DNA of 58,992 bases from a virus: IMG/VR virus record IMGVR_UViG_3300049783_001388, positions 1 to 58,992 of that record; one strand, given 5' to 3'. A program made the translations under genes and the position numbers. Each line of letters starts with the position of its first letter. Position 1 is the first letter of the stretch. The notes under the pieces are model-generated. The model saw only the letters and a list, made by a program, of their open reading frames with translations. It had not been told where the DNA came from and made no database searches. Positions 1-58,992 of the stretch are shown piece after piece.

Positions 1-2
1 TA

Positions 3-3000
3 AATATAACAAACGTAGATTATACAGGTGTACAAGATACATTTAATATAAACGGTGAATCTAAAAATTTATTAGAATTATTATTAATAATCATACCTAA
101 TACATTTAAAGATGATTATGAATTGTTGCATGAAGCTTTACGAACTATAAATGCAACTGCATACCAATTCGAGGATACTTTAATTATTTACAGGAAAGAT
201 GAAATTGTTGGTAGTGCTAATGAAAATATATTACCAACTCTTTCAATTGGTGCTGGAGAAAGTTTATCACCATCAATAAATAAGTTACCACTTACATTGT
301 CAAGTATTGATAATTCAAGTGTATTATTCTCAAGAGATGTAAATGTAATTTACAGTAAGGTTGATGCATTTGATTTAACAGATCTTTATTCAAACGAATA
401 TAGCAAATTGACTGGATTATCTAATTGGTTTGATGGTGATATATTTAATAGTGGTAGAGATGCTTATCTTGAACCAGAATACAATTTATATGATCAATGG
501 AGTATTATACGTTTACTCGGTAAGGGTGATTTTTCTAAGGATGGTATATGGAAGAGACCATGCGTTGTTAATCAAGGATTTCTTACTTACGAAAGGGATG
601 TTATTGTTAATTTTAGTGATGAAACTCATATTGGCAATAAAGTTGTCTCAAACCCATCTGCTTATGAATCTATAAATATAAAGGTAAAGGGTTCAGCATT
701 TAGTAATTATCTGCAATACCAAAGCTTTATGCAATTTGATTCTGATGTAGTTATTGGTCAACCATTACCTACAAAGACATCATTGGGTGTTCCTGGGTTT
801 AGGTCTTATGGTGGGTCTAATGATAATATACCATTAGAGTCACACATGGGTCTACAAATAATACATACTGATTCTAGTGGGGATAAATTTGTATATTGTA
901 GGTACTTTGAACCTGAATTCACTAACGATAATGGTGAAATTGTAGCAGAGCAAGAAATATTTTTCTGGGAGCCAAAATTAGATGGTGGTGTCAGTGATAG
1001 GATACAAAGACCTGCCAATGTTGTTGAAATTAACCCTTTACAGCATTTAAGATTTTTAGATTTAGGTCTATCAAGTGGTACAGGTTGGAATTATTCAAAT
1101 GAAGAGTTTTCAGCTAACATACCAATTAAGAGTTCTGGTAAATATGAATTTTTATTCTTTGGTATAGAGCCGGAAATGTTTGATGAACATTCTAAGGGGT
1201 GGGATAGTTTTTTTAATAAACAATGGGGAAAGCTTTTCCATGGCGATTTATATTTCAGAAGTGTTACAGTATTTAATGAAATTTATTGGAAATCTTTAGA
1301 TCATTTAGATTATGGAGATACTATAAAGCAAGCTGATTATAATGAGCTAGATAATAATCATACGATATTCAATATAAGGGATTATTTTATAGTTTCTGAC
1401 TTAACAGAATTTAATATTGATTTTAACTCAAATGTTAATTATGATGTAAATGCTGGACCAGTTGTTGTTGATATAAATACAAGTTATGGACCATCAATAT
1501 CTTTATCATCATTAGAATTTTCAATAAATTCTGGTAATACCGCTATATCTAGTAAGAAATTAATTGGTGTAAATACATCAAAAAATTCTGGGGATACAGC
1601 TGACACATTTGCTATTAGATTTAGTTCACATCCAGGATTAAGTTATGGTGCGACAGTATTAGGTAGAGACTCAATTGGCAACATTGGTAATATTGATATG
1701 CCATCTGGAAATAGTTTATTATTAGATATCGTTTCTGAGATAATGAAAAGTAAGTCTATAAATTCTAGGGTATTAGATGGAACTGTATTTGACAATGTAA
1801 TTTCAAACACTACACCAAGGATTGATTATGTTTATAATTATGATTCACAGAAGTGGTTAATTAGTAATTTAACTAGGAACTATAGATTATCTCAATCATC
1901 AATAATATTACAAAACCATTCTATAGCTCAAAGCGACATAATAGAGATACAACCTGATACTTATGTAGATCCAGATAGTTCAGCTACTGGTAATTCATCA
2001 TTTAGTTCATCAAGTTCTAGTTCATCAAGTTCTAGTTCATCGACCAATTTACCACAAATATCTAGGACATCGCAAATAATTAATGATGGTTCAGAAGGTG
2101 ATTCTAGGTATGTTGAATTAGATGAGATAGATTCATTTGCTGATTTAGATACAAGACTATATTTTGGTAGAGTTATTTGGATAAGTGGATTGACTTTTTA
2201 TGTTTGGGCGAGCAAATATAAGATTAATGGTGTTATGAGAGAAGAATTTATTTATTCAACCATAACATTAGCTTCATCTGACACAACAAACCCAAGAGTT
2301 GATACATTTATAATTAGAGATAATGGATTAAATCCAGATTCAATAATGGCTGTTCAAGGTACGGCAGCTCCAAACCCCTTTGACCCTGTAATTGATTTAG
2401 ATTACCAATTAAAGATTTCTAATGTTTATGTTGCTGCAAATTCTTTAGAACCTGATGGAGTAATAAGGGAAGATGTTTATATTGATGGTTCAGAATGGGA
2501 TATAATATCCACAACCAATATAGAGCCAATACAGGCAAATTATATAATAAGCGGTACAAATACTATAAAATTTAATAATGCTGTCTTAAACGACTATATA
2601 ACATTATCTACCGATCTATTAACGCTAAAAACATTACCAAGTACAAATATAATTTTTGATATTAATCTAAATGGTAGTTGGGATATTAATTCAATATCTT
2701 TAGATATTTATTTATTATTAGATGGAAATATTGTATCAGGTAGAGTAAGAGTTGGTAGAGATACCAGTGTATTTATATTCATAATTAATTCATTCAATGT
2801 ACAGAGGATTTCAGTTCCACTTAATTCAATTGCAGATTATAATTCTAGCTCTGAGTTTAATGGGATAATGTTTAAATTTTCTACAAGTACACCAAAGACA
2901 TTTTATATTGACAATATATTTATTTCTGGGACATTGAATAGCTCTAATCAAAATTCTGACAATTCAACGCCAGGGGGACTCTTAGGCAGTATTCAATATA

Positions 3001-5471
3001 ACGATAATGGTGTTTTTGCTGGGATAGGTTCAGTTAATACAAATACAGTTGATCTAGGATTACCACTATTATTGGAACCTATGTCTTCTCATCTAAGTGC
3101 GTCGGGTAGAGGAATGGTAGGTTACGACGATAACGGAAGACCTGTTACTGTAATGAACCAAAATGGCGATAGGAAATTAGTTTCTTTTGATGGTCAATCA
3201 ATTAATACTGAAATTATAAACGACACGAAGGTAATAAACTTTTCAATGCAATGGACTTACGGAGGATGTACTTTATTTACTATTGGTGCAAATATCACAA
3301 TTTTAATATCTAATATTGCAGACGGAGCATCTGGCATAATTTTAGTTAAGCAAGACTCTAGTGGAATGAGATCATTAACTTTAAGTACTTCTTATTCACA
3401 AGTATTAATAGGTCCAAATAATGATATAAATCAATCTGCTAATTCATACAGTACATTGACATATAAGAGGTTTAGTTCAATATTAACAATAGTTATCGCA
3501 CATGGAGGAACAAGTTCTAGTGGGGGTGGAGGAGTAACAAACGAATCTTTTGCATTTACTTGGAAAACAGATAATGCAGGGTCAAGTAACAGCGATCAAG
3601 CTAAATTGCCATTTATCATTTCAGCATCTTTAGATTGTACTGTAGATTGGGGTGACCCAGATGGTTCCACAACTGTCCTTAATTCATCAAGTTCAGCAGG
3701 AGATCTAACTCATACTTATAGCGATGGAGCAGGGACAAAGAGTATTTCTATTTCTGGAACTGGAGTTAATGGGTTTGCTTTCATAGATACAGGAGATAAA
3801 TTGAAACTTTTAGAAGTTTCAAATGTTTCTGGGTTAGACATAACAGAAGTTTCAACATTTGAGGGATGCGAGAACATGACATGGATAGCAATTTCAGCAC
3901 CAATTATTACTTCAACTGATTTATCTAGAACATTTAGAGAATGCAATGATTTCAATGGGGATATAGGTAACTGGGATGTCAGTAATGTTACGGATATATC
4001 GTGGATGTTTAATAATGCAGATTTATTTAATCAAGACATTAGTTCTTGGGACGTGAGTAGTGTTATAAATATGAGAGCTTTATTCTTTTCAGCTGCAAAC
4101 TTTAACCAAGACATTAGTTCTTGGAATACGATAAATGTTACGAGTATGTCTTTTACGTTTGGCAACACACAATCATTTAATCAACCTTTAAATAGTTGGA
4201 ATGTGGGTAATGTTTCCACAATGAGTTATATGCTTTATGGGAACCCTATTTTTAATCAACCGTTAAATAGTTGGAATATGAGTAGTGTTACGAATATAAG
4301 TTTCATGCTAGATAACACAGTCTCTTTTAACCAAGATATTAGTTCTTGGGACATTAATCAGCTTACTAATATTTCAAACTTTTTAAGAGGTGTTATTTTG
4401 TCTACATCAAATTATAACCTTATTCTACCTGCTTGGGATGTGCAAGGTGCAATGTCTTTTAGTGGAACAGCTCACTTCGGTGGGAGTATCTATACAAGTG
4501 GTGGTGCAGTAGAAGCAGCTAGGACTAGTTTAATTTCTAAATGGGGCGGTATCATAGATGGTGGAGGAACAGGTGGAAGTTCAAGCTCAATAGTAGGGTT
4601 TGTATTTGCTTGGAAAACCGACAATGCAGGATCAAGTAACAGCGATCAAGCAACACTACCTTTTATAATATCATCTATTTTAGATTGTACTGTAGATTGG
4701 GGTGACTCAGATGGTTCCACAACTGTTCTTAATTCATCAAGTTCAACATCAGATCTAACTCACACTTACAGTGATGGTGCGGGAACAAAGATTATTTCTA
4801 TTTCTGGGACTGGTGTTAATGGGTTTAAATTCAATAATACAGGCGACAAATTAAAAATGTTAGAAATTAGCGATGTTACGTATTTAGATATAACGGAAAT
4901 TGGAACATTTTATGGTTGCAGGAACATGACATGGACAGCGACAAGTGCGCCAACTATTTCAACAACAAGTTTAGAAAGTACTTTTTATAATTGTAGGTAT
5001 TTCAATGGAAATATAGATAACTGGAATGTCAGTAGCGTTACAAGTATTAAAACTATGTTTACGTTTAACTCACTTTTTAACCAACCACTAAATTCTTGGG
5101 ACGTTAGTAATATTACAGATATGACTGCTTTATTTTCATATTCTGGTTTTAATCAGCCATTAAATAACTGGGACACAAGTAGTGTTACGAATGTATTTTT
5201 TATGTTTGATAATGCAGGCTCTTTCAATCAAGACATTAGTTCTTGGGACATGAATCAAGTTATTTCCTTTGGTAACTTTATGGTAAATGCAACTTTATCA
5301 ACAACAAATTACAACGCAATATTATTGGCTTGGAACACACAGGGGGCTATGTCTTATAGTGGATCTGTGAGTTTTGGATTAAGTAAATACACAGGAGGTG
5401 GAGCAGTAGAAACCGCAAGAACAAGCTTAATTTCTAAATGGGGCGGAATATCAGACGGAGGAGTAGTTTAA
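3..5471 (+). CDS. Giant fibre/adhesin-like structural protein, 5' end cut by window edge
   Basis: The frame is open from base 3 without a stop, so the gene enters from the left. The first possible start inside the window is a TTG at 123, but the residues before it read as ordinary protein, so I treat it as 5'-partial. About the first 1,100 residues are unrecognised, beta-rich and Asn/Ser/Asp-rich. A poly-Ser linker lies near nt 2004-2040. The C-terminal part (nt about 3541-5470) holds two copies of a module: a Trp-Lys-Thr-Asp start, a PKD-like stretch containing VDWGD and HTYSDGAGTK, then BspA/DUF285-type leucine-rich repeats with recurring FNQ(D/P)-(I/L)-x-SWD-V-SS-V. Such modules are common in flavobacterial surface adhesins. 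In a phage late region this suggests a tail-fibre or receptor-binding protein. The role is inferred; the repeat architecture is seen. Confidence 0.8.
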   Translation, partial: NITNVDYTGVQDTFNINGESKNLLELLLIIIPNTFKDDYELLHEALRTINATAYQFEDTLIIYRKDEIVGSANENILPTLSIGAGESLSPSINKLPLTLSSIDNSSVLFSRDVNVIYSKVDAFDLTDLYSNEYSKLTGLSNWFDGDIFNSGRDAYLEPEYNLYDQWSIIRLLGKGDFSKDGIWKRPCVVNQGFLTYERDVIVNFSDETHIGNKVVSNPSAYESINIKVKGSAFSNYLQYQSFMQFDSDVVIGQPLPTKTSLGVPGFRSYGGSNDNIPLESHMGLQIIHTDSSGDKFVYCRYFEPEFTNDNGEIVAEQEIFFWEPKLDGGVSDRIQRPANVVEINPLQHLRFLDLGLSSGTGWNYSNEEFSANIPIKSSGKYEFLFFGIEPEMFDEHSKGWDSFFNKQWGKLFHGDLYFRSVTVFNEIYWKSLDHLDYGDTIKQADYNELDNNHTIFNIRDYFIVSDLTEFNIDFNSNVNYDVNAGPVVVDINTSYGPSISLSSLEFSINSGNTAISSKKLIGVNTSKNSGDTADTFAIRFSSHPGLSYGATVLGRDSIGNIGNIDMPSGNSLLLDIVSEIMKSKSINSRVLDGTVFDNVISNTTPRIDYVYNYDSQKWLISNLTRNYRLSQSSIILQNHSIAQSDIIEIQPDTYVDPDSSATGNSSFSSSSSSSSSSSSSTNLPQISRTSQIINDGSEGDSRYVELDEIDSFADLDTRLYFGRVIWISGLTFYVWASKYKINGVMREEFIYSTITLASSDTTNPRVDTFIIRDNGLNPDSIMAVQGTAAPNPFDPVIDLDYQLKISNVYVAANSLEPDGVIREDVYIDGSEWDIISTTNIEPIQANYIISGTNTIKFNNAVLNDYITLSTDLLTLKTLPSTNIIFDINLNGSWDINSISLDIYLLLDGNIVSGRVRVGRDTSVFIFIINSFNVQRISVPLNSIADYNSSSEFNGIMFKFSTSTPKTFYIDNIFISGTLNSSNQNSDNSTPGGLLGSIQYNDNGVFAGIGSVNTNTVDLGLPLLLEPMSSHLSASGRGMVGYDDNGRPVTVMNQNGDRKLVSFDGQSINTEIINDTKVINFSMQWTYGGCTLFTIGANITILISNIADGASGIILVKQDSSGMRSLTLSTSYSQVLIGPNNDINQSANSYSTLTYKRFSSILTIVIAHGGTSSSGGGGVTNESFAFTWKTDNAGSSNSDQAKLPFIISASLDCTVDWGDPDGSTTVLNSSSSAGDLTHTYSDGAGTKSISISGTGVNGFAFIDTGDKLKLLEVSNVSGLDITEVSTFEGCENMTWIAISAPIITSTDLSRTFRECNDFNGDIGNWDVSNVTDISWMFNNADLFNQDISSWDVSSVINMRALFFSAANFNQDISSWNTINVTSMSFTFGNTQSFNQPLNSWNVGNVSTMSYMLYGNPIFNQPLNSWNMSSVTNISFMLDNTVSFNQDISSWDINQLTNISNFLRGVILSTSNYNLILPAWDVQGAMSFSGTAHFGGSIYTSGGAVEAARTSLISKWGGIIDGGGTGGSSSSIVGFVFAWKTDNAGSSNSDQATLPFIISSILDCTVDWGDSDGSTTVLNSSSSTSDLTHTYSDGAGTKIISISGTGVNGFKFNNTGDKLKMLEISDVTYLDITEIGTFYGCRNMTWTATSAPTISTTSLESTFYNCRYFNGNIDNWNVSSVTSIKTMFTFNSLFNQPLNSWDVSNITDMTALFSYSGFNQPLNNWDTSSVTNVFFMFDNAGSFNQDISSWDMNQVISFGNFMVNATLSTTNYNAILLAWNTQGAMSYSGSVSFGLSKYTGGGAVETARTSLISKWGGISDGGVV
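2004..2040 (+). repeat. In-frame Ser-coding microsatellite
   Basis: A 15-nt unit, TTCATCAAGTTCTAG, is repeated about 2.4 times and encodes a run of Ser residues linking two domains of the giant protein. The unit is a multiple of three, so slippage would change linker length without breaking the frame. Confidence 0.6.
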
Positions 5472-5477
5472 TAAATA

Positions 5478-5515
5478 ATCAAACCTTGCAATAATATGTA
5501 GGGTTTGATATTTAA
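5478..5515 (+). terminator. Hairpin after the giant structural gene
   Basis: ATCAAACC (5478-5485) pairs with GGTTTGAT and is followed by ATTTAAATAATTTTAT. This is a plausible weak intrinsic terminator in the 62-nt gap before the next gene. Confidence 0.45.
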
Positions 5516-5533
5516 ATAATTTTATATTAATTA

Positions 5534-5869
5534 ATGCCAGAAAGGTATAAAAATCAAAAAATGAAAAAAGCAATATTAGATAGTCAAACAAATTACCAAA
5601 ATGCAACATCAGGGGCTAATGGTATCGTAGTACTTTTATCAGGTAATGTGCCTGTATCATCTCATGAATATTTTGTAGTTACTGCAGAAACAGAAAGTAC
5701 AATTTCTTTTGATAGTTCAGTTGAAGCAGGAGATACTTATGCTGATCAATCTGTTTCTGGTATGATTATTTTAGCTGGACAATCAATTGTAACAGGACCT
5801 ATAAAAAACTTAACTGTGACAGGGGAAGGGGCAAAAGTATCTGCTAGTCTCTTAAATAGACCTAAATAG
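5534..5869 (+). CDS. Small structural-region protein, unknown
   Basis: A 111-residue protein without Cys, TM segment or signal peptide. It is rich in Val, Ser, Thr and Gly with alternating hydrophobic residues, typical of a small beta-sandwich virion component. It sits between the two genes that share the PKD/BspA modules. An ATG at 5561 is an alternative start that would remove nine charged residues. Its stop TAG shares its G with the GTG start proposed for the next gene, suggesting translational coupling. No family recognised. Confidence 0.65.
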   Translation: MPERYKNQKMKKAILDSQTNYQNATSGANGIVVLLSGNVPVSSHEYFVVTAETESTISFDSSVEAGDTYADQSVSGMIILAGQSIVTGPIKNLTVTGEGAKVSASLLNRPK

Positions 5870-7764
5870 TGATTTTAGGTCATATTGTTGGGTTGCGATA
5901 CTCAATGAGTTTAATAAATTTGATCCCCCTAGAATCTTTTTATTTTACTTGGAAAACAGATAATGCAGGATCAAGTAACAACGATCAAGCTACTCTACCT
6001 TTTACTATTTCAGCATCTTTAGATTGTATTGTAGATTGGGATGACCCAGATGGTTCCACAACTGTCCTTAATTCATCAAGTTCAGTAGGAGATTTAACGC
6101 ATACTTATAGCGATGGAGTAGGAACTAAAAATATTTCAATATCAGGTACAGGAATTAATAGATTTGCATTCACCAATGGTGGAGATAAATTAAAGATTTT
6201 AGAAGTTATTAATTGTGGTAATTTAGATATAACACAAGCTAGAACATTTTTAGGTTGCAGTAATTTGACGTGGACGGCAAAAGATGCACCTATTATTTCC
6301 ACAACTGATTTAACTGAAACCTTTAGAGGTTGCGTTAATTTTAATGGAAAGATCAATAATTGGGATGTTAGTAGTGTTTCTTCTATTGCTAATATGTTTC
6401 ACTTAGCATCATCTTTTAATCAACCATTAAACAATTGGAATACAAGTAGTATAACAAATATGGATAATGTATTTAGGCAAGCTTCTGTTTTCAATCAGCC
6501 TTTAGGCAATTGGAATACAAGTAGTGTGACCAGTATGCAGTTAACATTTTATCTTACAGTATCTTTTGACCAAGACATTAGTTCTTGGGACGTAAATCAA
6601 GTTACACTCTTTAATCTATTTCACTCAGGAGAACTATCTAGGTCAAATTACGATGCATTACTAATAGCGTGGGATTCACAAGGCGTAATGTCTTTTAGTG
6701 GTACGGTTCCTTTTGGATCAAGTAAATACACATTAGGTGGATTGGCAGAATCTTCAAGATCTAGTTTAGTAACTAAATGGGGAGGTATTACTGATGGTGG
6801 AGGAATAGTAAATGAAAATTTTGATTTTACATGGAAAACAGATAATGTTGGAACATCAAATGACGATCAAGCTACTTTGCCTATAATAATTTCTGCTGAT
6901 TTAGATTGTATAGTTGATTGGGGCGATGATGATGGCTCTACAACTACTTTAAACTCGGCAAGTTCAGCAGGAGATTTAACGCATACGTATAGTGGAGGAT
7001 TAGGGACAAAGAGTATTTCTATTTCTGGAACTGGAATTAATGGGTTTAAATTTAATGATGGAGGTGACAAGTTAAAAATATTAGAAGTTTCAAATGTTGG
7101 TAATTTAGATATAACAGAAAGAGAAACATTTTTTGGTTGCACTAATTTGACTTGGACGGCTACGGCTGCACCAAATATTACGGCAACTGATTTAACTAGC
7201 ACTTTTGACAATTGCACTAATTTTAATGGAAACATCAATAATTGGGATGTTAGTAATGTTCAGACTATGTTTGCGTTTTTTGAAAACGCAATATCTTTTA
7301 ATCAACCATTAAACAATTGGAATACAAGTAGTTTTGTTTATGCAACAAGTCTTTTTAGAGGCGCAACATCTTTTAACCAACCATTAAATAACTGGGATGT
7401 TAGTAGTGTTACTGGAATGCTTTTAATGTTTCAAAATGCAACATCTTTTGACCAAGACATTAGTTCTTGGGACATTAATCAGGTTACTAATTTAAACCTT
7501 TTCATGAGCGGTGTTACTTTATCAACAACCAACTACGATTTATTATTAGTTGGATGGGCGGGACAAGGGGCTATGTCTTACTCAGGTACGACTCCTTTTG
7601 GATCAAGTAAATACACATTAGGTGGATTGGCAGAATCTTCAAGATCTAGTTTAGTAACTGAATGGGGAGGAGTTACAGATGGTGGAGGAATAGTAAATGA
7701 AAATTTATTACAAGAAGACAATTCTTTTCTACTTCAAGAAAATAACGATAAAATAATATTATAA
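5869..7764 (+). CDS. Second BspA/DUF285-repeat fibre-like protein
   Basis: Up to 631 residues from a GTG overlapping the upstream stop; an ATG at 5905 is an equally possible start. The protein is almost entirely two modules like those at the C-terminus of the 3-5471 gene: a WKTDNAGSSN-type opening, a PKD-like VDW(G/D)D...HTYS segment, then several BspA-type repeats (FNQPLNNWNTSSVT pattern). The C-terminus ends with a short Asn/Gln/Glu-rich tail. It lacks the large N-terminal region of its neighbour, so it may be an accessory fibre, an alternative adhesin, or a sequence reservoir for recombination. The repeat homology is seen; the role is inferred. Confidence 0.75.
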   Translation: MILGHIVGLRYSMSLINLIPLESFYFTWKTDNAGSSNNDQATLPFTISASLDCIVDWDDPDGSTTVLNSSSSVGDLTHTYSDGVGTKNISISGTGINRFAFTNGGDKLKILEVINCGNLDITQARTFLGCSNLTWTAKDAPIISTTDLTETFRGCVNFNGKINNWDVSSVSSIANMFHLASSFNQPLNNWNTSSITNMDNVFRQASVFNQPLGNWNTSSVTSMQLTFYLTVSFDQDISSWDVNQVTLFNLFHSGELSRSNYDALLIAWDSQGVMSFSGTVPFGSSKYTLGGLAESSRSSLVTKWGGITDGGGIVNENFDFTWKTDNVGTSNDDQATLPIIISADLDCIVDWGDDDGSTTTLNSASSAGDLTHTYSGGLGTKSISISGTGINGFKFNDGGDKLKILEVSNVGNLDITERETFFGCTNLTWTATAAPNITATDLTSTFDNCTNFNGNINNWDVSNVQTMFAFFENAISFNQPLNNWNTSSFVYATSLFRGATSFNQPLNNWDVSSVTGMLLMFQNATSFDQDISSWDINQVTNLNLFMSGVTLSTTNYDLLLVGWAGQGAMSYSGTTPFGSSKYTLGGLAESSRSSLVTEWGGVTDGGGIVNENLLQEDNSFLLQENNDKIIL

Positions 7765-7779
7765 ATAAAACATTTTAAA

Positions 7780-8208
7780 ATGGCAGATTCAAAAATTTCC
7801 AATTTACCAGTAATTACGGAAGCAGAAGCAATCTCAGTAATTCCAATCGTACAAAATGGTGTAACGAGTAAAATATCAGTATCTAACTTGACAAATGAGT
7901 ACATAAGAAAAGCTGAACATAGTGTTTTAGCTATTACAACATCACAAGCTATAAATCTTAGTACAACTTTTTCAGTTAATATTATTAGAGTTTTAAACCC
8001 AGGATTAACATTGACTTTACAGTTTCCTATAAACCCTATAGAATCGCAAATATGTCAGTTTACAACTCTTGCAAATACAGTTACTTTAATAGTTGGAACA
8101 GGTGGGACCTTTTCAGTAGATCCAAGTTATGCAGCAGCACCAACCGCTGGATTTAGTGCTACTTATGTGTATCATTTGACTGATGATACTTGGTATAAAA
8201 TAGGTTAA
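7780..8208 (+). CDS. Small virion-like protein, unknown
   Basis: A 142-residue protein starting MADSKISNLP, an opening I associate with short phage tail or appendage proteins whose N-terminus assembles on the virion (family memory, not searched). The rest is beta-rich with Thr/Ile/Val alternation and a Gly/Ala-rich segment near residues 105-125. It starts 15 nt after the preceding repeat protein and is probably cotranscribed with it. No enzymatic motif seen. Confidence 0.65.
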   Translation: MADSKISNLPVITEAEAISVIPIVQNGVTSKISVSNLTNEYIRKAEHSVLAITTSQAINLSTTFSVNIIRVLNPGLTLTLQFPINPIESQICQFTTLANTVTLIVGTGGTFSVDPSYAAAPTAGFSATYVYHLTDDTWYKIG

Positions 8209-8230
8209 TAAAAATAAATAAATAATAATT

Positions 8231-8452
8231 ATGGAAATGGATACAGAAAACGAAAACAATGGCATTTTTAAACCGAGTACTATCGTACATTACATTGCTA
8301 GAGATGAGAATGATACTATAAGAGATTATGGGTCAGTAGGTATAGGGTTGGTTTGGACAACAAAATGGGCAAAATTTAAAAGATACCCCGACAAAGAAGA
8401 ATACGTTAACGTCTTGCTAGATAGTGGGATAGCATTAGAAGGAGAAATATAA
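8231..8452 (+). CDS. Hypothetical acidic protein
   Basis: A 73-residue acidic protein with no recognised domain. It starts 22 nt after the upstream stop behind an AAATAATAATT leader, and its TAA overlaps the ATG of the next gene (ATAATG), indicating translational coupling to a membrane protein. Confidence 0.6.
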   Translation: MEMDTENENNGIFKPSTIVHYIARDENDTIRDYGSVGIGLVWTTKWAKFKRYPDKEEYVNVLLDSGIALEGEI

Positions 8453-8835
8453 TGAAAAAATTAAAAGACAGATTATTGAAATTGGTGCTTTCCACCGTAA
8501 ACAAATTTAAAGATTTTTTTTATATGATCTTTTCATTAGATTTTATATCTAAATCAGTTGAATGGGTAATTCCCACTATAGATAAATTGAAACATTACTA
8601 TTTATGGTCTTTATCATTTTTTGTGATGATATACTTATTTTATTTCATAGAAATTTTAACAGGGTTATATATTTCAGACTGGTATGCTTATGCGATAACT
8701 GTAATAAGCGCATTATGGAAAGAATTATATAATGATAAATACCTTAAAAAGGGGGACGCTGAATTAAAAGATTTCCTTGCAGGAATAGCTATCGCAACAT
8801 TTTATATGATCAAAATTAAATTATTGATAATATAA
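8452..8835 (+). CDS. Predicted membrane protein, possibly holin-like
   Basis: A 127-residue protein with a basic, amphipathic N-terminus, then hydrophobic stretches near residues 58-76, 80-95 and 108-127. The segment KELYNDKYLKKGDAELKDF between the last two resembles the KE-x-YD-x-(H/K)-G-x-D loop seen in YfiM/VanZ-like small phage and bacterial membrane proteins. It lies in the late block ahead of the amidase and holin genes. It could be an extra lysis or inner-membrane protein; function not established. Confidence 0.6.
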   Translation: MKKLKDRLLKLVLSTVNKFKDFFYMIFSLDFISKSVEWVIPTIDKLKHYYLWSLSFFVMIYLFYFIEILTGLYISDWYAYAITVISALWKELYNDKYLKKGDAELKDFLAGIAIATFYMIKIKLLII

Positions 8836-8851
8836 AAAATATAGTAATTAC

Positions 8852-9532
8852 ATGACAGATATAATAATACCTTCAATACTAACTTCTTTAACCCTTTTAA
8901 TCCCAGCCTACCTCTTACATAAAAGAGAAATGAGGAAGATAAAAAACGAAGTATCATTTAAAGAATTACAATTAAATAAATCAAAAGAACTATCATTATT
9001 AAATATGAAAAAGGCAGACTATTTGCCTAGGATAATGACATTGAGGAATTCTTCAAGCATTACTCATGCAGTTCAAGAAATATTTAATCTAACTAAAGCT
9101 ACAAGGTTTTTAATCTTTATTGGGGTTAACGGTAAATTTGATTTAAATTCTGTATCTTGTGTTTGGTATCTTTATAAGAACGAAAAAGATAATGTAGATG
9201 CTATTAAGAAATATGCATCTGTTGACATTACTGAAGATTCTTTCTATAAGGGGCTACTCAAAAAAGTTTCTAAATATACACATAAATATGAAGAAATTGA
9301 AACATTGAAAATGCCAGAAAGTTTATTAAAGCATATTTATTACGAAGAGGAAGTTACTCATACAAAAATTGGTTTCTTAAATAGGGAAGAAATAGATAAA
9401 GAAAATGATTTCTTAGCTTTCTTTTCGGTAAGTACAGATGAAGATGAAGGTTATACACCAATGGAAAAAAGTATAATTAAAAGGATAGTAGATTCACAAA
9501 TAAAAACAAATTTAATATCCATATTAGATTAA
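8852..9532 (+). CDS. Membrane-anchored protein, unknown
   Basis: A 226-residue protein. Residues 1-20 form a TM anchor (IIIPSILTSLTLLIPAYLL) followed by a charged, probably coiled-coil segment (about 22-55). The C-terminal 160 residues are a mixed alpha/beta domain that could be GAF-like in layout (FLIFIGVNG... SVSCVWYLY... GFLNRE... LAFFSVSTDE), but I cannot confirm this. Late-block position and an N-terminal anchor would also fit a spanin-like or lysis-control role. Confidence 0.6.
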   Translation: MTDIIIPSILTSLTLLIPAYLLHKREMRKIKNEVSFKELQLNKSKELSLLNMKKADYLPRIMTLRNSSSITHAVQEIFNLTKATRFLIFIGVNGKFDLNSVSCVWYLYKNEKDNVDAIKKYASVDITEDSFYKGLLKKVSKYTHKYEEIETLKMPESLLKHIYYEEEVTHTKIGFLNREEIDKENDFLAFFSVSTDEDEGYTPMEKSIIKRIVDSQIKTNLISILD

Positions 9533-9565
9533 TAATTTAAATTAAATGGGCAGAATGCCAAAAGT

Positions 9566-10654
9566 ATGAAAAAAATAATAGAAAGTATTAGGAGTGGGGC
9601 AGAAAGCATAACTCTTCCACAAAGAAATTCATCATTAGAATCTAAAACAAAAGAAGATTCAATTACTGATTTTGATTGGTGGGCTGATGATTGGTATCCA
9701 AAATATATGTCAATTGGAGCAAGCGTATTTAATGTAATTTCTGGGAAAGTGCATTCAGTTCCATCTTTAGATTTTAAAGCATCTACCGTAGATGTTAGCG
9801 CAGATTTAGAAGATGCAGATGTTTCATTTGATCTTATGGATAGAACACCTAGAAGAGTTGGTGTTTCTGTTAAGATTTCTAAGGAGCTTATCGGCAGTAT
9901 GACAGATGGTCAAATTATGTCCATTATAAAATCTGGAATCCATGCAATAAATGAAGAAATATTTGGCAATTTAATTATAGATGCATTAGACAAAAGTGTT
10001 AGAACTTCAGGTAACTTAGATGTACCTGGATTAATTGGGTTACAAGTAGAAGTAGATAGTAATTACGGTTCTTACTTTGCTGGGACTAAATTGTTGAATT
10101 ATTGCAAGGGAGTACCTACAAATAATGGATATTTAATAAGTGGCAATGTTAATGAATATGCAACTTCATTTGATGGTATTCGTGCTTGTGGAACTAAAAA
10201 AGTAATTGACCAATCAATAATCGGTTTCGGAGATTTTAGACATTCTGCTGTAATACTTTATGATTCAATAAGCATTCAGAGAAATGATTTAACAGAAGCT
10301 AAGAATGGAAAAGTTGTATTTACATTTTCACAAATAGTAACAACTGGTATCATAACTCCAGAAAAATTTGCAACGACACAAATTTCAATTCCGGTAATCA
10401 CTAGACAACCAAAAGATATTCAAAAGAATATTGGGGATATAGCCGTATTGTCTGTTCAGTCTTATGGTTCAGCTTCAATACAATGGAAGAAAGGTGGAGT
10501 AGATATTTCTGATAGTGTAAATCATATATCTGGTTCAAGTACTAATAAATTAGTCATTAGTAATATTGAAGCAGGGGATATATCAGCTGGATATACTGCT
10601 GTATTGACAAATAGTTTAGGGTCTGTAACAACTGTTTCAGTTTCTATAACATAG
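9566..10654 (+). CDS. HK97-fold capsid-like protein with C-terminal Ig-like domain
   Basis: A 362-residue protein. Residues about 50-270 follow the C-terminal half of HK97-type major capsid proteins: RRVGVSVKISKELI, then a long helix (MSIIKSGIHAINEEIFGNLI), then a gap-and-strand pattern ending GFGDFRHSAVILYDSISIQ...KVVFTFSQIVTTG...PEKFA. Residues about 280-362 are an I-set-like Ig domain (ITRQPKDI... IQWKKGG... LVISNIEAGD... YTAVLTNSLG). Ig-like extensions on phage capsid and tail proteins are established. Finding it beside the lysis genes is unexpected, because the main capsid gene is normally near portal and terminase. It may be the major capsid protein, a paralogue, or a decoration protein. 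Confidence 0.6.
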   Translation: MKKIIESIRSGAESITLPQRNSSLESKTKEDSITDFDWWADDWYPKYMSIGASVFNVISGKVHSVPSLDFKASTVDVSADLEDADVSFDLMDRTPRRVGVSVKISKELIGSMTDGQIMSIIKSGIHAINEEIFGNLIIDALDKSVRTSGNLDVPGLIGLQVEVDSNYGSYFAGTKLLNYCKGVPTNNGYLISGNVNEYATSFDGIRACGTKKVIDQSIIGFGDFRHSAVILYDSISIQRNDLTEAKNGKVVFTFSQIVTTGIITPEKFATTQISIPVITRQPKDIQKNIGDIAVLSVQSYGSASIQWKKGGVDISDSVNHISGSSTNKLVISNIEAGDISAGYTAVLTNSLGSVTTVSVSIT

Positions 10655-10659
10655 CAAAT

Positions 10660-10721
10660 TTTAAGACACTTTATATTGCTTTAAATATACTTTATTTAAT
10701 TACTTTATATAGTGTCTTAAA
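10660..10721 (+). promoter_or_regulatory. Perfect 11-bp inverted repeat between capsid-like and endolysin genes
   Basis: TTTAAGACACT (10660-10670) is matched by AGTGTCTTAAA (10711-10721) with a 40-nt A/T-rich spacer. No U-run follows. The layout of long arms with a 35-45 nt spacer recurs at other operon boundaries in this window, so it may be a regulatory or processing site rather than a plain terminator. Confidence 0.5.
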
Positions 10722-10793
10722 TACTATTTAAATTATCTTATTATACTAAACATAGATATTAATAATAGTTAACAATTAAAATTTTATAATATT

Positions 10794-11411
10794 ATGAAAA
10801 ACTGCACATATATACTAGATGCTGGGCATGGTGGTATGATAAAAGGTAAATATCAAACAAGAGGTAAGAGGTCTCCAAAATGGGAAGATGGTAGACAAAT
10901 ATTTGAAGGTGTCTTAAATAGAGAAATTGTTTCTATTATCGCAAATATGCTAGAAGAGAAGAACATTACTTTCCACATATTAGTTCCAGAAGAAAAAGAT
11001 ATTAGCCTTAGCGAAAGAGTTAATAGAGCACACAATTTAAAAACTGATAATGATAAGGTTTTTATATCTGTACATTCTAATTCTGGAGGTGGTACTGGAT
11101 TTGAAGTATTCACAAGCCATGGTACATCAAAATCTGATAGATTAGCTACATTACTTTGGCTAGAAATTGCTAAAAATTTTCCAGACATTAGAATGAGATC
11201 TTGCATGGTTGATGGCGATGTAGATAAAGAAAGTTCATTTTATGTATTGAGAAAAACTAGAATGCCTGCGATACTTGGTGAGAATTTCTTTATGGACACA
11301 TTGAAGCCAGACTTTGAAATAATATGGTCTGAAGAAGGGAAAATTAATATCGCAAAATCTTATGTTGGTGCAATATTAAATTACCACAAAGAAAATTCCT
11401 ATAAACCATGA
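10794..11411 (+). CDS. N-acetylmuramoyl-L-alanine amidase (endolysin)
   Basis: A 205-residue Amidase_3-type zinc enzyme that would cleave the amide bond between MurNAc and the stem peptide. Visible motifs: DAGHGG with zinc ligand His12, a Glu ligand in the FEGVLNRE segment (about 38-44), ISVHSN with His94, and GENFFM with the probable catalytic Glu163. There is no N-terminal signal peptide and no binding domain, so it should accumulate in the cytoplasm and need the holin encoded immediately downstream, whose start overlaps its stop. A long 139-nt leader containing the 10660 inverted repeat precedes it. Confidence 0.9.
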   Translation: MKNCTYILDAGHGGMIKGKYQTRGKRSPKWEDGRQIFEGVLNREIVSIIANMLEEKNITFHILVPEEKDISLSERVNRAHNLKTDNDKVFISVHSNSGGGTGFEVFTSHGTSKSDRLATLLWLEIAKNFPDIRMRSCMVDGDVDKESSFYVLRKTRMPAILGENFFMDTLKPDFEIIWSEEGKINIAKSYVGAILNYHKENSYKP

Positions 11412-11872
11412 ATATATTTGGATTAATAGCAAACTTACTAGGGATAGGTAAAAGTGCATTAGATAATCGTTCTAAACAAAAGCTATTAGAAGCTGAACAG
11501 AAACATGAGATAACTAAAGCACAAACAAAAGCAACCGTTGATAGGATAATGTCTAATACAGATGCTGATAACAATATTGACCTAATAACAGCACATAACA
11601 AGAAATATACTTGGAAAGATGAGATAGTAACATATCTTTTCCTAATGCCTATATTTGTTGCAACTGTTGTCCCATTTATAATTGCCTTTAAGACAAGTGA
11701 GTGGGGAAATTTAAATGATTTAACATTGAAATCATATTTAAGTTTAGATAAATTACCGACTTGGTATAAGTGGGTTTTAGGGGCTGTTATAATTGATGTA
11801 TTAGGGTTTAGGAGTTTTGCAAGGAAGCTTATAGATAAATACATTTCAAGTTCTAAAATTAAAATAAAATAG
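11408..11872 (+). CDS. Three-TM holin
   Basis: A 154-residue protein overlapping the endolysin stop by 4 nt. It has an N-terminal hydrophobic helix (FGLIANLLGIG), a charged helical linker, then TM segments near residues 76-94 and 120-137 with the W-x-DE...PxF...P-x-WY-x-W-x-L pattern typical of the three-TM holin family. It would permeabilise the inner membrane to release the amidase. Adjacency to the endolysin and the strong terminator right after it support the call. Confidence 0.75.
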   Translation: MNIFGLIANLLGIGKSALDNRSKQKLLEAEQKHEITKAQTKATVDRIMSNTDADNNIDLITAHNKKYTWKDEIVTYLFLMPIFVATVVPFIIAFKTSEWGNLNDLTLKSYLSLDKLPTWYKWVLGAVIIDVLGFRSFARKLIDKYISSSKIKIK

Positions 11873-11893
11873 GGGATTAATCCCCTTTTTATT
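11870..11893 (+). terminator. Strong intrinsic terminator of the late block
   Basis: The near-perfect palindrome AGGGGATTAATCCCCT is followed directly by TTTTATT. It ends the structural/lysis transcription unit just after the holin stop codon. Confidence 0.9.
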
Positions 11894-11906
11894 CTAATGT
11901 AAGATC

Positions 11907-11997
11907 GCTTTTAGAGTGTTTAATAAGTTTAGCATATAATTTAAGGTAAAAAATTTAAAATACTCTTAGCGACAATTATATATGCCATTACTATTGC
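11907..11997 (+). promoter_or_regulatory. Operon-head element, copy 1 (33-nt core at 11965-11997)
   Basis: The core reads CTTAGCGACAATTA then TATATGCCATTACTATTGC and aligns without gaps to cores at 19657, 24161 and 34165. Upstream, CGCTTTTAGAGTGTTTAA (11907-11924) is an imperfect inverted repeat of TTAAAATACTCTTAGCG, which runs into the core. It heads the first replication operon. The ATG at 11982 lies inside this conserved core, so it is unlikely to be a start codon. Confidence 0.6.
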
Positions 11998-12011
11998 TTA
12001 AACGATATAAT

Positions 12012-12455
12012 ATGAATATAGAAGATTTAGAATTTGAGGGGCTAACTATTGAGCAATTCAAAGGAATTATTGCAAATGAAGTTAAGAATCAATTAGAAAT
12101 AATTAAAAAAAATAGATTTAAGATTTCAGCAAAAGATTTAGATAATGTCAATAGAGTAAGGATGTATTGGGATGAAGTTGCTTCTGTAGAATGTAAAAGA
12201 TTATTCAAACAAGAAAAGCAGAATATTGCACAAAATGTTAAAGAATATGGTATAGATAAGATATTTGAATCAATAGATTTAGTATGGTCTTCACCAATTA
12301 TGAAAGGTAAGAATCAATACCAAAAATATTTAAAATCTTTGGGTTGGTGCATGAAACCAGAAAGCTTAGAAAAGATATTAAAGGGGTATTACAATAGAGA
12401 CAAACAGGGATACCAAAATGAAGAATTTGACAAAGAAGACAATGGATTTGATTGA
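12012..12455 (+). CDS. Hypothetical protein upstream of helicase loader
   Basis: 147 residues from the ATG at 12012; an earlier in-frame ATG at 11982 lies in a repeated regulatory core and is rejected. The protein is charged and mainly helical, with no recognised domain. The C-terminal portion (YQKYLKSLGWCMKPESLEKILKGYYN) resembles a small DNA-binding helical segment. It overlaps the DnaC-like gene by 38 nt, so it may be a partner of the loader or an initiator-like protein (inference from position). Confidence 0.6.
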   Translation: MNIEDLEFEGLTIEQFKGIIANEVKNQLEIIKKNRFKISAKDLDNVNRVRMYWDEVASVECKRLFKQEKQNIAQNVKEYGIDKIFESIDLVWSSPIMKGKNQYQKYLKSLGWCMKPESLEKILKGYYNRDKQGYQNEEFDKEDNGFD

Positions 12456-12999
12456 AATTGAAAAAGAATTATTTGCTGAGTTTAAGAGTAGAGTTGGAAA
12501 GGGTTTTGTAGATAGTGAATACATACAGAGAGCCATTAAGGAATACTCTAAATGTATCCACAGTAATACATCAAGTAAAGGTATAATGTTATCTGGGAGG
12601 ACTGGAACAGGTAAGACCATCTTATTAAAAAGCTTTGTTAAAGTTTGGGATAAATATAATTCAATAAAAATGGAAAATATAAAATCCTCAAATTTACAGT
12701 TTTGCACAACTAAGACTGAAGGGTATTCTAATAATTTAGATTTTAGGATGCCATTTTTATCGTTAGATGATTTTGGTTCAGAGCCTGAAGAAATAAAACA
12801 CTATGGTCAGACAATTACACCATTTATTGATATAATACAATATAGGTATGATATGAAAGATAAAAGGAAATTGTTATTTTCAACAACTAACTTAACGCCA
12901 AAAATGATTTCAGAAAGGTATGGTGACAGAACATTTAGCAGATTAAAAGGGGATAACTTAATATTAAAATTAGATGGGGAAGACAACAGAAAAAAGTAA
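12418..12999 (+). CDS. DnaC/IstB-like AAA+ ATPase, probable helicase loader
   Basis: 193 residues with Walker A GRTGTGKT (60-67), Walker B FLSLDDFG, sensor-1 STTNLTP and the arginine-finger motif ERYGDRTFSRL, in the order and spacing of DnaC/DnaI/IstB proteins. The family loads DnaB-type helicases onto DNA, which fits the DnaB-like gene at 28593. An internal ATG at 12442 could also be the start. It overlaps RNase H by 26 nt. Confidence 0.85.
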   Translation: MKNLTKKTMDLIEIEKELFAEFKSRVGKGFVDSEYIQRAIKEYSKCIHSNTSSKGIMLSGRTGTGKTILLKSFVKVWDKYNSIKMENIKSSNLQFCTTKTEGYSNNLDFRMPFLSLDDFGSEPEEIKHYGQTITPFIDIIQYRYDMKDKRKLLFSTTNLTPKMISERYGDRTFSRLKGDNLILKLDGEDNRKK

Positions 13000-13495
13000 G
13001 CCAGAATATATTGAGGGATCTTTATGCTTATACACAGATGGTTCTGCTATCACACATCTTGTTAATGTTAAGCGTTATGGTGGTTGGTCATTGTATGTAA
13101 CTGACCACAAGGATGAGCATATAGGTTTTCACGGTGGAGCAGAAAACACTACTATAAGTAGGATGGAACAAGAAGCAATGAACAGGGCATTAGAATTCTT
13201 AATAAAAAGAGTTAATTCTGGTGAAAATAGACCAATACATATTTATTCAGACAGCCAATTTGTTGTCAATAGTATAAATAAGGGGTGGCTATCAAACTGG
13301 AATAGAGAAAAGTTCATAGCAAGGGCAAATGCAGATATATGGAAACGTGTATGGGGCAATTTAGAAAAATTAAGATTAATGAAATCAGTTTATACTATAC
13401 ACCACATTAGAGGTCACCAAAAAGATCTTACCAAGCCACACATATTTGGAAATAATGTTGCTGATGTATTAGCTGATTATAAACAATTTTTATAA
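12974..13495 (+). CDS. rnhA: Ribonuclease HI
   Basis: A 173-residue RNase H-fold enzyme that degrades RNA in RNA:DNA hybrids, here probably replication primers. The four carboxylates are visible: Asp22 in YTDGSA, Glu near 65-67 in SRMEQEA, Asp93 in IYSDSQF, and the C-terminal Asp in NNVADVLAD after a basic RGHQ loop. Length matches the single-domain family. It overlaps the DnaC-like gene upstream and abuts the next small gene (TAATG). Confidence 0.9.
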   Translation: MGKTTEKSKPEYIEGSLCLYTDGSAITHLVNVKRYGGWSLYVTDHKDEHIGFHGGAENTTISRMEQEAMNRALEFLIKRVNSGENRPIHIYSDSQFVVNSINKGWLSNWNREKFIARANADIWKRVWGNLEKLRLMKSVYTIHHIRGHQKDLTKPHIFGNNVADVLADYKQFL

Positions 13496-13710
13496 TGGCA
13501 ATAGTAGATTTTAAACAACAAATTAGACAAACATTCATAGATTCAGGATTTAAACCAAATGAAGATATTATAGAAAAGATTGATATATTACTGGACGATA
13601 CAGTCCCCAATAGTATTTGGAATAAGATTGCTATAATAACCCTTAGGAACCAAGCTATAGAGGCACAGTTAAAATTAAGTGAAATGGAAAAAAAATATAG
13701 TGGATCATGA
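13495..13710 (+). CDS. Hypothetical small protein
   Basis: 71 residues with an alpha-helical pattern, acidic middle (NEDIIEKIDILLDD) and charged helical C-terminus. Both ends overlap neighbours by 1-4 nt, giving tight coupling between RNase H and the SNF2 helicase. No family recognised. Confidence 0.6.
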   Translation: MAIVDFKQQIRQTFIDSGFKPNEDIIEKIDILLDDTVPNSIWNKIAIITLRNQAIEAQLKLSEMEKKYSGS

Positions 13711-15365
13711 ACACTTATATTTTTACTAAGAATAATATCATATTTAAGTTTAGGTATGATAAAAATGTAATTCAAGACATTAAGGCTCTACTTAATGAAA
13801 CAAGTTACAATAAGATGGAAAAGACTTGGTCTTGCAGGAAGACACAATTTAATATTGATAGATTAGATTATTTATTCAAAATGTATGGCTTTATACAGGC
13901 TGATGAATCTAAAGAATTTCCTTGGGAAGAACTTAAAAAGATATCTGTAATAACTGAAAGCCAATTGCAAGCGGTTAAAGATTATGCTAAAGATTATGGA
14001 TTCAAATTGACACCAAGAGATTATCAATTATATGGGGTTGCATCAATGTTAAATTTTAAATCATGTATAAATGGTGATGCTATGGGTTTAGGTAAGACAG
14101 GTCAATCTATAATGTCTATTGAAATGGCAAATCTTAAACCCGCTTTAATAATTACTCCAGCTTCTTTAAAATATAACTGGCAAAAAGAATGGAATAAATG
14201 GGTAGATGGTGCAAACATATCTGTAATAGATGGCAAGCATAAAGACTTTGATGCGGACATTGTTATAATTAATTATGATTTATTAAATAAGAATTCTGCA
14301 ATATTAAAGAAGAAGAAATGGGCTTCTATGGTATTAGACGAAAGCCAATTCATAAAGAACTCAAAATCACAAAGAAGTAAGGTCGTCAGAACATTAGCCA
14401 AAAATATAGAGTATAAATTCTTATTAACTGGTACTGCGATAATGAATAGGGTTGATGAGATAATACACCCATTGAAAGTTCTAAATCTATTAGATAGTGA
14501 ATTCGGTGGATGGAAAAAATTTATATTTAAATATTGTGATGCACATTATGGCAATTACGGATTAGATATAACTGGTGCAAGTAATATTTTAGAATTAAAT
14601 TCTGAACTTAGGAAAACTTGTTATATTAGGAGAGAATTATCTGACGTATTAGATAACATACCAGAAAGAGTTGATCAAATAATTGAAGTTCCTTTTACCA
14701 ATAGGGGTAAATTATTATCAATAGCAAATGATGTTGTATCTTTTGTTGAAAAGACTGAAGGGTTAGAAGCTTCACTTAGAGCAGAACTTGCCATCCCACT
14801 AGTCACTTCTATTAAATTAAAGCAATATAATTCAATCGGGAAACAAAATGGCATTAAAGCATGGATAAAAGATTTTAAAGAATCTAGTGATGATAAACTA
14901 TTAATATTTGGATGCAATAGCAATTCTTTACAATATCTATCTAGTGAATTTAAATCCGTATTAATAGACGGTAGTGTAAGTTCAAAAAATAAACTAAAAT
15001 ATATAGAGGATTTTCAAAAATCTGACGAACAGCTTTTATTTGGAAATATACAGTCTCTAGGGACTGGCGTTGATGGTTTGCAAGAAGTTTGCTCCTATGT
15101 ACTGTTTATAGATTTACCAGATGTACCATCGTTAATAGACCAAGCAATAGCAAGGTTAAGGAGATCAGGTCAAAAAAAAGTTGTAAACGTATATTATGCA
15201 TTCGCCAAGGGTGGCATTGATAAATTAATGTGGGATATATTATCTGAGAAATATGAAATTGTAGATGCAATAAACAAAGGTGATAGCAAACGTATTTCTG
15301 AATCAAATAAAAAATTTAATATGAATCAAACATTATTTAATACAGTTAGAAATGGTGAATTTTAA
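13707..15365 (+). CDS. SNF2-family DNA helicase/translocase
   Basis: 552 residues. The N-terminal about 65 residues look like the small HARP-like domain often fused to phage SNF2 proteins. Helicase motifs follow in order: Q-motif PRDYQLYG (103-110), motif I GLGKT (127-131), Ia TPASLKYNW, II DESQ (about 211, the SNF2 variant of DEAH), III LLTGTA, V GTGVDGLQ, and VI QAIARLRRSGQ (about 478-488). Family members remodel or anneal DNA at forks (SMARCAL1-like) or act in phage replication. It overlaps the next gene by 14 nt. Confidence 0.9.
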   Translation: MNTYIFTKNNIIFKFRYDKNVIQDIKALLNETSYNKMEKTWSCRKTQFNIDRLDYLFKMYGFIQADESKEFPWEELKKISVITESQLQAVKDYAKDYGFKLTPRDYQLYGVASMLNFKSCINGDAMGLGKTGQSIMSIEMANLKPALIITPASLKYNWQKEWNKWVDGANISVIDGKHKDFDADIVIINYDLLNKNSAILKKKKWASMVLDESQFIKNSKSQRSKVVRTLAKNIEYKFLLTGTAIMNRVDEIIHPLKVLNLLDSEFGGWKKFIFKYCDAHYGNYGLDITGASNILELNSELRKTCYIRRELSDVLDNIPERVDQIIEVPFTNRGKLLSIANDVVSFVEKTEGLEASLRAELAIPLVTSIKLKQYNSIGKQNGIKAWIKDFKESSDDKLLIFGCNSNSLQYLSSEFKSVLIDGSVSSKNKLKYIEDFQKSDEQLLFGNIQSLGTGVDGLQEVCSYVLFIDLPDVPSLIDQAIARLRRSGQKKVVNVYYAFAKGGIDKLMWDILSEKYEIVDAINKGDSKRISESNKKFNMNQTLFNTVRNGEF

Positions 15366-16350
15366 AATAAACGAAGAAAATCTATTCTATTTTTGTGAAT
15401 GGATAAAAGAAAGGCAAAATGTATTTGTTAAGAAATCTGCTGGAGAAAAATATCCATGGACTGATAATGAAATAATTAAAGTTCATAAATTCACAAATGT
15501 ATTTAGGGTATTAGATTGGGAAAGCCAATTCTTAATTAGGCACGTAATAGGCAATGATGATAGGAGTTTAATAGATACAACCTTTAGGATATTATTATTT
15601 AAGCATATAAACTATCAGCCAACTTGGGAACATCTTGAAAATGTTTTAGGTGATATTACATTTACAGATACAATAATTTCTGAAATAAAAAGGGAACTGG
15701 ATTCTTATTGTAAGGGTCATAAAGTTTATAGCTCTGCATACCTTCAAGCAGCTAATTTTGTAAGGACTGATAGATGGGGGCATCTAAAGGGTACTGGTAA
15801 ACATAATGCATATCTAACAGTTTTTGAAAATCAATTATTTAATGTTAAAAGCTTAGACGAATTTGTTAAATTACACGATGTAAAGAATCTTAGAACATTA
15901 ATAGATAGCTTACAGGAAATTGATGGGGTTGGTAACTTTATGTCTTACCAATTTGCACAAGATTTAAATTACAGCCATTGGTGGAATCAGGAAATGAATA
16001 ATGAAACATTTGAAGGTCCAGGATCAATGCGTGGTGTAGATAGATGCTTTTCTAATCACACTAAGAAAGATTATGCAAAGCTAATAAAATGGACTTGGGA
16101 AAACATAGATGAAATGTTTAAAAATTTTGGACTAGGTGACCCACCAAAATTCAGGGGTATGCCACTTCAACTTACTGATATACAAAATTGTTTCTGCGAA
16201 GCTGATAAGTATATGAGAGGTCTTGGTGTCCAAACTCCAGGTGTATCTGGTAAATCAATAAAACAAAAATATAAACAAAGTGGGATGCGTAAATTAGAAG
16301 CGGTGCTACCAAAAAAATTTATTAATAGATTATGGAGTACGAATTCATAA
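15352..16350 (+). CDS. HMUDK-helical / aGPT-pyrophosphorylase family enzyme (thymine hypermodification)
   Basis: 332 residues. The sequence follows the family annotated as 5-hmdU DNA kinase helical domain or alpha-glutamyl/putrescinyl-thymine pyrophosphorylase: R-x-NVF-x-KK-x-G (21-31), PWTD (35-38), HKFTNVFR (45-52), EIDGVGNFMSYQFAQDL (189-205, a helix-hairpin-helix-like turn) and EGPGSMRG (221-228). These proteins have a DNA-glycosylase-like fold and convert activated 5-hydroxymethyluracil in phage DNA to hypermodified thymines. No P-loop is present, so this is not a complete 5-hmdU kinase; that step would need another gene. It overlaps the thymidylate-synthase homologue by 19 nt, the partner expected to make the 5-hydroxymethyl base. 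Identification is from motif memory. Confidence 0.7.
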   Translation: MVNFKINEENLFYFCEWIKERQNVFVKKSAGEKYPWTDNEIIKVHKFTNVFRVLDWESQFLIRHVIGNDDRSLIDTTFRILLFKHINYQPTWEHLENVLGDITFTDTIISEIKRELDSYCKGHKVYSSAYLQAANFVRTDRWGHLKGTGKHNAYLTVFENQLFNVKSLDEFVKLHDVKNLRTLIDSLQEIDGVGNFMSYQFAQDLNYSHWWNQEMNNETFEGPGSMRGVDRCFSNHTKKDYAKLIKWTWENIDEMFKNFGLGDPPKFRGMPLQLTDIQNCFCEADKYMRGLGVQTPGVSGKSIKQKYKQSGMRKLEAVLPKKFINRLWSTNS

Positions 16351-17330
16351 CATTAGATGATGCCTTAATAGGTATGTCTAAGCAGTTACTAAAAAATGGA
16401 GTACCTAGAGGAACAAGAGGTTTTCAATGTATAGAAATGAGAGAACCTGTATTGATAAAAATTTGCGACCCAACTTCTAGGATAATTAAAAACCCTGCAA
16501 GGGCTTGGAGCCAAACATTGCCAATAGCAGAATCAATATGGTTATTAAATGGTGTAAACTCAATGCATTTACCTGGAGCAATAACTAAAAATTTGTATAA
16601 TTTTAGTGACGATGGTGAGTTTATGAGAGCTGGATATGGACCTAGGATTAGATCATTTAATAATTCAAATGATGACTATAAGATAAAATCCCCTGATGAA
16701 AGATTAGGTGTTGACCAATTAAGATATGTTGTAGAAAGTTTGATTAAAGACCCTAATTCAAGACAAGCATCTATTACAATACATGACCCTAATAAAGATA
16801 ATTTTAACCCTGATGGCTCATTAAAAACAACAAAGGATACACCCTGTACTAGAACAATAAAGTTTGAAAAGAAAAACGGTAAACTGGATTGTATTGTTTC
16901 TATGAGAAGTAATGATTTATTATGGGGATTTTCAGCAGTTAATGTTTTCAACTTCACACTTATGCAAGAAATGGTATCTATGTTAGTAGGTATCCCAATT
17001 GGGCATTATTATCATTTTGCAGAAAACTTCCACTATTACAAAAAAGTAGAAGATCAAATAATTAATATCGCTACATCTTATTTCAAATCAGAACATGAAA
17101 CGTTCCACTACAAGGGTTTAAATGGTGTTAATTTTGATTTCTTTGATTGTGTATTAACTAATGTATATCATTCAGCATTACAGTTAGTTGGTGGGACACA
17201 GAACAGATACTCATCTTTAGTTTGCCAAACAACTGGTATTGACATATTTGATGATATGCTATTGCAAATATTTAAATTTAAAAATAAATCGTTAAACGGA
17301 AATGAATTTTATAACAATAATCTAAATTAA
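16332..17330 (+). CDS. Thymidylate synthase homologue, possibly dUMP hydroxymethylase
   Basis: 332 residues of the ThyA fold. Visible: the catalytic Cys172 in DTPCTR, the nucleotide-binding RSND (192-195), Asn204 in the position that selects dUMP over dCMP (Asp in dCMP hydroxymethylases), and the HFAENFHYY strand (228-236). It could make dTMP (thymidylate synthase) or 5-hydroxymethyl-dUMP; the two cannot be told apart with certainty by eye. Tight overlap with the hypermodification-family gene upstream favours the hydroxymethylase. The ribonucleotide reductase begins at its stop codon (TAATG). Confidence 0.85.
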   Translation: MEYEFITLDDALIGMSKQLLKNGVPRGTRGFQCIEMREPVLIKICDPTSRIIKNPARAWSQTLPIAESIWLLNGVNSMHLPGAITKNLYNFSDDGEFMRAGYGPRIRSFNNSNDDYKIKSPDERLGVDQLRYVVESLIKDPNSRQASITIHDPNKDNFNPDGSLKTTKDTPCTRTIKFEKKNGKLDCIVSMRSNDLLWGFSAVNVFNFTLMQEMVSMLVGIPIGHYYHFAENFHYYKKVEDQIINIATSYFKSEHETFHYKGLNGVNFDFFDCVLTNVYHSALQLVGGTQNRYSSLVCQTTGIDIFDDMLLQIFKFKNKSLNGNEFYNNNLN

Positions 17331-19597
17331 TGAATAGTAAAGATTTAATGAGTGACTATAATTTTATATCTAAATATAGTCAAAAAAAAGAAGATGGCAC
17401 TAAGGAAAATTGGAGTGAAAGTTTAGAAAGGATTTATGCAATGCATAAGGTTAAATATAAGGACATAATATCCGGTAAATATGGGGCTATTCTTTTAGAA
17501 CTTTTAGATTTCTGTAAAGATATGGAAACTGATAAGGCTGTATTATCAGCTCAAAGAGTTAGACAATTTGCAGACCCAAGGGAACATCGTGGAATCTTGA
17601 GACATAATGGAAAATTATACAATTGTGCAAGCTCTTACATGGACAGGATTGAAGTTTTCCACCAAACAATATTCGCATTATTAGAAGGATCTGGGGTTGG
17701 GTTAAGTTTGCAATATGAGCATATTTCAAGTTTGCCAAAATTCAAAAGAAATAAAAATGATAGATGTATCACTTATGTCATTGAAGACTCAATTGAAGGT
17801 TGGGCTGAATCTGTAAGATATTTAATAAGATCTTATGTAACACATACTAACGAGAGGCAAGAGTTTGATTATAGTAAGATAAGACCAAAAGGTGCAATTA
17901 TTGCAAACCAATTCTTAGCACCAGGACCTGATGGATTAAGGTTAAGCTTAGAAAAGATAAGAGATATATTGGAAAATGCTACTTGTGATGGTCCACGTAG
18001 ATTATTATCAATAGAAATTTATGATATAATAATGTGGGAAGCTGATGCTGTTTTATCTGGTGGAGTAAGAAGATCTGCAACCATAATGCTATTTAGCCAT
18101 GACGACAAACATATGTTATCTGCAAAGACTGGCGATTGGTATATCAATAATAAGCAAAGAAGATTATCAAACAATACTGTAATGTTGCATAGAGATACTG
18201 TGACGAGAGAACAATTTGATAGTGTTATGAAGTATGTTAAAGAATTTGGTGAGCCAGGATTTGGATTTACTAATTCTATTTACACTACTTTCAACCCATG
18301 TTTTGAAATAGGTAAGACACCTATAATTATGGAAACAGGTCAGACAGGGTTCCAATATTGCAACTTAACTGAAATTAATGGCACTTATTGCAATAGTAAA
18401 GAAAACTTAATGAAAGCTGTAAGAGCAGCTACTATCTTAGGTACATTACAAGCAGGGTATGATCAATTTAATTATTTAGGTGAAGTTACAGGTAAGATAG
18501 TAAGAAAAGAAGCTTTATTAGGAGTCAGTATTACAGGTTGGATGACAAACCCTGATATACTATTCAATGAAGAAATAATTTCTGAAGCAGCCAAGTATTC
18601 GTTAGAAGTTAATGAAGAAGTTGCAAATCTTATTGGTATAAATTTAGCAGCAAGGATAACTACAACAAAGCCGAGCGGTAATGCATCTGTACTACTTGGG
18701 ACAAGTTCAGGTATCCATGGTGACCATTCTGAAAAATATATTAGGAACATACAAGTTAATAAGGATGAGATAAGTGGAAAGGTATTTGCTTCAGTTAATC
18801 CATTTGCAGTACAAGATAGTGTTTGGTCTAATACTGATAGTGTGATTAGCTTCCCACTTAAAGCAGATGATAAGACAATTCTTAAAAATGATTTATTAGG
18901 CGTTAAACAATTAGAGTATGTTAAAAAAGCTCAAGAGTGGTGGGTGCTAAATGGTCATAGACCTGAATTGGCTACCGTAGGAGGGACTACACACAATGTA
19001 TCTAACACAATACAAGTACCGCCAGATTCATGGGATGAAGTTGCTGACTTTATTTGGGAAAATAGAGGTATTCTTAGCGGTGTAAGTTTATTACCAACTT
19101 CTGGTGATTTAGACTACCCACAAGCCCCATTTCAGAAAGTTAAAGATACTATTGATATAGTTAAGGAATATGGGGATGCGGTATTGTATGCAAGTGGGTT
19201 GATAGTAGATCAGATAGGTGTATTTGAAAACCTATGGGATGCTTGTGATTCTTTAAGGTATAATAAAGATATATCTATTGTCATTGATAGATTCGTTGAA
19301 ATAGATGGTGAAGTTGCCATTATACATGGTGACAATAAAGAGCAGAAGATTGCAAAAGTAAATAAGCAAGATTGGATACGTAGATTAGAAAAATTCTCTA
19401 TGAACCATTTTAATGGGAATTTAGATAATGCAATTAACTGTCTAAAAGATGTTGAACTAAATCATAGATGGAATAAACTTAATAAGGGTTTAAGAACCAT
19501 TAATTGGGATAATGTGGATTTCTCGAAAGAGTTTAAAGAATCTTCAGACCAAGTTGCAACGGCTTGTGCGGGAGGAAAATGTGAAATAAGTTTTTAA
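17330..19597 (+). CDS. nrdJ: Class II (adenosylcobalamin) ribonucleoside-triphosphate reductase
   Basis: 755 residues, close to the monomeric B12-dependent RTPR (about 740). It reduces NTPs to dNTPs using a B12-derived thiyl radical. Visible: the active-site Cys in YNCASSYMD (about 97), the substrate loop GSGVGLSLQ, NPCFEIG with the radical Cys and catalytic Glu, the phosphate-binding TTKPSGNASV, and the C-terminal redox pair CAGGKC that recharges the active site. No separate small subunit is needed. It is the last gene of the first replication operon. Confidence 0.9.
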   Translation: MNSKDLMSDYNFISKYSQKKEDGTKENWSESLERIYAMHKVKYKDIISGKYGAILLELLDFCKDMETDKAVLSAQRVRQFADPREHRGILRHNGKLYNCASSYMDRIEVFHQTIFALLEGSGVGLSLQYEHISSLPKFKRNKNDRCITYVIEDSIEGWAESVRYLIRSYVTHTNERQEFDYSKIRPKGAIIANQFLAPGPDGLRLSLEKIRDILENATCDGPRRLLSIEIYDIIMWEADAVLSGGVRRSATIMLFSHDDKHMLSAKTGDWYINNKQRRLSNNTVMLHRDTVTREQFDSVMKYVKEFGEPGFGFTNSIYTTFNPCFEIGKTPIIMETGQTGFQYCNLTEINGTYCNSKENLMKAVRAATILGTLQAGYDQFNYLGEVTGKIVRKEALLGVSITGWMTNPDILFNEEIISEAAKYSLEVNEEVANLIGINLAARITTTKPSGNASVLLGTSSGIHGDHSEKYIRNIQVNKDEISGKVFASVNPFAVQDSVWSNTDSVISFPLKADDKTILKNDLLGVKQLEYVKKAQEWWVLNGHRPELATVGGTTHNVSNTIQVPPDSWDEVADFIWENRGILSGVSLLPTSGDLDYPQAPFQKVKDTIDIVKEYGDAVLYASGLIVDQIGVFENLWDACDSLRYNKDISIVIDRFVEIDGEVAIIHGDNKEQKIAKVNKQDWIRRLEKFSMNHFNGNLDNAINCLKDVELNHRWNKLNKGLRTINWDNVDFSKEFKESSDQVATACAGGKCEISF

Positions 19598-19626
19598 GCT
19601 TTTAAGATAATTTTGTTAACTTTTAA

Positions 19627-19689
19627 CCCTATTGTATGTGTATAAATTAAAAATGCCTTAAGGACATTTATATATACATATAGTAGGGC
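19627..19689 (+). promoter_or_regulatory. Operon-head element, copy 2 (core at 19657-19689)
   Basis: The core reads CTTAAGGACATTTA then TATATACATATAGTAGGGC and aligns to the other three in the same register, although its 3' end diverges. CCCTATTGTATGTGTATA (19627-19644) can pair with TATATACATATAGTAGGG (19671-19688) over 18 positions if G-U pairs are allowed. The element therefore lies within a large hairpin. It heads the SSB-SbcD-RecA unit. Confidence 0.55.
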
Positions 19690-19703
19690 TATAAACTAAA
19701 TTT

Positions 19704-20261
19704 ATGGGTAGAATAGAAATGAATATTGGGGGCAAAAAAATTGTACTCAATACAAAAGATTTTAATGAAGAAATAGATGTAGACGATTTATTATCTATAC
19801 ATTATGAAAATATACCTGGAGAGGTAATTACGATTCCTGCATTATTAAATAGGGTAGGACTACTAAAAGCTGAGGCAGAATCAATATCTAAAAAATCTAA
19901 ATTATTACTTTCAATAGAAGAAAGTAAATTCAAGAAAGGGTTAAGACGCGAAGCTACAATTAATTCTGGCTTCTTTAGGATAAATGAAGAAAGATTTAAG
20001 TTAAGTGAAAAATCCCTAGAGGAAGCAATGGTTTTGGATAAAGTTTGCCAAACAAGAGCACAACAATTAATAGACGCTGAAACAGATTATGAAACTGTTT
20101 CTGTACTATATTGGTCTTTATCAGAAAAGAGTAAGAAATTAGATAACCTAATTAAAGGTACATCTCCAGACGAATTTTCAGAAAGTATCATAGAAGGTAA
20201 AATCAATGATATGTACATCAGTTTTAACAAAAGAATACCAATAACAGAAAGAAAAGGGTAA
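19704..20261 (+). CDS. Hypothetical helical protein next to SSB
   Basis: 185 residues, largely alpha-helical and charged, no TM segment. It is the first gene behind operon-head element 2 and lies 40 nt before the gp32-like SSB. In T4-type systems the recombination mediator UvsY works with gp32 and the RecA-like UvsX, and this operon contains SSB and RecA. A mediator role is therefore a reasonable but unproven guess; I do not recognise the sequence. Confidence 0.6.
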   Translation: MGRIEMNIGGKKIVLNTKDFNEEIDVDDLLSIHYENIPGEVITIPALLNRVGLLKAEAESISKKSKLLLSIEESKFKKGLRREATINSGFFRINEERFKLSEKSLEEAMVLDKVCQTRAQQLIDAETDYETVSVLYWSLSEKSKKLDNLIKGTSPDEFSESIIEGKINDMYISFNKRIPITERKG

Positions 20262-20301
20262 GACCCTCAAATATAATAACTAAATAAATCTTAATTAAAA
20301 A

Positions 20302-21639
20302 ATGGCATTCGACAGAAGCAAATTTAAAGGTGGCTCAAGAAAGGCACAAAAAGAAGTTCAAAAATCTGAACCTGTATCACAAAATGGTAAGAAAACTTGG
20401 CACTACATTGAAGAGGGTAGAAATGAACTAAGACTAGCTCCTCCACATAACCCAGAACATAGTTCTTATGAACTATACAGAACTGCAAACATTGATTGCA
20501 ATGCAGCCGTATGGGAAAATGGTGAAAAAACAGATAAGACTGAAATTAAAACTAAAAAGATAATTTCGGCAATAGTACACTCAGAAGCTTTAAAGCCATT
20601 AGGTGAGGACGCAGACATAATGGAATTGTATGTTAGAATGGTAAAGGACAATGCATACAAAACCATTAAAGATAAAAAGAAGAGAGAAAAATATCTTGCA
20701 CCTATTAAAGGTTATAGGGGTAATGATAAAAAATGGGTATGGGGTATTCAAGCTTCAAGTAGTTTTTTATGTTACGCTTGGCGTGATGGCAATTTAGGGA
20801 TGGTTCAATTATATTCTGCTTGGGTTAGAGATATGGACAAATTATCTGCTGAATTAGAAATAGAAGGGGATATTATTGAAATTGACCCATTTAGTAATGT
20901 TGATGAGGGATACCCATTAATAATTATGAAAGATAAGGGTAAGGATGACAAATGGAAATATGTTATCAGTATGGGTGCTCCATCTAGGGCAAAGTCAGAA
21001 ACTTATGATGATTTCTTTGCTAGGACAGCATTAACTGATGGGCAGTTATCTGAATTATCAAAAGAAAGATCCTTATACGATAAATATGTAGATTCTTACA
21101 AATTATCAGATTTTGAAATGTCTTTAGACGGATTAAAAATGTTTGATGAAAAAAATGAATTTGGCATATTTGAAGACGATGAATTCTTAGACAAGTGCGA
21201 AAAAATTCAAGAAATTTTAGAAGCAGATAAAGTTAGGAGAGAATCTGAAGCAGAGAAAAAAGAAGAAGAAGAGGAAGAAGATTCAGAAGAAAATAATACT
21301 CCTGCAAAAGTTCAAGAAAAAAAAGTTGCAAAGCCATTAAAGAAAAAAATCATTAAGGTTGCACCAAAAGTTGATAAACTTTTATTTGTTTTAAATTTTG
21401 TAAATGATTCATACGGTGAAGGGTTCGATAATCAAATACCAAGGGAAGGATCTGAATTAGATAAATGGTACGAATTGTCTAAAGATAATGAAGATTTACC
21501 GTTGGTTGATCAAGATGAATTTAATGCTGCGCTTTTACCAGAAGTAGAAGAAGTAGAAGAAGAGGAAGAAGAGGAAAACAAAGTTCCAGTAGGGGATTTA
21601 GCTTCACAGATTGCAAACTTAAGAAATCGTAAAAAATAA
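20302..21639 (+). CDS. gp32-like single-stranded DNA-binding protein
   Basis: 445 residues. The N-terminal basic region (KFKGGSRKAQKEVQK) is followed by an OB-type core with many aromatic residues (YIEEGRNELRLAPP, SSYELYRTANIDC, WVWGIQASSSFLCYAWRDG) and Cys residues reminiscent of gp32-type cores. The C-terminal third is highly acidic (Glu/Asp runs near 318-328 and 414-423), with a Lys-rich patch between (KVAKPLKKKIIKV). Acidic tails on phage SSBs recruit replication partners. It is longer than T4 gp32 (301). A strong terminator follows at once. Confidence 0.65.
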   Translation: MAFDRSKFKGGSRKAQKEVQKSEPVSQNGKKTWHYIEEGRNELRLAPPHNPEHSSYELYRTANIDCNAAVWENGEKTDKTEIKTKKIISAIVHSEALKPLGEDADIMELYVRMVKDNAYKTIKDKKKREKYLAPIKGYRGNDKKWVWGIQASSSFLCYAWRDGNLGMVQLYSAWVRDMDKLSAELEIEGDIIEIDPFSNVDEGYPLIIMKDKGKDDKWKYVISMGAPSRAKSETYDDFFARTALTDGQLSELSKERSLYDKYVDSYKLSDFEMSLDGLKMFDEKNEFGIFEDDEFLDKCEKIQEILEADKVRRESEAEKKEEEEEEDSEENNTPAKVQEKKVAKPLKKKIIKVAPKVDKLLFVLNFVNDSYGEGFDNQIPREGSELDKWYELSKDNEDLPLVDQDEFNAALLPEVEEVEEEEEEENKVPVGDLASQIANLRNRKK

Positions 21640-21642
21640 CAT

Positions 21643-21665
21643 AAATGGGGCGAAAGCCCCATTTT
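21643..21665 (+). terminator. Intrinsic terminator after SSB gene
   Basis: AAATGGGGC pairs with GCCCCATTT around a GAAA tetraloop, followed by T-rich sequence. It probably dampens read-through from the abundant SSB transcript into the SbcD/RecA genes. Confidence 0.9.
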
Positions 21666-21678
21666 AATCATAAACTAT

Positions 21679-22743
21679 ATGGAAAAACCAATTTTTTTAG
21701 CATCAACAGATTGGCATTTTACTAATGAAAATTCTAAGGAAATTTATGGGCTAATAGAAGAAAAATTTAAATTAGCTATTAGTTTAGGTCTAAAAGAAGT
21801 TTTTATGCTTGGGGATGTATTCGTAAGTAGAATAAGCCAGAGGATGGAAATATTAGATTCATTTTGGGATATATTAAATCTTGCGAAAGAGTATGGTATA
21901 ATTATGTATGTAATACCTGGGAACCATGACAAGACAGATTACAAATCTGACAGAAGCTTTTTAAGATTCTATTCTTATCACCCTAATATTAGATTAGTAG
22001 AAAACCATTTATCCTTAATAAGGGGTGAATATGAGATTCATTTAATGCCGTACTTTACCAATTCTTCAGAAAAATTTAAGGATAATTTTGATAAATGTTT
22101 ATCTCCTACTGATATATCAAAGAAACAGATACTAATGTCCCACTTTGCCGTACAAGGTTCAATAAATAACGATGGCACAAAAATTGAAAAGGGGTGTTCA
22201 GTTTCAGAATTTAAATCTTTTGAAATGGTTTTCTTAGGTCATTACCATAACACTCATAATGTAAGTTCTAATATATTACATATACCATCTTTGAGACAAA
22301 ACAATTTTGGTGAAGACGATAAGAAAGGGTTTACTATTATGTTTGAAGATGGGGAAATTGAATTAGTTTCACCAAATTTTACAAAATACATAAAGGTTAA
22401 ACTTGATCTTGATGAAGTAAAATTCAATGATTTATTCTTAGAAGCAGAAAAATATTCTAAATCAAACCCTAATGATAATGTCAGATTTGTTGTTACTGGG
22501 GAAGAAAATTTAGTTAGATCATTAGAAACTTCACGGTTTACTAATATGGGCATTGATATTAGAAAAAATATTAAGAGTCTAGTGCCAGAATTGTCAGATT
22601 CACCAAACGTACAAGAGATTGTAGAATGGACTAAATCTGATGTAATGGAAAGATTTAAAAAATATTGCATTAAAGGCAAGTTAGATCTAGATTATGGTAA
22701 CGAATTAATAATTAAAATAATAGGTAGAAATGTCAAGGGTTAA
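21679..22743 (+). CDS. SbcD/Mre11-like nuclease (T4 gp47-like)
   Basis: 354 residues of the calcineurin-like phosphoesterase fold. The metal-binding motifs are in order: DWH (11-13), GDVF (45-48), GNHD (81-84), MSHF and GHYH (about 188). It pairs with the Rad50/SbcC-like ATPase at 24566 to process DNA ends, supplying 3' single strands for RecA. The start is 13 nt after the terminator hairpin; the leader ATAAACTAT matches one used repeatedly in this region. It overlaps the next gene by 14 nt. Confidence 0.9.
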   Translation: MEKPIFLASTDWHFTNENSKEIYGLIEEKFKLAISLGLKEVFMLGDVFVSRISQRMEILDSFWDILNLAKEYGIIMYVIPGNHDKTDYKSDRSFLRFYSYHPNIRLVENHLSLIRGEYEIHLMPYFTNSSEKFKDNFDKCLSPTDISKKQILMSHFAVQGSINNDGTKIEKGCSVSEFKSFEMVFLGHYHNTHNVSSNILHIPSLRQNNFGEDDKKGFTIMFEDGEIELVSPNFTKYIKVKLDLDEVKFNDLFLEAEKYSKSNPNDNVRFVVTGEENLVRSLETSRFTNMGIDIRKNIKSLVPELSDSPNVQEIVEWTKSDVMERFKKYCIKGKLDLDYGNELIIKIIGRNVKG

Positions 22744-23071
22744 TATAAAAGATGTTAGTGGTATAAATGGTAGGGATCATACAGAATATACATCAAAGAC
22801 AAGTGGTAAATATTCATTGTATGTACAATACCTTGGAGGTGGATCACATATTGCGAATAGGGTAAATAACAAAGATAGATACCTTGAAGCTTTAAAGAGG
22901 GTAGCATCTCTATCGGCTGGAACAGAATCACAACCAATATCTGTTTACGAAATTAGAGAAACAGTTGGAGATATAGATGCAATTGATTTATCTGGAACCA
23001 TTAAGAAAATTACCAAACAAACAAAGCCATTTTTCATAGCAAAGAAAATATGGGGAATAGATATAATTTAA
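22730..23071 (+). CDS. Hypothetical protein between SbcD and RecA
   Basis: 113 residues with a Lys-rich C-terminal half. No family recognised. It overlaps SbcD by 14 nt and ends 1 nt before the RecA start, so it is translated with the recombination genes and may act with them. Confidence 0.6.
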   Translation: MSRVNIKDVSGINGRDHTEYTSKTSGKYSLYVQYLGGGSHIANRVNNKDRYLEALKRVASLSAGTESQPISVYEIRETVGDIDAIDLSGTIKKITKQTKPFFIAKKIWGIDII

Positions 23072-23072
23072 T

Positions 23073-24062
23073 ATGGCGAAAAATACAAAAAGTTCAGGAT
23101 TACAAGGCGTAACGGATTCAATAAATGCCTTGCTAGGGAGTGGAACAATGCAAAGTTTTGAAGACACAACCTTGCATGATGTCACTTGTACAAGTAGTGG
23201 TGGTATCGCATTAGATATTGCATTAGGTGGAGGATATCCACAAGGCAGGATAATAGAAATATATGGTCCAGAATCATCTGGTAAAACTACATTAGCAATC
23301 CATGCAGGGGCAGAAGTTCAAGACATTGGTAAAGCAGTAGTATTTTTAGATTTAGAAAATGCATTTGATCCAGAGTATGGGGCTGCATTAGGATTAGATT
23401 ATTCTAAAGATAAATGGGTATTTTCACAACCAGAATGTGGAGAGGATGCATTTACAATAATTGAACAATATGTGCAACTCCCTGAGGTTGGAATGATAAT
23501 AGTAGATTCAGTTGCTTGTATGACACCTAGAGCAGAAATGGAAGGTGAGTTTGGGGAATCTAAAATGGGTCTCCATGCAAGACTAATGTCGCAAGGTTTT
23601 AGAAAATTAGTTGGCAAAATAAAGAAAGCAGACTGTACTTTAATATTCTTAAACCAAACAAGGGATAAGATTGGGGTTATGTTTGGTAATCCTGAAACTA
23701 CGACAGGTGGGAATGCACTTAAATTCTATGCAAGCCAAAGATTAAGGGTTGGTAGGAAACAAGGTGTAAAAGGGAAAGATGGAATACTAATAACTAATCA
23801 CGCAACTGTAAAGGTTGAAAAGAATAAGATTGCTCCTCCACATAAGAAAGCAGAGTTCGAAATAAGATTTGGAGAAGGTATTGATAAAATTAGTGAGATA
23901 TTAGATATTGGTGCAGACTGGGATGTGATAGAAAAGAAAGGTGCTTGGTATTATTATGATGGAACAGCAATTGGTCAAGGTAAGGAAAAAGCTAGGGAAA
24001 CACTTATAGACAATATAGAGTTGCGAGAAGAAATAGAGAACAAGATTAGAGAGTTTATGTAG
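23073..24062 (+). CDS. recA: RecA/UvsX-type recombinase
   Basis: 329 residues, close to bacterial RecA (about 350) without the long acidic tail. Visible: Walker A GPESSGKT (65-72), FLDLENAFDP in place of the FIDAEHALDP-type strand, the Walker B region MIIVDSVACM, the L1 loop EGEFGESKMGLHARLMSQ, FLNQTRDKIGVMFGNPET, and the L2 loop TTTGGNALKFYASQR. It drives strand exchange during recombination-dependent replication and repair. The L1 and L2 loops are nearly bacterial in sequence, so it is closer to cellular RecA than to T4 UvsX. Confidence 0.93.
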   Translation: MAKNTKSSGLQGVTDSINALLGSGTMQSFEDTTLHDVTCTSSGGIALDIALGGGYPQGRIIEIYGPESSGKTTLAIHAGAEVQDIGKAVVFLDLENAFDPEYGAALGLDYSKDKWVFSQPECGEDAFTIIEQYVQLPEVGMIIVDSVACMTPRAEMEGEFGESKMGLHARLMSQGFRKLVGKIKKADCTLIFLNQTRDKIGVMFGNPETTTGGNALKFYASQRLRVGRKQGVKGKDGILITNHATVKVEKNKIAPPHKKAEFEIRFGEGIDKISEILDIGADWDVIEKKGAWYYYDGTAIGQGKEKARETLIDNIELREEIENKIREFM

Positions 24063-24070
24063 TCTAATTG

Positions 24071-24193
24071 AACCTATAGATTTTATTTTAAGTGTTTAAC
24101 GCATTTTTAAATAATCTTTATAGGTTTTTAGTACATTATACTATATTAATTTTAAAATTGCTTAGGGATGCTTATAAATACCACTACTATTGC
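24071..24193 (+). promoter_or_regulatory. Inverted repeat plus operon-head element, copy 3 (core at 24161-24193)
   Basis: AACCTATAGATT (24071-24082) pairs with AATCTTTATAGGTT (24113-24126) with a 2-nt bulge; a T-run follows, so it may terminate recA transcription. The core reads CTTAGGGATGCTTA then TAAATACCACTACTATTGC and matches copies 1 and 4 at most positions. It heads the SbcC-helicase-primase unit. Confidence 0.6.
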
Positions 24194-24204
24194 ATTAAAC
24201 GCAC

Positions 24205-24225
24205 AAACTATAAACTATAAACTAT
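24205..24225 (+). repeat. Three tandem AAACTAT units in a leader
   Basis: Three perfect copies of AAACTAT end 2 nt before the ATG at 24228. Single copies of (AT)AAACTATAAA precede other starts at 27632, 32033 and 33097, with shorter forms at 21679 and 19704. This looks like a translation-initiation motif replacing the Shine-Dalgarno sequence, here multiplied. Confidence 0.6.
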
Positions 24226-24227
24226 AA

Positions 24228-24572
24228 ATGAAAAAAAATATACCATTCTTAAAGAACACAACAATAGATCTTATACCATGTTTTGACTACCATGTAAATG
24301 ATTACACTTGGTCCATACTAAAAGATGCATTAAATGTAGATAGTTGGGATGAAGTTGTAAAGGTGGAACAATACATAATTGACGAATGTCCAGATTACCC
24401 AAACATTTTTCCATTAAGTGATAGGGAAGAATTAGATGTTTCTAGTATCCCGCATAAATTATATAAATGCAAAATATGGGGAACTGATTCTGTTGAAATA
24501 CAACACTTAAATAGTGAAGAAAGATATGCCAGTATATTCTATGTCAGTATAAATGATTTAGGATTATGGTAA
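24228..24572 (+). CDS. Hypothetical acidic protein
   Basis: 114 residues, acidic, no TM segment, no recognised domain. It is the first gene behind operon-head element 3 with a triple AAACTAT leader, and overlaps the SbcC gene by 7 nt. The strong leader suggests high expression. Confidence 0.6.
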   Translation: MKKNIPFLKNTTIDLIPCFDYHVNDYTWSILKDALNVDSWDEVVKVEQYIIDECPDYPNIFPLSDREELDVSSIPHKLYKCKIWGTDSVEIQHLNSEERYASIFYVSINDLGLW

Positions 24573-26575
24573 TAAAGGAAATAGGTTGTGAAAACTTTTT
24601 ATCTTTTAAAGAATTAAAGCTAAAGATAAGTGGAGTAAAGAGGATTCAAGGAGAAAATCTTGATGATGATGGACAGGAAACAAATGGCACTGGGAAAAGT
24701 GCCATACATTCCATGATAGAAGCAATATGGTTTAATACAACATCTAGGAAAAATGTTTCACTGAAACAGTTAGTTAGATGGGGGCATAAAAATTCATATC
24801 TATATATGATAATGTATTGCCCTATGCGTAAAGAAGAACTTCTAATAGAAAGAACAATTGGAAAGATTTCAAAACTAGATTTAAGTATTAATTCTGAGCC
24901 TGTTGATTTCGCAACCATAGCAGATGGCAATTCGCAGATAATAAAATGGATAGGGATCAATAAAGAAGACTTACAAAACTTTTTCTTGATAAATAAGGAA
25001 AAATACAATTCATTTTATAGCAATAGCAACACAAGCAAATTATCTATGATTGGTAGGTTTAGTAACTTATCAATAATAGATGGTAGTGATGAAGTTGTAA
25101 AAGAAGAGTGTGATAGTATAAGGGATTTAATATCAGAAAAAGAAAAGTTAATTTATTCCTATACCGGGAAAATATCACAACTTGAGGAATTAATATTAGA
25201 AGAAAAGAATAAAGATTTCCAAAAGGAGTATAATGATAAATTATTACATTATACACGTTCTGTAAGCAGTACTGAAGACAGTATTTCAGAACATACTAAA
25301 ACCATTGCCCAATTAAAACATTCTATACCAAGCATTAATGTAGAATTAAAGCAAATTAACGAAGAAATAGATTCATATAAGTCTAAGATAGATTTAACTA
25401 TTATCCCAGACGTAAATGAAGAACTTTCCACTGTTGATAATTCAATTGACAAAATTAAGGCAAACATTAAAAAAGAAAATTTAGGATTAATTGAAGATAA
25501 TTCTAATCTCATATACGTTAAATCTGAAGAAGATAAATGTAATAATAATTTAAGGGGTATAATAGAATGCCCTAAATGTGAGCATGAATTTAACCCTGCA
25601 GACCCCAAAATTGATATTTCAGAAGAAAAAGAATTTTTAGAAAATCAAATACTAACTTTAAAATCTTCAGTTGAGAAATTGATAAAGGATAAGCAAGATA
25701 AAATACTTAAATTAAACAATGAAATACATGGTCTTAATTCTACTGTTAAGTCTTCTATAACTAAAAAAGTTACTGAAGCAGAAAAAGAATTAAATTACTT
25801 AAAGAGGTTAAAGAATTTAAGTGATAAAAAATTTGACATTGCCAATAATAAGTTAGATAGAATTAATAGGAATATACTTAATTCAGAAGATTCTATTAAG
25901 ATTTGCGAATCAAGGCTATCAGATATTAATGACAACATTAAAAACTTGAATATTGGGTCAATTGATTTAGAAAGCATTAAAAGAAAAGAAAAATCAATAT
26001 CTTTAAATGAAGATTTAATAAAAAATCAAGATTCAGACTTAGAAAAATTAAATGAGTTTTTGTTTAAGGCATCACAATGGATATATAATTTTAAATTATT
26101 TAGGAGTGAATTATCAGTAGATGTATTGAATATCATCAGTGCCTACACAAACAAGTTCCTAGAATCTTTAAAGACAGATTTAATGGTAAAGTGGGAAGGG
26201 TTTAAGGTTAAGTCTAATGGAGATTTATCTGATAAAATTACCCCATTGATAATTAGGAATGGCGATATGTACCCATTCGGTTCGTTTAGCGGTGGTGAGC
26301 GTGGAAGGTTAGAGTATGCAAATATCTTAACTAGCCAATATCTTATCAATAGTACCCACAAATACGGAGGGTTGCAATTTTTATTGACTGATGAAATAAC
26401 AGAAGGTATTGATGCATTAGGTTTATCTAATCTAGCAGATGCCTTAAAGGGTATAGGGATACCAATATTATTAATCACACACGTTATGGATAGAAGCATT
26501 AGTGATGATGTATTACTAATTAGAAAACATAATGGAGAATCTAAAATTGTAACAAATGGTAATACTAGGGATTGA
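24566..26575 (+). CDS. SbcC/Rad50-like ATPase (T4 gp46-like)
   Basis: 669 residues with the SMC/Rad50 layout: Walker A TNGTGKSA (39-46), a long coiled coil (about 180-500) interrupted by a zinc hook CPKC (335-338), the ABC signature FSGGE (about 573) and Walker B FLLTDE (about 605). It would dimerise through the hook and power the SbcD nuclease at 21679. The two subunits are in different operons here. It overlaps the RuvC-like gene by 20 nt. Confidence 0.9.
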   Translation: MVIKEIGCENFLSFKELKLKISGVKRIQGENLDDDGQETNGTGKSAIHSMIEAIWFNTTSRKNVSLKQLVRWGHKNSYLYMIMYCPMRKEELLIERTIGKISKLDLSINSEPVDFATIADGNSQIIKWIGINKEDLQNFFLINKEKYNSFYSNSNTSKLSMIGRFSNLSIIDGSDEVVKEECDSIRDLISEKEKLIYSYTGKISQLEELILEEKNKDFQKEYNDKLLHYTRSVSSTEDSISEHTKTIAQLKHSIPSINVELKQINEEIDSYKSKIDLTIIPDVNEELSTVDNSIDKIKANIKKENLGLIEDNSNLIYVKSEEDKCNNNLRGIIECPKCEHEFNPADPKIDISEEKEFLENQILTLKSSVEKLIKDKQDKILKLNNEIHGLNSTVKSSITKKVTEAEKELNYLKRLKNLSDKKFDIANNKLDRINRNILNSEDSIKICESRLSDINDNIKNLNIGSIDLESIKRKEKSISLNEDLIKNQDSDLEKLNEFLFKASQWIYNFKLFRSELSVDVLNIISAYTNKFLESLKTDLMVKWEGFKVKSNGDLSDKITPLIIRNGDMYPFGSFSGGERGRLEYANILTSQYLINSTHKYGGLQFLLTDEITEGIDALGLSNLADALKGIGIPILLITHVMDRSISDDVLLIRKHNGESKIVTNGNTRD

Positions 26576-27059
26576 CCCAGGAAAAGACGGAGGATTTGCA
26601 ATACTTGAAGATGGTATTGTGATTAAGACAATGGCGACCCCAAATATAAAGGATAAAAATAATAATGGTATTGTTGATTGCTTAAAGGTTTCAGAATTCT
26701 TATCTGAAAATACAATCGATGAAATAATTATTGAAGATGTTCATGCAATATTTGGTTCAAGTGCGAAAACTACATTTAATTTCGGAAGAAATGTTGGTAT
26801 GGTTGAATCTTTAATTTTAGCTTATGGTTACGGTTTAGTTAAAATTAAGCCTAAAGATTGGCAATTAAGACCATGGAGAAAAGTTCCAATAATTAAAGAT
26901 TCAAAGGGAAAGAAAGATAATAAAGCAAGGTCTTTAAAAGCCTTACAAATTATCTACCCTAATCTTGACTACAAAATGTTATTGAGGACACCAAGATGTA
27001 AAGTAGCACATGATGGTATTGTTGATGCTATTCTTATTGCATATTCTAAATGCAGTTAA
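26556..27059 (+). CDS. RuvC-like Holliday-junction resolvase
   Basis: 167 residues of the RNase H-like RuvC fold: LGIDPGKDGG with catalytic Asp7, IIIEDVH with Glu60, and the C-terminal VAHDGIVDA with His151, Asp152 and Asp156. The stretch FGSSAKTTFNFGRNVGMVE is the helix region used for DNA contact in the family. It resolves recombination intermediates before packaging. It overlaps both neighbours. Confidence 0.85.
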   Translation: MVILGIDPGKDGGFAILEDGIVIKTMATPNIKDKNNNGIVDCLKVSEFLSENTIDEIIIEDVHAIFGSSAKTTFNFGRNVGMVESLILAYGYGLVKIKPKDWQLRPWRKVPIIKDSKGKKDNKARSLKALQIIYPNLDYKMLLRTPRCKVAHDGIVDAILIAYSKCS

Positions 27060-27550
27060 AAGAATTCATTTGCAGTTCCTGTGGAAATGATTCAACAAAT
27101 GGTTCATCCTTCCACAAATTATGTCTAACTTGTAATAAGGTGAGGCTAGGTAGTGGTAATCCCAAATCATATAATACTCCCGTGAAAAAATCAAAATACT
27201 TTAATTGTAAAGTATGCGATTGTCAAACATCACAAGGGAATTCTTTCCATAAATTATGTCTAAAATGTAACCAAAGTCGCTTAATTCACAAAGCTAAATC
27301 TAGGGTTAAAAAAAAGCCAAAAGTTTACAGAAAGAAACCGACAGGCGAGAGGGATATGTTTATAGAAATTTGGGATTCACGACCACACATTTGCACAAAT
27401 TGTGGAGATCCATTAGGCAATGAGCCAAAAGTTCATTTCTTTTCACACATTAAACCTAAAGGGAAGTACCCAGAATTAAGATTAAAGAAAAGCAATATTA
27501 AGATACTTTGTATTGAATGTCATCGAAATTTAGATTTTGGTGGACTGTAA
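27050..27550 (+). CDS. Zinc-ribbon protein with C-terminal HNH-like nuclease domain
   Basis: 166 residues. Two similar zinc-finger units (CSSCGN...HKLCLTCNK and CKVCDC...HKLCLKCNQ) look like an internal duplication, followed by a basic linker (KAKSRVKKKPKVYRKK). The C-terminal domain CTNCGDPLG...HFFSHIKPKGKYP...ILCIECHRNLDFG is an HNH/treble-clef arrangement similar to lambda NinG/Rap-type and other phage HNH proteins. Position directly after RuvC suggests a junction-processing role; a homing-type HNH is the alternative. Confidence 0.7.
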   Translation: MQLKEFICSSCGNDSTNGSSFHKLCLTCNKVRLGSGNPKSYNTPVKKSKYFNCKVCDCQTSQGNSFHKLCLKCNQSRLIHKAKSRVKKKPKVYRKKPTGERDMFIEIWDSRPHICTNCGDPLGNEPKVHFFSHIKPKGKYPELRLKKSNIKILCIECHRNLDFGGL

Positions 27551-27631
27551 TAGTAAATATCTGAAACGATTTTTTGTAATGATGAAAGTTTAAAGCTTTT
27601 ATCCTGTACACAATACAACAAACTATAAATT

Positions 27632-27934
27632 ATGAGATACTATAGAATATGGGATTTGCCTAAAGCAGTCTACAATAAGATAAATTCAAAAGAAGTTGAT
27701 GAGTTATGTGAATCAATTTTCCCAACACCAACGTTTGATAAATTAAGAACAGATTCATTTCATTTCTTGATACTTACTGGGGATGTAACTTTCGTTATAA
27801 ATTCAAAATTAAATAATGATGGGGATAGGGTTAATACTATATTATCAGATGATAAAAATTTAGTAAAAACAGACGCTATACTTTCAACCGTCGGGTTTGG
27901 TATGCCACTAAAAAGCGAACCGAACAATGGGTAA
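27632..27934 (+). CDS. Hypothetical protein
   Basis: 100 residues, no recognised domain; mixed alpha/beta pattern (FHFLILTGDVTFVINSKL). It has a good ACAAACTATAAATT leader and overlaps the DnaQ-like gene by 8 nt. Confidence 0.6.
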   Translation: MRYYRIWDLPKAVYNKINSKEVDELCESIFPTPTFDKLRTDSFHFLILTGDVTFVINSKLNNDGDRVNTILSDDKNLVKTDAILSTVGFGMPLKSEPNNG

Positions 27935-28592
27935 ATCAAAATATCAAGACTTTTTAGTTTTTGATACAGAAACTGGAGGTCTACCATCTAAAGCAAATCC
28001 TGCTTTTTATGGTGTAGCATTAACAGAAGTTGCATTAGTGATGGTCAGCCCAGAATTAGAAATAGTTGGTACAGATAGTTTCTTAATAAAACCAAACTAT
28101 AAAGATGGATTAATGTATAGTAGCAAAGCATCTGAAGTATCTGGGATAACATTAGATATGTTAACTAAAGAAGGTATAACCCCAAAGGTTGCATTAGATA
28201 GAACTTTAGATTTTATTAATTCATATAGGACTTCAAATAAGAAACCTACATTGGTCGGTCATAATATTAGATCATTTGATAATCCATTTATGATTAATTG
28301 GTTTGATTTTTGTAAAGAAGATTTATATAAATGGGTTAATAAGTTAGATATTGATACTCTAGATTTATGCCATAAAGTATTCCCAGAAGCACCTTACTAT
28401 AATCTAGGGACAATGTGTGACCAATACGATATAGAATTAACAGATGCTCACAGGGCATTGCCAGATACAATTGCTAATGCAGAATTGTTTATTAAAATAT
28501 TTAAAGATTTAAGAGGTGAATCTGAAAACAAAATTTCAGACAAGGTAGAAGAAAAATCAATAATAGATAAAATTAATAAATTCCAATTCTAA
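27927..28592 (+). CDS. DnaQ-like 3'-5' exonuclease (proofreading)
   Basis: 221 residues of the DEDDh family: ExoI VFDTETGG (Asp13, Glu15), ExoII VGHNIRSFDNPFM and ExoIII HRALPDT with the His/Asp pair. A C-terminal charged tail follows (EEKSIIDKINKFQF). Pol III alpha-type polymerases use a separate epsilon proofreader; with the alpha-like polymerase at 35122 this is the likely partner. Its TAA is immediately followed by the helicase ATG. Confidence 0.85.
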   Translation: MGKSKYQDFLVFDTETGGLPSKANPAFYGVALTEVALVMVSPELEIVGTDSFLIKPNYKDGLMYSSKASEVSGITLDMLTKEGITPKVALDRTLDFINSYRTSNKKPTLVGHNIRSFDNPFMINWFDFCKEDLYKWVNKLDIDTLDLCHKVFPEAPYYNLGTMCDQYDIELTDAHRALPDTIANAELFIKIFKDLRGESENKISDKVEEKSIIDKINKFQF

Positions 28593-30047
28593 ATGCTACA
28601 AACAACTTTTTTAGATGAATTATTTAAGGGTTGTACGATAAATGAAGAAATTTTTAAGAATGTATCTTTACATTTAAAAGATAGGGATATTAGTAAAGAT
28701 TCTTTAATACATAAAAAAGTATTAAATGTAATTAAGAAACTTTATAGGGAAAAGCCTGACGAATTACCATCAATAGGAGTTGTAGAACAAATGGCTCTTT
28801 CAGTTGGTGGTAAATCTTTATCATTCAATAAGATATACGAAGCTAATCGTACTAACCCAAATGATTTATTATTAGAATTACAAAAATACCTACTCAAGGT
28901 TAGGGTGGAGCAATCCCTATTTGATTTCCAAGAAGATTATAATAATGGGGATCATGACAATTCAATATTAAAACTAAAAGATAATCTAGTAGATGCTATT
29001 GATTTTAATATTGTTGGAGATAACTACCCTTCCACAAACCCATTTATAGATTTCATAGATTTAATAAATAATATTGATGATAGCGATGATGATAATTTAA
29101 AAGTGCCATTTGGTATCCCACCATTAGATATAATTAGTAAAGGTGGTATGGAATTATCTTCAACAGCATTATTTATATTAAGATCTGGAGTTGGTAAATC
29201 CACGCTACTTAAATTCATTGGGTACATGGCATCAAGGCTAGGTTTCTCAGTATTACATTTCCAGCTAGAAGGTTCAAAAGAAGAAGCACAATTAAAGTAT
29301 AACCAATTATGGACAGGGTTAAGGTATTACGATCTAACAAAGGGTTATTTTGGTGATATGAAACCTAAGACTATATGGTGCAGCAAACAAGGGAAAATTG
29401 TTATTGATGATAAGCTGGAATATCTTAAATTCGTTAATTCAAAGATGGATTACCTTAGAGAAAGGATGAACAAATTCATTATAGAAATAGTTTCTTTTGA
29501 AGAGTTTGGTACACCAGATATGAAAGCTGTAGATTCTAAAATTACTGAATTCACAGAAAAGTTTAAACATCCACCTCATTTAGTTATAGTAGATAGTTTA
29601 GACTTAATGTATCCAGGTGATGGATTTAAATATGGTCCAGATATACAGTCTACAAAGATGAGGATACAGAATAGTGCTAAAGCTATGAAGAATATTGGGC
29701 TAAGGCATAAGACTAGAGTTATATCTGCAACTCAAACTGGAGATATAAAAATGGAAGATTGGAACAATGAAGATTTTGTAATAGATAGATCTAGATCTAT
29801 GGGTGATAAAAATGTTGCAAACCCTTTCAGTTTTGTATTTAGTGGGAATAGGACTATTAAAGAAAAGAAACTTAATGAGATAAGGTTCTTTATTGATAAG
29901 CTTAGAGATTATGAAGGAGAAGGTATGGTATTTTCTTTGCCTACTGATTATGACCATGGTAAAGCTATTAATTTAAGTCAATGTAAAACTTATGAAGAAA
30001 AAAAAGATGAAAAAAATAAAGGAGAAGTTGAAGAAAGTGAAGAATGA
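28593..30047 (+). CDS. DnaB-family replicative helicase
   Basis: 484 residues. The N-terminal about 110 residues are helical, as in DnaB N-domains. The RecA-like motor has Walker A RSGVGKST (about 195-202), LHFQLEGS (motif 1a region), Walker B LVIVDSLDLM (about 330) and RVISATQTGD (motif H3). The C-terminal tail is highly acidic. It should unwind DNA 5'-3' with the primase at 30221, loaded by the DnaC-like ATPase at 12418. The 3' end overlaps a small membrane-protein gene by 56 nt. Confidence 0.85.
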   Translation: MLQTTFLDELFKGCTINEEIFKNVSLHLKDRDISKDSLIHKKVLNVIKKLYREKPDELPSIGVVEQMALSVGGKSLSFNKIYEANRTNPNDLLLELQKYLLKVRVEQSLFDFQEDYNNGDHDNSILKLKDNLVDAIDFNIVGDNYPSTNPFIDFIDLINNIDDSDDDNLKVPFGIPPLDIISKGGMELSSTALFILRSGVGKSTLLKFIGYMASRLGFSVLHFQLEGSKEEAQLKYNQLWTGLRYYDLTKGYFGDMKPKTIWCSKQGKIVIDDKLEYLKFVNSKMDYLRERMNKFIIEIVSFEEFGTPDMKAVDSKITEFTEKFKHPPHLVIVDSLDLMYPGDGFKYGPDIQSTKMRIQNSAKAMKNIGLRHKTRVISATQTGDIKMEDWNNEDFVIDRSRSMGDKNVANPFSFVFSGNRTIKEKKLNEIRFFIDKLRDYEGEGMVFSLPTDYDHGKAINLSQCKTYEEKKDEKNKGEVEESEE

Positions 30048-30234
30048 TCTACTTGCTATAGATAGTAATCTATTACTAGGTTCATTGATAATATTATGGG
30101 GTTTTGTGATATTGTGGCTCTTAGGCATAACGTTCGAATATGTATTTTCTTCATATAAGGGTGTACTGGGATTTTGGTTATTTGTTTCACAACTGTTTGC
30201 AATACATAAATTATTAGCAAATGGAGATAGATAA
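29992..30234 (+). CDS. Small two-TM protein overlapping the helicase 3' end
   Basis: 80 residues: a very Lys-rich N-terminus (from ATG 29992; 30007 is an alternative) and two hydrophobic segments (LLLGSLIILWGFVILWLLGI and VLGFWLFVSQLFAIHKLLA). The first 56 nt overlap the acidic-tail codons of the helicase in another frame, and the end overlaps the primase start by 14 nt. The TM pattern and chaining to the primase support a real gene. It could tether replication proteins to the membrane or have an unrelated role. Confidence 0.55.
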   Translation: MKKKKMKKIKEKLKKVKNDLLAIDSNLLLGSLIILWGFVILWLLGITFEYVFSSYKGVLGFWLFVSQLFAIHKLLANGDR

Positions 30235-31255
30235 ATTTGATGTAATTAATTCATTTAAATTAGCTAAACTTGGTAATAACGGATTCTATACTTCAAAGAC
30301 TTTAGAATGTCCAAGTTGTGGCAAGAAAGAAGAAAAGTTTGGTATAAAATTCATAGGAAAAGGTGGGCTTGTGAATTGTTGGGTATGTAACTATAAGTCA
30401 AGTATATTTAAATTCTTAAAGCAAGTTGGTAAATCTAATTTAATAGAGTTTGAGCATAAACAGAATTATGGTGAATCTATATCTTTTATTAAATTGCTAG
30501 AAAACGATAATTACAATAATACAACTAAAGTTTTTGTAGAATTACCCGAAATAAAGCTACCGAGGAAGTATAATAGAGTAACCAAGAGCGAATATTTACA
30601 AAGTAGGGGCATTACACCAAAACAATTAGAAGACTTCTTGGTAGGTACGGTAAAAAGTATTTTATATCCAGAGTTAAAAGATTATTTAATTTTTCAAATA
30701 TTTCAAAACAAGAGGTTAGTTGCATTATTAGCAAGGACACCATTTGATAAGGAATGGCATAAGAAAAATTTAGAAGATAGTAAAGTTGGTAAATGTAAAA
30801 TGAAACCAAGATACTGGAATACTAAAGGTGTTGAATTCCAAGAAATACTAGGTGGGTTAGATGACATAACTGATAGCGTACACACTGTGATAGTCGTAGA
30901 AGGTTTATTTGATAAATTAAATATTGATAATATTTTAATTGAAGATGATGGTATAATTTCAGTATTTACATTTGGTCACAGTTTTAGCGATAGACAGATT
31001 GAATTAATTAAATCAAATAATAATATAAAGACTGTTATATTAATGTATGATAATGATTCTTTAATGCAAATGAAGAAAATATCTATGGTATTAATTAATG
31101 AGTTTGATAATGTATTTATTTTACCAATATTAGAAAAGGGTTTAGATCCAGGTGACATTACCGCAAAACAATTTGAAAAATTAATTTCAACAAAATTATT
31201 TAATCCAGTTGATTATTATTCATCATTCATAGATATTAAATTATGGCAAAATTAA
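30221..31255 (+). CDS. DnaG-type primase
   Basis: 344 residues, shorter than bacterial DnaG (about 580) and similar to compact phage primases. The N-terminal zinc ribbon has Cys30, Cys33, Cys53 and Cys56 (CPSC...CWVC). The TOPRIM domain shows VIVVEGLFDK (about 224-233) and VILMYDNDS. It synthesises RNA primers for lagging strands. It overlaps the following mini-gene by 13 nt. Confidence 0.85.
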   Translation: MEIDKFDVINSFKLAKLGNNGFYTSKTLECPSCGKKEEKFGIKFIGKGGLVNCWVCNYKSSIFKFLKQVGKSNLIEFEHKQNYGESISFIKLLENDNYNNTTKVFVELPEIKLPRKYNRVTKSEYLQSRGITPKQLEDFLVGTVKSILYPELKDYLIFQIFQNKRLVALLARTPFDKEWHKKNLEDSKVGKCKMKPRYWNTKGVEFQEILGGLDDITDSVHTVIVVEGLFDKLNIDNILIEDDGIISVFTFGHSFSDRQIELIKSNNNIKTVILMYDNDSLMQMKKISMVLINEFDNVFILPILEKGLDPGDITAKQFEKLISTKLFNPVDYYSSFIDIKLWQN

Positions 31256-31374
31256 TAGTAAATATTAGATTATCTAATGCTAAATTATTGAAAAAGAAAA
31301 TTAAAAAATTGAATAAATTAGTTAAAGAGATTAATGAATTTCAATTAATTGTAGAAGTTAAAGAATTAAATTAA
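31243..31374 (+). CDS. 43-residue Lys/Ile-rich mini-protein
   Basis: ATG at 31243 overlaps the primase end (13 nt) and runs 43 codons to TAA at 31372-31374. The product is basic and amphipathic (KLLKKKIKKLNKLVKEINEF). Translational coupling to primase supports it, but composition alone cannot prove expression. Confidence 0.4.
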   Translation: MAKLIVNIRLSNAKLLKKKIKKLNKLVKEINEFQLIVEVKELN

Positions 31375-31477
31375 ATGAGATTAATGAGCCTAAATCTCAG
31401 ATAGCTAGTCTATTTATAAGTGGTTACAGATCGAGGATAGTCCTCAAATTATAGTGTTAATTAAATAATTATTTAGA

Positions 31478-31969
31478 ATGAAAAATTTTTTATTATTGTT
31501 TGTTGTGTTGGCAATTAGTTTGTCAACTTATGCAGAAAAGCCGAAAGTTCCAATCGATGAAGTCGTCGATGTAGGGTACGCAGATTTAACAGTTAAATTA
31601 GTTAAGACTACTCAGGTAGCTAATACTGATATGATTGTGATTAATGTAGCCCACACTGATGTAATTTTAAGATTAGATCAACCATTACTTGTATTCCAAA
31701 TTACGTCAAGTAGAGAAAATATAGTTAACCTTTTAGAAGATTTTTACCAACCTCAGGTTGGTATTGGTTTGATACCCATAAAGGATAGATATAAATATTT
31801 GGAGGTCAAGAACTACTTATATGTTTCAACATTAAATACGTATGCATACGTAATGAAACCTCCCCAATATAAATTAAGTCGATATAGTAAATGTTACCTA
31901 AATATAAATAGTAATTATAAGAATACTTATTTTATATCTAAGTATAGGGATCTTCCTCACAAGATTTAA
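31478..31969 (+). CDS. Exported protein of unknown function
   Basis: 163 residues with a clear signal peptide (Lys2, hydrophobic LLLFVVLAISLSTYA, cleavage after TYA about residue 19). The mature part is beta-rich and without Cys pairs until a single Cys near 145. A periplasmic phage protein made from the replication region could act on the envelope, in superinfection exclusion for example; that is a guess. Terminator at 31990 closes the unit. Confidence 0.65.
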   Translation: MKNFLLLFVVLAISLSTYAEKPKVPIDEVVDVGYADLTVKLVKTTQVANTDMIVINVAHTDVILRLDQPLLVFQITSSRENIVNLLEDFYQPQVGIGLIPIKDRYKYLEVKNYLYVSTLNTYAYVMKPPQYKLSRYSKCYLNINSNYKNTYFISKYRDLPHKI

Positions 31970-31989
31970 ATAAAGACAATAACATAATT

Positions 31990-32020
31990 AAAAGCCTCAA
32001 TCAAAAGTTGAGGCTTTTAT
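31990..32020 (+). terminator. Intrinsic terminator after exported-protein gene
   Basis: AAAAGCCTCAA pairs with TTGAGGCTTTT around a 7-nt loop, followed by ATATA. A strong stem with U-rich 3' arm. Confidence 0.9.
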
Positions 32021-32032
32021 ATAAACTATAAA

Positions 32033-32503
32033 ATGGCAAAAAAAAAGATACAAATAATAGATTATTTAGATATACTCCAAAGAGAGTGGGTACAATTCTT
32101 TTGGGCATACAATAGTTTCCCTAAAAAATATAGAGAAAAGTATTTAGAATTATTTAAAGATAGAGAAATTAAAATCATTGATATATCAAGTAAGATTTTA
32201 GTTTCAAATATATTTTCTGACATGGATGTTTTAGAAAATAAGTTTAAAGAAGTATTTACAGGATTAGGTGAACCTAAATTTAATTATAGGGGTGATGATG
32301 TAAAGGGCAAAATTCACCATTTCAATATATTTTATTTCTTTGTAGGTGAAGAAGTTAAGTGCATTAATACTGATACAAAAATATTAGTTAAAGAGGTTAG
32401 CCCAAACCTTGATTTTTTAATTGGGGATTCAAAAATAGATATAAATCATGTATCTTATGATTTTAATTTCAAAATATTTAAGCAATGGCTAAAACAGTTT
32501 TAG
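32033..32503 (+). CDS. Hypothetical protein
   Basis: 156 residues, basic N-terminus, aromatic-rich (WVQFFWAYNSFPKKY), no recognised domain. The start has an ATAAACTATAAA leader 13 nt after the terminator and the end overlaps dUTPase by 19 nt. Confidence 0.6.
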   Translation: MAKKKIQIIDYLDILQREWVQFFWAYNSFPKKYREKYLELFKDREIKIIDISSKILVSNIFSDMDVLENKFKEVFTGLGEPKFNYRGDDVKGKIHHFNIFYFFVGEEVKCINTDTKILVKEVSPNLDFLIGDSKIDINHVSYDFNFKIFKQWLKQF

Positions 32504-33069
32504 TAGAGAAAGGTAAAAAAGGTTCATCTTTAAAAGTTGAAAAAATTTTAGGGGTAGAAGATAAAACACTTGATATAGTAGAAGTGTTAAAGGTTCATGA
32601 TGATGTAATATTACCAGAGTACCAAACAGAAGGTTCAAGTGGGATGGATATAAGGGCTTATTTTGAATCTGTCACTGACTTGAAGCAGTTAAACCAAGAC
32701 ACACACCCAATTGAGGTGACTGTAAATGGGGCTATAATGTTACCTTCAGGATCAAGGGTTATTATACCATCTGGCTTAAAGATATCTATGCCAATTGGTA
32801 TGGAAGCACAAGTTAGAAGTAGAAGTGGTTTGTCTTTAAAGAAAGGTTTAGTTGTATCACAAGGTATTGGCACAATAGATTCTGACTATAGAGGTGAAAT
32901 TGGGATTTGCATTACAAATATTAGCAAGTCTAAACAGTATATATTAAAAGGAGAAAGGATTTGCCAATTAGTTTTCGCAAAAGTAGAAAAAATTCAATTT
33001 AATGAAATTACCAAATTATCTTCCACTGAAAGAGGTGAAGGAGGGTTTGGATCAACTGGTGAAAAATAA
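32485..33069 (+). CDS. dut: dUTP diphosphatase
   Basis: 194 residues of the trimeric dUTPase family with the five motifs: GSSGMDIRA, VRSRSGLSLKKG, GTIDSDYRGEI, ERICQLVFAK and the C-terminal RGEGGFGSTG. There is an extra N-terminal segment of about 35 residues and an insertion near 60-75. It converts dUTP to dUMP, keeping uracil out of DNA and supplying the substrate of the thymidylate-synthase homologue at 16332; phages making 5-hydroxymethyl-dUMP typically encode one. Confidence 0.93.
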   Translation: MAKTVLVEKGKKGSSLKVEKILGVEDKTLDIVEVLKVHDDVILPEYQTEGSSGMDIRAYFESVTDLKQLNQDTHPIEVTVNGAIMLPSGSRVIIPSGLKISMPIGMEAQVRSRSGLSLKKGLVVSQGIGTIDSDYRGEIGICITNISKSKQYILKGERICQLVFAKVEKIQFNEITKLSSTERGEGGFGSTGEK

Positions 33070-33096
33070 TAACAAAATTCATAAACTATAAATTAT

Positions 33097-34074
33097 ATGG
33101 ACGCAATAAATCCAAGATACAAAGAAAAACTAGATAGAGTTTCAAAGATATTTAGTGAAACAAAATTTGTTGTTAATACAAGGGGTCGTATTGATAATAA
33201 ATTACATCATACCTTAAAAAATATCCCAAGAATATTATCTAGGAATATTATTGTGATTACCATACCACAAGAAGTAGAGCCATTAAAAAATTTACTTGAA
33301 GAATTAAATATTGAAGTAGATGAAGTATGGGGTATTCATCATAATTATTTAGGTCAAGCTAGGCAAGATACATTAGACAGATTTAAATGCAATGTTGTAT
33401 TCATTGACGATATGTTTACTTTCCATGCAAGAGAACACTCTGACACAGGTATCGAGACTACATATATGCTAAAACAAATTAGTAAAAAAAATTTTAATGC
33501 AGATAAGAGAGAATCAATAATGATTGATATGTTCGAATGGGTTGTAGAGAAATTGAATCTTGGATGTTTTGGTGTCGTTGGTATAAGTAATAGACCATCA
33601 AATAATAATATAAAATTTGATGAAGTTTATAATGATAGAATTGGTGGTTTCTATGGCATTAACTATGAATTATTTCGCACACTGAAAAATGAGCCAAAGT
33701 TAGATGACATGATAACAAAGCAGGATATGTATATCATATTACATTTCTTACAAAATGGTATCCCGTGTGTTAAGTCTTCTAAGTATGCATTTAACAGAAG
33801 TGGTGGGGCAAACTCAAAGGGCGGATGCAGTATATATAGGGATGTTGGATTAATGGACCATGATGCAAGAGCATTAAAATCTTTATTCCCACAATATGTA
33901 AACCTAAAAGATAAGAGTGCAATTTCTTGGAAAAATGTAGGGGATGTAAAAACATTCAAAGATGTTATGGTACAATGGAAAAAGGCATACACTGGAGAGG
34001 AAGTTTACAAATTATGTGGATATTCACAGAAAGAGCCAATTACAAAAGATAATACGCCAAACCCTTATAAATAA
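33097..34074 (+). CDS. Putative base glycosyltransferase (TAGT-like, GT-A fold)
   Basis: 325 residues. The N-terminal half follows the TET-associated glycosyltransferase pattern: VVNTRGRIDN (25-34), IIVITIPQE, a GI-x(7)-ARQDTL segment (79-93) and a DxD-like FIDDMFTFHAR (102-112). The second half has RIGGFYGINYELFR, ITKQDMYIILHFLQNG and GGANSKGGCSIYRD, resembling the acceptor region of such enzymes. Family members are predicted to add sugars to oxidised or hydroxymethylated bases in phage DNA. With the 15352-17330 genes this suggests glycosylated 5-hydroxymethyluracil. Recognition is by pattern only. Confidence 0.5.
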   Translation: MDAINPRYKEKLDRVSKIFSETKFVVNTRGRIDNKLHHTLKNIPRILSRNIIVITIPQEVEPLKNLLEELNIEVDEVWGIHHNYLGQARQDTLDRFKCNVVFIDDMFTFHAREHSDTGIETTYMLKQISKKNFNADKRESIMIDMFEWVVEKLNLGCFGVVGISNRPSNNNIKFDEVYNDRIGGFYGINYELFRTLKNEPKLDDMITKQDMYIILHFLQNGIPCVKSSKYAFNRSGGANSKGGCSIYRDVGLMDHDARALKSLFPQYVNLKDKSAISWKNVGDVKTFKDVMVQWKKAYTGEEVYKLCGYSQKEPITKDNTPNPYK

Positions 34075-34083
34075 CTCTAAGAT

Positions 34084-34197
34084 ACATTTTAAGCAATATT
34101 TAAACCATTTTAAGCAATCTTTGCTTATTTATGGTACAATTTGTAAGCATTAAATATCTAGTGCGTTAGGGACGCTTTATTATACCATTACTATTGC
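34084..34197 (+). promoter_or_regulatory. Operon-head element, copy 4 (core at 34165-34197)
   Basis: Two direct repeats CATTTTAAGCAAT (about 34085 and 34109) and a small hairpin TAAGCAATCTTTGCTTA precede the core GTTAGGGACGCTTT then ATTATACCATTACTATTGC. The last 18 nt of the core equal copy 1 except at one to three positions. It heads the tRNA-like RNA / Pol III / RNA polymerase unit; the first tRNA-like element starts 17 nt downstream. Confidence 0.6.
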
Positions 34198-34213
34198 TAT
34201 ATTTTATTAAGTT

Positions 34214-34293
34214 TCGCTAGAAGTTGTGTTGGTTTATAACACTATCCTCTTAGTACGGGAAAGAGTGCGTTGGTTCGAATCCAACCTAGCGAT
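34214..34293 (+). tRNA. tRNA-like element 1
   Basis: The acceptor stem TCGCTAG / CTAGCGA is perfect (7 bp) and the T arm GTTGG-TTCGAAT-CCAAC is canonical. A D arm is possible (GTT/AAC with GG in the loop). The 28 nt between D and T arms do not form a clean anticodon arm. Best options are TCCTC/GGGAA (one mismatch, loop TTAGTAC) or CTCTT/AAGAG (9-nt loop). No CCA is encoded. This is a tRNA-derived RNA of uncertain identity; I do not assign an amino acid. Confidence 0.5.
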
Positions 34294-34450
34294 CAAAGAG
34301 TTTTAAAATCTAGGTTTGGACACTAAAAACCATTGGATAAAATGCCATAAAGTAGTCAAATAATAGCATAAATAATTTAGACAGAAACAAACAGCTGATA
34401 ATACATTAGTTGATAAAATGAAGTAAGTTTATCATAATTATTTATTAAAA

Positions 34451-34520
34451 TCTATATTAGCTCAACTTGGTAGAGCAGTTCTTAACTGAATTTATATTGG
34501 TTCGAATCCAATATATAGAT
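34451..34520 (+). tRNA. tRNA-like element 2 with shortened anticodon arm
   Basis: Acceptor TCTATAT / ATATAGA (perfect), canonical D arm GCTC-AACTTGGTA-GAGC and T arm ATTGG-TTCGAAT-CCAAT. Only 19 nt lie between the D and T arms, where a normal tRNA has about 23. The region can fold as AGTTC / GAATT with a 6-nt loop TTAACT and a 3-nt variable region. The D/T arms resemble a tRNA-Lys scaffold. No encoded CCA. About 70 nt long, shorter than usual. Confidence 0.55.
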
Positions 34521-34547
34521 CAAATAATTACTTGTTAAGTTACTAAT

Positions 34548-34706
34548 CCCAGGTACGTAGATTGTCGAACGTCGCGTAGTAGAAATATGTAATATAGACC
34601 CTGAAGAGGAAAATGCATAAGTAAAGGCATAATTAAAACTCATTAAATGAGAATATAGATTATGTACTCTGGGTTAATATATGGGGGGTGCGATAATCCC
34701 CCTTCT
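34548..34706 (+). ncRNA. Candidate structured RNA ending in a terminator
   Basis: CCCAGGTAC (34548-34556) pairs with GTACTCTGGG (34664-34673), 9 bp with one bulged T, closing a domain of about 126 nt that contains further small hairpins (for example CTCATTAAATGAG). A G5/C5 hairpin with T-rich 3' flank at 34683-34706 follows. There is no ORF of note. It lies directly behind tRNA-like element 2 in the same transcription unit. Family unknown. Confidence 0.45.
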
Positions 34707-34966
34707 TTAAAAAAAATTTATAAAAATAAACTCTTTGGATTGAATATAAACTATAGAGGTGTAACATAGAATCCTTGAATAGGTGTTAGTCATGCATCAA
34801 CTATTAAACTGTATCAGCAGTTGTGTTTATTTAAATATATTGCTTAAGAAAATAACGTGTGCCCGATTATAGTTTTAAAAGAACCTCTGATTGATCAGCA
34901 GTAGACAGTGGAGAAAAACCTGCAATATCCCATAGCTTTAATTGGGACAAAGAGTTTTTAAAATAT
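34707..34966 (+). other. Non-coding remainder of the RNA cluster
   Basis: No gene or clear tRNA seen. It contains one ATAAACTATAGA leader-like motif near 34744 and scattered weak hairpins. Together with 34075-34706 it makes a stretch of about 950 nt without protein genes, unusual in this compact genome. Confidence 0.5.
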
Positions 34967-34990
34967 AAGGGTTGGTATAACCCTTTTTTT
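34967..34990 (+). terminator. Intrinsic terminator before the polymerase gene pair
   Basis: AAGGGTT pairs with AACCCTT around GGTAT and is followed by five T residues. It ends the RNA cluster just upstream of the 35021 mini-gene. Confidence 0.85.
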
Positions 34991-35020
34991 AACAAAAAAA
35001 TCAACACTAAATTATAAAAG

Positions 35021-35134
35021 ATGAAAAAAAGAAAACGTTGCAAATCAGTAAAATTATCTGGATCTTCTGAGCCTAAAAGAGTTAGCAAAAGAGTTGTCTT
35101 AAACGATAAAGGTTTCCCATCATGCAAGAAATAG
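35021..35134 (+). CDS. 37-residue basic mini-protein
   Basis: ATG at 35021 runs 37 codons to TAG at 35132-35134, overlapping the polymerase ATG by 13 nt. The product begins MKKRKRCKSVKLSGSSEPKR, is strongly basic, and has Cys7 and Cys35. The overlap with the polymerase start suggests coupled translation. Nucleic-acid binding is plausible from charge only. Confidence 0.5.
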   Translation: MKKRKRCKSVKLSGSSEPKRVSKRVVLNDKGFPSCKK

Positions 35135-38100
35135 TTGGAAGCTTAGAAAAAGATAGGATATTGTATAATGTACTAGATGATTCTACTATTGAGATAGGTG
35201 GTAAAGATTACCAAATAATTAAAGAACATGATGGACTAATAATAGATTCTAAGTTTAGGTTTATTTGTGATAAATCACAGGAAAATGCTATATTTAATTT
35301 TGGTGGAAATCTTTACTATTGCGAATTCGATAATTTTCAATTAAATGAGCTAAGGTACATTGGTGAAAATGATTATCTAATGGACGATTATGCATTCTTA
35401 GGAGTGCATGGTGGTATGGAAATATTAAGTGGGAGTAGAGAGTATTCTGATTGGGTAAAGAAAGCTAATTTTCTTGGTATTAAAAACCTTGCTATATGTG
35501 AAAAAGATACATTAGCTGGAGTTATGAAATTTCAAATAGAATGCAACAATAAAGGCATAAAGCCAATAATTGGAATGCAAGTTACAGTATTGGACGAAGA
35601 TGAAGAAATTCATCTTTTAAACTTATATACAGTTAACGATGATGGTTGGAAAAATTTATTATCAATTAATAAAATAATTAACGTCGATAACATTGGCAAA
35701 CCAATTAAGAATTCGCAACTTGAGGATTGTATGCTTGGTCTTGTTGCTATTTACAATGTAGATAGTATAAGTTATAAGCAATACAAAAAATACGATCGGC
35801 ATAGTAAAAATTTTGCAATTAGTTATTTGAAATATTCTACTGATGAGTTAGAATTTAATTACTTAAATGAATTAAAATTATTCATAAGAGACTCAAATTT
35901 AAAACCTTATTCTTTAACTAATGCATACTATTTAGAAGAAGACCATTCAAGGGTTAAAAAAGAATTGCAACTTATAGGTAAAATTTCTAAGAGAGTAACA
36001 AAGTATAGAGAGAACTTTCATTCTAATGAAGATTTATTTCTCCACTACGATGAAAAAACTAAAGACATACCTCACTTAGTTCTTTATTCTATAGAAAATA
36101 CTAACAAATTATCAGATCTTTGTAATTTTAATGTCAGCCAAAATGGCAGGAATCTACCTAGATATAAGATGAACCAAAATGAAATTGATGAATTTGGTAT
36201 AGATGGTAGTGAAGATCTATTCTGGAGTTTGGTTCAAAAGGGTATTGCTAATAAAGTACCTACTGATAAGCAAGAGGAGTATATGGACAGAGTTGCTACT
36301 GAATGGGAAGTAATTGAATACGGAGACGTAATGGATTATTTCTTAATATTGTGGGACATAATAAAATGGGCAAGATCTAAAGGTATATTAGTAGGTGATG
36401 GTCGAGGTTCAGCAGCAGGATCATTAGTGTCGTACCTTATGGACATAACTAGGGTAGATCCAATAGAGTACAATTTGCTATTTGAAAGGTTCTTAAATAG
36501 GGGTAGGGTTGAAAAGTCTCTACCAGATATAGATGTAGATTTTAGTGGGAAGCGTAGATGGGAAGTTAAGGAATATGTAATGAACAAATACGGATATGAC
36601 TATTTCTGTAGTGTAGGCACTTATACGAACCTGAAACCAAAATCTTTAATTAAAGAAATTGGAAAACTAAATGGTTTAGAACACAGTGACATAAATTATT
36701 TCACTACATTAATGGGTGACTCTAATGAATTCTTAGATATATTTACAGAAGCACAAAAGAGACCACAAATTAAGAAATTTGTTTGCAATAATGTAGGCAT
36801 AATTAATGAGACAAGGTTGATGAATCTACAGCCTAAAGCAGAATCAATTCATGCTTGTGCTACAATTATAGTACCAAACTCTAAAGAAATTTATGAGTGG
36901 ATACCAGTAAAGGTTATGAACCAAAATGGCGAACACGTATTGGTAAGTCAATGGGAAGGTGCGGAGCTTGAGTCTGCTGGATTCTTAAAGGAGGATATTT
37001 TAGGTCTTGGGTTATTAGATAAGTACGAAATGATTTTATACTTAATTAAAAGAGACTACAATATAGATATTGATTTATATTCAATAGATATACACGAGCC
37101 TGAAATATATGAATACTTTAGGGAAGGTTGGAGTTCTGATATATTTCAATTTGGTACTCCAGGGTTAACTTCATATTGTAAAGAGATGAAGCCAGATAAT
37201 GTTGAAGATATGATCGCGGCAGTAAGTTTGTATAGACCTGGTCCAATGGAAAATGGTTTTCACAAGAAATATATCAAATGTAAATTAGGTATAGACGAGA
37301 CATACCATTTCCCACACATGGAAGATATAACAAAAGATACTTATGGTATTCTATGTTATCAAGAACAAATTATGCAGACTTGTGTTAAGATTGGTGGATT
37401 GCCATTAAGTGAAGCGGATGATATTAGAAAATCTATGGTAAAGAAAAAAATATCAGAAATTGAAAAATACTCTGCAAAGTTTCATGAGCATGCCATAAAT
37501 GTATTAAAAATTGATGAAATAATTGTACAAGAAATTTGGGAAACATTATTAAAATTTGCCAGTTATGGTTTCAATAGAAGCCATGCTGCAAGCTATTCAA
37601 TAATGGCTATCTATGGACAATGGTTTAAGATTAATTACCCACTACAATTCTGGAGTACAACATTTAGTTTCGGAGATGATAAAACATATCCAAATTTTAT
37701 ATCTGAAATTAATAAGATTGGAGGTATTAAATTAAATCCAGTTGATATTAATCTAAGCGGTAGTACTGTAAATTCAGATTTTGACACTAATGCATTATAC
37801 TGGAGTTTAAATTCAGTTAAGCAATGTGGAGATAAATCTTATACACAGATTGTAGAAGACAAGAGGCTTAAAGGTGATTACATAAGTTTCGATAATTTCT
37901 TAACAAGGAATGTTTATAAAGGCAGTAAAGTAAATAAGGCAGTTATAGAAAATTTAATTATATGCGGAGCATTTGATAAATTAGAATTCATAGACAACAT
38001 TTGTGAAAGAAATAGGTTAGTGGATTACTATCATACTTATGCAAAAGTAAGGGGGGATCACTCTATTAAATTCTCAAATACTGAATCTAAAAATTGGTGG

Positions 38101-38487
38101 GCTTTAAAACAAAGAGAATTATGTGGGCTTTCAATATTTGATTACAGTTCTATTGTATCAGAAATTAATAAAGGCGATAGTTGGGATACACCAGATGAAT
38201 TTGAATCTTTAGGGGATGGTGCAAGAGTCAATGTTTGTGGCTTCGTACAAGACTTTGAAATTAAGAGGATTAGGAATGGTAAAAGAATGTGTATTGTAAA
38301 ATTAGATTATAACTATGAAAATTTTGTATTAACAATATGGGATGAAACCCTAGATAGTTATGAAGATCTTATAAAAGATTGCAAGGAGAAAATTGTTATA
38401 TTTAGGGGGCAACTCAAATATGATAATTTTCATAAAGAGCTAAGGGTATTTTCTAATAAAAATTCTTTAATGGAATTAATATCTTAA
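35122..38487 (+). CDS. DNA polymerase III alpha-subunit-like (C family) DNA polymerase
   Basis: 1121 residues, close to bacterial DnaE (about 1160). The PHP-like region begins near residue 93 (FLGVHGGMEILSG...GIKNLAICEKD...GIKPIIGMQV), but the HxH metal ligands of active PHP domains are replaced (GVHGG). The polymerase core has GDGRGSAAGSLVSY (about 425), the catalytic LPDIDVDF (about 466-473), CQEQIM-type thumb/palm helices, and GFNRSHAASYSIMA. A C-terminal OB domain (VNVCGFVQDFEIKRIRNGKRM) binds single-stranded DNA. The separate DnaQ-like protein at 27927 probably proofreads. C-family polymerases occur in some large phages but are less common than A or B families. Confidence 0.92.
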   Translation: MQEIVGSLEKDRILYNVLDDSTIEIGGKDYQIIKEHDGLIIDSKFRFICDKSQENAIFNFGGNLYYCEFDNFQLNELRYIGENDYLMDDYAFLGVHGGMEILSGSREYSDWVKKANFLGIKNLAICEKDTLAGVMKFQIECNNKGIKPIIGMQVTVLDEDEEIHLLNLYTVNDDGWKNLLSINKIINVDNIGKPIKNSQLEDCMLGLVAIYNVDSISYKQYKKYDRHSKNFAISYLKYSTDELEFNYLNELKLFIRDSNLKPYSLTNAYYLEEDHSRVKKELQLIGKISKRVTKYRENFHSNEDLFLHYDEKTKDIPHLVLYSIENTNKLSDLCNFNVSQNGRNLPRYKMNQNEIDEFGIDGSEDLFWSLVQKGIANKVPTDKQEEYMDRVATEWEVIEYGDVMDYFLILWDIIKWARSKGILVGDGRGSAAGSLVSYLMDITRVDPIEYNLLFERFLNRGRVEKSLPDIDVDFSGKRRWEVKEYVMNKYGYDYFCSVGTYTNLKPKSLIKEIGKLNGLEHSDINYFTTLMGDSNEFLDIFTEAQKRPQIKKFVCNNVGIINETRLMNLQPKAESIHACATIIVPNSKEIYEWIPVKVMNQNGEHVLVSQWEGAELESAGFLKEDILGLGLLDKYEMILYLIKRDYNIDIDLYSIDIHEPEIYEYFREGWSSDIFQFGTPGLTSYCKEMKPDNVEDMIAAVSLYRPGPMENGFHKKYIKCKLGIDETYHFPHMEDITKDTYGILCYQEQIMQTCVKIGGLPLSEADDIRKSMVKKKISEIEKYSAKFHEHAINVLKIDEIIVQEIWETLLKFASYGFNRSHAASYSIMAIYGQWFKINYPLQFWSTTFSFGDDKTYPNFISEINKIGGIKLNPVDINLSGSTVNSDFDTNALYWSLNSVKQCGDKSYTQIVEDKRLKGDYISFDNFLTRNVYKGSKVNKAVIENLIICGAFDKLEFIDNICERNRLVDYYHTYAKVRGDHSIKFSNTESKNWWALKQRELCGLSIFDYSSIVSEINKGDSWDTPDEFESLGDGARVNVCGFVQDFEIKRIRNGKRMCIVKLDYNYENFVLTIWDETLDSYEDLIKDCKEKIVIFRGQLKYDNFHKELRVFSNKNSLMELIS

Positions 38488-38546
38488 GATTAATTTTTTA
38501 AATAAAAAAATCTTTTTAAAGCTCCAAATCTTGGGCATTATTCATA

Positions 38547-38595
38547 CGTAAATCAGTAAATTGGACCCAGACATAAAATTTAAGAATGATTTACG
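38547..38595 (+). promoter_or_regulatory. Inverted repeat abutting tRNA-like element 3
   Basis: CGTAAATCA (38547-38555) and TGATTTACG (38587-38595) form a perfect 9-bp inverted repeat whose 3' arm ends at the first base of the tRNA-like acceptor stem. It could set the 5' processing site or end the polymerase transcript. A similar TCTTGGG...CATACGTAAATCA string recurs at 58632. Confidence 0.4.
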
Positions 38596-38666
38596 CACTA
38601 CTAGGTATGATTTATCATGCCGGAATGTTGCTAGGCGACAATGTGGTTCGAATCCATAAGTAGTGA
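38596..38666 (+). tRNA. tRNA-like element 3
   Basis: Acceptor CACTACT / AGTAGTG (perfect) and T arm TGTGG-TTCGAAT-CCATA. The middle 39 nt form a 6-bp hairpin GTATGA/TCATGC in the D position but without the conserved loop GG, and TGTTG/CGACA with only a 5-nt loop CTAGG in the anticodon position. No CCA is encoded. Tertiary contacts of a normal tRNA would be missing. Confidence 0.45.
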
Positions 38667-38709
38667 CAAAAGTAGTATTAGACATCATTAACTAATAAAT
38701 TTGATTAAA

Positions 38710-39195
38710 ATGGATATAGTAAAGAACAATAAAATTATTGCAAGATATATGGGAGGGAAATTCCCAGGTGAAGCTAGATTTTTTATAGAACCTCAAGATG
38801 TTTGGCTACCAACGTTTGGATTTTGCAGATCGGATACAGTTGATGTAGGGAAAGGTAAAATCCTAGAATACCAAAAAAGTTGGGATTGGCTTATACCTGT
38901 GATTGAAAAAATTACAAGTGATGATGCTTACCCTAAATACTTGGATTATTCAAGTGGTATGCTTGATAAGGGGGGTGTCCATATTAACACGAAATTTATT
39001 TCTAATACATATAATCAAGTTATTTATTTTATTTATTGGTACAATGAGCAATTAACTTTATCTGATGCTGATAAGGCATCTGAATTTGAGAAAGACCTTT
39101 TTAAATTGATAAACAAATATTGCAGTGGTGGATTAAAAAAGCCAGAACTTGTTAAGGTGATGGAATGGGTTTTAATTAATTGCAAAACGAGTTAA
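38710..39195 (+). CDS. Conserved phage hypothetical protein
   Basis: 161 residues from the ATG at 38710; a TTG nine bases upstream is less likely. The central stretch YQKSWDWLIPVIEKI, with the preceding IARYMGG, matches a hypothetical family I associate with many Bacteroidota phages and environmental contigs; its function is unknown. No catalytic motif seen. Confidence 0.65.
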   Translation: MDIVKNNKIIARYMGGKFPGEARFFIEPQDVWLPTFGFCRSDTVDVGKGKILEYQKSWDWLIPVIEKITSDDAYPKYLDYSSGMLDKGGVHINTKFISNTYNQVIYFIYWYNEQLTLSDADKASEFEKDLFKLINKYCSGGLKKPELVKVMEWVLINCKTS

Positions 39196-39288
39196 CAAAT
39201 ATATCCCCTTACAGACATTATTTTTATTCTATACATAGTAATGTATGCAATTAATAAATCTTTGTCTTAAAAACTACTTAAACTATAA

Positions 39289-39311
39289 AAAAGTGCTATA
39301 TTTGCACTTTA
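39289..39311 (+). terminator. Hairpin upstream of dNMP kinase, possible promoter overlap
   Basis: AAAGTGC pairs with GCACTTT around TATATTT, followed by ATTTTA. The loop contains TATATTTG (39297-39304), a match to the TAnnTTTG box, and TCTTA lies 32 nt upstream. The site could therefore be either a terminator or a variant of the bipartite promoter. Confidence 0.5.
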
Positions 39312-39343
39312 TTTTAATAACCTTATTTAATATAGCAAAAAAT

Positions 39344-39895
39344 ATGAAAAAAGTTATTGCATTTATCGGCTTCGAAGGTAGCGGTAAAGATTACCAAACC
39401 AACAAAATACTACAAGACAAATCTTATACCCGAATAGGTATGAGTGACGCCATTAGGGAAAAGGCTTTTAAGTCATGTGGTATTAAACCAATTTACGGTA
39501 AAGAATATGAAAAATGGAAAATAAGTCCATTACATGGATTTACTGGTAAAACTGGTAGAGATTTATTATTAAAAATTGGCGAAATGCAACGTAAGATTAA
39601 CCCTTATGTATGGTCTGAAAAGTGGCTTAAGAGTGCTAATAAATTATTTCCAAATAATATAGTAGTTAATGATTGCAGGTTTTGGCACGAAGTTAGGTCT
39701 ATATTGAATTTATCACTAATTAATGGTTATGAAGTTATCTTTATTTATTGCAACTACCAAGGTGAAAAATTTAGGGTATCTAAAGAAAAGCCTGACCAAT
39801 TAGCTTATTTCTTCCATGAAAATAATTTTACTAATAATTATGACATTACAGAAATAGTAAAAGTGATGGCAGGGTACACGAATGATAAATTTTAG
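39344..39895 (+). CDS. Deoxynucleoside monophosphate kinase (T4 gp1-like)
   Basis: 183 residues from the ATG at 39344, chosen because the P-loop family starts immediately before GFEGSGKD (9-16) and because the upstream in-frame ATG at 39245 runs through the hairpin/promoter region. It has TGRDLLLKIGEMQRK and VVNDCRFWHEV (the DxR motif) typical of phage dNMP kinases. It phosphorylates dNMPs to dNDPs; T4 gp1 also accepts a hydroxymethylated nucleotide, so this enzyme could take 5-hydroxymethyl-dUMP here (inference). Confidence 0.75.
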   Translation: MKKVIAFIGFEGSGKDYQTNKILQDKSYTRIGMSDAIREKAFKSCGIKPIYGKEYEKWKISPLHGFTGKTGRDLLLKIGEMQRKINPYVWSEKWLKSANKLFPNNIVVNDCRFWHEVRSILNLSLINGYEVIFIYCNYQGEKFRVSKEKPDQLAYFFHENNFTNNYDITEIVKVMAGYTNDKF

Positions 39896-39898
39896 TTT

Positions 39899-42268
39899 AT
39901 GACTGAAGCTGAAATGAAAATGCACATTTGTGATAGGATTAATCAAAAGAACTTTAAAAATATTAAAGGGGTTGATCAATCACTAGACAAAGGTACATTC
40001 GCAAATAAATTATTAACGGACGGAGTTTACAAGGTAGCTGATGCTATTAAGACTTCACTTAATAAAGTAGGTAGGGGCAAGAAACTTAAAGCTAAAATAA
40101 TAATTGAAGAAAAGCTAGGAAAAGAATTTTTAAATGACGAAGATAACTTAATTTCTTTTAGTTTATCATTAGTTGAACTAACTTTATCTAAATTATACTT
40201 AGACAATAGAAAAGTTTCTATGAGAATGTCTGTCGCAAATAAAATAGTTACAAAACTATTAGAGGGTGACAAAAGCAATAAAGAACATGTCCAAGTTGCA
40301 GTAAGTCTATTCGAAACAGTTGTGGATTCTTTACCATTTTTAAATGTAGAAAAATATTATGAAAATGGTGACACAAGGTTTGAATATTACCTTAATGAAG
40401 ATGTGCTTGGAGATATTAAGTACTTAATAAATTCATTCATACGTGATGGTTATTACCCAATGCCAATGACAATAAAGCCTACTGATTGGCAATTTGTTAA
40501 TGGGAAACTAATTGGTGGGTACAATTCTCTTAAGACTGATTTAATTAGGAGTAGTAAAATATCAATGCCAAACTCATTATTTAATCCATCTTTTTTAGAA
40601 GACAGCGAACCCATAAGGGCATTAAATAAAATACAAAGTGTCCCATATAGGATTAACAGGAATAATTTAATTAGATTAAAAAATGATTTAAAGTTGCCAA
40701 CCAAGCCAGAAATACCAGATGGATTTTCTCAATGGGGTAAAGATTGGGCATACTATAAGGAAGACATTAAAATATTCGAAAGGGTTGGGGGTTGTGAACC
40801 TGAAAAGCCAATTATAGAACCTGAAAAACATGAAGAGTTTGTTAAATATTTATCTAAGAAAAAGAAATATATTAGCGATTTAGGTAAGTACAATACAAAC
40901 TCGCTATCTGTTAAAATAGCGGAAGAGTTGGTTGACGAGAAATGTATTTACTTCCCACATAATTTTGATTACAGGGGCAGGATGTATCCAATACCAATTG
41001 GGTTATCCCCACAAGGTAACGATGTATCTAAAGGTTTGTTAGAGTTTTATGAACCAGTACAACTAACTAAGGAAGGTATTTCTGAGTGTGTAGCATATCT
41101 CGCATCAACTTATGGGCACGATAAAGAAAGTTGGGAAAGCAGGTATAAGATAGGTTTAGAGCTAATGCAAAATCCTAATACAAGCTATAAAGATGCAGAA
41201 GAACCTTATGTTTTTGCACAAATATGGGATTTAATATGGCAAATAAACTCTCGCAATCTTGAAAGTCGTGTGGCAATAGCTATAGATGGCTCATGTAATG
41301 GCATACAACACATGAGCGCAATAACTCTTGATAAGAATGGGGGCAAAAATGTAAACTTATGCAATGAAACAAAAAGGTTTGATATATATCAAATAATTGC
41401 TAAGAAAAGTGTTGAAATAATGTTTGAAAGGGAAAGGGAACTTAAAGCTTTTGAAATGTTAGATGAAAAAGAGCAAAAGGAGTTAGAATTATTGCCAAAC
41501 TTAATTGAAATAATGCTAGGTGATAAATCAAGGAAGATAGCTAAACGACCTGTTATGATAAACCCTTATGGGGGTTCATTTACAGGCTATAAATCTTACG
41601 TCCTTGAATCTCTAAAGGAATATTATCCAATATACGGAAACCAATTTACAGCTGGAATACTTACTAAATATATTAGTGAAGCAATGAAGGAAGGCTTAAA
41701 GGGGGGAAGCCTATATAAGAAATGGGTCAGTTCTGCCTTTAAACAGGTCGCAAATTCAATCGAATCCCATAATGAAGGTTCAATATATTTTACAACACCT
41801 GATGGATTTGTAGTTAGGAATTTTATGTATAAGATAAACAGTAAGCAGTACGATATTAAGAGCCTTGTTAATAGGTCTGGGACTAGGAGGGTTAAGCTCC
41901 AAACCATAACTAATGAAATAAACTCTAGAAAGATATCTACAGCCATACAGCCAAACATTATCCACTCACTTGATGCAACACACTTAAGGATGACAACATT
42001 AAGTATGTGTGATAACGGTGTGGATCAACTATGGTTTATACACGACTCTTTCGCTACTAACCCCAATAGCGTAGTAATGTTGAATAGGATTACTAGGGAA
42101 ACATTCATTGAACTATATAATGAAAATAACCCAAACCATCCACTAAACTTACTATATAGGGATATTCAGGATCAAGTAGGGGTTATAGAAAAAGATTTCC
42201 CAAGATTCAAGGGTAAGGATAAATTAATAATGAGCGAAGTATTACAAAACGAATTCTTTTTCGCATAA
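39899..42268 (+). CDS. T7-like single-subunit DNA-dependent RNA polymerase
   Basis: 789 residues (T7 enzyme 883). Conserved blocks in order: HNFDYRGRMYPIP and SPQGNDVSKGLLEF (about 353-380), motif A AIAIDGSCNGIQHMSA (about 460-475, catalytic Asp), motif B KRPVMINPYGG (about 548), motif C NIIHSLDATHLRMT (about 687-700, catalytic Asp), then FIHDSFATNP. The N-terminal promoter-recognition region is divergent, as expected when promoter sequence differs. It should transcribe a phage-specific gene class. Candidate target sites are the 33-nt cores at 11965, 19657, 24161 and 34165 (inference). Confidence 0.95.
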   Translation: MTEAEMKMHICDRINQKNFKNIKGVDQSLDKGTFANKLLTDGVYKVADAIKTSLNKVGRGKKLKAKIIIEEKLGKEFLNDEDNLISFSLSLVELTLSKLYLDNRKVSMRMSVANKIVTKLLEGDKSNKEHVQVAVSLFETVVDSLPFLNVEKYYENGDTRFEYYLNEDVLGDIKYLINSFIRDGYYPMPMTIKPTDWQFVNGKLIGGYNSLKTDLIRSSKISMPNSLFNPSFLEDSEPIRALNKIQSVPYRINRNNLIRLKNDLKLPTKPEIPDGFSQWGKDWAYYKEDIKIFERVGGCEPEKPIIEPEKHEEFVKYLSKKKKYISDLGKYNTNSLSVKIAEELVDEKCIYFPHNFDYRGRMYPIPIGLSPQGNDVSKGLLEFYEPVQLTKEGISECVAYLASTYGHDKESWESRYKIGLELMQNPNTSYKDAEEPYVFAQIWDLIWQINSRNLESRVAIAIDGSCNGIQHMSAITLDKNGGKNVNLCNETKRFDIYQIIAKKSVEIMFERERELKAFEMLDEKEQKELELLPNLIEIMLGDKSRKIAKRPVMINPYGGSFTGYKSYVLESLKEYYPIYGNQFTAGILTKYISEAMKEGLKGGSLYKKWVSSAFKQVANSIESHNEGSIYFTTPDGFVVRNFMYKINSKQYDIKSLVNRSGTRRVKLQTITNEINSRKISTAIQPNIIHSLDATHLRMTTLSMCDNGVDQLWFIHDSFATNPNSVVMLNRITRETFIELYNENNPNHPLNLLYRDIQDQVGVIEKDFPRFKGKDKLIMSEVLQNEFFFA

Positions 42269-42277
42269 AATTATAAA

Positions 42278-42592
42278 ATGGAATTAACAGGAAAATGTAA
42301 AGAAGATTTTGAGAAGTGGTTAATAAATAATGAAGAAATTCAAGATATTAAGAACAAGGACAAAGATATGCACCATTGGCTCACCTTTAAAGGATTTAAT
42401 AATTTACACTATACAATGAAAATTGGAGTATTGGTTAAATTCTTTTGGCATAATGGAATATGTGTTCCACACTATTGGGTATCAATTTTGATTGGTGAAA
42501 TAGAATATAAAGATTATGTATTTACAAAAATAGAAAATGCAAATAAAATGTATAATGATAAAAAAATAAATTATGGAATTGACAACAGTTGA
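42278..42592 (+). CDS. Hypothetical protein
   Basis: 104 residues, charged, with aromatic-rich beta segments (IGVLVKFFWHNGICVPHYWVSI). It starts 9 nt after the RNA polymerase stop and overlaps the next gene by 20 nt. No family recognised; the position allows an RNA-polymerase-associated role. Confidence 0.6.
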   Translation: MELTGKCKEDFEKWLINNEEIQDIKNKDKDMHHWLTFKGFNNLHYTMKIGVLVKFFWHNGICVPHYWVSILIGEIEYKDYVFTKIENANKMYNDKKINYGIDNS

Positions 42593-43103
42593 AAAAAACA
42601 GGGTCGTAAATCACCCATCAATACAGATACTAAAAAGTTTAAAAAGTGAATTCCTTAATAATGATATTATTTTCGTTGGTGGTGGATTAATTGACTTACT
42701 TGAGGGGAGAGAACCAAAAGATATTGATATTTTTCTCAAACACAACAGAAATATATATCATGAAAAATTGATTAAATTTGGGTTCAAGTATATATCTGAC
42801 AGTAGTACGGCTAAGACATTTAGTTTTGGTGGATATGTATTCCAATTATTAAAAAAGTCCATTACGGAATTTGATTTCAAAATAAGTAAATCAACTTATT
42901 CAATTTCTCATGATAGTTGGGATATTGATTTAATATCCTTTAGGGATAAAACTTTAATACCAGATTTTCTAGCAAGTCCAGGAATGATACTAAATTCATT
43001 AAGTAGGATACCCCATTGGCGTAAAAAGGGATATACGATTAGTGATGTTGCTTATCAAAGTTTATTGAACAAGTTATCAGGTAAAATAATTATTAAATCT
43101 TAG
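42573..43103 (+). CDS. Nucleotidyltransferase-fold protein
   Basis: 176 residues. FVGGGLIDLLEGREPKDIDIFLK (positions 34-56 region) is the GG...DxD signature of the polymerase-beta nucleotidyltransferase superfamily, with Asp50 and Asp52 as metal ligands. WDIDLISFRD further on supplies a third acidic residue, as in the tRNA CCA-adding and poly(A) polymerase head domain. It lacks the C-terminal RNA-binding domain of full CCA-adding enzymes. It is the last gene of the unit that begins with tRNA-like RNAs lacking encoded CCA; a tRNA-tailing or nucleotide-transfer role is possible. Confidence 0.65.
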   Translation: MELTTVEKNRVVNHPSIQILKSLKSEFLNNDIIFVGGGLIDLLEGREPKDIDIFLKHNRNIYHEKLIKFGFKYISDSSTAKTFSFGGYVFQLLKKSITEFDFKISKSTYSISHDSWDIDLISFRDKTLIPDFLASPGMILNSLSRIPHWRKKGYTISDVAYQSLLNKLSGKIIIKS

Positions 43104-43119
43104 ATTTTACTATTTTTTG

Positions 43120-43206
43120 TTAATATACCTAATATTTATTATCAATCCTTTATTTAATGCCATTTAAGGCACATTTAAAGCTTCTTATTAATATTAGGTA
43201 TATTAA
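43120..43206 (+). promoter_or_regulatory. Perfect 17-bp inverted repeat with inner hairpin
   Basis: TTAATATACCTAATATT (43120-43136) and AATATTAGGTATATTAA (43190-43206) are perfect complements. Inside, TGCC-ATTTAA-GGCA forms a second hairpin. It separates the replication region from the right arm. No U-run follows. It is the strongest member of the operon-boundary inverted repeats. Confidence 0.6.
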
Positions 43207-43274
43207 TAAGCATTAAAAATAAAGAACGCTTAAACAAGCTTAAAATTAGTTTGATTAAAGTTTTTAAATTTAAA

Positions 43275-43315
43275 TCCAATTATGCAAATTTTACTTTAAT
43301 TTAGTTATATATTTG
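43275..43315 (+). promoter_or_regulatory. Bipartite promoter, TATATTTG box
   Basis: TCCAA at 43275-43279 and TATATTTG at 43308-43315: first bases 33 nt apart. The box is a perfect Bacteroidota -7 element. It drives the basic-protein gene at 43366. Confidence 0.75.
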
Positions 43316-43365
43316 TATCGCCAACAAGGCAAAAATAGTTTATTAATCCATTAAAAAATAAAGAA

Positions 43366-43899
43366 ATGGCAAAAGTAGTGAAAAAGCAACCTTTAAGAGT
43401 TGCAGGTAAAGTAACAGCAACATCAGCTGAACCAGTTGCAAAAAAGAAAATTGTAAGAAAACCAATTGAGCAAGCTGAAGAAGTTGAAGTAGTTGAAGCA
43501 GTTGAATTAACAGCTGAAGAGCAGCAGGAATTGGAAAAGGAAGTTGAGGCTAAAAAGTCAAAAGCTAAAGCCAAAAAAGAAAAGGCTGAAGCCAAATTAC
43601 AAACTGAATCTGATGCAATTAAAAATTGCGGTTATGTAGTTGGTGATGTAGCAAGAACCAAGAATGGTTCTGAAAAAGAAATTACCAAAATAACCTCAAG
43701 AGCACAAGGGGTTCATTTATGGTGGGAAACATTAGGTGGGATTTCTGCAGGTGGAAATTATACTTCACGTATCCTAGGTAAGGTTGTCGATGGCAACTTA
43801 ATTGACCCAATTACAAATCTAGCTATTGAAGTAGCTGAAAAGCCAAAAGCAAAGAAAAAAGCTGAAAAGGTTGAACCAGTAAGCCAAGAAGAGGAGTAA
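43366..43899 (+). CDS. Lys/Ala/Glu-rich basic protein, possible DNA-binding
   Basis: 177 residues. N-terminal (1-90) and C-terminal (160-177) regions are low-complexity Lys/Ala/Glu/Val with histone-H1-like KSKAKAKKEKAEAK. The middle (about 90-160) is a compact domain (YVVGDVARTKNGSEKEITKI...GVHLWWETLGG) like a small beta barrel. It could be a nucleoid or transcription-associated protein; no specific family recognised. Own promoter at 43275 and terminator at 43923: a single-gene unit. Confidence 0.65.
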   Translation: MAKVVKKQPLRVAGKVTATSAEPVAKKKIVRKPIEQAEEVEVVEAVELTAEEQQELEKEVEAKKSKAKAKKEKAEAKLQTESDAIKNCGYVVGDVARTKNGSEKEITKITSRAQGVHLWWETLGGISAGGNYTSRILGKVVDGNLIDPITNLAIEVAEKPKAKKKAEKVEPVSQEEE

Positions 43900-43922
43900 A
43901 CCCCTTAAGGTGAAGCAAATAG

Positions 43923-43956
43923 AAAGGTGTGTACGTATATACACCTTTTTATTTTT
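43923..43956 (+). terminator. Intrinsic terminator
   Basis: AAAGGTGTGTA and TATACACCTTT form a strong stem followed by TTATTTTTT. It ends the basic-protein gene. Confidence 0.9.
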
Positions 43957-43993
43957 TAAATAGCGTCTTCAGCAGTAACCAATACAAGCAAAA

Positions 43994-44155
43994 ATGGAAC
44001 AAAAAAGAAAAGTAATGTGGATCTACAAAAAAAGTTGGCGAAAACAACTTATTAAAGATAACTTGACATTAGACCAAGCAAGGAAAATGGTTAAAGAAGA
44101 TCAAGATAAAGGGGAAAGCACTAAAGTTAAAATTATGATATATGTCAAAATGTAA
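43994..44155 (+). CDS. Hypothetical 53-residue basic protein
   Basis: ATG at 43994 to TAA at 44153-44155. Basic, helical, Trp9 and Trp15. The leader AGCAAAA resembles the AACAGTAAAA leaders of the right arm. It overlaps the next small gene by 14 nt. No family recognised. Confidence 0.5.
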   Translation: MEQKRKVMWIYKKSWRKQLIKDNLTLDQARKMVKEDQDKGESTKVKIMIYVKM

Positions 44156-44318
44156 ATATTTAATTGGGATAGGTAAAAATCTTATAAACAAGTATAAAAG
44201 ATTACAGCCAAAGCATAGAGCAGAATTCATTATCGAAAAACATTTTGATGGTAATTATCCAACAGATGAAAACACTTTCTTACAAACAGAACAAATGTAT
44301 ATTGATGCATTAAGTTAA
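44142..44318 (+). CDS. Hypothetical 58-residue protein
   Basis: ATG at 44142 to TAA at 44316-44318; overlaps the preceding small gene. It contains YKRLQPKHRAEFIIEKHFDG, a helical stretch. Lies 17 nt before the ligase gene, so probably cotranscribed with it. No family recognised. Confidence 0.5.
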   Translation: MSKCKYLIGIGKNLINKYKRLQPKHRAEFIIEKHFDGNYPTDENTFLQTEQMYIDALS

Positions 44319-44335
44319 ACTTCAAAAATAAAAAT

Positions 44336-45415
44336 ATGGCATTAAAATTCAAACCTCAACTAATAGGTAACTTTGGATCAGGTGTAATACCTGATTGGCA
44401 TAAGCTAATTAAAGAACCAAAAGATTATCTTGTATCTACAAAAAAAGATGGTAATTGTATATTGCTTGAAAATGGTATTTCAAAAGGCAGGAGCTTAAAG
44501 GGATCACCAAGTAAAAGGGTACAAGAAATGGCTAAAGCCTTCCACAAAAAATACAATATTGATGGAATAGTTCATGGTGAATTCTATGCTGAAGGATTTA
44601 CATTCCCAGAAATTCAACACTTCTATAGCACAGTTGATATATCTTCTCCAAGTAAAATAAATGAATACCAAAACTTATGGGAAAAGACGAATGGTGGTAC
44701 TGAAACATACCAGTCTGTGCATAAAAACAGAATAGTTGAAAAACGTTGGGAGTTTCTCGGTAGGGACCCTGAATGGTTGACTACTTGGCATGATGAATTA
44801 AAATTCCATATATTTGATTATTTTAATGGTGACCAAAATTTAAATAAAGAAGATAGGTATTTTGCAATTGACGATATTATTGAAGAGGATTGCGATCTTG
44901 CACTTGTAATTCCACAATACGAATTTAAATCAGTTGCAGATATTATTGAATATTGCCAATATGAAATTAGTTCAGGGTATGAAGGTTTGGTAATATCCCA
45001 TAAACATTCACCATACAAATTTGGAAGGCATACTATAAAATCTGGAATGGTTTTTAAAATGAAGGATGACTTAAACGAATGGGATGCAGTTATTCTAAGT
45101 GTTGAAGAAGGTACACAAATAAAAGAAGGCGTTGAACGCACACTTAATGAATTAGGTAGATCTGTTACAAGTGGTAAACAAGATGACAGGAAGCCTAATG
45201 GTAAAGCTAAAGGATTTAGGGTAGAGCTTGAAAATGGTAAAGAAATGATAGTAAGCCTAAAAGGGTACACTGATGGTGAAAAGGTTGCTTTACTCGTGTA
45301 TGCTGATAAATATGTTGGTAAGACAATTAGGTTTACAGGTATGCATCCAGTAAAGAAAAATGGTGTACCTCGTCACGCACATTTCACAAAAGGTAACTTT
45401 AGAGATAGCAAATAA
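44336..45415 (+). CDS. ATP-dependent DNA ligase
   Basis: 359 residues, a compact phage ligase. The nucleotidyltransferase motifs are present: motif I STKKDGN with probable adenylated Lys36, motif III VHGEFYAEG, motif IV EGLVISH and motif V FKMKDD. The C-terminal OB domain carries KGFRVELENGKEMIVSLKG. It seals Okazaki fragments and recombination nicks. A strong terminator follows at 45442, so the ligase ends a short operon. Confidence 0.9.
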   Translation: MALKFKPQLIGNFGSGVIPDWHKLIKEPKDYLVSTKKDGNCILLENGISKGRSLKGSPSKRVQEMAKAFHKKYNIDGIVHGEFYAEGFTFPEIQHFYSTVDISSPSKINEYQNLWEKTNGGTETYQSVHKNRIVEKRWEFLGRDPEWLTTWHDELKFHIFDYFNGDQNLNKEDRYFAIDDIIEEDCDLALVIPQYEFKSVADIIEYCQYEISSGYEGLVISHKHSPYKFGRHTIKSGMVFKMKDDLNEWDAVILSVEEGTQIKEGVERTLNELGRSVTSGKQDDRKPNGKAKGFRVELENGKEMIVSLKGYTDGEKVALLVYADKYVGKTIRFTGMHPVKKNGVPRHAHFTKGNFRDSK

Positions 45416-45441
45416 AACCAAACAACTTAAATTTAAATCTG

Positions 45442-45475
45442 TAGCCCTATACATTAGTCTGTATAGGGTTTTTAT
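45442..45475 (+). terminator. Intrinsic terminator after ligase
   Basis: CCCTATACA (45445-45453) pairs with TGTATAGGG (45460-45468), followed by TTTTTAT. Confidence 0.9.
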
Positions 45476-45511
45476 ATGCTTTTTATACAAATGTACCAAA
45501 CAAAAATAAAG

Positions 45512-45540
45512 ATGGCTTAAAATGGCTTAAAATGGCTTTG
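45512..45540 (+). repeat. 10-bp tandem repeats ATGGCTTAAA
   Basis: Two perfect and one partial copy of ATGGCTTAAA in tandem, one helical turn apart; two further copies at 49499-49518. Both arrays lie just upstream of bipartite promoters, as operator or activator arrays would. Confidence 0.6.
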
Positions 45541-45561
45541 ATTAAATTATTTAAACTTTAG

Positions 45562-45602
45562 TCCAAGTATTAAAAATTTATTAAATTAATGCCTTAAATT
45601 TA
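45562..45602 (+). promoter_or_regulatory. Bipartite promoter, TAAATTTA box
   Basis: TCCAA at 45562 and TAAATTTA at 45595-45602 (33-nt register). It drives the five-gene run 45627-47004, whose first start has the AACAATACAAA leader. Confidence 0.7.
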
Positions 45603-45626
45603 CACTATAATTAAAAACAATACAAA

Positions 45627-45863
45627 ATGGGAAAAAATCGAAAACAGTATCTAGCATTCACCAATTCAACTTTCGCTTATGACAGCACAAAATTTGAGGC
45701 TATTGTAAGGCTAAAAAATGAATTAAAAAAGCAAAATCGTGAAGCAATTAGTTGTTGGCTATATGATTCTGCAAGAATCCCCGAAGGGACACATGTAATT
45801 CACAAAAATGGCATAGTATCTTGGGGTGGGAATAACTATACAACTGATCTAATAAAATTATAA
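45627..45863 (+). CDS. Hypothetical small protein
   Basis: 78 residues, basic; FEAIVRLKNELKKQNREAISCWLYDS suggests a helix-strand element and HVIHKNGIVSWGG a beta hairpin. First gene of a five-gene cluster behind promoter 45562. Function unknown. Confidence 0.6.
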   Translation: MGKNRKQYLAFTNSTFAYDSTKFEAIVRLKNELKKQNREAISCWLYDSARIPEGTHVIHKNGIVSWGGNNYTTDLIKL

Positions 45864-45867
45864 AATA

Positions 45868-46182
45868 ATGAAAAAAACACAAACAGAAATTAAGCCAGTA
45901 ATTGGTAGACCATTTACAGTACACGTAGACCAGGAATCTAAGCCTGAAATTTCAAACCCATTAGCATTCATTGAACAGGCTTATAAGCCGAGTTATAGTG
46001 GTAATTTGAACATTATAAGGTATGGTCAATATAAATTGTTGGGATATAAATATGACTTTAGACACATGTTGAATAATTACCTATATAAGCAATACGGTGA
46101 TTGGCAAGAATCTTGGGCTCCAAATGAAGAAATTTTAAGAAAAGTTATTTCAGGTAAAATTGATAAAATTGTTAAAATTTAA
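45868..46182 (+). CDS. Hypothetical small protein
   Basis: 104 residues, basic, Tyr-rich (KQYGDWQESWAPNEEIL). It starts 4 nt after the preceding gene. No family recognised. Confidence 0.6.
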   Translation: MKKTQTEIKPVIGRPFTVHVDQESKPEISNPLAFIEQAYKPSYSGNLNIIRYGQYKLLGYKYDFRHMLNNYLYKQYGDWQESWAPNEEILRKVISGKIDKIVKI

Positions 46183-46184
46183 TT

Positions 46185-46460
46185 ATGAGAACAATTGATA
46201 AAATTATAACTGAAGTTGGCTCAAAGTATGGATCACCTATGGGTAGGAAAAATGTAATACCTGAACCATACTCATGGGACTTTGATTTTTCAGGTAGGAA
46301 ATGGATACCTGATGGTCAAAATAAAAGGATTTATGACTGCAGAGTTAAAATGTCACCTTGTGGAGCTTATGATAGTGGAGGTGCATATTGGGGTATTGCA
46401 AGAGAGTTGAGAGTAAGTTACACAAAAGATCTAACATTAATTTATTTTTATAGAGTATGA
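46185..46460 (+). CDS. Hypothetical small protein
   Basis: 91 residues; a Gly-rich aromatic C-terminal half (CRVKMSPCGAYDSGGAYWGI) with two Cys. It starts 2 nt after the previous stop and its TGA overlaps the next ATG. This composition recalls small phage proteins translated in host-takeover clusters; no function assigned. Confidence 0.6.
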   Translation: MRTIDKIITEVGSKYGSPMGRKNVIPEPYSWDFDFSGRKWIPDGQNKRIYDCRVKMSPCGAYDSGGAYWGIARELRVSYTKDLTLIYFYRV

Positions 46461-46735
46461 TTTATAAAATAATTGTGGCTTCTGGATCTATAAATGGTTT
46501 AAATATAAGACAAACAGATTGTTGTTGGATGTATAAATCTATTATGATTAGGATTAATAAATGTAGAAACAATATAAAAGATCTATCACCATTAGAATTA
46601 TTTGAAGTAATTATTAGATTAAGTAAGAAAGGTTTATATCACTTTAAAAAATATATATTTCAATATTGGGAATGTTCTAAATATAATATTTGGGAAATTA
46701 GAAAAATTAAAAAAACAATTAAATATTTATCATGA
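46457..46735 (+). CDS. Hypothetical basic protein
   Basis: 92 residues, Lys/Ile-rich with four Cys. It overlaps genes on both sides by 4 nt, which supports reality despite the low-complexity composition. No family recognised. Confidence 0.55.
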   Translation: MIYKIIVASGSINGLNIRQTDCCWMYKSIMIRINKCRNNIKDLSPLELFEVIIRLSKKGLYHFKKYIFQYWECSKYNIWEIRKIKKTIKYLS

Positions 46736-47004
46736 TAACGCAAGAAAACTTTAAGGCAGTACTTGACGATTTAACGCTAGAACAATTAAAAGAGTATTGG
46801 GAATCTCAATATGACATGGTATTAGTTATTTTATCACAAACGAACTCTGGATATTCAACAACATTAAAATTTGCTACATTCAGTGATGATTGGGATGAAT
46901 ACCTAAACAATGGTAATATATGTTGTGACAAAGATGAGTTTGCTTCTTATCTCCACTATTATGAACCTAAAAACTGGTTAGAATTCTACAACAATAAAGA
47001 TTAA
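46732..47004 (+). CDS. Hypothetical acidic protein
   Basis: 90 residues, strongly acidic (LTLEQLKEYWESQYD), no TM segment. Last gene of the 45627 cluster. Acidic mini-proteins in phage early regions often mimic DNA or bind host enzymes, but nothing here proves it. Confidence 0.6.
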   Translation: MITQENFKAVLDDLTLEQLKEYWESQYDMVLVILSQTNSGYSTTLKFATFSDDWDEYLNNGNICCDKDEFASYLHYYEPKNWLEFYNNKD

Positions 47005-47030
47005 AATTTATTCATATAAGGTAAGTTGAT

Positions 47031-47071
47031 TCCAACTTTAAGTAGTTGTGTTTAAATTTGCCTTAAATTTG
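47031..47071 (+). promoter_or_regulatory. Bipartite promoter, TAAATTTG box
   Basis: TCCAA at 47031 and TAAATTTG at 47064-47071 (33-nt register); a TTG lies 15 nt before the box. It drives 47092 and 47405. Confidence 0.75.
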
Positions 47072-47091
47072 TTTATAAACAAAGCAGTATT

Positions 47092-47394
47092 ATGGGAAAC
47101 ATCAGGGTAAGTAAAAGTTCAGCACCAGATAAATATGAACAAAAATTGAAAAGTAATGGCGAATTCATAAGTTCAATACATAACGAATGGGAAGCTGATG
47201 GTGATCGCTATTTTGAAGCTATGCTATTTAATAAAAAAGGTAAAATAGAATCATTAAGTTTATATGAAAATGAATCATTAATAAAATTTGAAAATTATAT
47301 CACAAAAGGTATAGTTTCTAAATTAGAATGTAGGACATTGATTAAAAATGGTATTGAAACAAGAGAATACGGAAATCCAAAATCATTAATGTAA
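47092..47394 (+). CDS. Hypothetical small protein
   Basis: 100 residues. The middle part, with repeated strand-turn-strand and FNKKGKIESLSLYENESLIKF, resembles the toxin-antitoxin-like YwqK/MORN_2 strand pattern seen in the 53582, 55062 and 55555 proteins. Leader AAGCAGTATT. Function unknown. Confidence 0.6.
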   Translation: MGNIRVSKSSAPDKYEQKLKSNGEFISSIHNEWEADGDRYFEAMLFNKKGKIESLSLYENESLIKFENYITKGIVSKLECRTLIKNGIETREYGNPKSLM

Positions 47395-47404
47395 AAACAT
47401 TATT

Positions 47405-47599
47405 ATGGGAAAAAATTTAGAACAAGTTAGAACATTAGTAAATGAGCTTGATACAATTGCAGAACAGATACAAAGTCTTCTAGATGAGGAAATTGAAATT
47501 GATGGTGAGTTAAATGGTGAAGACGTTGATTTATTACACCAAATGGAATGCATACAAAATGATGTTACTATCTATCAAGAACAAAAAGGATACATTTAA
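47405..47599 (+). CDS. Hypothetical acidic helical protein
   Basis: 64 residues, very acidic, predicted coiled-coil throughout (LEQVRTLVNELDTIAEQIQS). Ten nt behind the preceding gene. No family recognised. Confidence 0.6.
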   Translation: MGKNLEQVRTLVNELDTIAEQIQSLLDEEIEIDGELNGEDVDLLHQMECIQNDVTIYQEQKGYI

Positions 47600-47624
47600 A
47601 TTGATTATAATTTTAAAAGTTGAA

Positions 47625-47664
47625 TCCAATTTAGTAAATTTTTGTTTACTTTGGTGTAACTTTA
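47625..47664 (+). promoter_or_regulatory. Bipartite promoter with 32-nt register
   Basis: TCCAA at 47625 and TAACTTTA at 47657-47664: the only clear member with a 32-nt instead of 33-nt register. Followed by the AAAACAGCAATATT leader of 47690. Confidence 0.6.
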
Positions 47665-47689
47665 CAGTATAATTTAAAACAGCAATATT

Positions 47690-48289
47690 ATGGAAATGAC
47701 ACCTATGGGGTTAAAAAGGAAAAAATCAATAAGCAGTTCAAGAGAAATGGCTATGGATGAAATTGAAGCTAATTGTAAAAATTACAAACTTAATGATTCC
47801 CTCTTTAAAGATTATAAAGATTTGCGTAACGCATTAGATACGGTTTCTGCAAATATAGACCCAAGATCTTCACTTAATAATGTAAACATAATTGACTTAT
47901 TAAATGAGAAATCAAAATATTTAATGCAAGTTGGGGACGAATTAGTAAACTTTGAAAAAGAAAAAGAATTTGTTAATGTAAATAAGTTAAAGTGGGATGA
48001 GAATATAATAAAGTGCTTTATGGAATATAATTATATTGAACCAATTTTAAACAGGCTTGATGAGATTAAAATTGATATCCTTGGCATTGGTGGCGTAATT
48101 GAATATTCCCGTAAAATGGAAAACTTAAATGACACTTTGCATGAATTGCAAAATGCTAATTTCCATTCAGACTATTATTTGAAAGAAGCAAATGAACTAA
48201 TTGAAATCATTAAAACTTGTATTTCAATTAAAGGTGAAATAGCTAAAATGTATGAGTATGAGAATAAATTGATAGGGTATGGCAAATAA
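47690..48289 (+). CDS. Hypothetical helical protein
   Basis: 199 residues, highly charged and helical with long coiled-coil-like stretches; no TM segment. First of a four-gene run (47690-49342) with overlapping ends that finishes in the lytic transglycosylase. Function unknown. Confidence 0.6.
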   Translation: MEMTPMGLKRKKSISSSREMAMDEIEANCKNYKLNDSLFKDYKDLRNALDTVSANIDPRSSLNNVNIIDLLNEKSKYLMQVGDELVNFEKEKEFVNVNKLKWDENIIKCFMEYNYIEPILNRLDEIKIDILGIGGVIEYSRKMENLNDTLHELQNANFHSDYYLKEANELIEIIKTCISIKGEIAKMYEYENKLIGYGK

Positions 48290-48689
48290 ATTAAGATACG
48301 AAAATTACAGTGACACTATTAGACAAATGCCACAGAATTATCTTATAGCCAGTAAAAAATGTAACAGATGGTTATGCGAGCCGGATCTTGAAGTTGATGT
48401 TAACCTTGCAGTGATTGTATTTAAATCTTTACTAATTTATGAAAATAAATACGAAACTGATGGTAACAATTTATTGAAAAAATTAAGAAAAGTCATTAAT
48501 TCAAATGTCAAACCTATTGTAGGTAAAACATACTCGTTAGATTGGGATGGTGAGACTTATGCAAAGGTAGTCGAAATTTCAAAAGATGGAATAATATTAT
48601 TTTCTGAAGATCGCCAGGATGATGAAGCTTTTATGAACATAAATGTTGAACAGTTTAAAGATATGTTAAATTATGAAATTACTATTTAA
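48279..48689 (+). CDS. Hypothetical protein
   Basis: 136 residues; the C-terminal half has a short beta domain (GKTYSLDWDGETYAKVVEIS) and an acidic tail. It overlaps neighbours by 11 and 17 nt. No family recognised. Confidence 0.6.
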   Translation: MANKLRYENYSDTIRQMPQNYLIASKKCNRWLCEPDLEVDVNLAVIVFKSLLIYENKYETDGNNLLKKLRKVINSNVKPIVGKTYSLDWDGETYAKVVEISKDGIILFSEDRQDDEAFMNINVEQFKDMLNYEITI

Positions 48690-48876
48690 ATTAATGCTCA
48701 TAGTCATAGTGGCACAGCTATTCAGTTGCGTTATTGTGATAAATCACCCAAAAGAAAATAATAGAATTAAAGATTCTACTATTGTATTAATAAAAGAAGC
48801 ATTCCCAATAAGAGATTTTTACAGGGATGCACAAAGAAGGCGCGAGCTAAAGAGGTATGGTAGAAAAGATAATTAG
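48673..48876 (+). CDS. Small lipoprotein, possible outer-membrane spanin-like
   Basis: 67 residues. The signal sequence KLLFKLMLIVIVAQLFSC ends in a plausible lipobox (LFSC, Cys19). The mature peptide is short and basic (RDFYRDAQRRRELKR). It overlaps the transglycosylase gene by 20 nt. Small lipoproteins beside murein enzymes can be spanins (Rz1-like) or superinfection-exclusion proteins; which one is not decidable here. Confidence 0.6.
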   Translation: MKLLFKLMLIVIVAQLFSCVIVINHPKENNRIKDSTIVLIKEAFPIRDFYRDAQRRRELKRYGRKDN

Positions 48877-49342
48877 TGTAGCAATATTGATGTCACTTTC
48901 AGGGGGGGTTATGTCACAAAAAATTGCCATGAATAATGTGAAAATACCATCATCTATTAATGATCAAATATTCACAGAAGAATTCTTACAACTGCAAAGG
49001 TTCTATGAATCAAGCAACAACCAAAATGCCATTTCAACATCCGGTGCAATAGGTGTAGCTCAGTTTATGCCTAAGACCTGGTCATGGTTAAAGCATAAAA
49101 AGATTATACCTTCCCATTATTCAATAAATAATGAAAAACATCAAATAAGATCACAAAGGTTATATATGGAATATCTTTACAATAGACCATGGAAACCATA
49201 TTATGACAGTTACAGGGCAACAATAGCTTCATATAATTGTGGAAGAGGGAAAGTATTAAGGCTAATGAAAAATTATTTCATATATTGGGAATTGTACCTC
49301 CCACTTGAAACAAAGAATTACCTAAAGAAATTAACAAATTGA
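48857..49342 (+). CDS. Exported lytic transglycosylase
   Basis: 161 residues: N-terminal signal peptide (IISVAILMSLSGGVMSQ), then an SLT-type domain with catalytic Glu51 in FYESSNNQNA, SGAIGVAQFMPKTW (62-75), IASYNCGRGKVLR and LPLETKNYLKK. The enzyme cleaves MurNAc-GlcNAc bonds with 1,6-anhydro formation. It is made with a signal peptide from the right arm rather than the late lysis block, so it may remodel the wall for another purpose, such as lysis timing or host surface change. The family call is solid. Confidence 0.85.
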   Translation: MVEKIISVAILMSLSGGVMSQKIAMNNVKIPSSINDQIFTEEFLQLQRFYESSNNQNAISTSGAIGVAQFMPKTWSWLKHKKIIPSHYSINNEKHQIRSQRLYMEYLYNRPWKPYYDSYRATIASYNCGRGKVLRLMKNYFIYWELYLPLETKNYLKKLTN

Positions 49343-49365
49343 TCTAACAATCTTTATTAAATAAA

Positions 49366-49392
49366 CTAAAGCCCAAATCAAGGGCTTTTTTA
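49366..49392 (+). terminator. Intrinsic terminator after transglycosylase
   Basis: AAAGCCC pairs with GGGCTTT around AAATCAA, followed by TTTAA. Confidence 0.9.
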
Positions 49393-49498
49393 ATGGCATA
49401 AAACGTAATATAGGCTCAGTGTACCATTTAAGCTATTTTAAAACAAATTTAAGGTATCTTTATTACTTTTTAATACCAACATACCATTTAATATATTG

Positions 49499-49518
49499 AT
49501 GGCTTAAAATGGCTTAAA
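49499..49518 (+). repeat. Two tandem ATGGCTTAAA units
   Basis: The same 10-bp unit as at 45512, again one helical turn apart and just upstream of a bipartite promoter. Confidence 0.55.
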
Positions 49519-49536
49519 AATAATTTAAAATCCTTA

Positions 49537-49577
49537 TCCAATTTGAATAAATTATAGCGTTTAATACCTTAAATTTA
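49537..49577 (+). promoter_or_regulatory. Bipartite promoter, TAAATTTA box
   Basis: TCCAA at 49537 and TAAATTTA at 49570-49577 (33-nt register). Drives 49603 onward. Confidence 0.7.
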
Positions 49578-49602
49578 CGGTACAATAATAAAACAGCAAT
49601 AA

Positions 49603-49932
49603 ATGAAAACAAAAGGAATATCAGTATCAGTTTTAAAAAGTCCCGGAACTGATTGCTCAAATAAAGGGTTAAGTTCAACTAAAGATAATTTAATTATGGT
49701 TGACCAAAAAGGAAATGGATTCAACTGTCCTCACACAACAGATGGTGACTATTTAGTTTTTGTTAAAGATACTTGTTGTGGAGAGGAAAGGTTAAGAGCA
49801 ATACCAAAATCACTAATAGAATCTGGCAAATGGACAATGTTTGGTGGGAATTTCGTTTATTGTAGCGATTCTAGGTTCCCAAGTAAATACCCAATCCCAG
49901 TACACGATAGAATTGAAAACTATAAATTTTAA
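49603..49932 (+). CDS. Hypothetical Cys-rich small protein
   Basis: 109 residues with Cys at several positions (TDCSN, FNCPH, DTCCGEE, YCSDS), which could bind metal or form disulfides. No signal peptide. SH3-like small-domain pattern near YLVFVKDTCC. Ends 1 nt before the next start. Function unknown. Confidence 0.6.
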   Translation: MKTKGISVSVLKSPGTDCSNKGLSSTKDNLIMVDQKGNGFNCPHTTDGDYLVFVKDTCCGEERLRAIPKSLIESGKWTMFGGNFVYCSDSRFPSKYPIPVHDRIENYKF

Positions 49933-49933
49933 T

Positions 49934-50425
49934 ATGAAAAAATTCGAAGCAGATTATTCACCTATTGAAATGATTAAAATGGGTGTATTTGGTGGATCTT
50001 ACTTCCACTACAAACCATTAAAAGTGAGTTTATTCCATTGGCATAATCATGTACCGCCAAGGTTTATAGAAGATCTTAATATATATTTACAAACACGTAA
50101 TAGGATATTTCAATCATGCATTCCACAAATAAATTGCGTTTATAATGATCAAGCTAACTATTATAAAGTTAATTGTGGCTCAAGTTATGAAGATTGGAAA
50201 AGGGGCGGTTGGATAAATAAAATTGACCCTTATGGTTGGTTTAATTGGTACATCAATTATTACTATGGTAGGAGATGTAGTGATGACGATCGTCAAATAA
50301 AACGTTGGGGTAATTTTAAATCCAGGAGTGTGGGAATGTTAAGGAGATACCCTGAATCATCTAAAATAAAGCAGAATCTATTACATTGGGGTATTAACCA
50401 TCATTTAGCGATATTAGGAAAATAA
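49934..50425 (+). CDS. Conserved GWF-WY / GRR-DD-RQI protein
   Basis: 163 residues from the ATG at 49934. A longer frame from 49841 overlaps the previous gene by 92 nt and is rejected. The core DPYGWFNWYINYYYGRRC followed by SDDDRQIKRWGNF is a striking motif that I recall from uncharacterised proteins of fungi, protists, giant viruses and a few bacteria, with the form GWF-x-WY-x(4)-Y-x-GRR-x-DD-x-RQI-x-RW. Function unknown there too. The upstream PPRFIEDL and W-rich segments also fit that family. The assignment is by memory of the motif only. Confidence 0.6.
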   Translation: MKKFEADYSPIEMIKMGVFGGSYFHYKPLKVSLFHWHNHVPPRFIEDLNIYLQTRNRIFQSCIPQINCVYNDQANYYKVNCGSSYEDWKRGGWINKIDPYGWFNWYINYYYGRRCSDDDRQIKRWGNFKSRSVGMLRRYPESSKIKQNLLHWGINHHLAILGK

Positions 50426-50442
50426 CAATTAAATAAAGAAAA

Positions 50443-50625
50443 ATGGAAAGAAGAAAATCAAGCAAATATATGTTATTCCACCAGTCATTAATGGGGTACA
50501 TATTTCACAAAGATGGAAGCATTATCCACAAATACGAATTATTCACTATGGGTCATTCACCAGAAAAATTAAAGAAAGGTGTAGATGACATTGAAATCAT
50601 AGTAAAGGGGACATCATTATATTGA
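50443..50625 (+). CDS. Hypothetical 60-residue protein
   Basis: Basic N-terminus, His/Phe-rich centre (YMLFHQSLMGYIFHKDG), no TM segment. 17 nt after the previous gene with an AAATAAAGAAAA leader. No family recognised. Confidence 0.5.
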   Translation: MERRKSSKYMLFHQSLMGYIFHKDGSIIHKYELFTMGHSPEKLKKGVDDIEIIVKGTSLY

Positions 50626-50660
50626 ACATTAAATTTAACTGACAAATAACATGAATTAAA

Positions 50661-51050
50661 ATGGAGAAAAGTTTTATAGTAAGGGTATTAGGAGTAGGAG
50701 TCATAAATATGACAAGTGGTATGACAAAGTACAAGTGGTCAATATATGAAAACAAAGGTATGTATGCATATCTTGGTCCAGGCTATCTATTATTGGCAAG
50801 CAAGGATTCATTTAAAATAGGTGATAAATTTGACTTATTTGGAAATGATAGTAATAGGAAACTTAATAGAACAGGTGAGATACTTGATTTCTCACTATGC
50901 GACGATAAAGAGTCGGTGCTGAAGATGCTATATAAAAACGGTTTCGACTACTACCCAATTAAGCCATTCAAAAAGCGTCAAAAAGGTATGCAAAAATTGA
51001 TAACTTCTTATTCAGTTAAGGGTATAATTTATAATGATAAAAAATCTTAA
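50661..51050 (+). CDS. Hypothetical protein
   Basis: 129 residues, basic; N-terminal beta pattern (FIVRVLGVGVINMTSG...KYKWSIYENKGMYAYLGPG) suggesting a small beta-barrel. No family recognised. Confidence 0.6.
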   Translation: MEKSFIVRVLGVGVINMTSGMTKYKWSIYENKGMYAYLGPGYLLLASKDSFKIGDKFDLFGNDSNRKLNRTGEILDFSLCDDKESVLKMLYKNGFDYYPIKPFKKRQKGMQKLITSYSVKGIIYNDKKS

Positions 51051-51098
51051 TAATAATCTTTTAACCAAGCCCAAATCTTGGGGTGTAATCATATAAAA

Positions 51099-51326
51099 AT
51101 GAGAATATTTAATCACATAATTCAAGGCAGCGAATCAGACAAGAGAAATGCCTATGACACAGCTTCATATTTTGACTTCACAGGGGTTGGGTTAAAAGAA
51201 GGTAGGTTGGACCCACAACATCATAGATTTATTGACACAATAAATGAGATTGGGATCTATTACAATAGGACTGCCGATTACTATTTCTTTACAGATGAAA
51301 ATGAAAACTATTCAATAGAAGATTAA
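51099..51326 (+). CDS. Hypothetical protein
   Basis: 75 residues from the ATG at 51099; the TTG at 51078 lies in the recurring AAATCTTGGGG motif and is rejected. Contains YDTASYFDFTGVG and ends acidic. No family recognised. Confidence 0.55.
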   Translation: MRIFNHIIQGSESDKRNAYDTASYFDFTGVGLKEGRLDPQHHRFIDTINEIGIYYNRTADYYFFTDENENYSIED

Positions 51327-51341
51327 AATTTAATAGTTGAT

Positions 51342-51382
51342 TCCAATTTTAGCGTTAATGTTAATTTATTATTTTACATTTG
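51342..51382 (+). promoter_or_regulatory. Bipartite promoter, TACATTTG box, without a following gene
   Basis: TCCAA at 51342 and TACATTTG at 51375-51382 (33-nt register). The next feature is a terminator at 51440 with no usable ORF between. Confidence 0.7.
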
Positions 51383-51388
51383 TAATAA

Positions 51389-51468
51389 GCAAAATATAAA
51401 ATCTAAATATCAAAATCATGTAAACTATGTAGACATAAATAGGGGTGTGACAACAGCACCCCTTTTAG
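51389..51468 (+). ncRNA. Candidate small RNA between promoter and terminator
   Basis: Transcription from the 51375 box would start about 51389 and stop at the hairpin AGGGGTG / CACCCCT (51441-51463) plus TTTT. The two ATGs inside are each followed directly by a stop codon. A transcript of about 75-80 nt without coding capacity is predicted. Confidence 0.5.
51440..51468 (+). terminator. Intrinsic terminator of the candidate small RNA
   Basis: AGGGGTG pairs with CACCCCT around TGACAACAG, followed by TTTA. Confidence 0.85.
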
Positions 51469-51502
51469 CATATTGATTTGATTAAATTATATAAATAGAA
51501 TT

Positions 51503-51682
51503 ATGGGTTGGAAAACAACAATTGATATCACAAGGCTAGAAGCTAAAAGATTAATTATTAAAAAATTATTTGACATTGATTCAATGAGCAATATTGAACT
51601 CGCCAATATGGTAGAACAATTAGGTTACGGTGAAGAACCTGAAATGACTCATTATGGATGTAACTTTATTGTTACAGATTAA
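51503..51682 (+). CDS. Hypothetical 59-residue protein
   Basis: ATG at 51503 (leader AAATAGAATT) to TAA at 51680-51682. Helical, slightly acidic (NIELANMVEQLGYGEEPEM). It has no obvious promoter of its own and could be reached by read-through of the 51440 terminator. No family recognised. Confidence 0.5.
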   Translation: MGWKTTIDITRLEAKRLIIKKLFDIDSMSNIELANMVEQLGYGEEPEMTHYGCNFIVTD

Positions 51683-51698
51683 AATTTTAAAATCTATA

Positions 51699-51739
51699 TC
51701 CAACCTGACTTAATTGTTAGGTTTTAATTTTTACCTTTG
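51699..51739 (+). promoter_or_regulatory. Bipartite promoter, TACCTTTG box
   Basis: TCCAA at 51699 and TACCTTTG at 51732-51739 (33-nt register), TTG 15 nt before the box. The spacer carries CCTGAC-TTAATT-GTTAGG, shared with the 52109 cassette. Confidence 0.75.
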
Positions 51740-51768
51740 TAATGTAATAATGTAAAAGCAGTAAAGAT

Positions 51769-51876
51769 ATGAAAGCAAATTTAACACCAGATTCAAAACT
51801 ATTAAAGCAAGGAATTATCATAGCAATAATTGGAATAATGATAATAATAGTTTTAGAATTATTATTCACAATTTAA
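51769..51876 (+). CDS. 35-residue single-TM peptide
   Basis: ATG at 51769 with an AAGCAGTAAAGAT leader to TAA at 51874-51876. After a short polar N-terminus comes one TM helix (GIIIAIIGIMIIIVLELLF). The next gene has the same leader and a similar start (MKANL / MNANL), so the first codons may have been duplicated with the leader. Confidence 0.55.
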   Translation: MKANLTPDSKLLKQGIIIAIIGIMIIIVLELLFTI

Positions 51877-51887
51877 ACAGTAAAGAT

Positions 51888-52091
51888 ATGAATGCAAATT
51901 TGAAAATTGAACAAGAAGATTTAAAGGTATTGTTTGTACACACTAAGGATGCGTATCCAAATATGAGTTTTGAAAATTGGTGTAAGGATTGTGAAAAATC
52001 TTATATGCTATATTTCAACAATAAAGAAATTTACAATAAGAAAAGATATACTTATTCTCAATGGGTGAACTCACAAATACTACTACTGTAA
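51888..52091 (+). CDS. Hypothetical small protein
   Basis: 67 residues, Tyr/Lys-rich, contains NWCKDCEKSYMLYF with two Cys. Leader AACAGTAAAGAT. No family recognised. Confidence 0.55.
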   Translation: MNANLKIEQEDLKVLFVHTKDAYPNMSFENWCKDCEKSYMLYFNNKEIYNKKRYTYSQWVNSQILLL

Positions 52092-52108
52092 TCATTTTTA
52101 AATCCCTA

Positions 52109-52149
52109 TCCAGCCTGACTTAATTGTTAGGCTTTTTATTTTAAATTTG
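52109..52149 (+). promoter_or_regulatory. Bipartite promoter, TAAATTTG box
   Basis: TCCAG (variant) at 52109 and TAAATTTG at 52142-52149 (33-nt register), TTG 15 nt before the box. CCTGACTTAATTGTTAGG in the spacer is identical to that of the 51699 cassette, showing cassette duplication. Confidence 0.75.
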
Positions 52150-52177
52150 CAATGTAACAATTTAAAAACAGTACAAA

Positions 52178-52456
52178 ATGGAACAGATATTTCAAGAAAT
52201 AGGTAAAGCGCTCAAGGGCAAAAAATTCTCAACATTTAAAATCGTAGGCTATCAGCACGTTGACTTCTTAATAAAACTAATTTATCACGATTGTGATGAG
52301 TATTACAGGGCTGTATATGATGGCTCAAAAAACGATGGCTCTTTTTTACCACTACAAAGAATAGGTTGGTCAACTAATAGAAAAGAAAAATTTGAAGCGG
52401 ATAATGAATACAAAGCACTTGAACAAGAAATTAAAAATACATTTGAAAAAATATAA
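52178..52456 (+). CDS. Hypothetical small protein
   Basis: 92 residues; an alpha/beta N-terminus (STFKIVGYQHVDFLIKLIY), then a charged helical C-terminus. Leader AACAGTACAAA. No family recognised. Confidence 0.6.
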   Translation: MEQIFQEIGKALKGKKFSTFKIVGYQHVDFLIKLIYHDCDEYYRAVYDGSKNDGSFLPLQRIGWSTNRKEKFEADNEYKALEQEIKNTFEKI

Positions 52457-52467
52457 ACAATAAAGAT

Positions 52468-52803
52468 ATGAACAAAAAAGCAGCACCATCAGAGACAACA
52501 AAAGATAGGTTAATTGGGGCAATGGAATACATGAGTGAAGAACAAATGGATTTCTTATTAAGATTAACAAACTTGGGAAGCTACCCAACCAAAGTTGATC
52601 TACTTAAACTTTCAGGGTTTGATACAAGTAAGACTTATGACACCGCTACACCCATTGATTATTTAAGGCGCATAGAAGAAATCTACCCAAACATTAAAGA
52701 TGCTAATCTAATATTTGATTACTCAAAAAATAGTTGGGGTGAAATGACAAATGTAAATGATATGCTTGTAAGGGAAATGATTTACATCTTTAAATCAAAA
52801 TAA
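52468..52803 (+). CDS. Hypothetical helical protein
   Basis: 111 residues, helical, charged; EEQMDFLLRLTNLGSYPTKVDLLKLSGF could be a helix-turn-helix-like pair. 11 nt behind the previous gene with an AACAATAAAGAT leader. No family recognised. Confidence 0.55.
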   Translation: MNKKAAPSETTKDRLIGAMEYMSEEQMDFLLRLTNLGSYPTKVDLLKLSGFDTSKTYDTATPIDYLRRIEEIYPNIKDANLIFDYSKNSWGEMTNVNDMLVREMIYIFKSK

Positions 52804-52881
52804 ACCTACAGCTTAAAAGATTAAGGTGGGGTATGACTCTATAAATATAACGTAGTAAAACTGAAAATTAAGCCATAAATT

Positions 52882-53205
52882 ATGAATAAGATAACATTAC
52901 AAGAACAATTTGAATTCTTAGGTGTGGAAACACTTGGTGAATTAATTATAATAAATACCGAACAGGACGAAATAGTAAGAGTTGAAAACTCTATAGATAT
53001 TTCTTGTTATGAATTAGTAAAGTCAGGTAAATTATCTAGTATTGAAATTGAAAATGAGACTGTTACAAGGTATGTTAAATTATGTGAATCTAATGGGTTA
53101 AGATTTGTATTAAATAGATATTTAACTAATGGATTCAGTATGAGTTCATATTCTTTTAAAGATGCTAATTTTAATGAAAGTCACTGGGGGAATATATTTC
53201 ATTAA
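52882..53205 (+). CDS. Hypothetical acidic protein
   Basis: 107 residues, acidic. It begins LQEQFEFLGVETLGELIII, somewhat like the LEESFAFSFKHLGI start of the 57185/57568 paralogues, so it may be a distant relative. Function unknown. Confidence 0.55.
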   Translation: MNKITLQEQFEFLGVETLGELIIINTEQDEIVRVENSIDISCYELVKSGKLSSIEIENETVTRYVKLCESNGLRFVLNRYLTNGFSMSSYSFKDANFNESHWGNIFH

Positions 53206-53374
53206 TTATAGCATTATGAAATATAGTATTCATTAAATATATGCATTATTATTAGTATATGAATTCAGCTATTCTTAATCTTTTCATTTACTTAAAAGCT
53301 CCAAATCTTGGGGTATATGTACTATAACTAAAGAAAAAAGATTTGAAAATATAATAATATATCAAATCAATTCA

Positions 53375-53435
53375 AAAATTGCTATTATGAATTCATTTAA
53401 TATCATTTAAATCATTAGCGTAAAATAGCAATTTT
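53375..53435 (+). promoter_or_regulatory. Perfect 12-bp inverted repeat in a 376-nt intergenic region
   Basis: AAAATTGCTATT (53375-53386) and AATAGCAATTTT (53424-53435) with a 37-nt spacer. The rest of 53206-53581 holds one AAGCTCCAAATCTTGGGG motif (about 53292), the duplicated 48-nt block and a promoter; no gene is seen. Confidence 0.55.
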
Positions 53436-53466
53436 AAGCAATCTTAATAGTTAATGTATGTAATAC

Positions 53467-53515
53467 TATTAAAATTTTAAAAGGATGCCTTAAACAGCTT
53501 AACTTTGCGTCCTAA
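53467..53515 (+). repeat. 48-nt intergenic repeat, copy 1
   Basis: TATTAAAATTTTAAAAGGAT then GCCTTAAACAGCTTAACTTT and GCGTC; recurs with few changes at 56133-56182 and in weaker form near 58060-58105. Contains a TAACTTTG box. It occupies the upstream-box position of the promoters at 53510 and 56177. Confidence 0.7.
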
Positions 53516-53550
53516 ATACAATTTTTGTGTATATATAATATGTATATTTG
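53510..53550 (+). promoter_or_regulatory. Bipartite promoter, TATATTTG box, variant upstream box
   Basis: TCCTA at 53510 in place of TCCAA, and TATATTTG at 53543-53550, exactly 33 nt apart; TTG lies 15 nt before the box. Drives 53582. Confidence 0.65.
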
Positions 53551-53581
53551 TGTATATAATTTTAACCCATTAAAAAACAGT

Positions 53582-54085
53582 ATGATTATGAAACACATTT
53601 TTTTAAAAGGATCTAGTGTAACTAAGCTTAATAAAATTATTAAGCAAGACATTTCAATTAATGACTCTTATTATACAGGTGTCCCACAAATAGAAAGGGT
53701 GGTAACAGAGTTTGAAAGTATGAACAAAACTTTATTTGAAATACTAACATTCCACAAACCAGAAGCTGATGATTTCTTCTATTTAGGCACAAAACAAATT
53801 TACAACAAAGATCAACAAGCGTTAATGTTAGAAACATATCATGTAAATGGTTCAATCTATGAACGTGTCCATTACGCAAAAGGAATTGCCCAATACGTTC
53901 AAATATATAATGACCAAGGTGATTTGTCTGGTTCAATACATTTATATGATAGCAAAGTGGTGTATGTAATTGATAATAAGCAAGTAAGTGAATATGATTT
54001 TTGGAATTTAAGCTGTGAAGAGTTTCAAAATAATACTTATGATTATTGCTTTACTGGTGCAAACTGTCTACAATATAAAAACTAA
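53582..54085 (+). CDS. Hypothetical protein, strand-repeat (MORN_2-like) family A
   Basis: 167 residues from the ATG at 53582, which has the AAAAACAGT leader; the in-frame ATG at 53525 is inside the promoter. The second half has short strand-turn-strand units (TYHVNGSIYERVHYAKGIAQYVQIYNDQGDLSGSI) like YwqK/MORN_2 repeats. Similar layout to 55062 and 55555, a small paralogue family. Function unknown. Confidence 0.6.
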   Translation: MIMKHIFLKGSSVTKLNKIIKQDISINDSYYTGVPQIERVVTEFESMNKTLFEILTFHKPEADDFFYLGTKQIYNKDQQALMLETYHVNGSIYERVHYAKGIAQYVQIYNDQGDLSGSIHLYDSKVVYVIDNKQVSEYDFWNLSCEEFQNNTYDYCFTGANCLQYKN

Positions 54086-54092
54086 ATTTGAA

Positions 54093-54133
54093 TCCAATCA
54101 GGGCATATAATTGGTTTTGTATGCCTAAATTTA
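54093..54133 (+). promoter_or_regulatory. Bipartite promoter with palindromic spacer
   Basis: TCCAA at 54093, TAAATTTA at 54126-54133 (33-nt register). The spacer holds GGCATA...TATGCC, its 3' arm touching the box. Drives 54156. Confidence 0.75.
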
Positions 54134-54155
54134 CTTATAACTAAAAACAGTACAA

Positions 54156-54377
54156 ATGAAGAATAAAACGATTTTACGCCCCTTGACTATGAAAAATGAG
54201 CGACCTAAAGTGATTAAAAAAGAATACACTGAATCAGATCTCATAAGGGCATACAGGTTAGGGTGCAGTGATGGTAGTGGAACAAGCGAACCAAAAGACA
54301 AAAGGTATATGCAAGGCTGGGACAGGACTCAAGCAGAGAATATTCAGTTACAAAAAATCATAAACAGTACAAAATAA
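54156..54377 (+). CDS. Hypothetical basic protein
   Basis: 73 residues, Arg/Lys-rich, with AYRLGCSDGSGTSEPKDKRYMQGWDR. Leader AACAGTACAA. No family recognised. Confidence 0.55.
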   Translation: MKNKTILRPLTMKNERPKVIKKEYTESDLIRAYRLGCSDGSGTSEPKDKRYMQGWDRTQAENIQLQKIINSTK

Positions 54378-54378
54378 A

Positions 54379-54519
54379 ATGGAAAAAGATTTTAAAAGAT
54401 TACTAGAAATATACTCAAGTCAACTAGGATTTAAATTAGATAAATACCACATTGATCTAATGAGAAATACTTTAGAAACTTACGATTTGTTTGTCAAAGT
54501 TGAAAAGCACTTAAAATAA
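54379..54519 (+). CDS. 46-residue helical protein
   Basis: ATG at 54379, one base after the previous stop codon, to TAA at 54517-54519; charged, helical (FKRLLEIYSSQLGFKLDKYH). Its stop lies at the start of the 39-nt repeat. No family recognised. Confidence 0.5.
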   Translation: MEKDFKRLLEIYSSQLGFKLDKYHIDLMRNTLETYDLFVKVEKHLK

Positions 54520-54556
54520 TAGATAAAGATTCAAATTTACATAAAGAATCCAATCA
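54518..54556 (+). repeat. 39-nt direct repeat, copy 1 (copy 2 at 54966-55004)
   Basis: Identical 39-nt blocks starting AATAGATAAAGATTCAAATT and ending GAATCCAATCA. Each spans the end of a gene and the upstream box of the next promoter, so copying occurred with gene end and promoter together. Confidence 0.85.
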
Positions 54557-54589
54557 ATACCTATGTTTTAAAAAATGTAGGTATATTTA
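54549..54589 (+). promoter_or_regulatory. Bipartite promoter with its own palindrome
   Basis: TCCAA at 54549, TATATTTA at 54582-54589 (33-nt register). The palindrome ATACCTA...TAGGTAT differs from neighbouring cassettes. Drives 54614. Confidence 0.75.
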
Positions 54590-54613
54590 CGTGTAACTTA
54601 AAAACAGTACAAA

Positions 54614-54967
54614 ATGAAAACAAACATTCATCACATCATCAACGTAAAATCAGGCAAAGAAGAAGTATTCTTTGATCACCTAGGAAACTTATCCATACCA
54701 AGCATTAAAGATATACATAGGAATATTGATCAAATAGTCTTTGGTATTGGCTTTGAAAATGGATACTTCTTTAATCAATTAAAAATAGCCAATAACAGGA
54801 ATATAACTAAAGCTGAATACAAAAAACGCTCACATACATTTAGAAAATCTGAATATGAATTTGATTGTTATTGTGTAGGTCAAGAATTAGAAAGTTCACG
54901 ATATACAGGTTATGAACCAGATCTAAACCCTGGAGGTGGACCTTATAACCCTAATGATAATATTTAA
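54614..54967 (+). CDS. Hypothetical protein
   Basis: 117 residues, His-rich N-terminus (KTNIHHIINVKSGKEEVFFDHLG), an alpha/beta pattern, and a Gly/Pro-rich C-terminus (LNPGGGPYNPND). Single-gene unit with an AACAGTACAAA leader. No family recognised. Confidence 0.6.
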   Translation: MKTNIHHIINVKSGKEEVFFDHLGNLSIPSIKDIHRNIDQIVFGIGFENGYFFNQLKIANNRNITKAEYKKRSHTFRKSEYEFDCYCVGQELESSRYTGYEPDLNPGGGPYNPNDNI

Positions 54968-55004
54968 TAGATAAAGATTCAAATTTACATAAAGAATCCA
55001 ATCA
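54966..55004 (+). repeat. 39-nt direct repeat, copy 2
   Basis: Identical to 54518-54556; overlaps the last bases of the 54614 gene and the TCCAA box of the next promoter. Confidence 0.85.
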
Positions 55005-55037
55005 GGGCATATTTTTTGTATTTATGCCCTACATTTG
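54997..55037 (+). promoter_or_regulatory. Bipartite promoter with GGGCATA/TATGCCC palindrome
   Basis: TCCAA at 54997, TACATTTG at 55030-55037 (33-nt register). GGGCATA (55005-55011) and TATGCCC (55023-55029) end directly at the box. Drives 55062. Confidence 0.78.
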
Positions 55038-55061
55038 TATATAATTTAAAAACAGTAAAAA

Positions 55062-55535
55062 ATGAACAAAATGAAACTAATATTCTTAACTAAATCTTCG
55101 GCAACGCTTGAAAACATAGTAAGCCAAAATCTTGAATTATTTGATTGCTGCGGAGCTTTGCCAATAATAACTGAAATTGAATCTAATTTCGTAAACAAAA
55201 AAGGTGTACTAATTACTGAAAATCTTGAATTTGATGAACACAAGGGGCATCAATTCTTAAAAATGAAAAGTTTATCACATTTTAATGGTTTTATGTATTG
55301 TGCTGAAATATACCACCATAATGGGAATTTACGTGAAGAAGTTTTTTTTAATGACCTTGGTACTGCCAAAAATATTCATATATCAAATAAAAAAGGAAAT
55401 CGTATAGCTACATTCTTAATTGATAATAGGGGTGTAAGGTTATTTGAAAAAGGTACCGAAGTTGACCCACATGGTTACGAAAAATATCTATTTAGTGATT
55501 CTTGGGTAAACACAATACCTGATCTATTAACATAG
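55062..55535 (+). CDS. Hypothetical protein, strand-repeat family A
   Basis: 157 residues. The second half has MORN_2/YwqK-like units (YHHNGNLREEVFFNDLGTAKNIHISNKKG). It shares N-terminal form (MKLIFLTKSSATLENIV) with 53582 and layout with 55555. Cytosolic, no signal. Function unknown. Confidence 0.6.
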   Translation: MNKMKLIFLTKSSATLENIVSQNLELFDCCGALPIITEIESNFVNKKGVLITENLEFDEHKGHQFLKMKSLSHFNGFMYCAEIYHHNGNLREEVFFNDLGTAKNIHISNKKGNRIATFLIDNRGVRLFEKGTEVDPHGYEKYLFSDSWVNTIPDLLT

Positions 55536-55554
55536 TGCAAACAAATTCAATATT

Positions 55555-56034
55555 ATGAAAAAATTTATTAAGAGTAGAGGCAGTTTAGCAACACATGAAA
55601 TCATTCGAGAACAAGTGGTCACATACGGGAATTGCAATGGAAACCCATACACAAAATCAATAATTAATGAATGGCTACTGGGTAATGATAATCATTATGA
55701 AGAAATAACTTATGATGATGGGGAAGTGAGTAATATATATTGGAAAGTGAATGGTAAACCCACAAGGCAAAATTCTTATTTTGTTACTAAAAATGGTTGG
55801 ACCTTATCTGAATCTTGTGTATATGGTACTACAGGAATCAATACCATGACCTTTGGTGAAATTGGAACTGAAAACCACAATGGTATGCTAATCTATAGTA
55901 AAGATATAATGATTGGTTACTATAATATTGATGGTAAATACCAACCAATAAATGGTAGTGATGATCATACAATATGGAAGTGGCAAGAAAAATTAGGTAT
56001 ATACAGTGATTCATTATTAAACATTTTTACCTAA
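55555..56034 (+). CDS. Hypothetical protein, strand-repeat family A
   Basis: 159 residues; N-terminus MKKFIKSRGSLATHEIIREQ, then strand-turn units (HYEEITYDDGEVSNIYWKVNGKPTRQN). Third member of the 53582/55062 family, 19 nt behind 55062 and cotranscribed. Function unknown. Confidence 0.6.
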   Translation: MKKFIKSRGSLATHEIIREQVVTYGNCNGNPYTKSIINEWLLGNDNHYEEITYDDGEVSNIYWKVNGKPTRQNSYFVTKNGWTLSESCVYGTTGINTMTFGEIGTENHNGMLIYSKDIMIGYYNIDGKYQPINGSDDHTIWKWQEKLGIYSDSLLNIFT

Positions 56035-56132
56035 TTGTCATAATTAAGCTACATAATTGTAGCTTTTTTTTAGACACTATGATTAAAAATATGACAAGTT
56101 TTAAGCAATCTTTATTTTAAATTGGTATGTGG

Positions 56133-56182
56133 CTATTAAAATTTTTAAAAGATGCCTTAAACCGCTTAACTTTGCGTCTTAA
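56133..56182 (+). repeat. 48-nt intergenic repeat, copy 2
   Basis: CTATTAAAATTTTTAAAAGAT then GCCTTAAACCGCTTAACTTTGCGTC split over the block; close match to 53467-53515. Preceded by TTTTAAGCAATCTTT, also found at 34109 and 53430. Confidence 0.7.
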
Positions 56183-56217
56183 GTTGGTATGTAGTACGTT
56201 AATTTATGCTACATTTA
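56177..56217 (+). promoter_or_regulatory. Bipartite promoter, TACATTTA box, variant upstream box
   Basis: TCTTA at 56177 in place of TCCAA, TACATTTA at 56210-56217, exactly 33 nt apart. Drives 56240. Confidence 0.6.
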
Positions 56218-56239
56218 CATATAATTAAAAACAAGCAGT

Positions 56240-56413
56240 ATGAACAAAATGAATAATTTACAGCAAGACATTATTGAAAATAGCTTAACAGTATTTGAAC
56301 CTGAAAGTAATGATAGTGTACACCAAAAATTAAAAAGTGGAAATGATTACCCATATAGCTTTTTAGATGATGATTATTTTAAAAATGAAAATGAAAGCAT
56401 GCCATATATTTAA
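56240..56413 (+). CDS. 57-residue acidic protein
   Basis: ATG at 56240 with an AAGCAGT leader to TAA at 56411-56413. Strongly acidic C-terminal half (FLDDDYFKNENES). No family recognised. Confidence 0.55.
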   Translation: MNKMNNLQQDIIENSLTVFEPESNDSVHQKLKSGNDYPYSFLDDDYFKNENESMPYI

Positions 56414-56422
56414 CCACAAATA

Positions 56423-56725
56423 ATGAACAGTATGAAAAAAATGAATAAAAAGTACAAGGCAACATCATTAGTTGAAAAACTGAAATGCAATGGTAATCAA
56501 TCCTTGATTGGTTGTATAGTAAAGTTTGAAAACTTGAAACATAAGGGCAACTATCATAAAAACAACTTGTTTGAAATCATTGGTTTTCAAAGAGTTTATG
56601 GGCATAATGCCGAAGGTGAATATACATTAATTGATGGGTTAAGGCTAATGTCAATAACTTGCTTTGATGATTTTGGAACACCATGCAACTATAATGAAAT
56701 ATCATTTTTAACTACAAATAATTAA
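56423..56725 (+). CDS. Hypothetical basic protein
   Basis: 100 residues, basic N-terminus (MNSMKKMNKKYKATS), beta-rich remainder (LIGCIVKFENLKHKGNYHKNN...FEIIGFQ). 9 nt behind 56240. Internal Met codons at residues 4 and 7 could also serve as start. No family recognised. Confidence 0.55.
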   Translation: MNSMKKMNKKYKATSLVEKLKCNGNQSLIGCIVKFENLKHKGNYHKNNLFEIIGFQRVYGHNAEGEYTLIDGLRLMSITCFDDFGTPCNYNEISFLTTNN

Positions 56726-56798
56726 CAGTATGAGTCCACAAATATTAAAACAATTGAAAAACTAATAGGTAGCTAAAGATTAAAATTTAAAATAAGAA

Positions 56799-56839
56799 TC
56801 CAATCAAGGCATATAGTGTACATTATATGCCTATATTTA
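56799..56839 (+). promoter_or_regulatory. Bipartite promoter with 9-bp palindrome
   Basis: TCCAA at 56799, TATATTTA at 56832-56839 (33-nt register). AGGCATATA...TATATGCCT is a perfect 9-bp palindrome overlapping the box start. Drives 56865. Confidence 0.78.
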
Positions 56840-56864
56840 CGTATAATTAAAAACCTATAACGTT

Positions 56865-57107
56865 ATGATTTATCTATTGCCTAATTTCGCCCCTGCCCAT
56901 AATCAATCAAAAGACCAACTATCGTATAAAAATTTTATAATAGATTTTTCAAATTCTTATAAGATATCTGTATTTTGCAATAATGATCTACACCACGGAG
57001 ATTTTGATAATATCATTAGCGCAAAAAATTATATAAATAGTTATATAAATAGTAGCCTATATGATAAAGAATTGATATATAATATAAATTTAAAGAAATT
57101 ATTTTAA
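56865..57107 (+). CDS. Hypothetical protein
   Basis: 80 residues, Asn/Ile/Tyr-rich, acidic centre. Its leader (ACCTATAACGTT) departs from the AACAGT form. Single-gene unit. No family recognised. Confidence 0.5.
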   Translation: MIYLLPNFAPAHNQSKDQLSYKNFIIDFSNSYKISVFCNNDLHHGDFDNIISAKNYINSYINSSLYDKELIYNINLKKLF

Positions 57108-57117
57108 AAAATAAGAG

Positions 57118-57158
57118 TCCAATCAAGGCGCATAATTTACATTTTATGCCTACATTTA
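57118..57158 (+). promoter_or_regulatory. Bipartite promoter, TACATTTA box
   Basis: TCCAA at 57118, TACATTTA at 57151-57158 (33-nt register). Spacer GGCGCATAA...TTATGCC is an imperfect palindrome related to the 56799 cassette. Drives 57185 and 57568. Confidence 0.75.
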
Positions 57159-57184
57159 CATATATTAATTTAAACACAAACAGT

Positions 57185-57547
57185 ATGAAAACAGTACAAA
57201 TTTTATCATTAGAAGAATCATTTGCATTTAGCTTTAAGCACCTTGGCATTACGTCAACTTGTGAAATTATGTTATTAAACCAAGAAACGGCTATGCACCC
57301 TAAAATGAATGCATTTATTGAAAACCTACCAGTAAAAAATGAAGGGTTAAATATTATTGCTGAAATGCAGCCAACAATGGTAATTGACCCAACAGCACTA
57401 TATGACCAAACAGCAAAGGTTGAATTAATAAAGCAGTTTATTTCCCACAAAGGAATTAACATAATAATTGAAAGAACTGATATGGGTGTTTACACATTTG
57501 TATCTTACACTATAAAGGAAGTTGATTTTAACTCAATATGTTATTAA
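57185..57547 (+). CDS. Hypothetical protein, paralogue pair member 1
   Basis: 120 residues from the ATG at 57185 (AAACAGT leader); the in-frame ATG at 57146 is inside the promoter box region. Begins MKTVQILSLEESFAFSFKHL and aligns along its length with 57568 (LEES, FKHLG, C-E-M/I, KxxF-x-(S/T)H-x-GIN(I/V)I). A tandem duplication of an unknown cytosolic protein. Confidence 0.65.
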   Translation: MKTVQILSLEESFAFSFKHLGITSTCEIMLLNQETAMHPKMNAFIENLPVKNEGLNIIAEMQPTMVIDPTALYDQTAKVELIKQFISHKGINIIIERTDMGVYTFVSYTIKEVDFNSICY

Positions 57548-57567
57548 TTTTTAACACAACAAACATT

Positions 57568-57927
57568 ATGAAAACAGCACAAATTTTACCATTAGAAGAG
57601 TCATTAGCCTATGGGTTTAAACACCTTGGCTTAAGTTCACATTGTGAAATGATCACAATAGATGAAAACATGGTACTACCTAAATTAGTCCAAACTTTAA
57701 TAGAATCAATAGAAAGGTTTGATCCACAACCAAAGGCAATCGTTAATTCTGTGATGGTAGCTGATAATACTATATGCGATACTGATAAAACAAAGTTAGT
57801 TGAATTAAAAAAGCTTTTTATAACTCATAATGGAATTAATGTCATACTTGAAATGTATGATTATTACCATTATGAATACATTGCATACACTTTCAAATAT
57901 AGTGATTACCTATCATTAGCTGATTAA
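57568..57927 (+). CDS. Hypothetical protein, paralogue pair member 2
   Basis: 119 residues from the ATG at 57568; the ATG at 57538 overlaps the previous gene and is rejected. Begins MKTAQILPLEESLAYGFKHL. Clear paralogue of 57185. Last protein gene of the window; a hairpin at 57937 follows. Confidence 0.65.
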   Translation: MKTAQILPLEESLAYGFKHLGLSSHCEMITIDENMVLPKLVQTLIESIERFDPQPKAIVNSVMVADNTICDTDKTKLVELKKLFITHNGINVILEMYDYYHYEYIAYTFKYSDYLSLAD

Positions 57928-57936
57928 GTAATAGCA

Positions 57937-57968
57937 TAAGGTTAGTTGACACTAGCCTATTGCTTGAC
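57937..57968 (+). terminator. Hairpin after the last gene
   Basis: AGCATAAGGTTAGT and ACTAGCCTATTGCT pair at 12 of 14 positions around TGAC. No strong U-run follows, so it may be a weak terminator or processing site. Confidence 0.5.
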
Positions 57969-57969
57969 C

Positions 57970-58755
57970 CAATAACTGATGTTCATAATTGTGATTACAT
58001 AGGCTTGGTTTAATTTAGTGCATTTTAAGCCAATCAAAATAACTAGGCATATATTAGCACCACTTTTTTAAAATGATGCCTTAAAACGTACATAAACACG
58101 TCTTAAGTGCCATTGATTGGCTTAACTTGGTTACATTTGCATACATTAACTCATTAAAGGGGGGATATCATTATAGTATGCTCATATAAAAAGCTGAAAA
58201 TTACATCATCATTATTGAAACAATTATTGATAGTAACTCAATAAAAATTAAAATTGGTATAAATATCACATAAGCGACTTAAGATTCAAACTAAATAAGT
58301 GTATAAGATGTTGATGTGATTTATGGTTATAATGATTTACAATGATGTGGAAGTCAATAATGTTGCAATAGTTGGCTTGGATTTAACTCATTAAAAATAA
58401 ATAAATTGGGCAAATAAAGCATATCACAGTTATGATCTTTACTCCCACAATAAAATAAAATATAGAAGTGATAAACATATATATGACCAATAGCCACAAC
58501 ATATCATAACATCAACGTCAATTAATAGCTCATACTCAACTTACCATGTACTAGCATACACACAATACACTCATAAAATATGATATTCAAATTTGGAAAT
58601 AAATAATCAAATCAATTTAAACGCTTCGCAATCTTGGGGTCTTCACATACGTAAATCAAAAAAACAGCTCATTGTCTAAGGCTGACATATAATGACTTCA
58701 TTTTAGATATGACATGAATCACGTGTCCCAGGCATGATTGAAACGTCATTAACCT
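57970..58755 (+). other. Non-coding right-end region
   Basis: No ORF of note. It contains the 12-bp inverted repeat TTAAGCCAATCA (58025-58036) / TGATTGGCTTAA (58114-58125), a GATGCCTTAAAACG block related to the 53467 and 56133 repeats, a TACATTTG box at 58132-58139, and near 58632 a TCTTGGGG...CATACGTAAATCA string like that at 38529. The 500 nt from 58140 to 58620 show nothing I can name. Confidence 0.6.
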
Positions 58756-58759
58756 ACGG

Positions 58760-58992
58760 TTCTTCTTGACTATCGGTTCATGTTTCTATGTGACTATCAT
58801 TTCGTCGGTTCTGTTCGGTTCATGTTTCTTCTTGACTATCTGTCGTGGTTCTGTTCGGTTCATGTTTCTTCTTGACTATCGGTTCGTGGTTCTGTTCTAA
58901 TCATGTTTCTTTATGACTACTGGTTCTTTAAGATGTTCTAAATCACAGTTCTATGTGACTACTGGTTCTTTAAGATTTTCTAAATCACAGTT
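58760..58992 (+). repeat. Degenerate tandem repeat of about 41 bp at the window end
   Basis: The anchor TTCT(T/A)(C/T)(T/G)TGACTA(T/C) recurs at about 58760, 58784, 58826, 58866, 58907 and 58949, mostly 40-42 nt apart, with GGTTCTGTTCGGTTCATG or GGTTCTTTAAGAT between. The last two units are nearly identical and the array is cut by the window edge. It could be a genome-end repeat, an origin/packaging iteron array, or an assembly boundary. Confidence 0.8.

Follow-up and report, generated by a model that had tools for sequence, protein, structure and literature searches.

Fifteen candidate early promoters of a Cbastvirus-like phage combine a host-type -7 box with a TCCAA box in place of the -33 element

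Promoter geometry

The window, a stretch of 58,992 nucleotides of viral DNA (IMG/VR record IMGVR_UViG_3300049783_001388), carries fifteen sites in which a fixed upstream box precedes TAnnTTT(G/A), at a spacing of 33 nt in 14 of 15 cases and of 32 nt at 47625 (Table 1). This fixed geometry is far above chance, and on balance we favour reading the sites, by analogy, as class II-like, activator-dependent early promoters used by the host sigma-A polymerase, resembling Pm of phage Mu with its activator Mor. Each of these promoters would drive a single gene or a few, and all sites except 51342 lie shortly before a start codon. The fifteen positions had been listed in a first-pass annotation and proved correct at every coordinate and spacing; its statement that the sites lie shortly before a start codon or a small-RNA candidate also holds, except that the gene start behind 57118 is probably 57188 and not 57146.

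Table 1. Promoters, weaker candidates and the RNA polymerase gene in the window
Feature	Coordinates	Strand	Upstream box	Spacing (nt)	-7 box	Gene behind	Remarks
Promoter	43255..43315	+	TCCAA 43275-43279	33	TATATTTG 43308-43315	43366	AT-rich upstream part
Promoter	45542..45602	+	TCCAA 45562	33	TAAATTTA	45627	Separate upstream terminator 45443-45470
Promoter	47011..47071	+	TCCAA 47031	33	TAAATTTG	47092
Promoter	47605..47664	+	TCCAA 47625	32	TAACTTTA	47690	Spacer hairpin ~47633-47650
Promoter	49517..49577	+	TCCAA 49537	33	TAAATTTA	49603
Promoter	51322..51382	+	TCCAA 51342	33	TACATTTG	Next ORF 51503	Short transcript/small-RNA candidate
Promoter	51679..51739	+	TCCAA 51699	33	TACCTTTG		Terminator hairpin 51702-51723 in spacer
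Promoter	52089..52149	+	TCCAG 52109	33	TAAATTTG	52178	Terminator hairpin 52112-52133 in spacer
Promoter	53490..53550	+	TCCTA 53510	33	TATATTTG	~53582
Promoter	54073..54133	+	TCCAA 54093	33	TAAATTTA	54156	Terminator hairpin 54101-54126 in spacer
Promoter	54529..54589	+	TCCAA 54549	33	TATATTTA	54614	Hairpin 54557-54584 extends into -7 box
Promoter	54977..55037	+	TCCAA 54997	33	TACATTTG	55062	Hairpin 55004-55030
Promoter	56157..56217	+	TCTTA 56177	33	TACATTTA	56240	Separate upstream terminator 56046-56065
Promoter	56779..56839	+	TCCAA 56799	33	TATATTTA	56865	Hairpin 56807-56832
Promoter	57098..57158	+	TCCAA 57118	33	TACATTTA	Likely 57188	Hairpin ~57127-57151
Weaker promoter candidate	39245..39304	+	TCTTA 39265	32	TATATTTG	Likely 39344	16.9 bits; gene precedes RNA polymerase gene
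Weak promoter candidate	58081..58139	+	TCTTA 58101	31	TACATTTG		11.7 bits; without ORF directly behind
Single-subunit (T7-like) RNA polymerase, 789 aa	39899..42268	+					PHROGs phrog_414, E 1e-116; relatives phiST, Larrie

At eleven of the fifteen sites TCCAA stands at exactly 33 nt from TAnnTTT(G/A), and at three more a variant box is found at the same spacing (Table 1). On the + strand of the window TCCAA occurs 50 times and TAnnTTT(G/A) 154 times; pairing the two over distances of 5-80 nt gives 11 pairs at 33 and single pairs at 22, 31 and 32, all other distances being empty. For TCCAA exactly 33 nt before TAHHTTT(G/A), 11 pairs were observed vs ~0.1 expected, and even when every 5-mer, distance and strand is allowed for, the tail probability for the 33-nt pairs (~1e-19) stays very small. 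The - strand holds a single chance TCCAA/-7 pair at 33. Leave-one-out weight-matrix scores of the fifteen sites range from 12.6 to 35.8 bits. As the first-pass annotation had envisaged, the full matrix was scanned over the genome, and it recovers all 15 sites above 18 bits on the + strand; the - strand and 12 related phage genomes yield no match at this level. Two weaker candidates, at 39265 and 58101, come in addition to the sites listed earlier.

Among the 14 sites at 33 nt, the upstream box begins with T (14/14), C (14/14) and C (13/14), and the -7 box has TA, TTT and G/A in 14/14, the base before TTT being A in 13/14 and C in one. Between sites, identity reaches 83% in the -7 box and 89% in TCCAA, compared with 40% in the spacer, 40% in the leader, 32% far upstream and 32-36% for a shifted-register null. 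These figures bear on the idea that one ancestral promoter cassette was multiplied in the early region, TCCAA being kept mainly by common descent and having little function. Some pairs are indeed close, since the 20 bp ahead of the box are identical in 54549 and 54997 and agree at 95% in 53510 and 56177, and 51699 and 52109 share 85% of the spacer. However, such near-identical pairs are few and the box persists in a thinned set of nine; moreover, over all pairs the flanking segments lie at the null or close to it, whereas the box and its spacing are kept, which makes this explanation improbable.

The -7 element and the position of the upstream box

The -7 boxes match the element mapped in F. 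johnsoniae, T-12 A-11 T-8 T-7 T-6 G-5 (PMC6847099), and span -12 to -5 on that start-site map. Judged by this match, the -7 element is a real host-type Bacteroidota sigma-A element, TAHHTTTG (in relatives with G/A at -5), as the first-pass annotation had recognised. Since the T of TAnnTTTG is -12 (PMC6847099), TCCAA occupies -45 to -41, which corrects an earlier placement at -47 to -43. The block ahead of it, from -65 to -46, is A/T-rich, and together they make up an upstream element of ~25 bp in fixed register with the -7 box.

The upstream box had been described as distinct from the usual -33 element, and this is borne out: TTG is missing near -33 at 13 of the 15 sites, while 49537 and 56177 carry one slightly out of register. 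Most Cbastvirus-like relatives have arrays of canonical TGTTG (-33) promoters. Indeed, in early arrays of this type six relatives carry TGTTG at 25-27 nt, and in a further relative, G023, TTTTGT is found at 24 nt. Because TTG is absent from 13/15 sites and most relatives are canonical, the -33 box appears to have been replaced by the upstream element in this lineage. The missing TTG alone is no proof of a need for an activator, since little -33 signal is seen across the promoters of F. johnsoniae (PMC6847099). With an element near -43, a fixed spacing and no -33 box, the sites have the layout of class II promoters, and TCCAA is a candidate binding site. It forms a single half-site with a poorly conserved second half; a TTG-N4-CAA symmetry, as read from the alignment, is seen in only ~6/14 sites.

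Hairpins in the spacer

Eight promoters carry a hairpin in the stretch from TCCAA to the -7 box, and 8/15 spacers fold better than shuffles (z < -2), comprising 7/9 crowded sites and 1/6 roomy sites. Intrinsic terminators consist of a G+C-containing hairpin and a T-rich tract after it, close behind a stop codon, and three of the hairpins were called as such (Table 1); in the remaining five, larger loops or poor T-tracts make for weaker terminators. In about half of the promoters, the nested hairpin thus placed probably ends the transcript of the upstream gene. Cruciform extrusion as a means of shortening the spacing was rejected, as the 33-nt register stays the same whatever the size of the hairpin.

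In four sites the spacer contains GGCATA...TATGCC or a close variant of it beside TCCAATCA, as might be found if TCCAA and the spacer were a repressor operator that silences the early genes later in infection, the promoters working without TCCAA. However, the dyads differ by promoter (AACCTGAC, ATACCTA, GGGCATA) and by offset, so that they were rejected as a common operator, and the compensatory pair change between the dyads of 51699 and 52109 suits a transcribed hairpin better. Furthermore, neither the fixed 33-nt register nor the loss of -33 would be needed for an operator, and we regard this explanation as very improbable.

Related phages, other viruses and hosts

Enrichment of TCCAA at 33 nt in related phages, which the first-pass annotation had anticipated, was not found: in addition to the empty matrix scan of the 12 relatives, the arrangement as an array is absent from 50 related phage records. 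The TCCAA element would hence belong to this lineage only. Compared with the Cbastvirus relatives phiST, G001, G007 and MA9V-3 and with Tenacibaculum phage Larrie, the phage likewise has numerous short early genes under individual host-type promoters, which are sometimes fused to a terminator. It differs in that phiST and others have TGTTG at -33 and no TCCAA, whereas in Larrie a pair of TTTAACA direct repeats, 11 bp apart, lies roughly where the TCCAA element lies here, often with TTTTG near -33, and TCCAA is again absent. Two IMG/VR pattern scans for the same geometry in other viruses gave scattered single hits only, among the matches listed; a promoter-like match in a 335-kb phage was rejected, being alone there and having its TCCAA in a hairpin. 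Single queries with the RNA polymerase, DNA polymerase and ligase found no relative above ~40% identity, and a profile search with the DNA polymerase reached 45-47% at best. The early protein at 55062-55535 had no homologue among phages, and an Rfam search of 38000-58992 gave no match.

In 247 Bacteroidia genomes, the stricter pattern ATCCAA-28-TAnATTTG occurs at most 4 times per genome and is enriched in none, although the host may lie outside this sample. A host-wide promoter class was rejected on these grounds. As no sampled genome is rich in the arrangement, we lean towards a phage or virion protein rather than a host one as the binder of TCCAA.

The same genomes bear on a reading without a separate activator, in which the AT-rich block and TCCAA would form a strong site for the host alpha-CTD (proximal subsite ~-46 to -41) that offsets a weak -33. 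UP elements are A/T tracts (~-59 to -38), and alpha-CTD recognizes the minor groove. A span of -65 to -41 with an A/T-rich block before TCCAA fits distal plus proximal UP subsites, the Larrie repeats lie at about the same position, and immediate-early genes would need no phage factor. However, the almost invariant T-C-C is unlike minor-groove recognition by alpha-CTD, and enrichment would be expected in host promoters too, where the sampled Bacteroidia genomes display none. We consider this reading unlikely, if worth keeping in mind.

The single-subunit polymerase of the phage

The T7-like RNA polymerase is the phage's own later polymerase. It is encoded directly before the early region, and the candidate promoter at 39265 precedes its operon, so it could be asked whether the boxes belong to this enzyme, possibly with an upstream helper. 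T7-type promoters span ~20 bp, against the 41 bp covered by the conserved boxes here, and the -7 box follows the consensus of the host. Moreover, in relatives that encode homologous polymerases, comparable arrays consist of canonical -33/-7 host promoters, and CATAAACTATAA, found beside replication-gene start codons, is the stronger candidate for the phage polymerase. We give this possibility hardly any credence.

A putative activator of host RNA polymerase

The favoured class II-like reading gains support from the missing TTG in 13/15 sites while most relatives keep it, and from TCCAA standing at the position of a class II activator. The first-pass annotation had proposed an activator or a different sigma subunit; the same evidence favours the former, and the ordinary sigma-A -7 box speaks against the latter, together with the lack of any match to sigma-70 region 4 (PF04545) in the contig. 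The contig is probably incomplete, being about a quarter (~18 kb) short of a typical 75-79 kb genome. Within it the Mor/C family (PF08765) had no match at E up to 10, no HTH_3 domain and no known activator family was found, and a CI-like match in 48279-48689 was very weak. Family scans of the early proteins gave nothing resembling MotA/AsiA.

The closest parallel is Pm of phage Mu, where a Mor dimer at -43.5 takes the place of the -35 element (PMC4390567). Both systems have an ordinary -10/-7 element for the primary sigma, no -35/-33, an upstream element centred near -43 and AT-rich DNA directly upstream. In contrast, the Mor site has 16 bp with two 5-bp inverted repeats, compared with one strong half-site, TCCAA, here; Mu has one such promoter vs ~15, no Mor-family protein was found in the contig, and the sigma expected here is sigma-ABfr of Bacteroidota. 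In the middle promoters of T4, which rely on sigma appropriation by MotA and AsiA, an activator box likewise replaces the -35 contact at many promoters and the -10 is kept, but the MotA box, near -30, is ~13 bp closer to the start than TCCAA. With canonical sigma-ABfr promoters (TTTG / TAnnTTTG) the sites share the -7 element and the expected start site, and differ in that -33 is missing and TCCAA lies ~10 bp further upstream at nearly invariant spacing.

According to the favoured reading, host RNA polymerase with its primary sigma (sigma-ABfr) would read these early promoters of a Cbastvirus-like phage through TAnATTT(G/A), the -33 TTG contact having been lost in favour of the ~25 bp element. 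A sequence-specific protein would bind TCCAA and contact alpha-CTD and/or sigma region 4, taking over from the lost -33 box in the way that Mor acts at Pm. The shift of the box by about one helix turn upstream suggests a putative activator that brings host RNA polymerase to viral genes. More tentatively, the activator may come from an undescribed family, be made or injected by the phage, and bring sigma-ABfr polymerase to promoters that lack a -33 box by binding TCCAA at -45 to -41. This would amount to sigma or alpha appropriation in Bacteroidota, the -43 box, the terminator and the -7 box all being nested within 41 bp.

Implications

Early transcription of Bacteroidota phages has hardly been studied, and E. 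coli and these hosts differ in their sigma factor. With some 15 promoters that share one fixed box, the takeover of sigma-ABfr polymerase by a phage can readily be tested, which could yield the first described phage activator in Bacteroidota; the TCCAA box and its binding protein could become a switchable expression system in these bacteria. Within one phage group, early promoters switch between two designs, one with the canonical -33 box and one with an upstream box particular to the lineage, such as TCCAA here and the TTTAACA repeats in Larrie.

Genome context of the promoters

The window is the entire virus record (58,992 bases, GC 30%) and carries nearly every gene on the + strand. Its DNA polymerase, ligase and RNA polymerase, with 30-38% protein identity, place it near Cellulophaga phages phiST, phi13:1 and phi19:2 and Tenacibaculum phage Larrie, the genus Cbastvirus. 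Given that the genomes of those relatives measure 77-79 kb, approximately 18 kb are probably absent from the window, among them the terminase and a large part of the structural module. Imperfect tandem repeats of 41-42 bp occupy 58773-58992, up to the record's last base, and are probably the reason why the assembly ends there. From 43 to 58 kb the window holds numerous short genes of no known function, as do the early regions of the relatives.

Directly ahead of replication-gene start codons, between 19690 and 33097, CATAAACTATAA-like stretches resembling the T7 promoter core CACTATA were observed. The phage's own RNA polymerase may use them as promoters, the leaders then being very short. Furthermore, a 22-bp motif, CTTAGGGAYGCTTATWWATACC, is found at 24161-24182 and 34165-34186 (0 expected from shuffles), each copy being followed by ACTATTGC; it is a putative regulatory element.

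Coordinates of genes and sequence elements in the window and in two related phage records
Record	Feature	Position
Window	DNA polymerase	35122-38487
Window	T7-like single-subunit RNA polymerase	39899-42268
Window	Ligase	44336-45415
Window	CATAAACTATAA-like stretches (examples)	21668-21678, 24205-24227, 27618-27631, 32018-32032, 33080-33096
L009	Terminator running into next promoter	7513, 19458
L013	Terminator running into next promoter	16718, 25693

Geometry and conservation of the promoters

The first-pass annotation had described fifteen promoters with TCCAA or a variant starting 33 nt (32 nt in one case) before a TAnnTTT(G/A) -7 box, and all 15 were confirmed: 11 have TCCAA at exactly 33 nt, variant boxes stand at the same distance at 52109 (TCCAG), 53510 (TCCTA) and 56177 (TCTTA), and 47625 has TCCAA at 32 nt. 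At distances of 5-80 nt, the entire + strand contains just three further pairs, at 22, 31 and 32 nt. About 0.1 pairs are expected at 33 nt (tail probability ~1e-19, uncorrected for up to some hundred thousand tests), and the arrangement is strongly non-random.

A weight matrix built from the 15 sites was used to scan the window and 12 related genomes. All 15 scored above 18 bits and no remaining window site exceeded 17; the related genomes gave no match above 18 bits. Leave-one-out values ranged from 12.6 to 35.8, and the weakest sites (47031, 56177 and 52109) are partly self-dependent. Additional weak candidates lie at 39265 and 58101.

The columns kept at the 33-nt sites are TCCAA, TAnATTT(G/A)(C/T) and, over the ~20 bp preceding TCCAA, an AT-rich block that prefers T, A and G at 19, 8 and 3 bases ahead of TCCAA. 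Between sites, TCCAA is 89% identical, the -7 box 83% and the 20 bp ahead of TCCAA 49%, compared to 40% in spacer and leader, 32% farther upstream and 32-36% in shifted controls. A few site pairs have flanks in common through recent duplication, which does not hold for the whole set.

In Flavobacterium johnsoniae the -7 element reads T-12 A-11 n n T-8 T-7 T-6 G-5, and transcription begins 4-5 nt after it (PMC6847099). This numbering puts TCCAA at -45 to -41, upstream of -33 as first proposed but not at -47 to -43, and the AT-rich block would lie at about -65 to -46. For most genes this predicts a leader of some 20-30 nt, not far from the mean of 33 nt given for F. johnsoniae (PMC6847099). The listed start of gene 57146-57547 falls within the -7 box of promoter 57118; its true start is likely ATG 57188, in agreement with the paralogue 57538-57927 (common MKT(V/A)QIL(S/P)LEES). 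Early genes between 52178 and 57158 also have in common a leader, AAAACAGTA(CAAA)ATG, which sets them apart from replication genes; it may act as a translation signal or mark an expression class.

Hairpins in the spacers

Compared with dinucleotide shuffles, the TCCAA/-7 spacers are enriched in stems (z 6.3) and the flanks are not; eight of the 15 spacers fold at z below -2 and three are called intrinsic terminators. A hairpin is present in 7/9 promoters starting at most 80 nt past the upstream stop codon versus 1/6 roomier ones, at least two of which (45562, 56177) have their own terminator upstream on the same strand. A compensatory change distinguishes the stem of 51699 (AACCTGAC/GTTAGGTT) from that of 52109 (AGCCTGAC/GTTAGGCT), and 54549 and 54997 have a common flank with dissimilar stems. 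We read these hairpins as putative terminators of the upstream gene nested in the next promoter. The relatives pack differently: the T-tract of the upstream gene's intrinsic terminator doubles as part of the next promoter's TTTTTGTTG -33 box.

After promoter 51342, a start-stop ATGTAA and a GGGGTG...CACCCC hairpin with a T-tract (51383-51480) form a small-RNA candidate of ~90 nt. Another small non-coding hairpin, AAGC(T/C)CCAAATCTTGGG(G), has three copies, at ~38520, 51070 and 53300.

A predicted upstream activator

TTG is absent from the -33 region in 13/15 sites. A base-specific box kept at -45 to -41 without a -33 contact matches a class II activation layout. The nearest described case is the Mu middle promoter Pm, where Mor at -43.5 takes over from the -35 element, with a partial UP element in the upstream DNA (PMC4390567). 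This layout and the likeness to Pm tip the balance modestly towards a predicted activator binding TCCAA, over binding by alpha-CTD alone, which ranks second and is rather doubtful. The original interpretation is right in outline, with the position corrected; its alternative of a different sigma subunit is unlikely, the -7 box being the ordinary host type and no sigma family having been found in the window. Known activator and HTH_3 families were likewise not found there, in a genome of which about a quarter is probably absent, and most early proteins matched no family. If these promoters act first, the activator would have to be a host or virion protein; a requirement for a phage-made one would make the set delayed-early.

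Relatives and host genomes

In each related genome, k-mers over-represented at a fixed distance from TAHHTTT(G/A) were sought. TCCAA was recovered from the window only. Six relatives (phiST, G001, G007, G033, G047 and MA9V-3) have TGTTG at 25-27 nt, the canonical -33 TTG, and G023 has TTTTGT at 24 nt. Larrie shows two TTTAACA repeats at 49 and 38 nt, 11 bp apart, often with TTTTG near -33; the pair, at about -61 to -44, forms another lineage-specific upstream element. On the - strand of Larrie (~10900-19800), approximately 12 early promoters have paired TTTAACA ahead of the -7 box. The expected conservation of TCCAA at this register in relatives did not hold, as a pattern scan of 50 related records gave only scattered matches (five in the 78-kb AT-rich phiST genome, none arrayed). 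A stricter form of the pair was enriched in none of 247 sampled Bacteroidia genomes.

Most relatives keep the -33 TTG which 13/15 window sites lack, so that the host-type early promoter arrays are a retained family trait in which one contact has been swapped. The window promoters represent a lineage-specific variant of known promoter logic, involving a putative factor.
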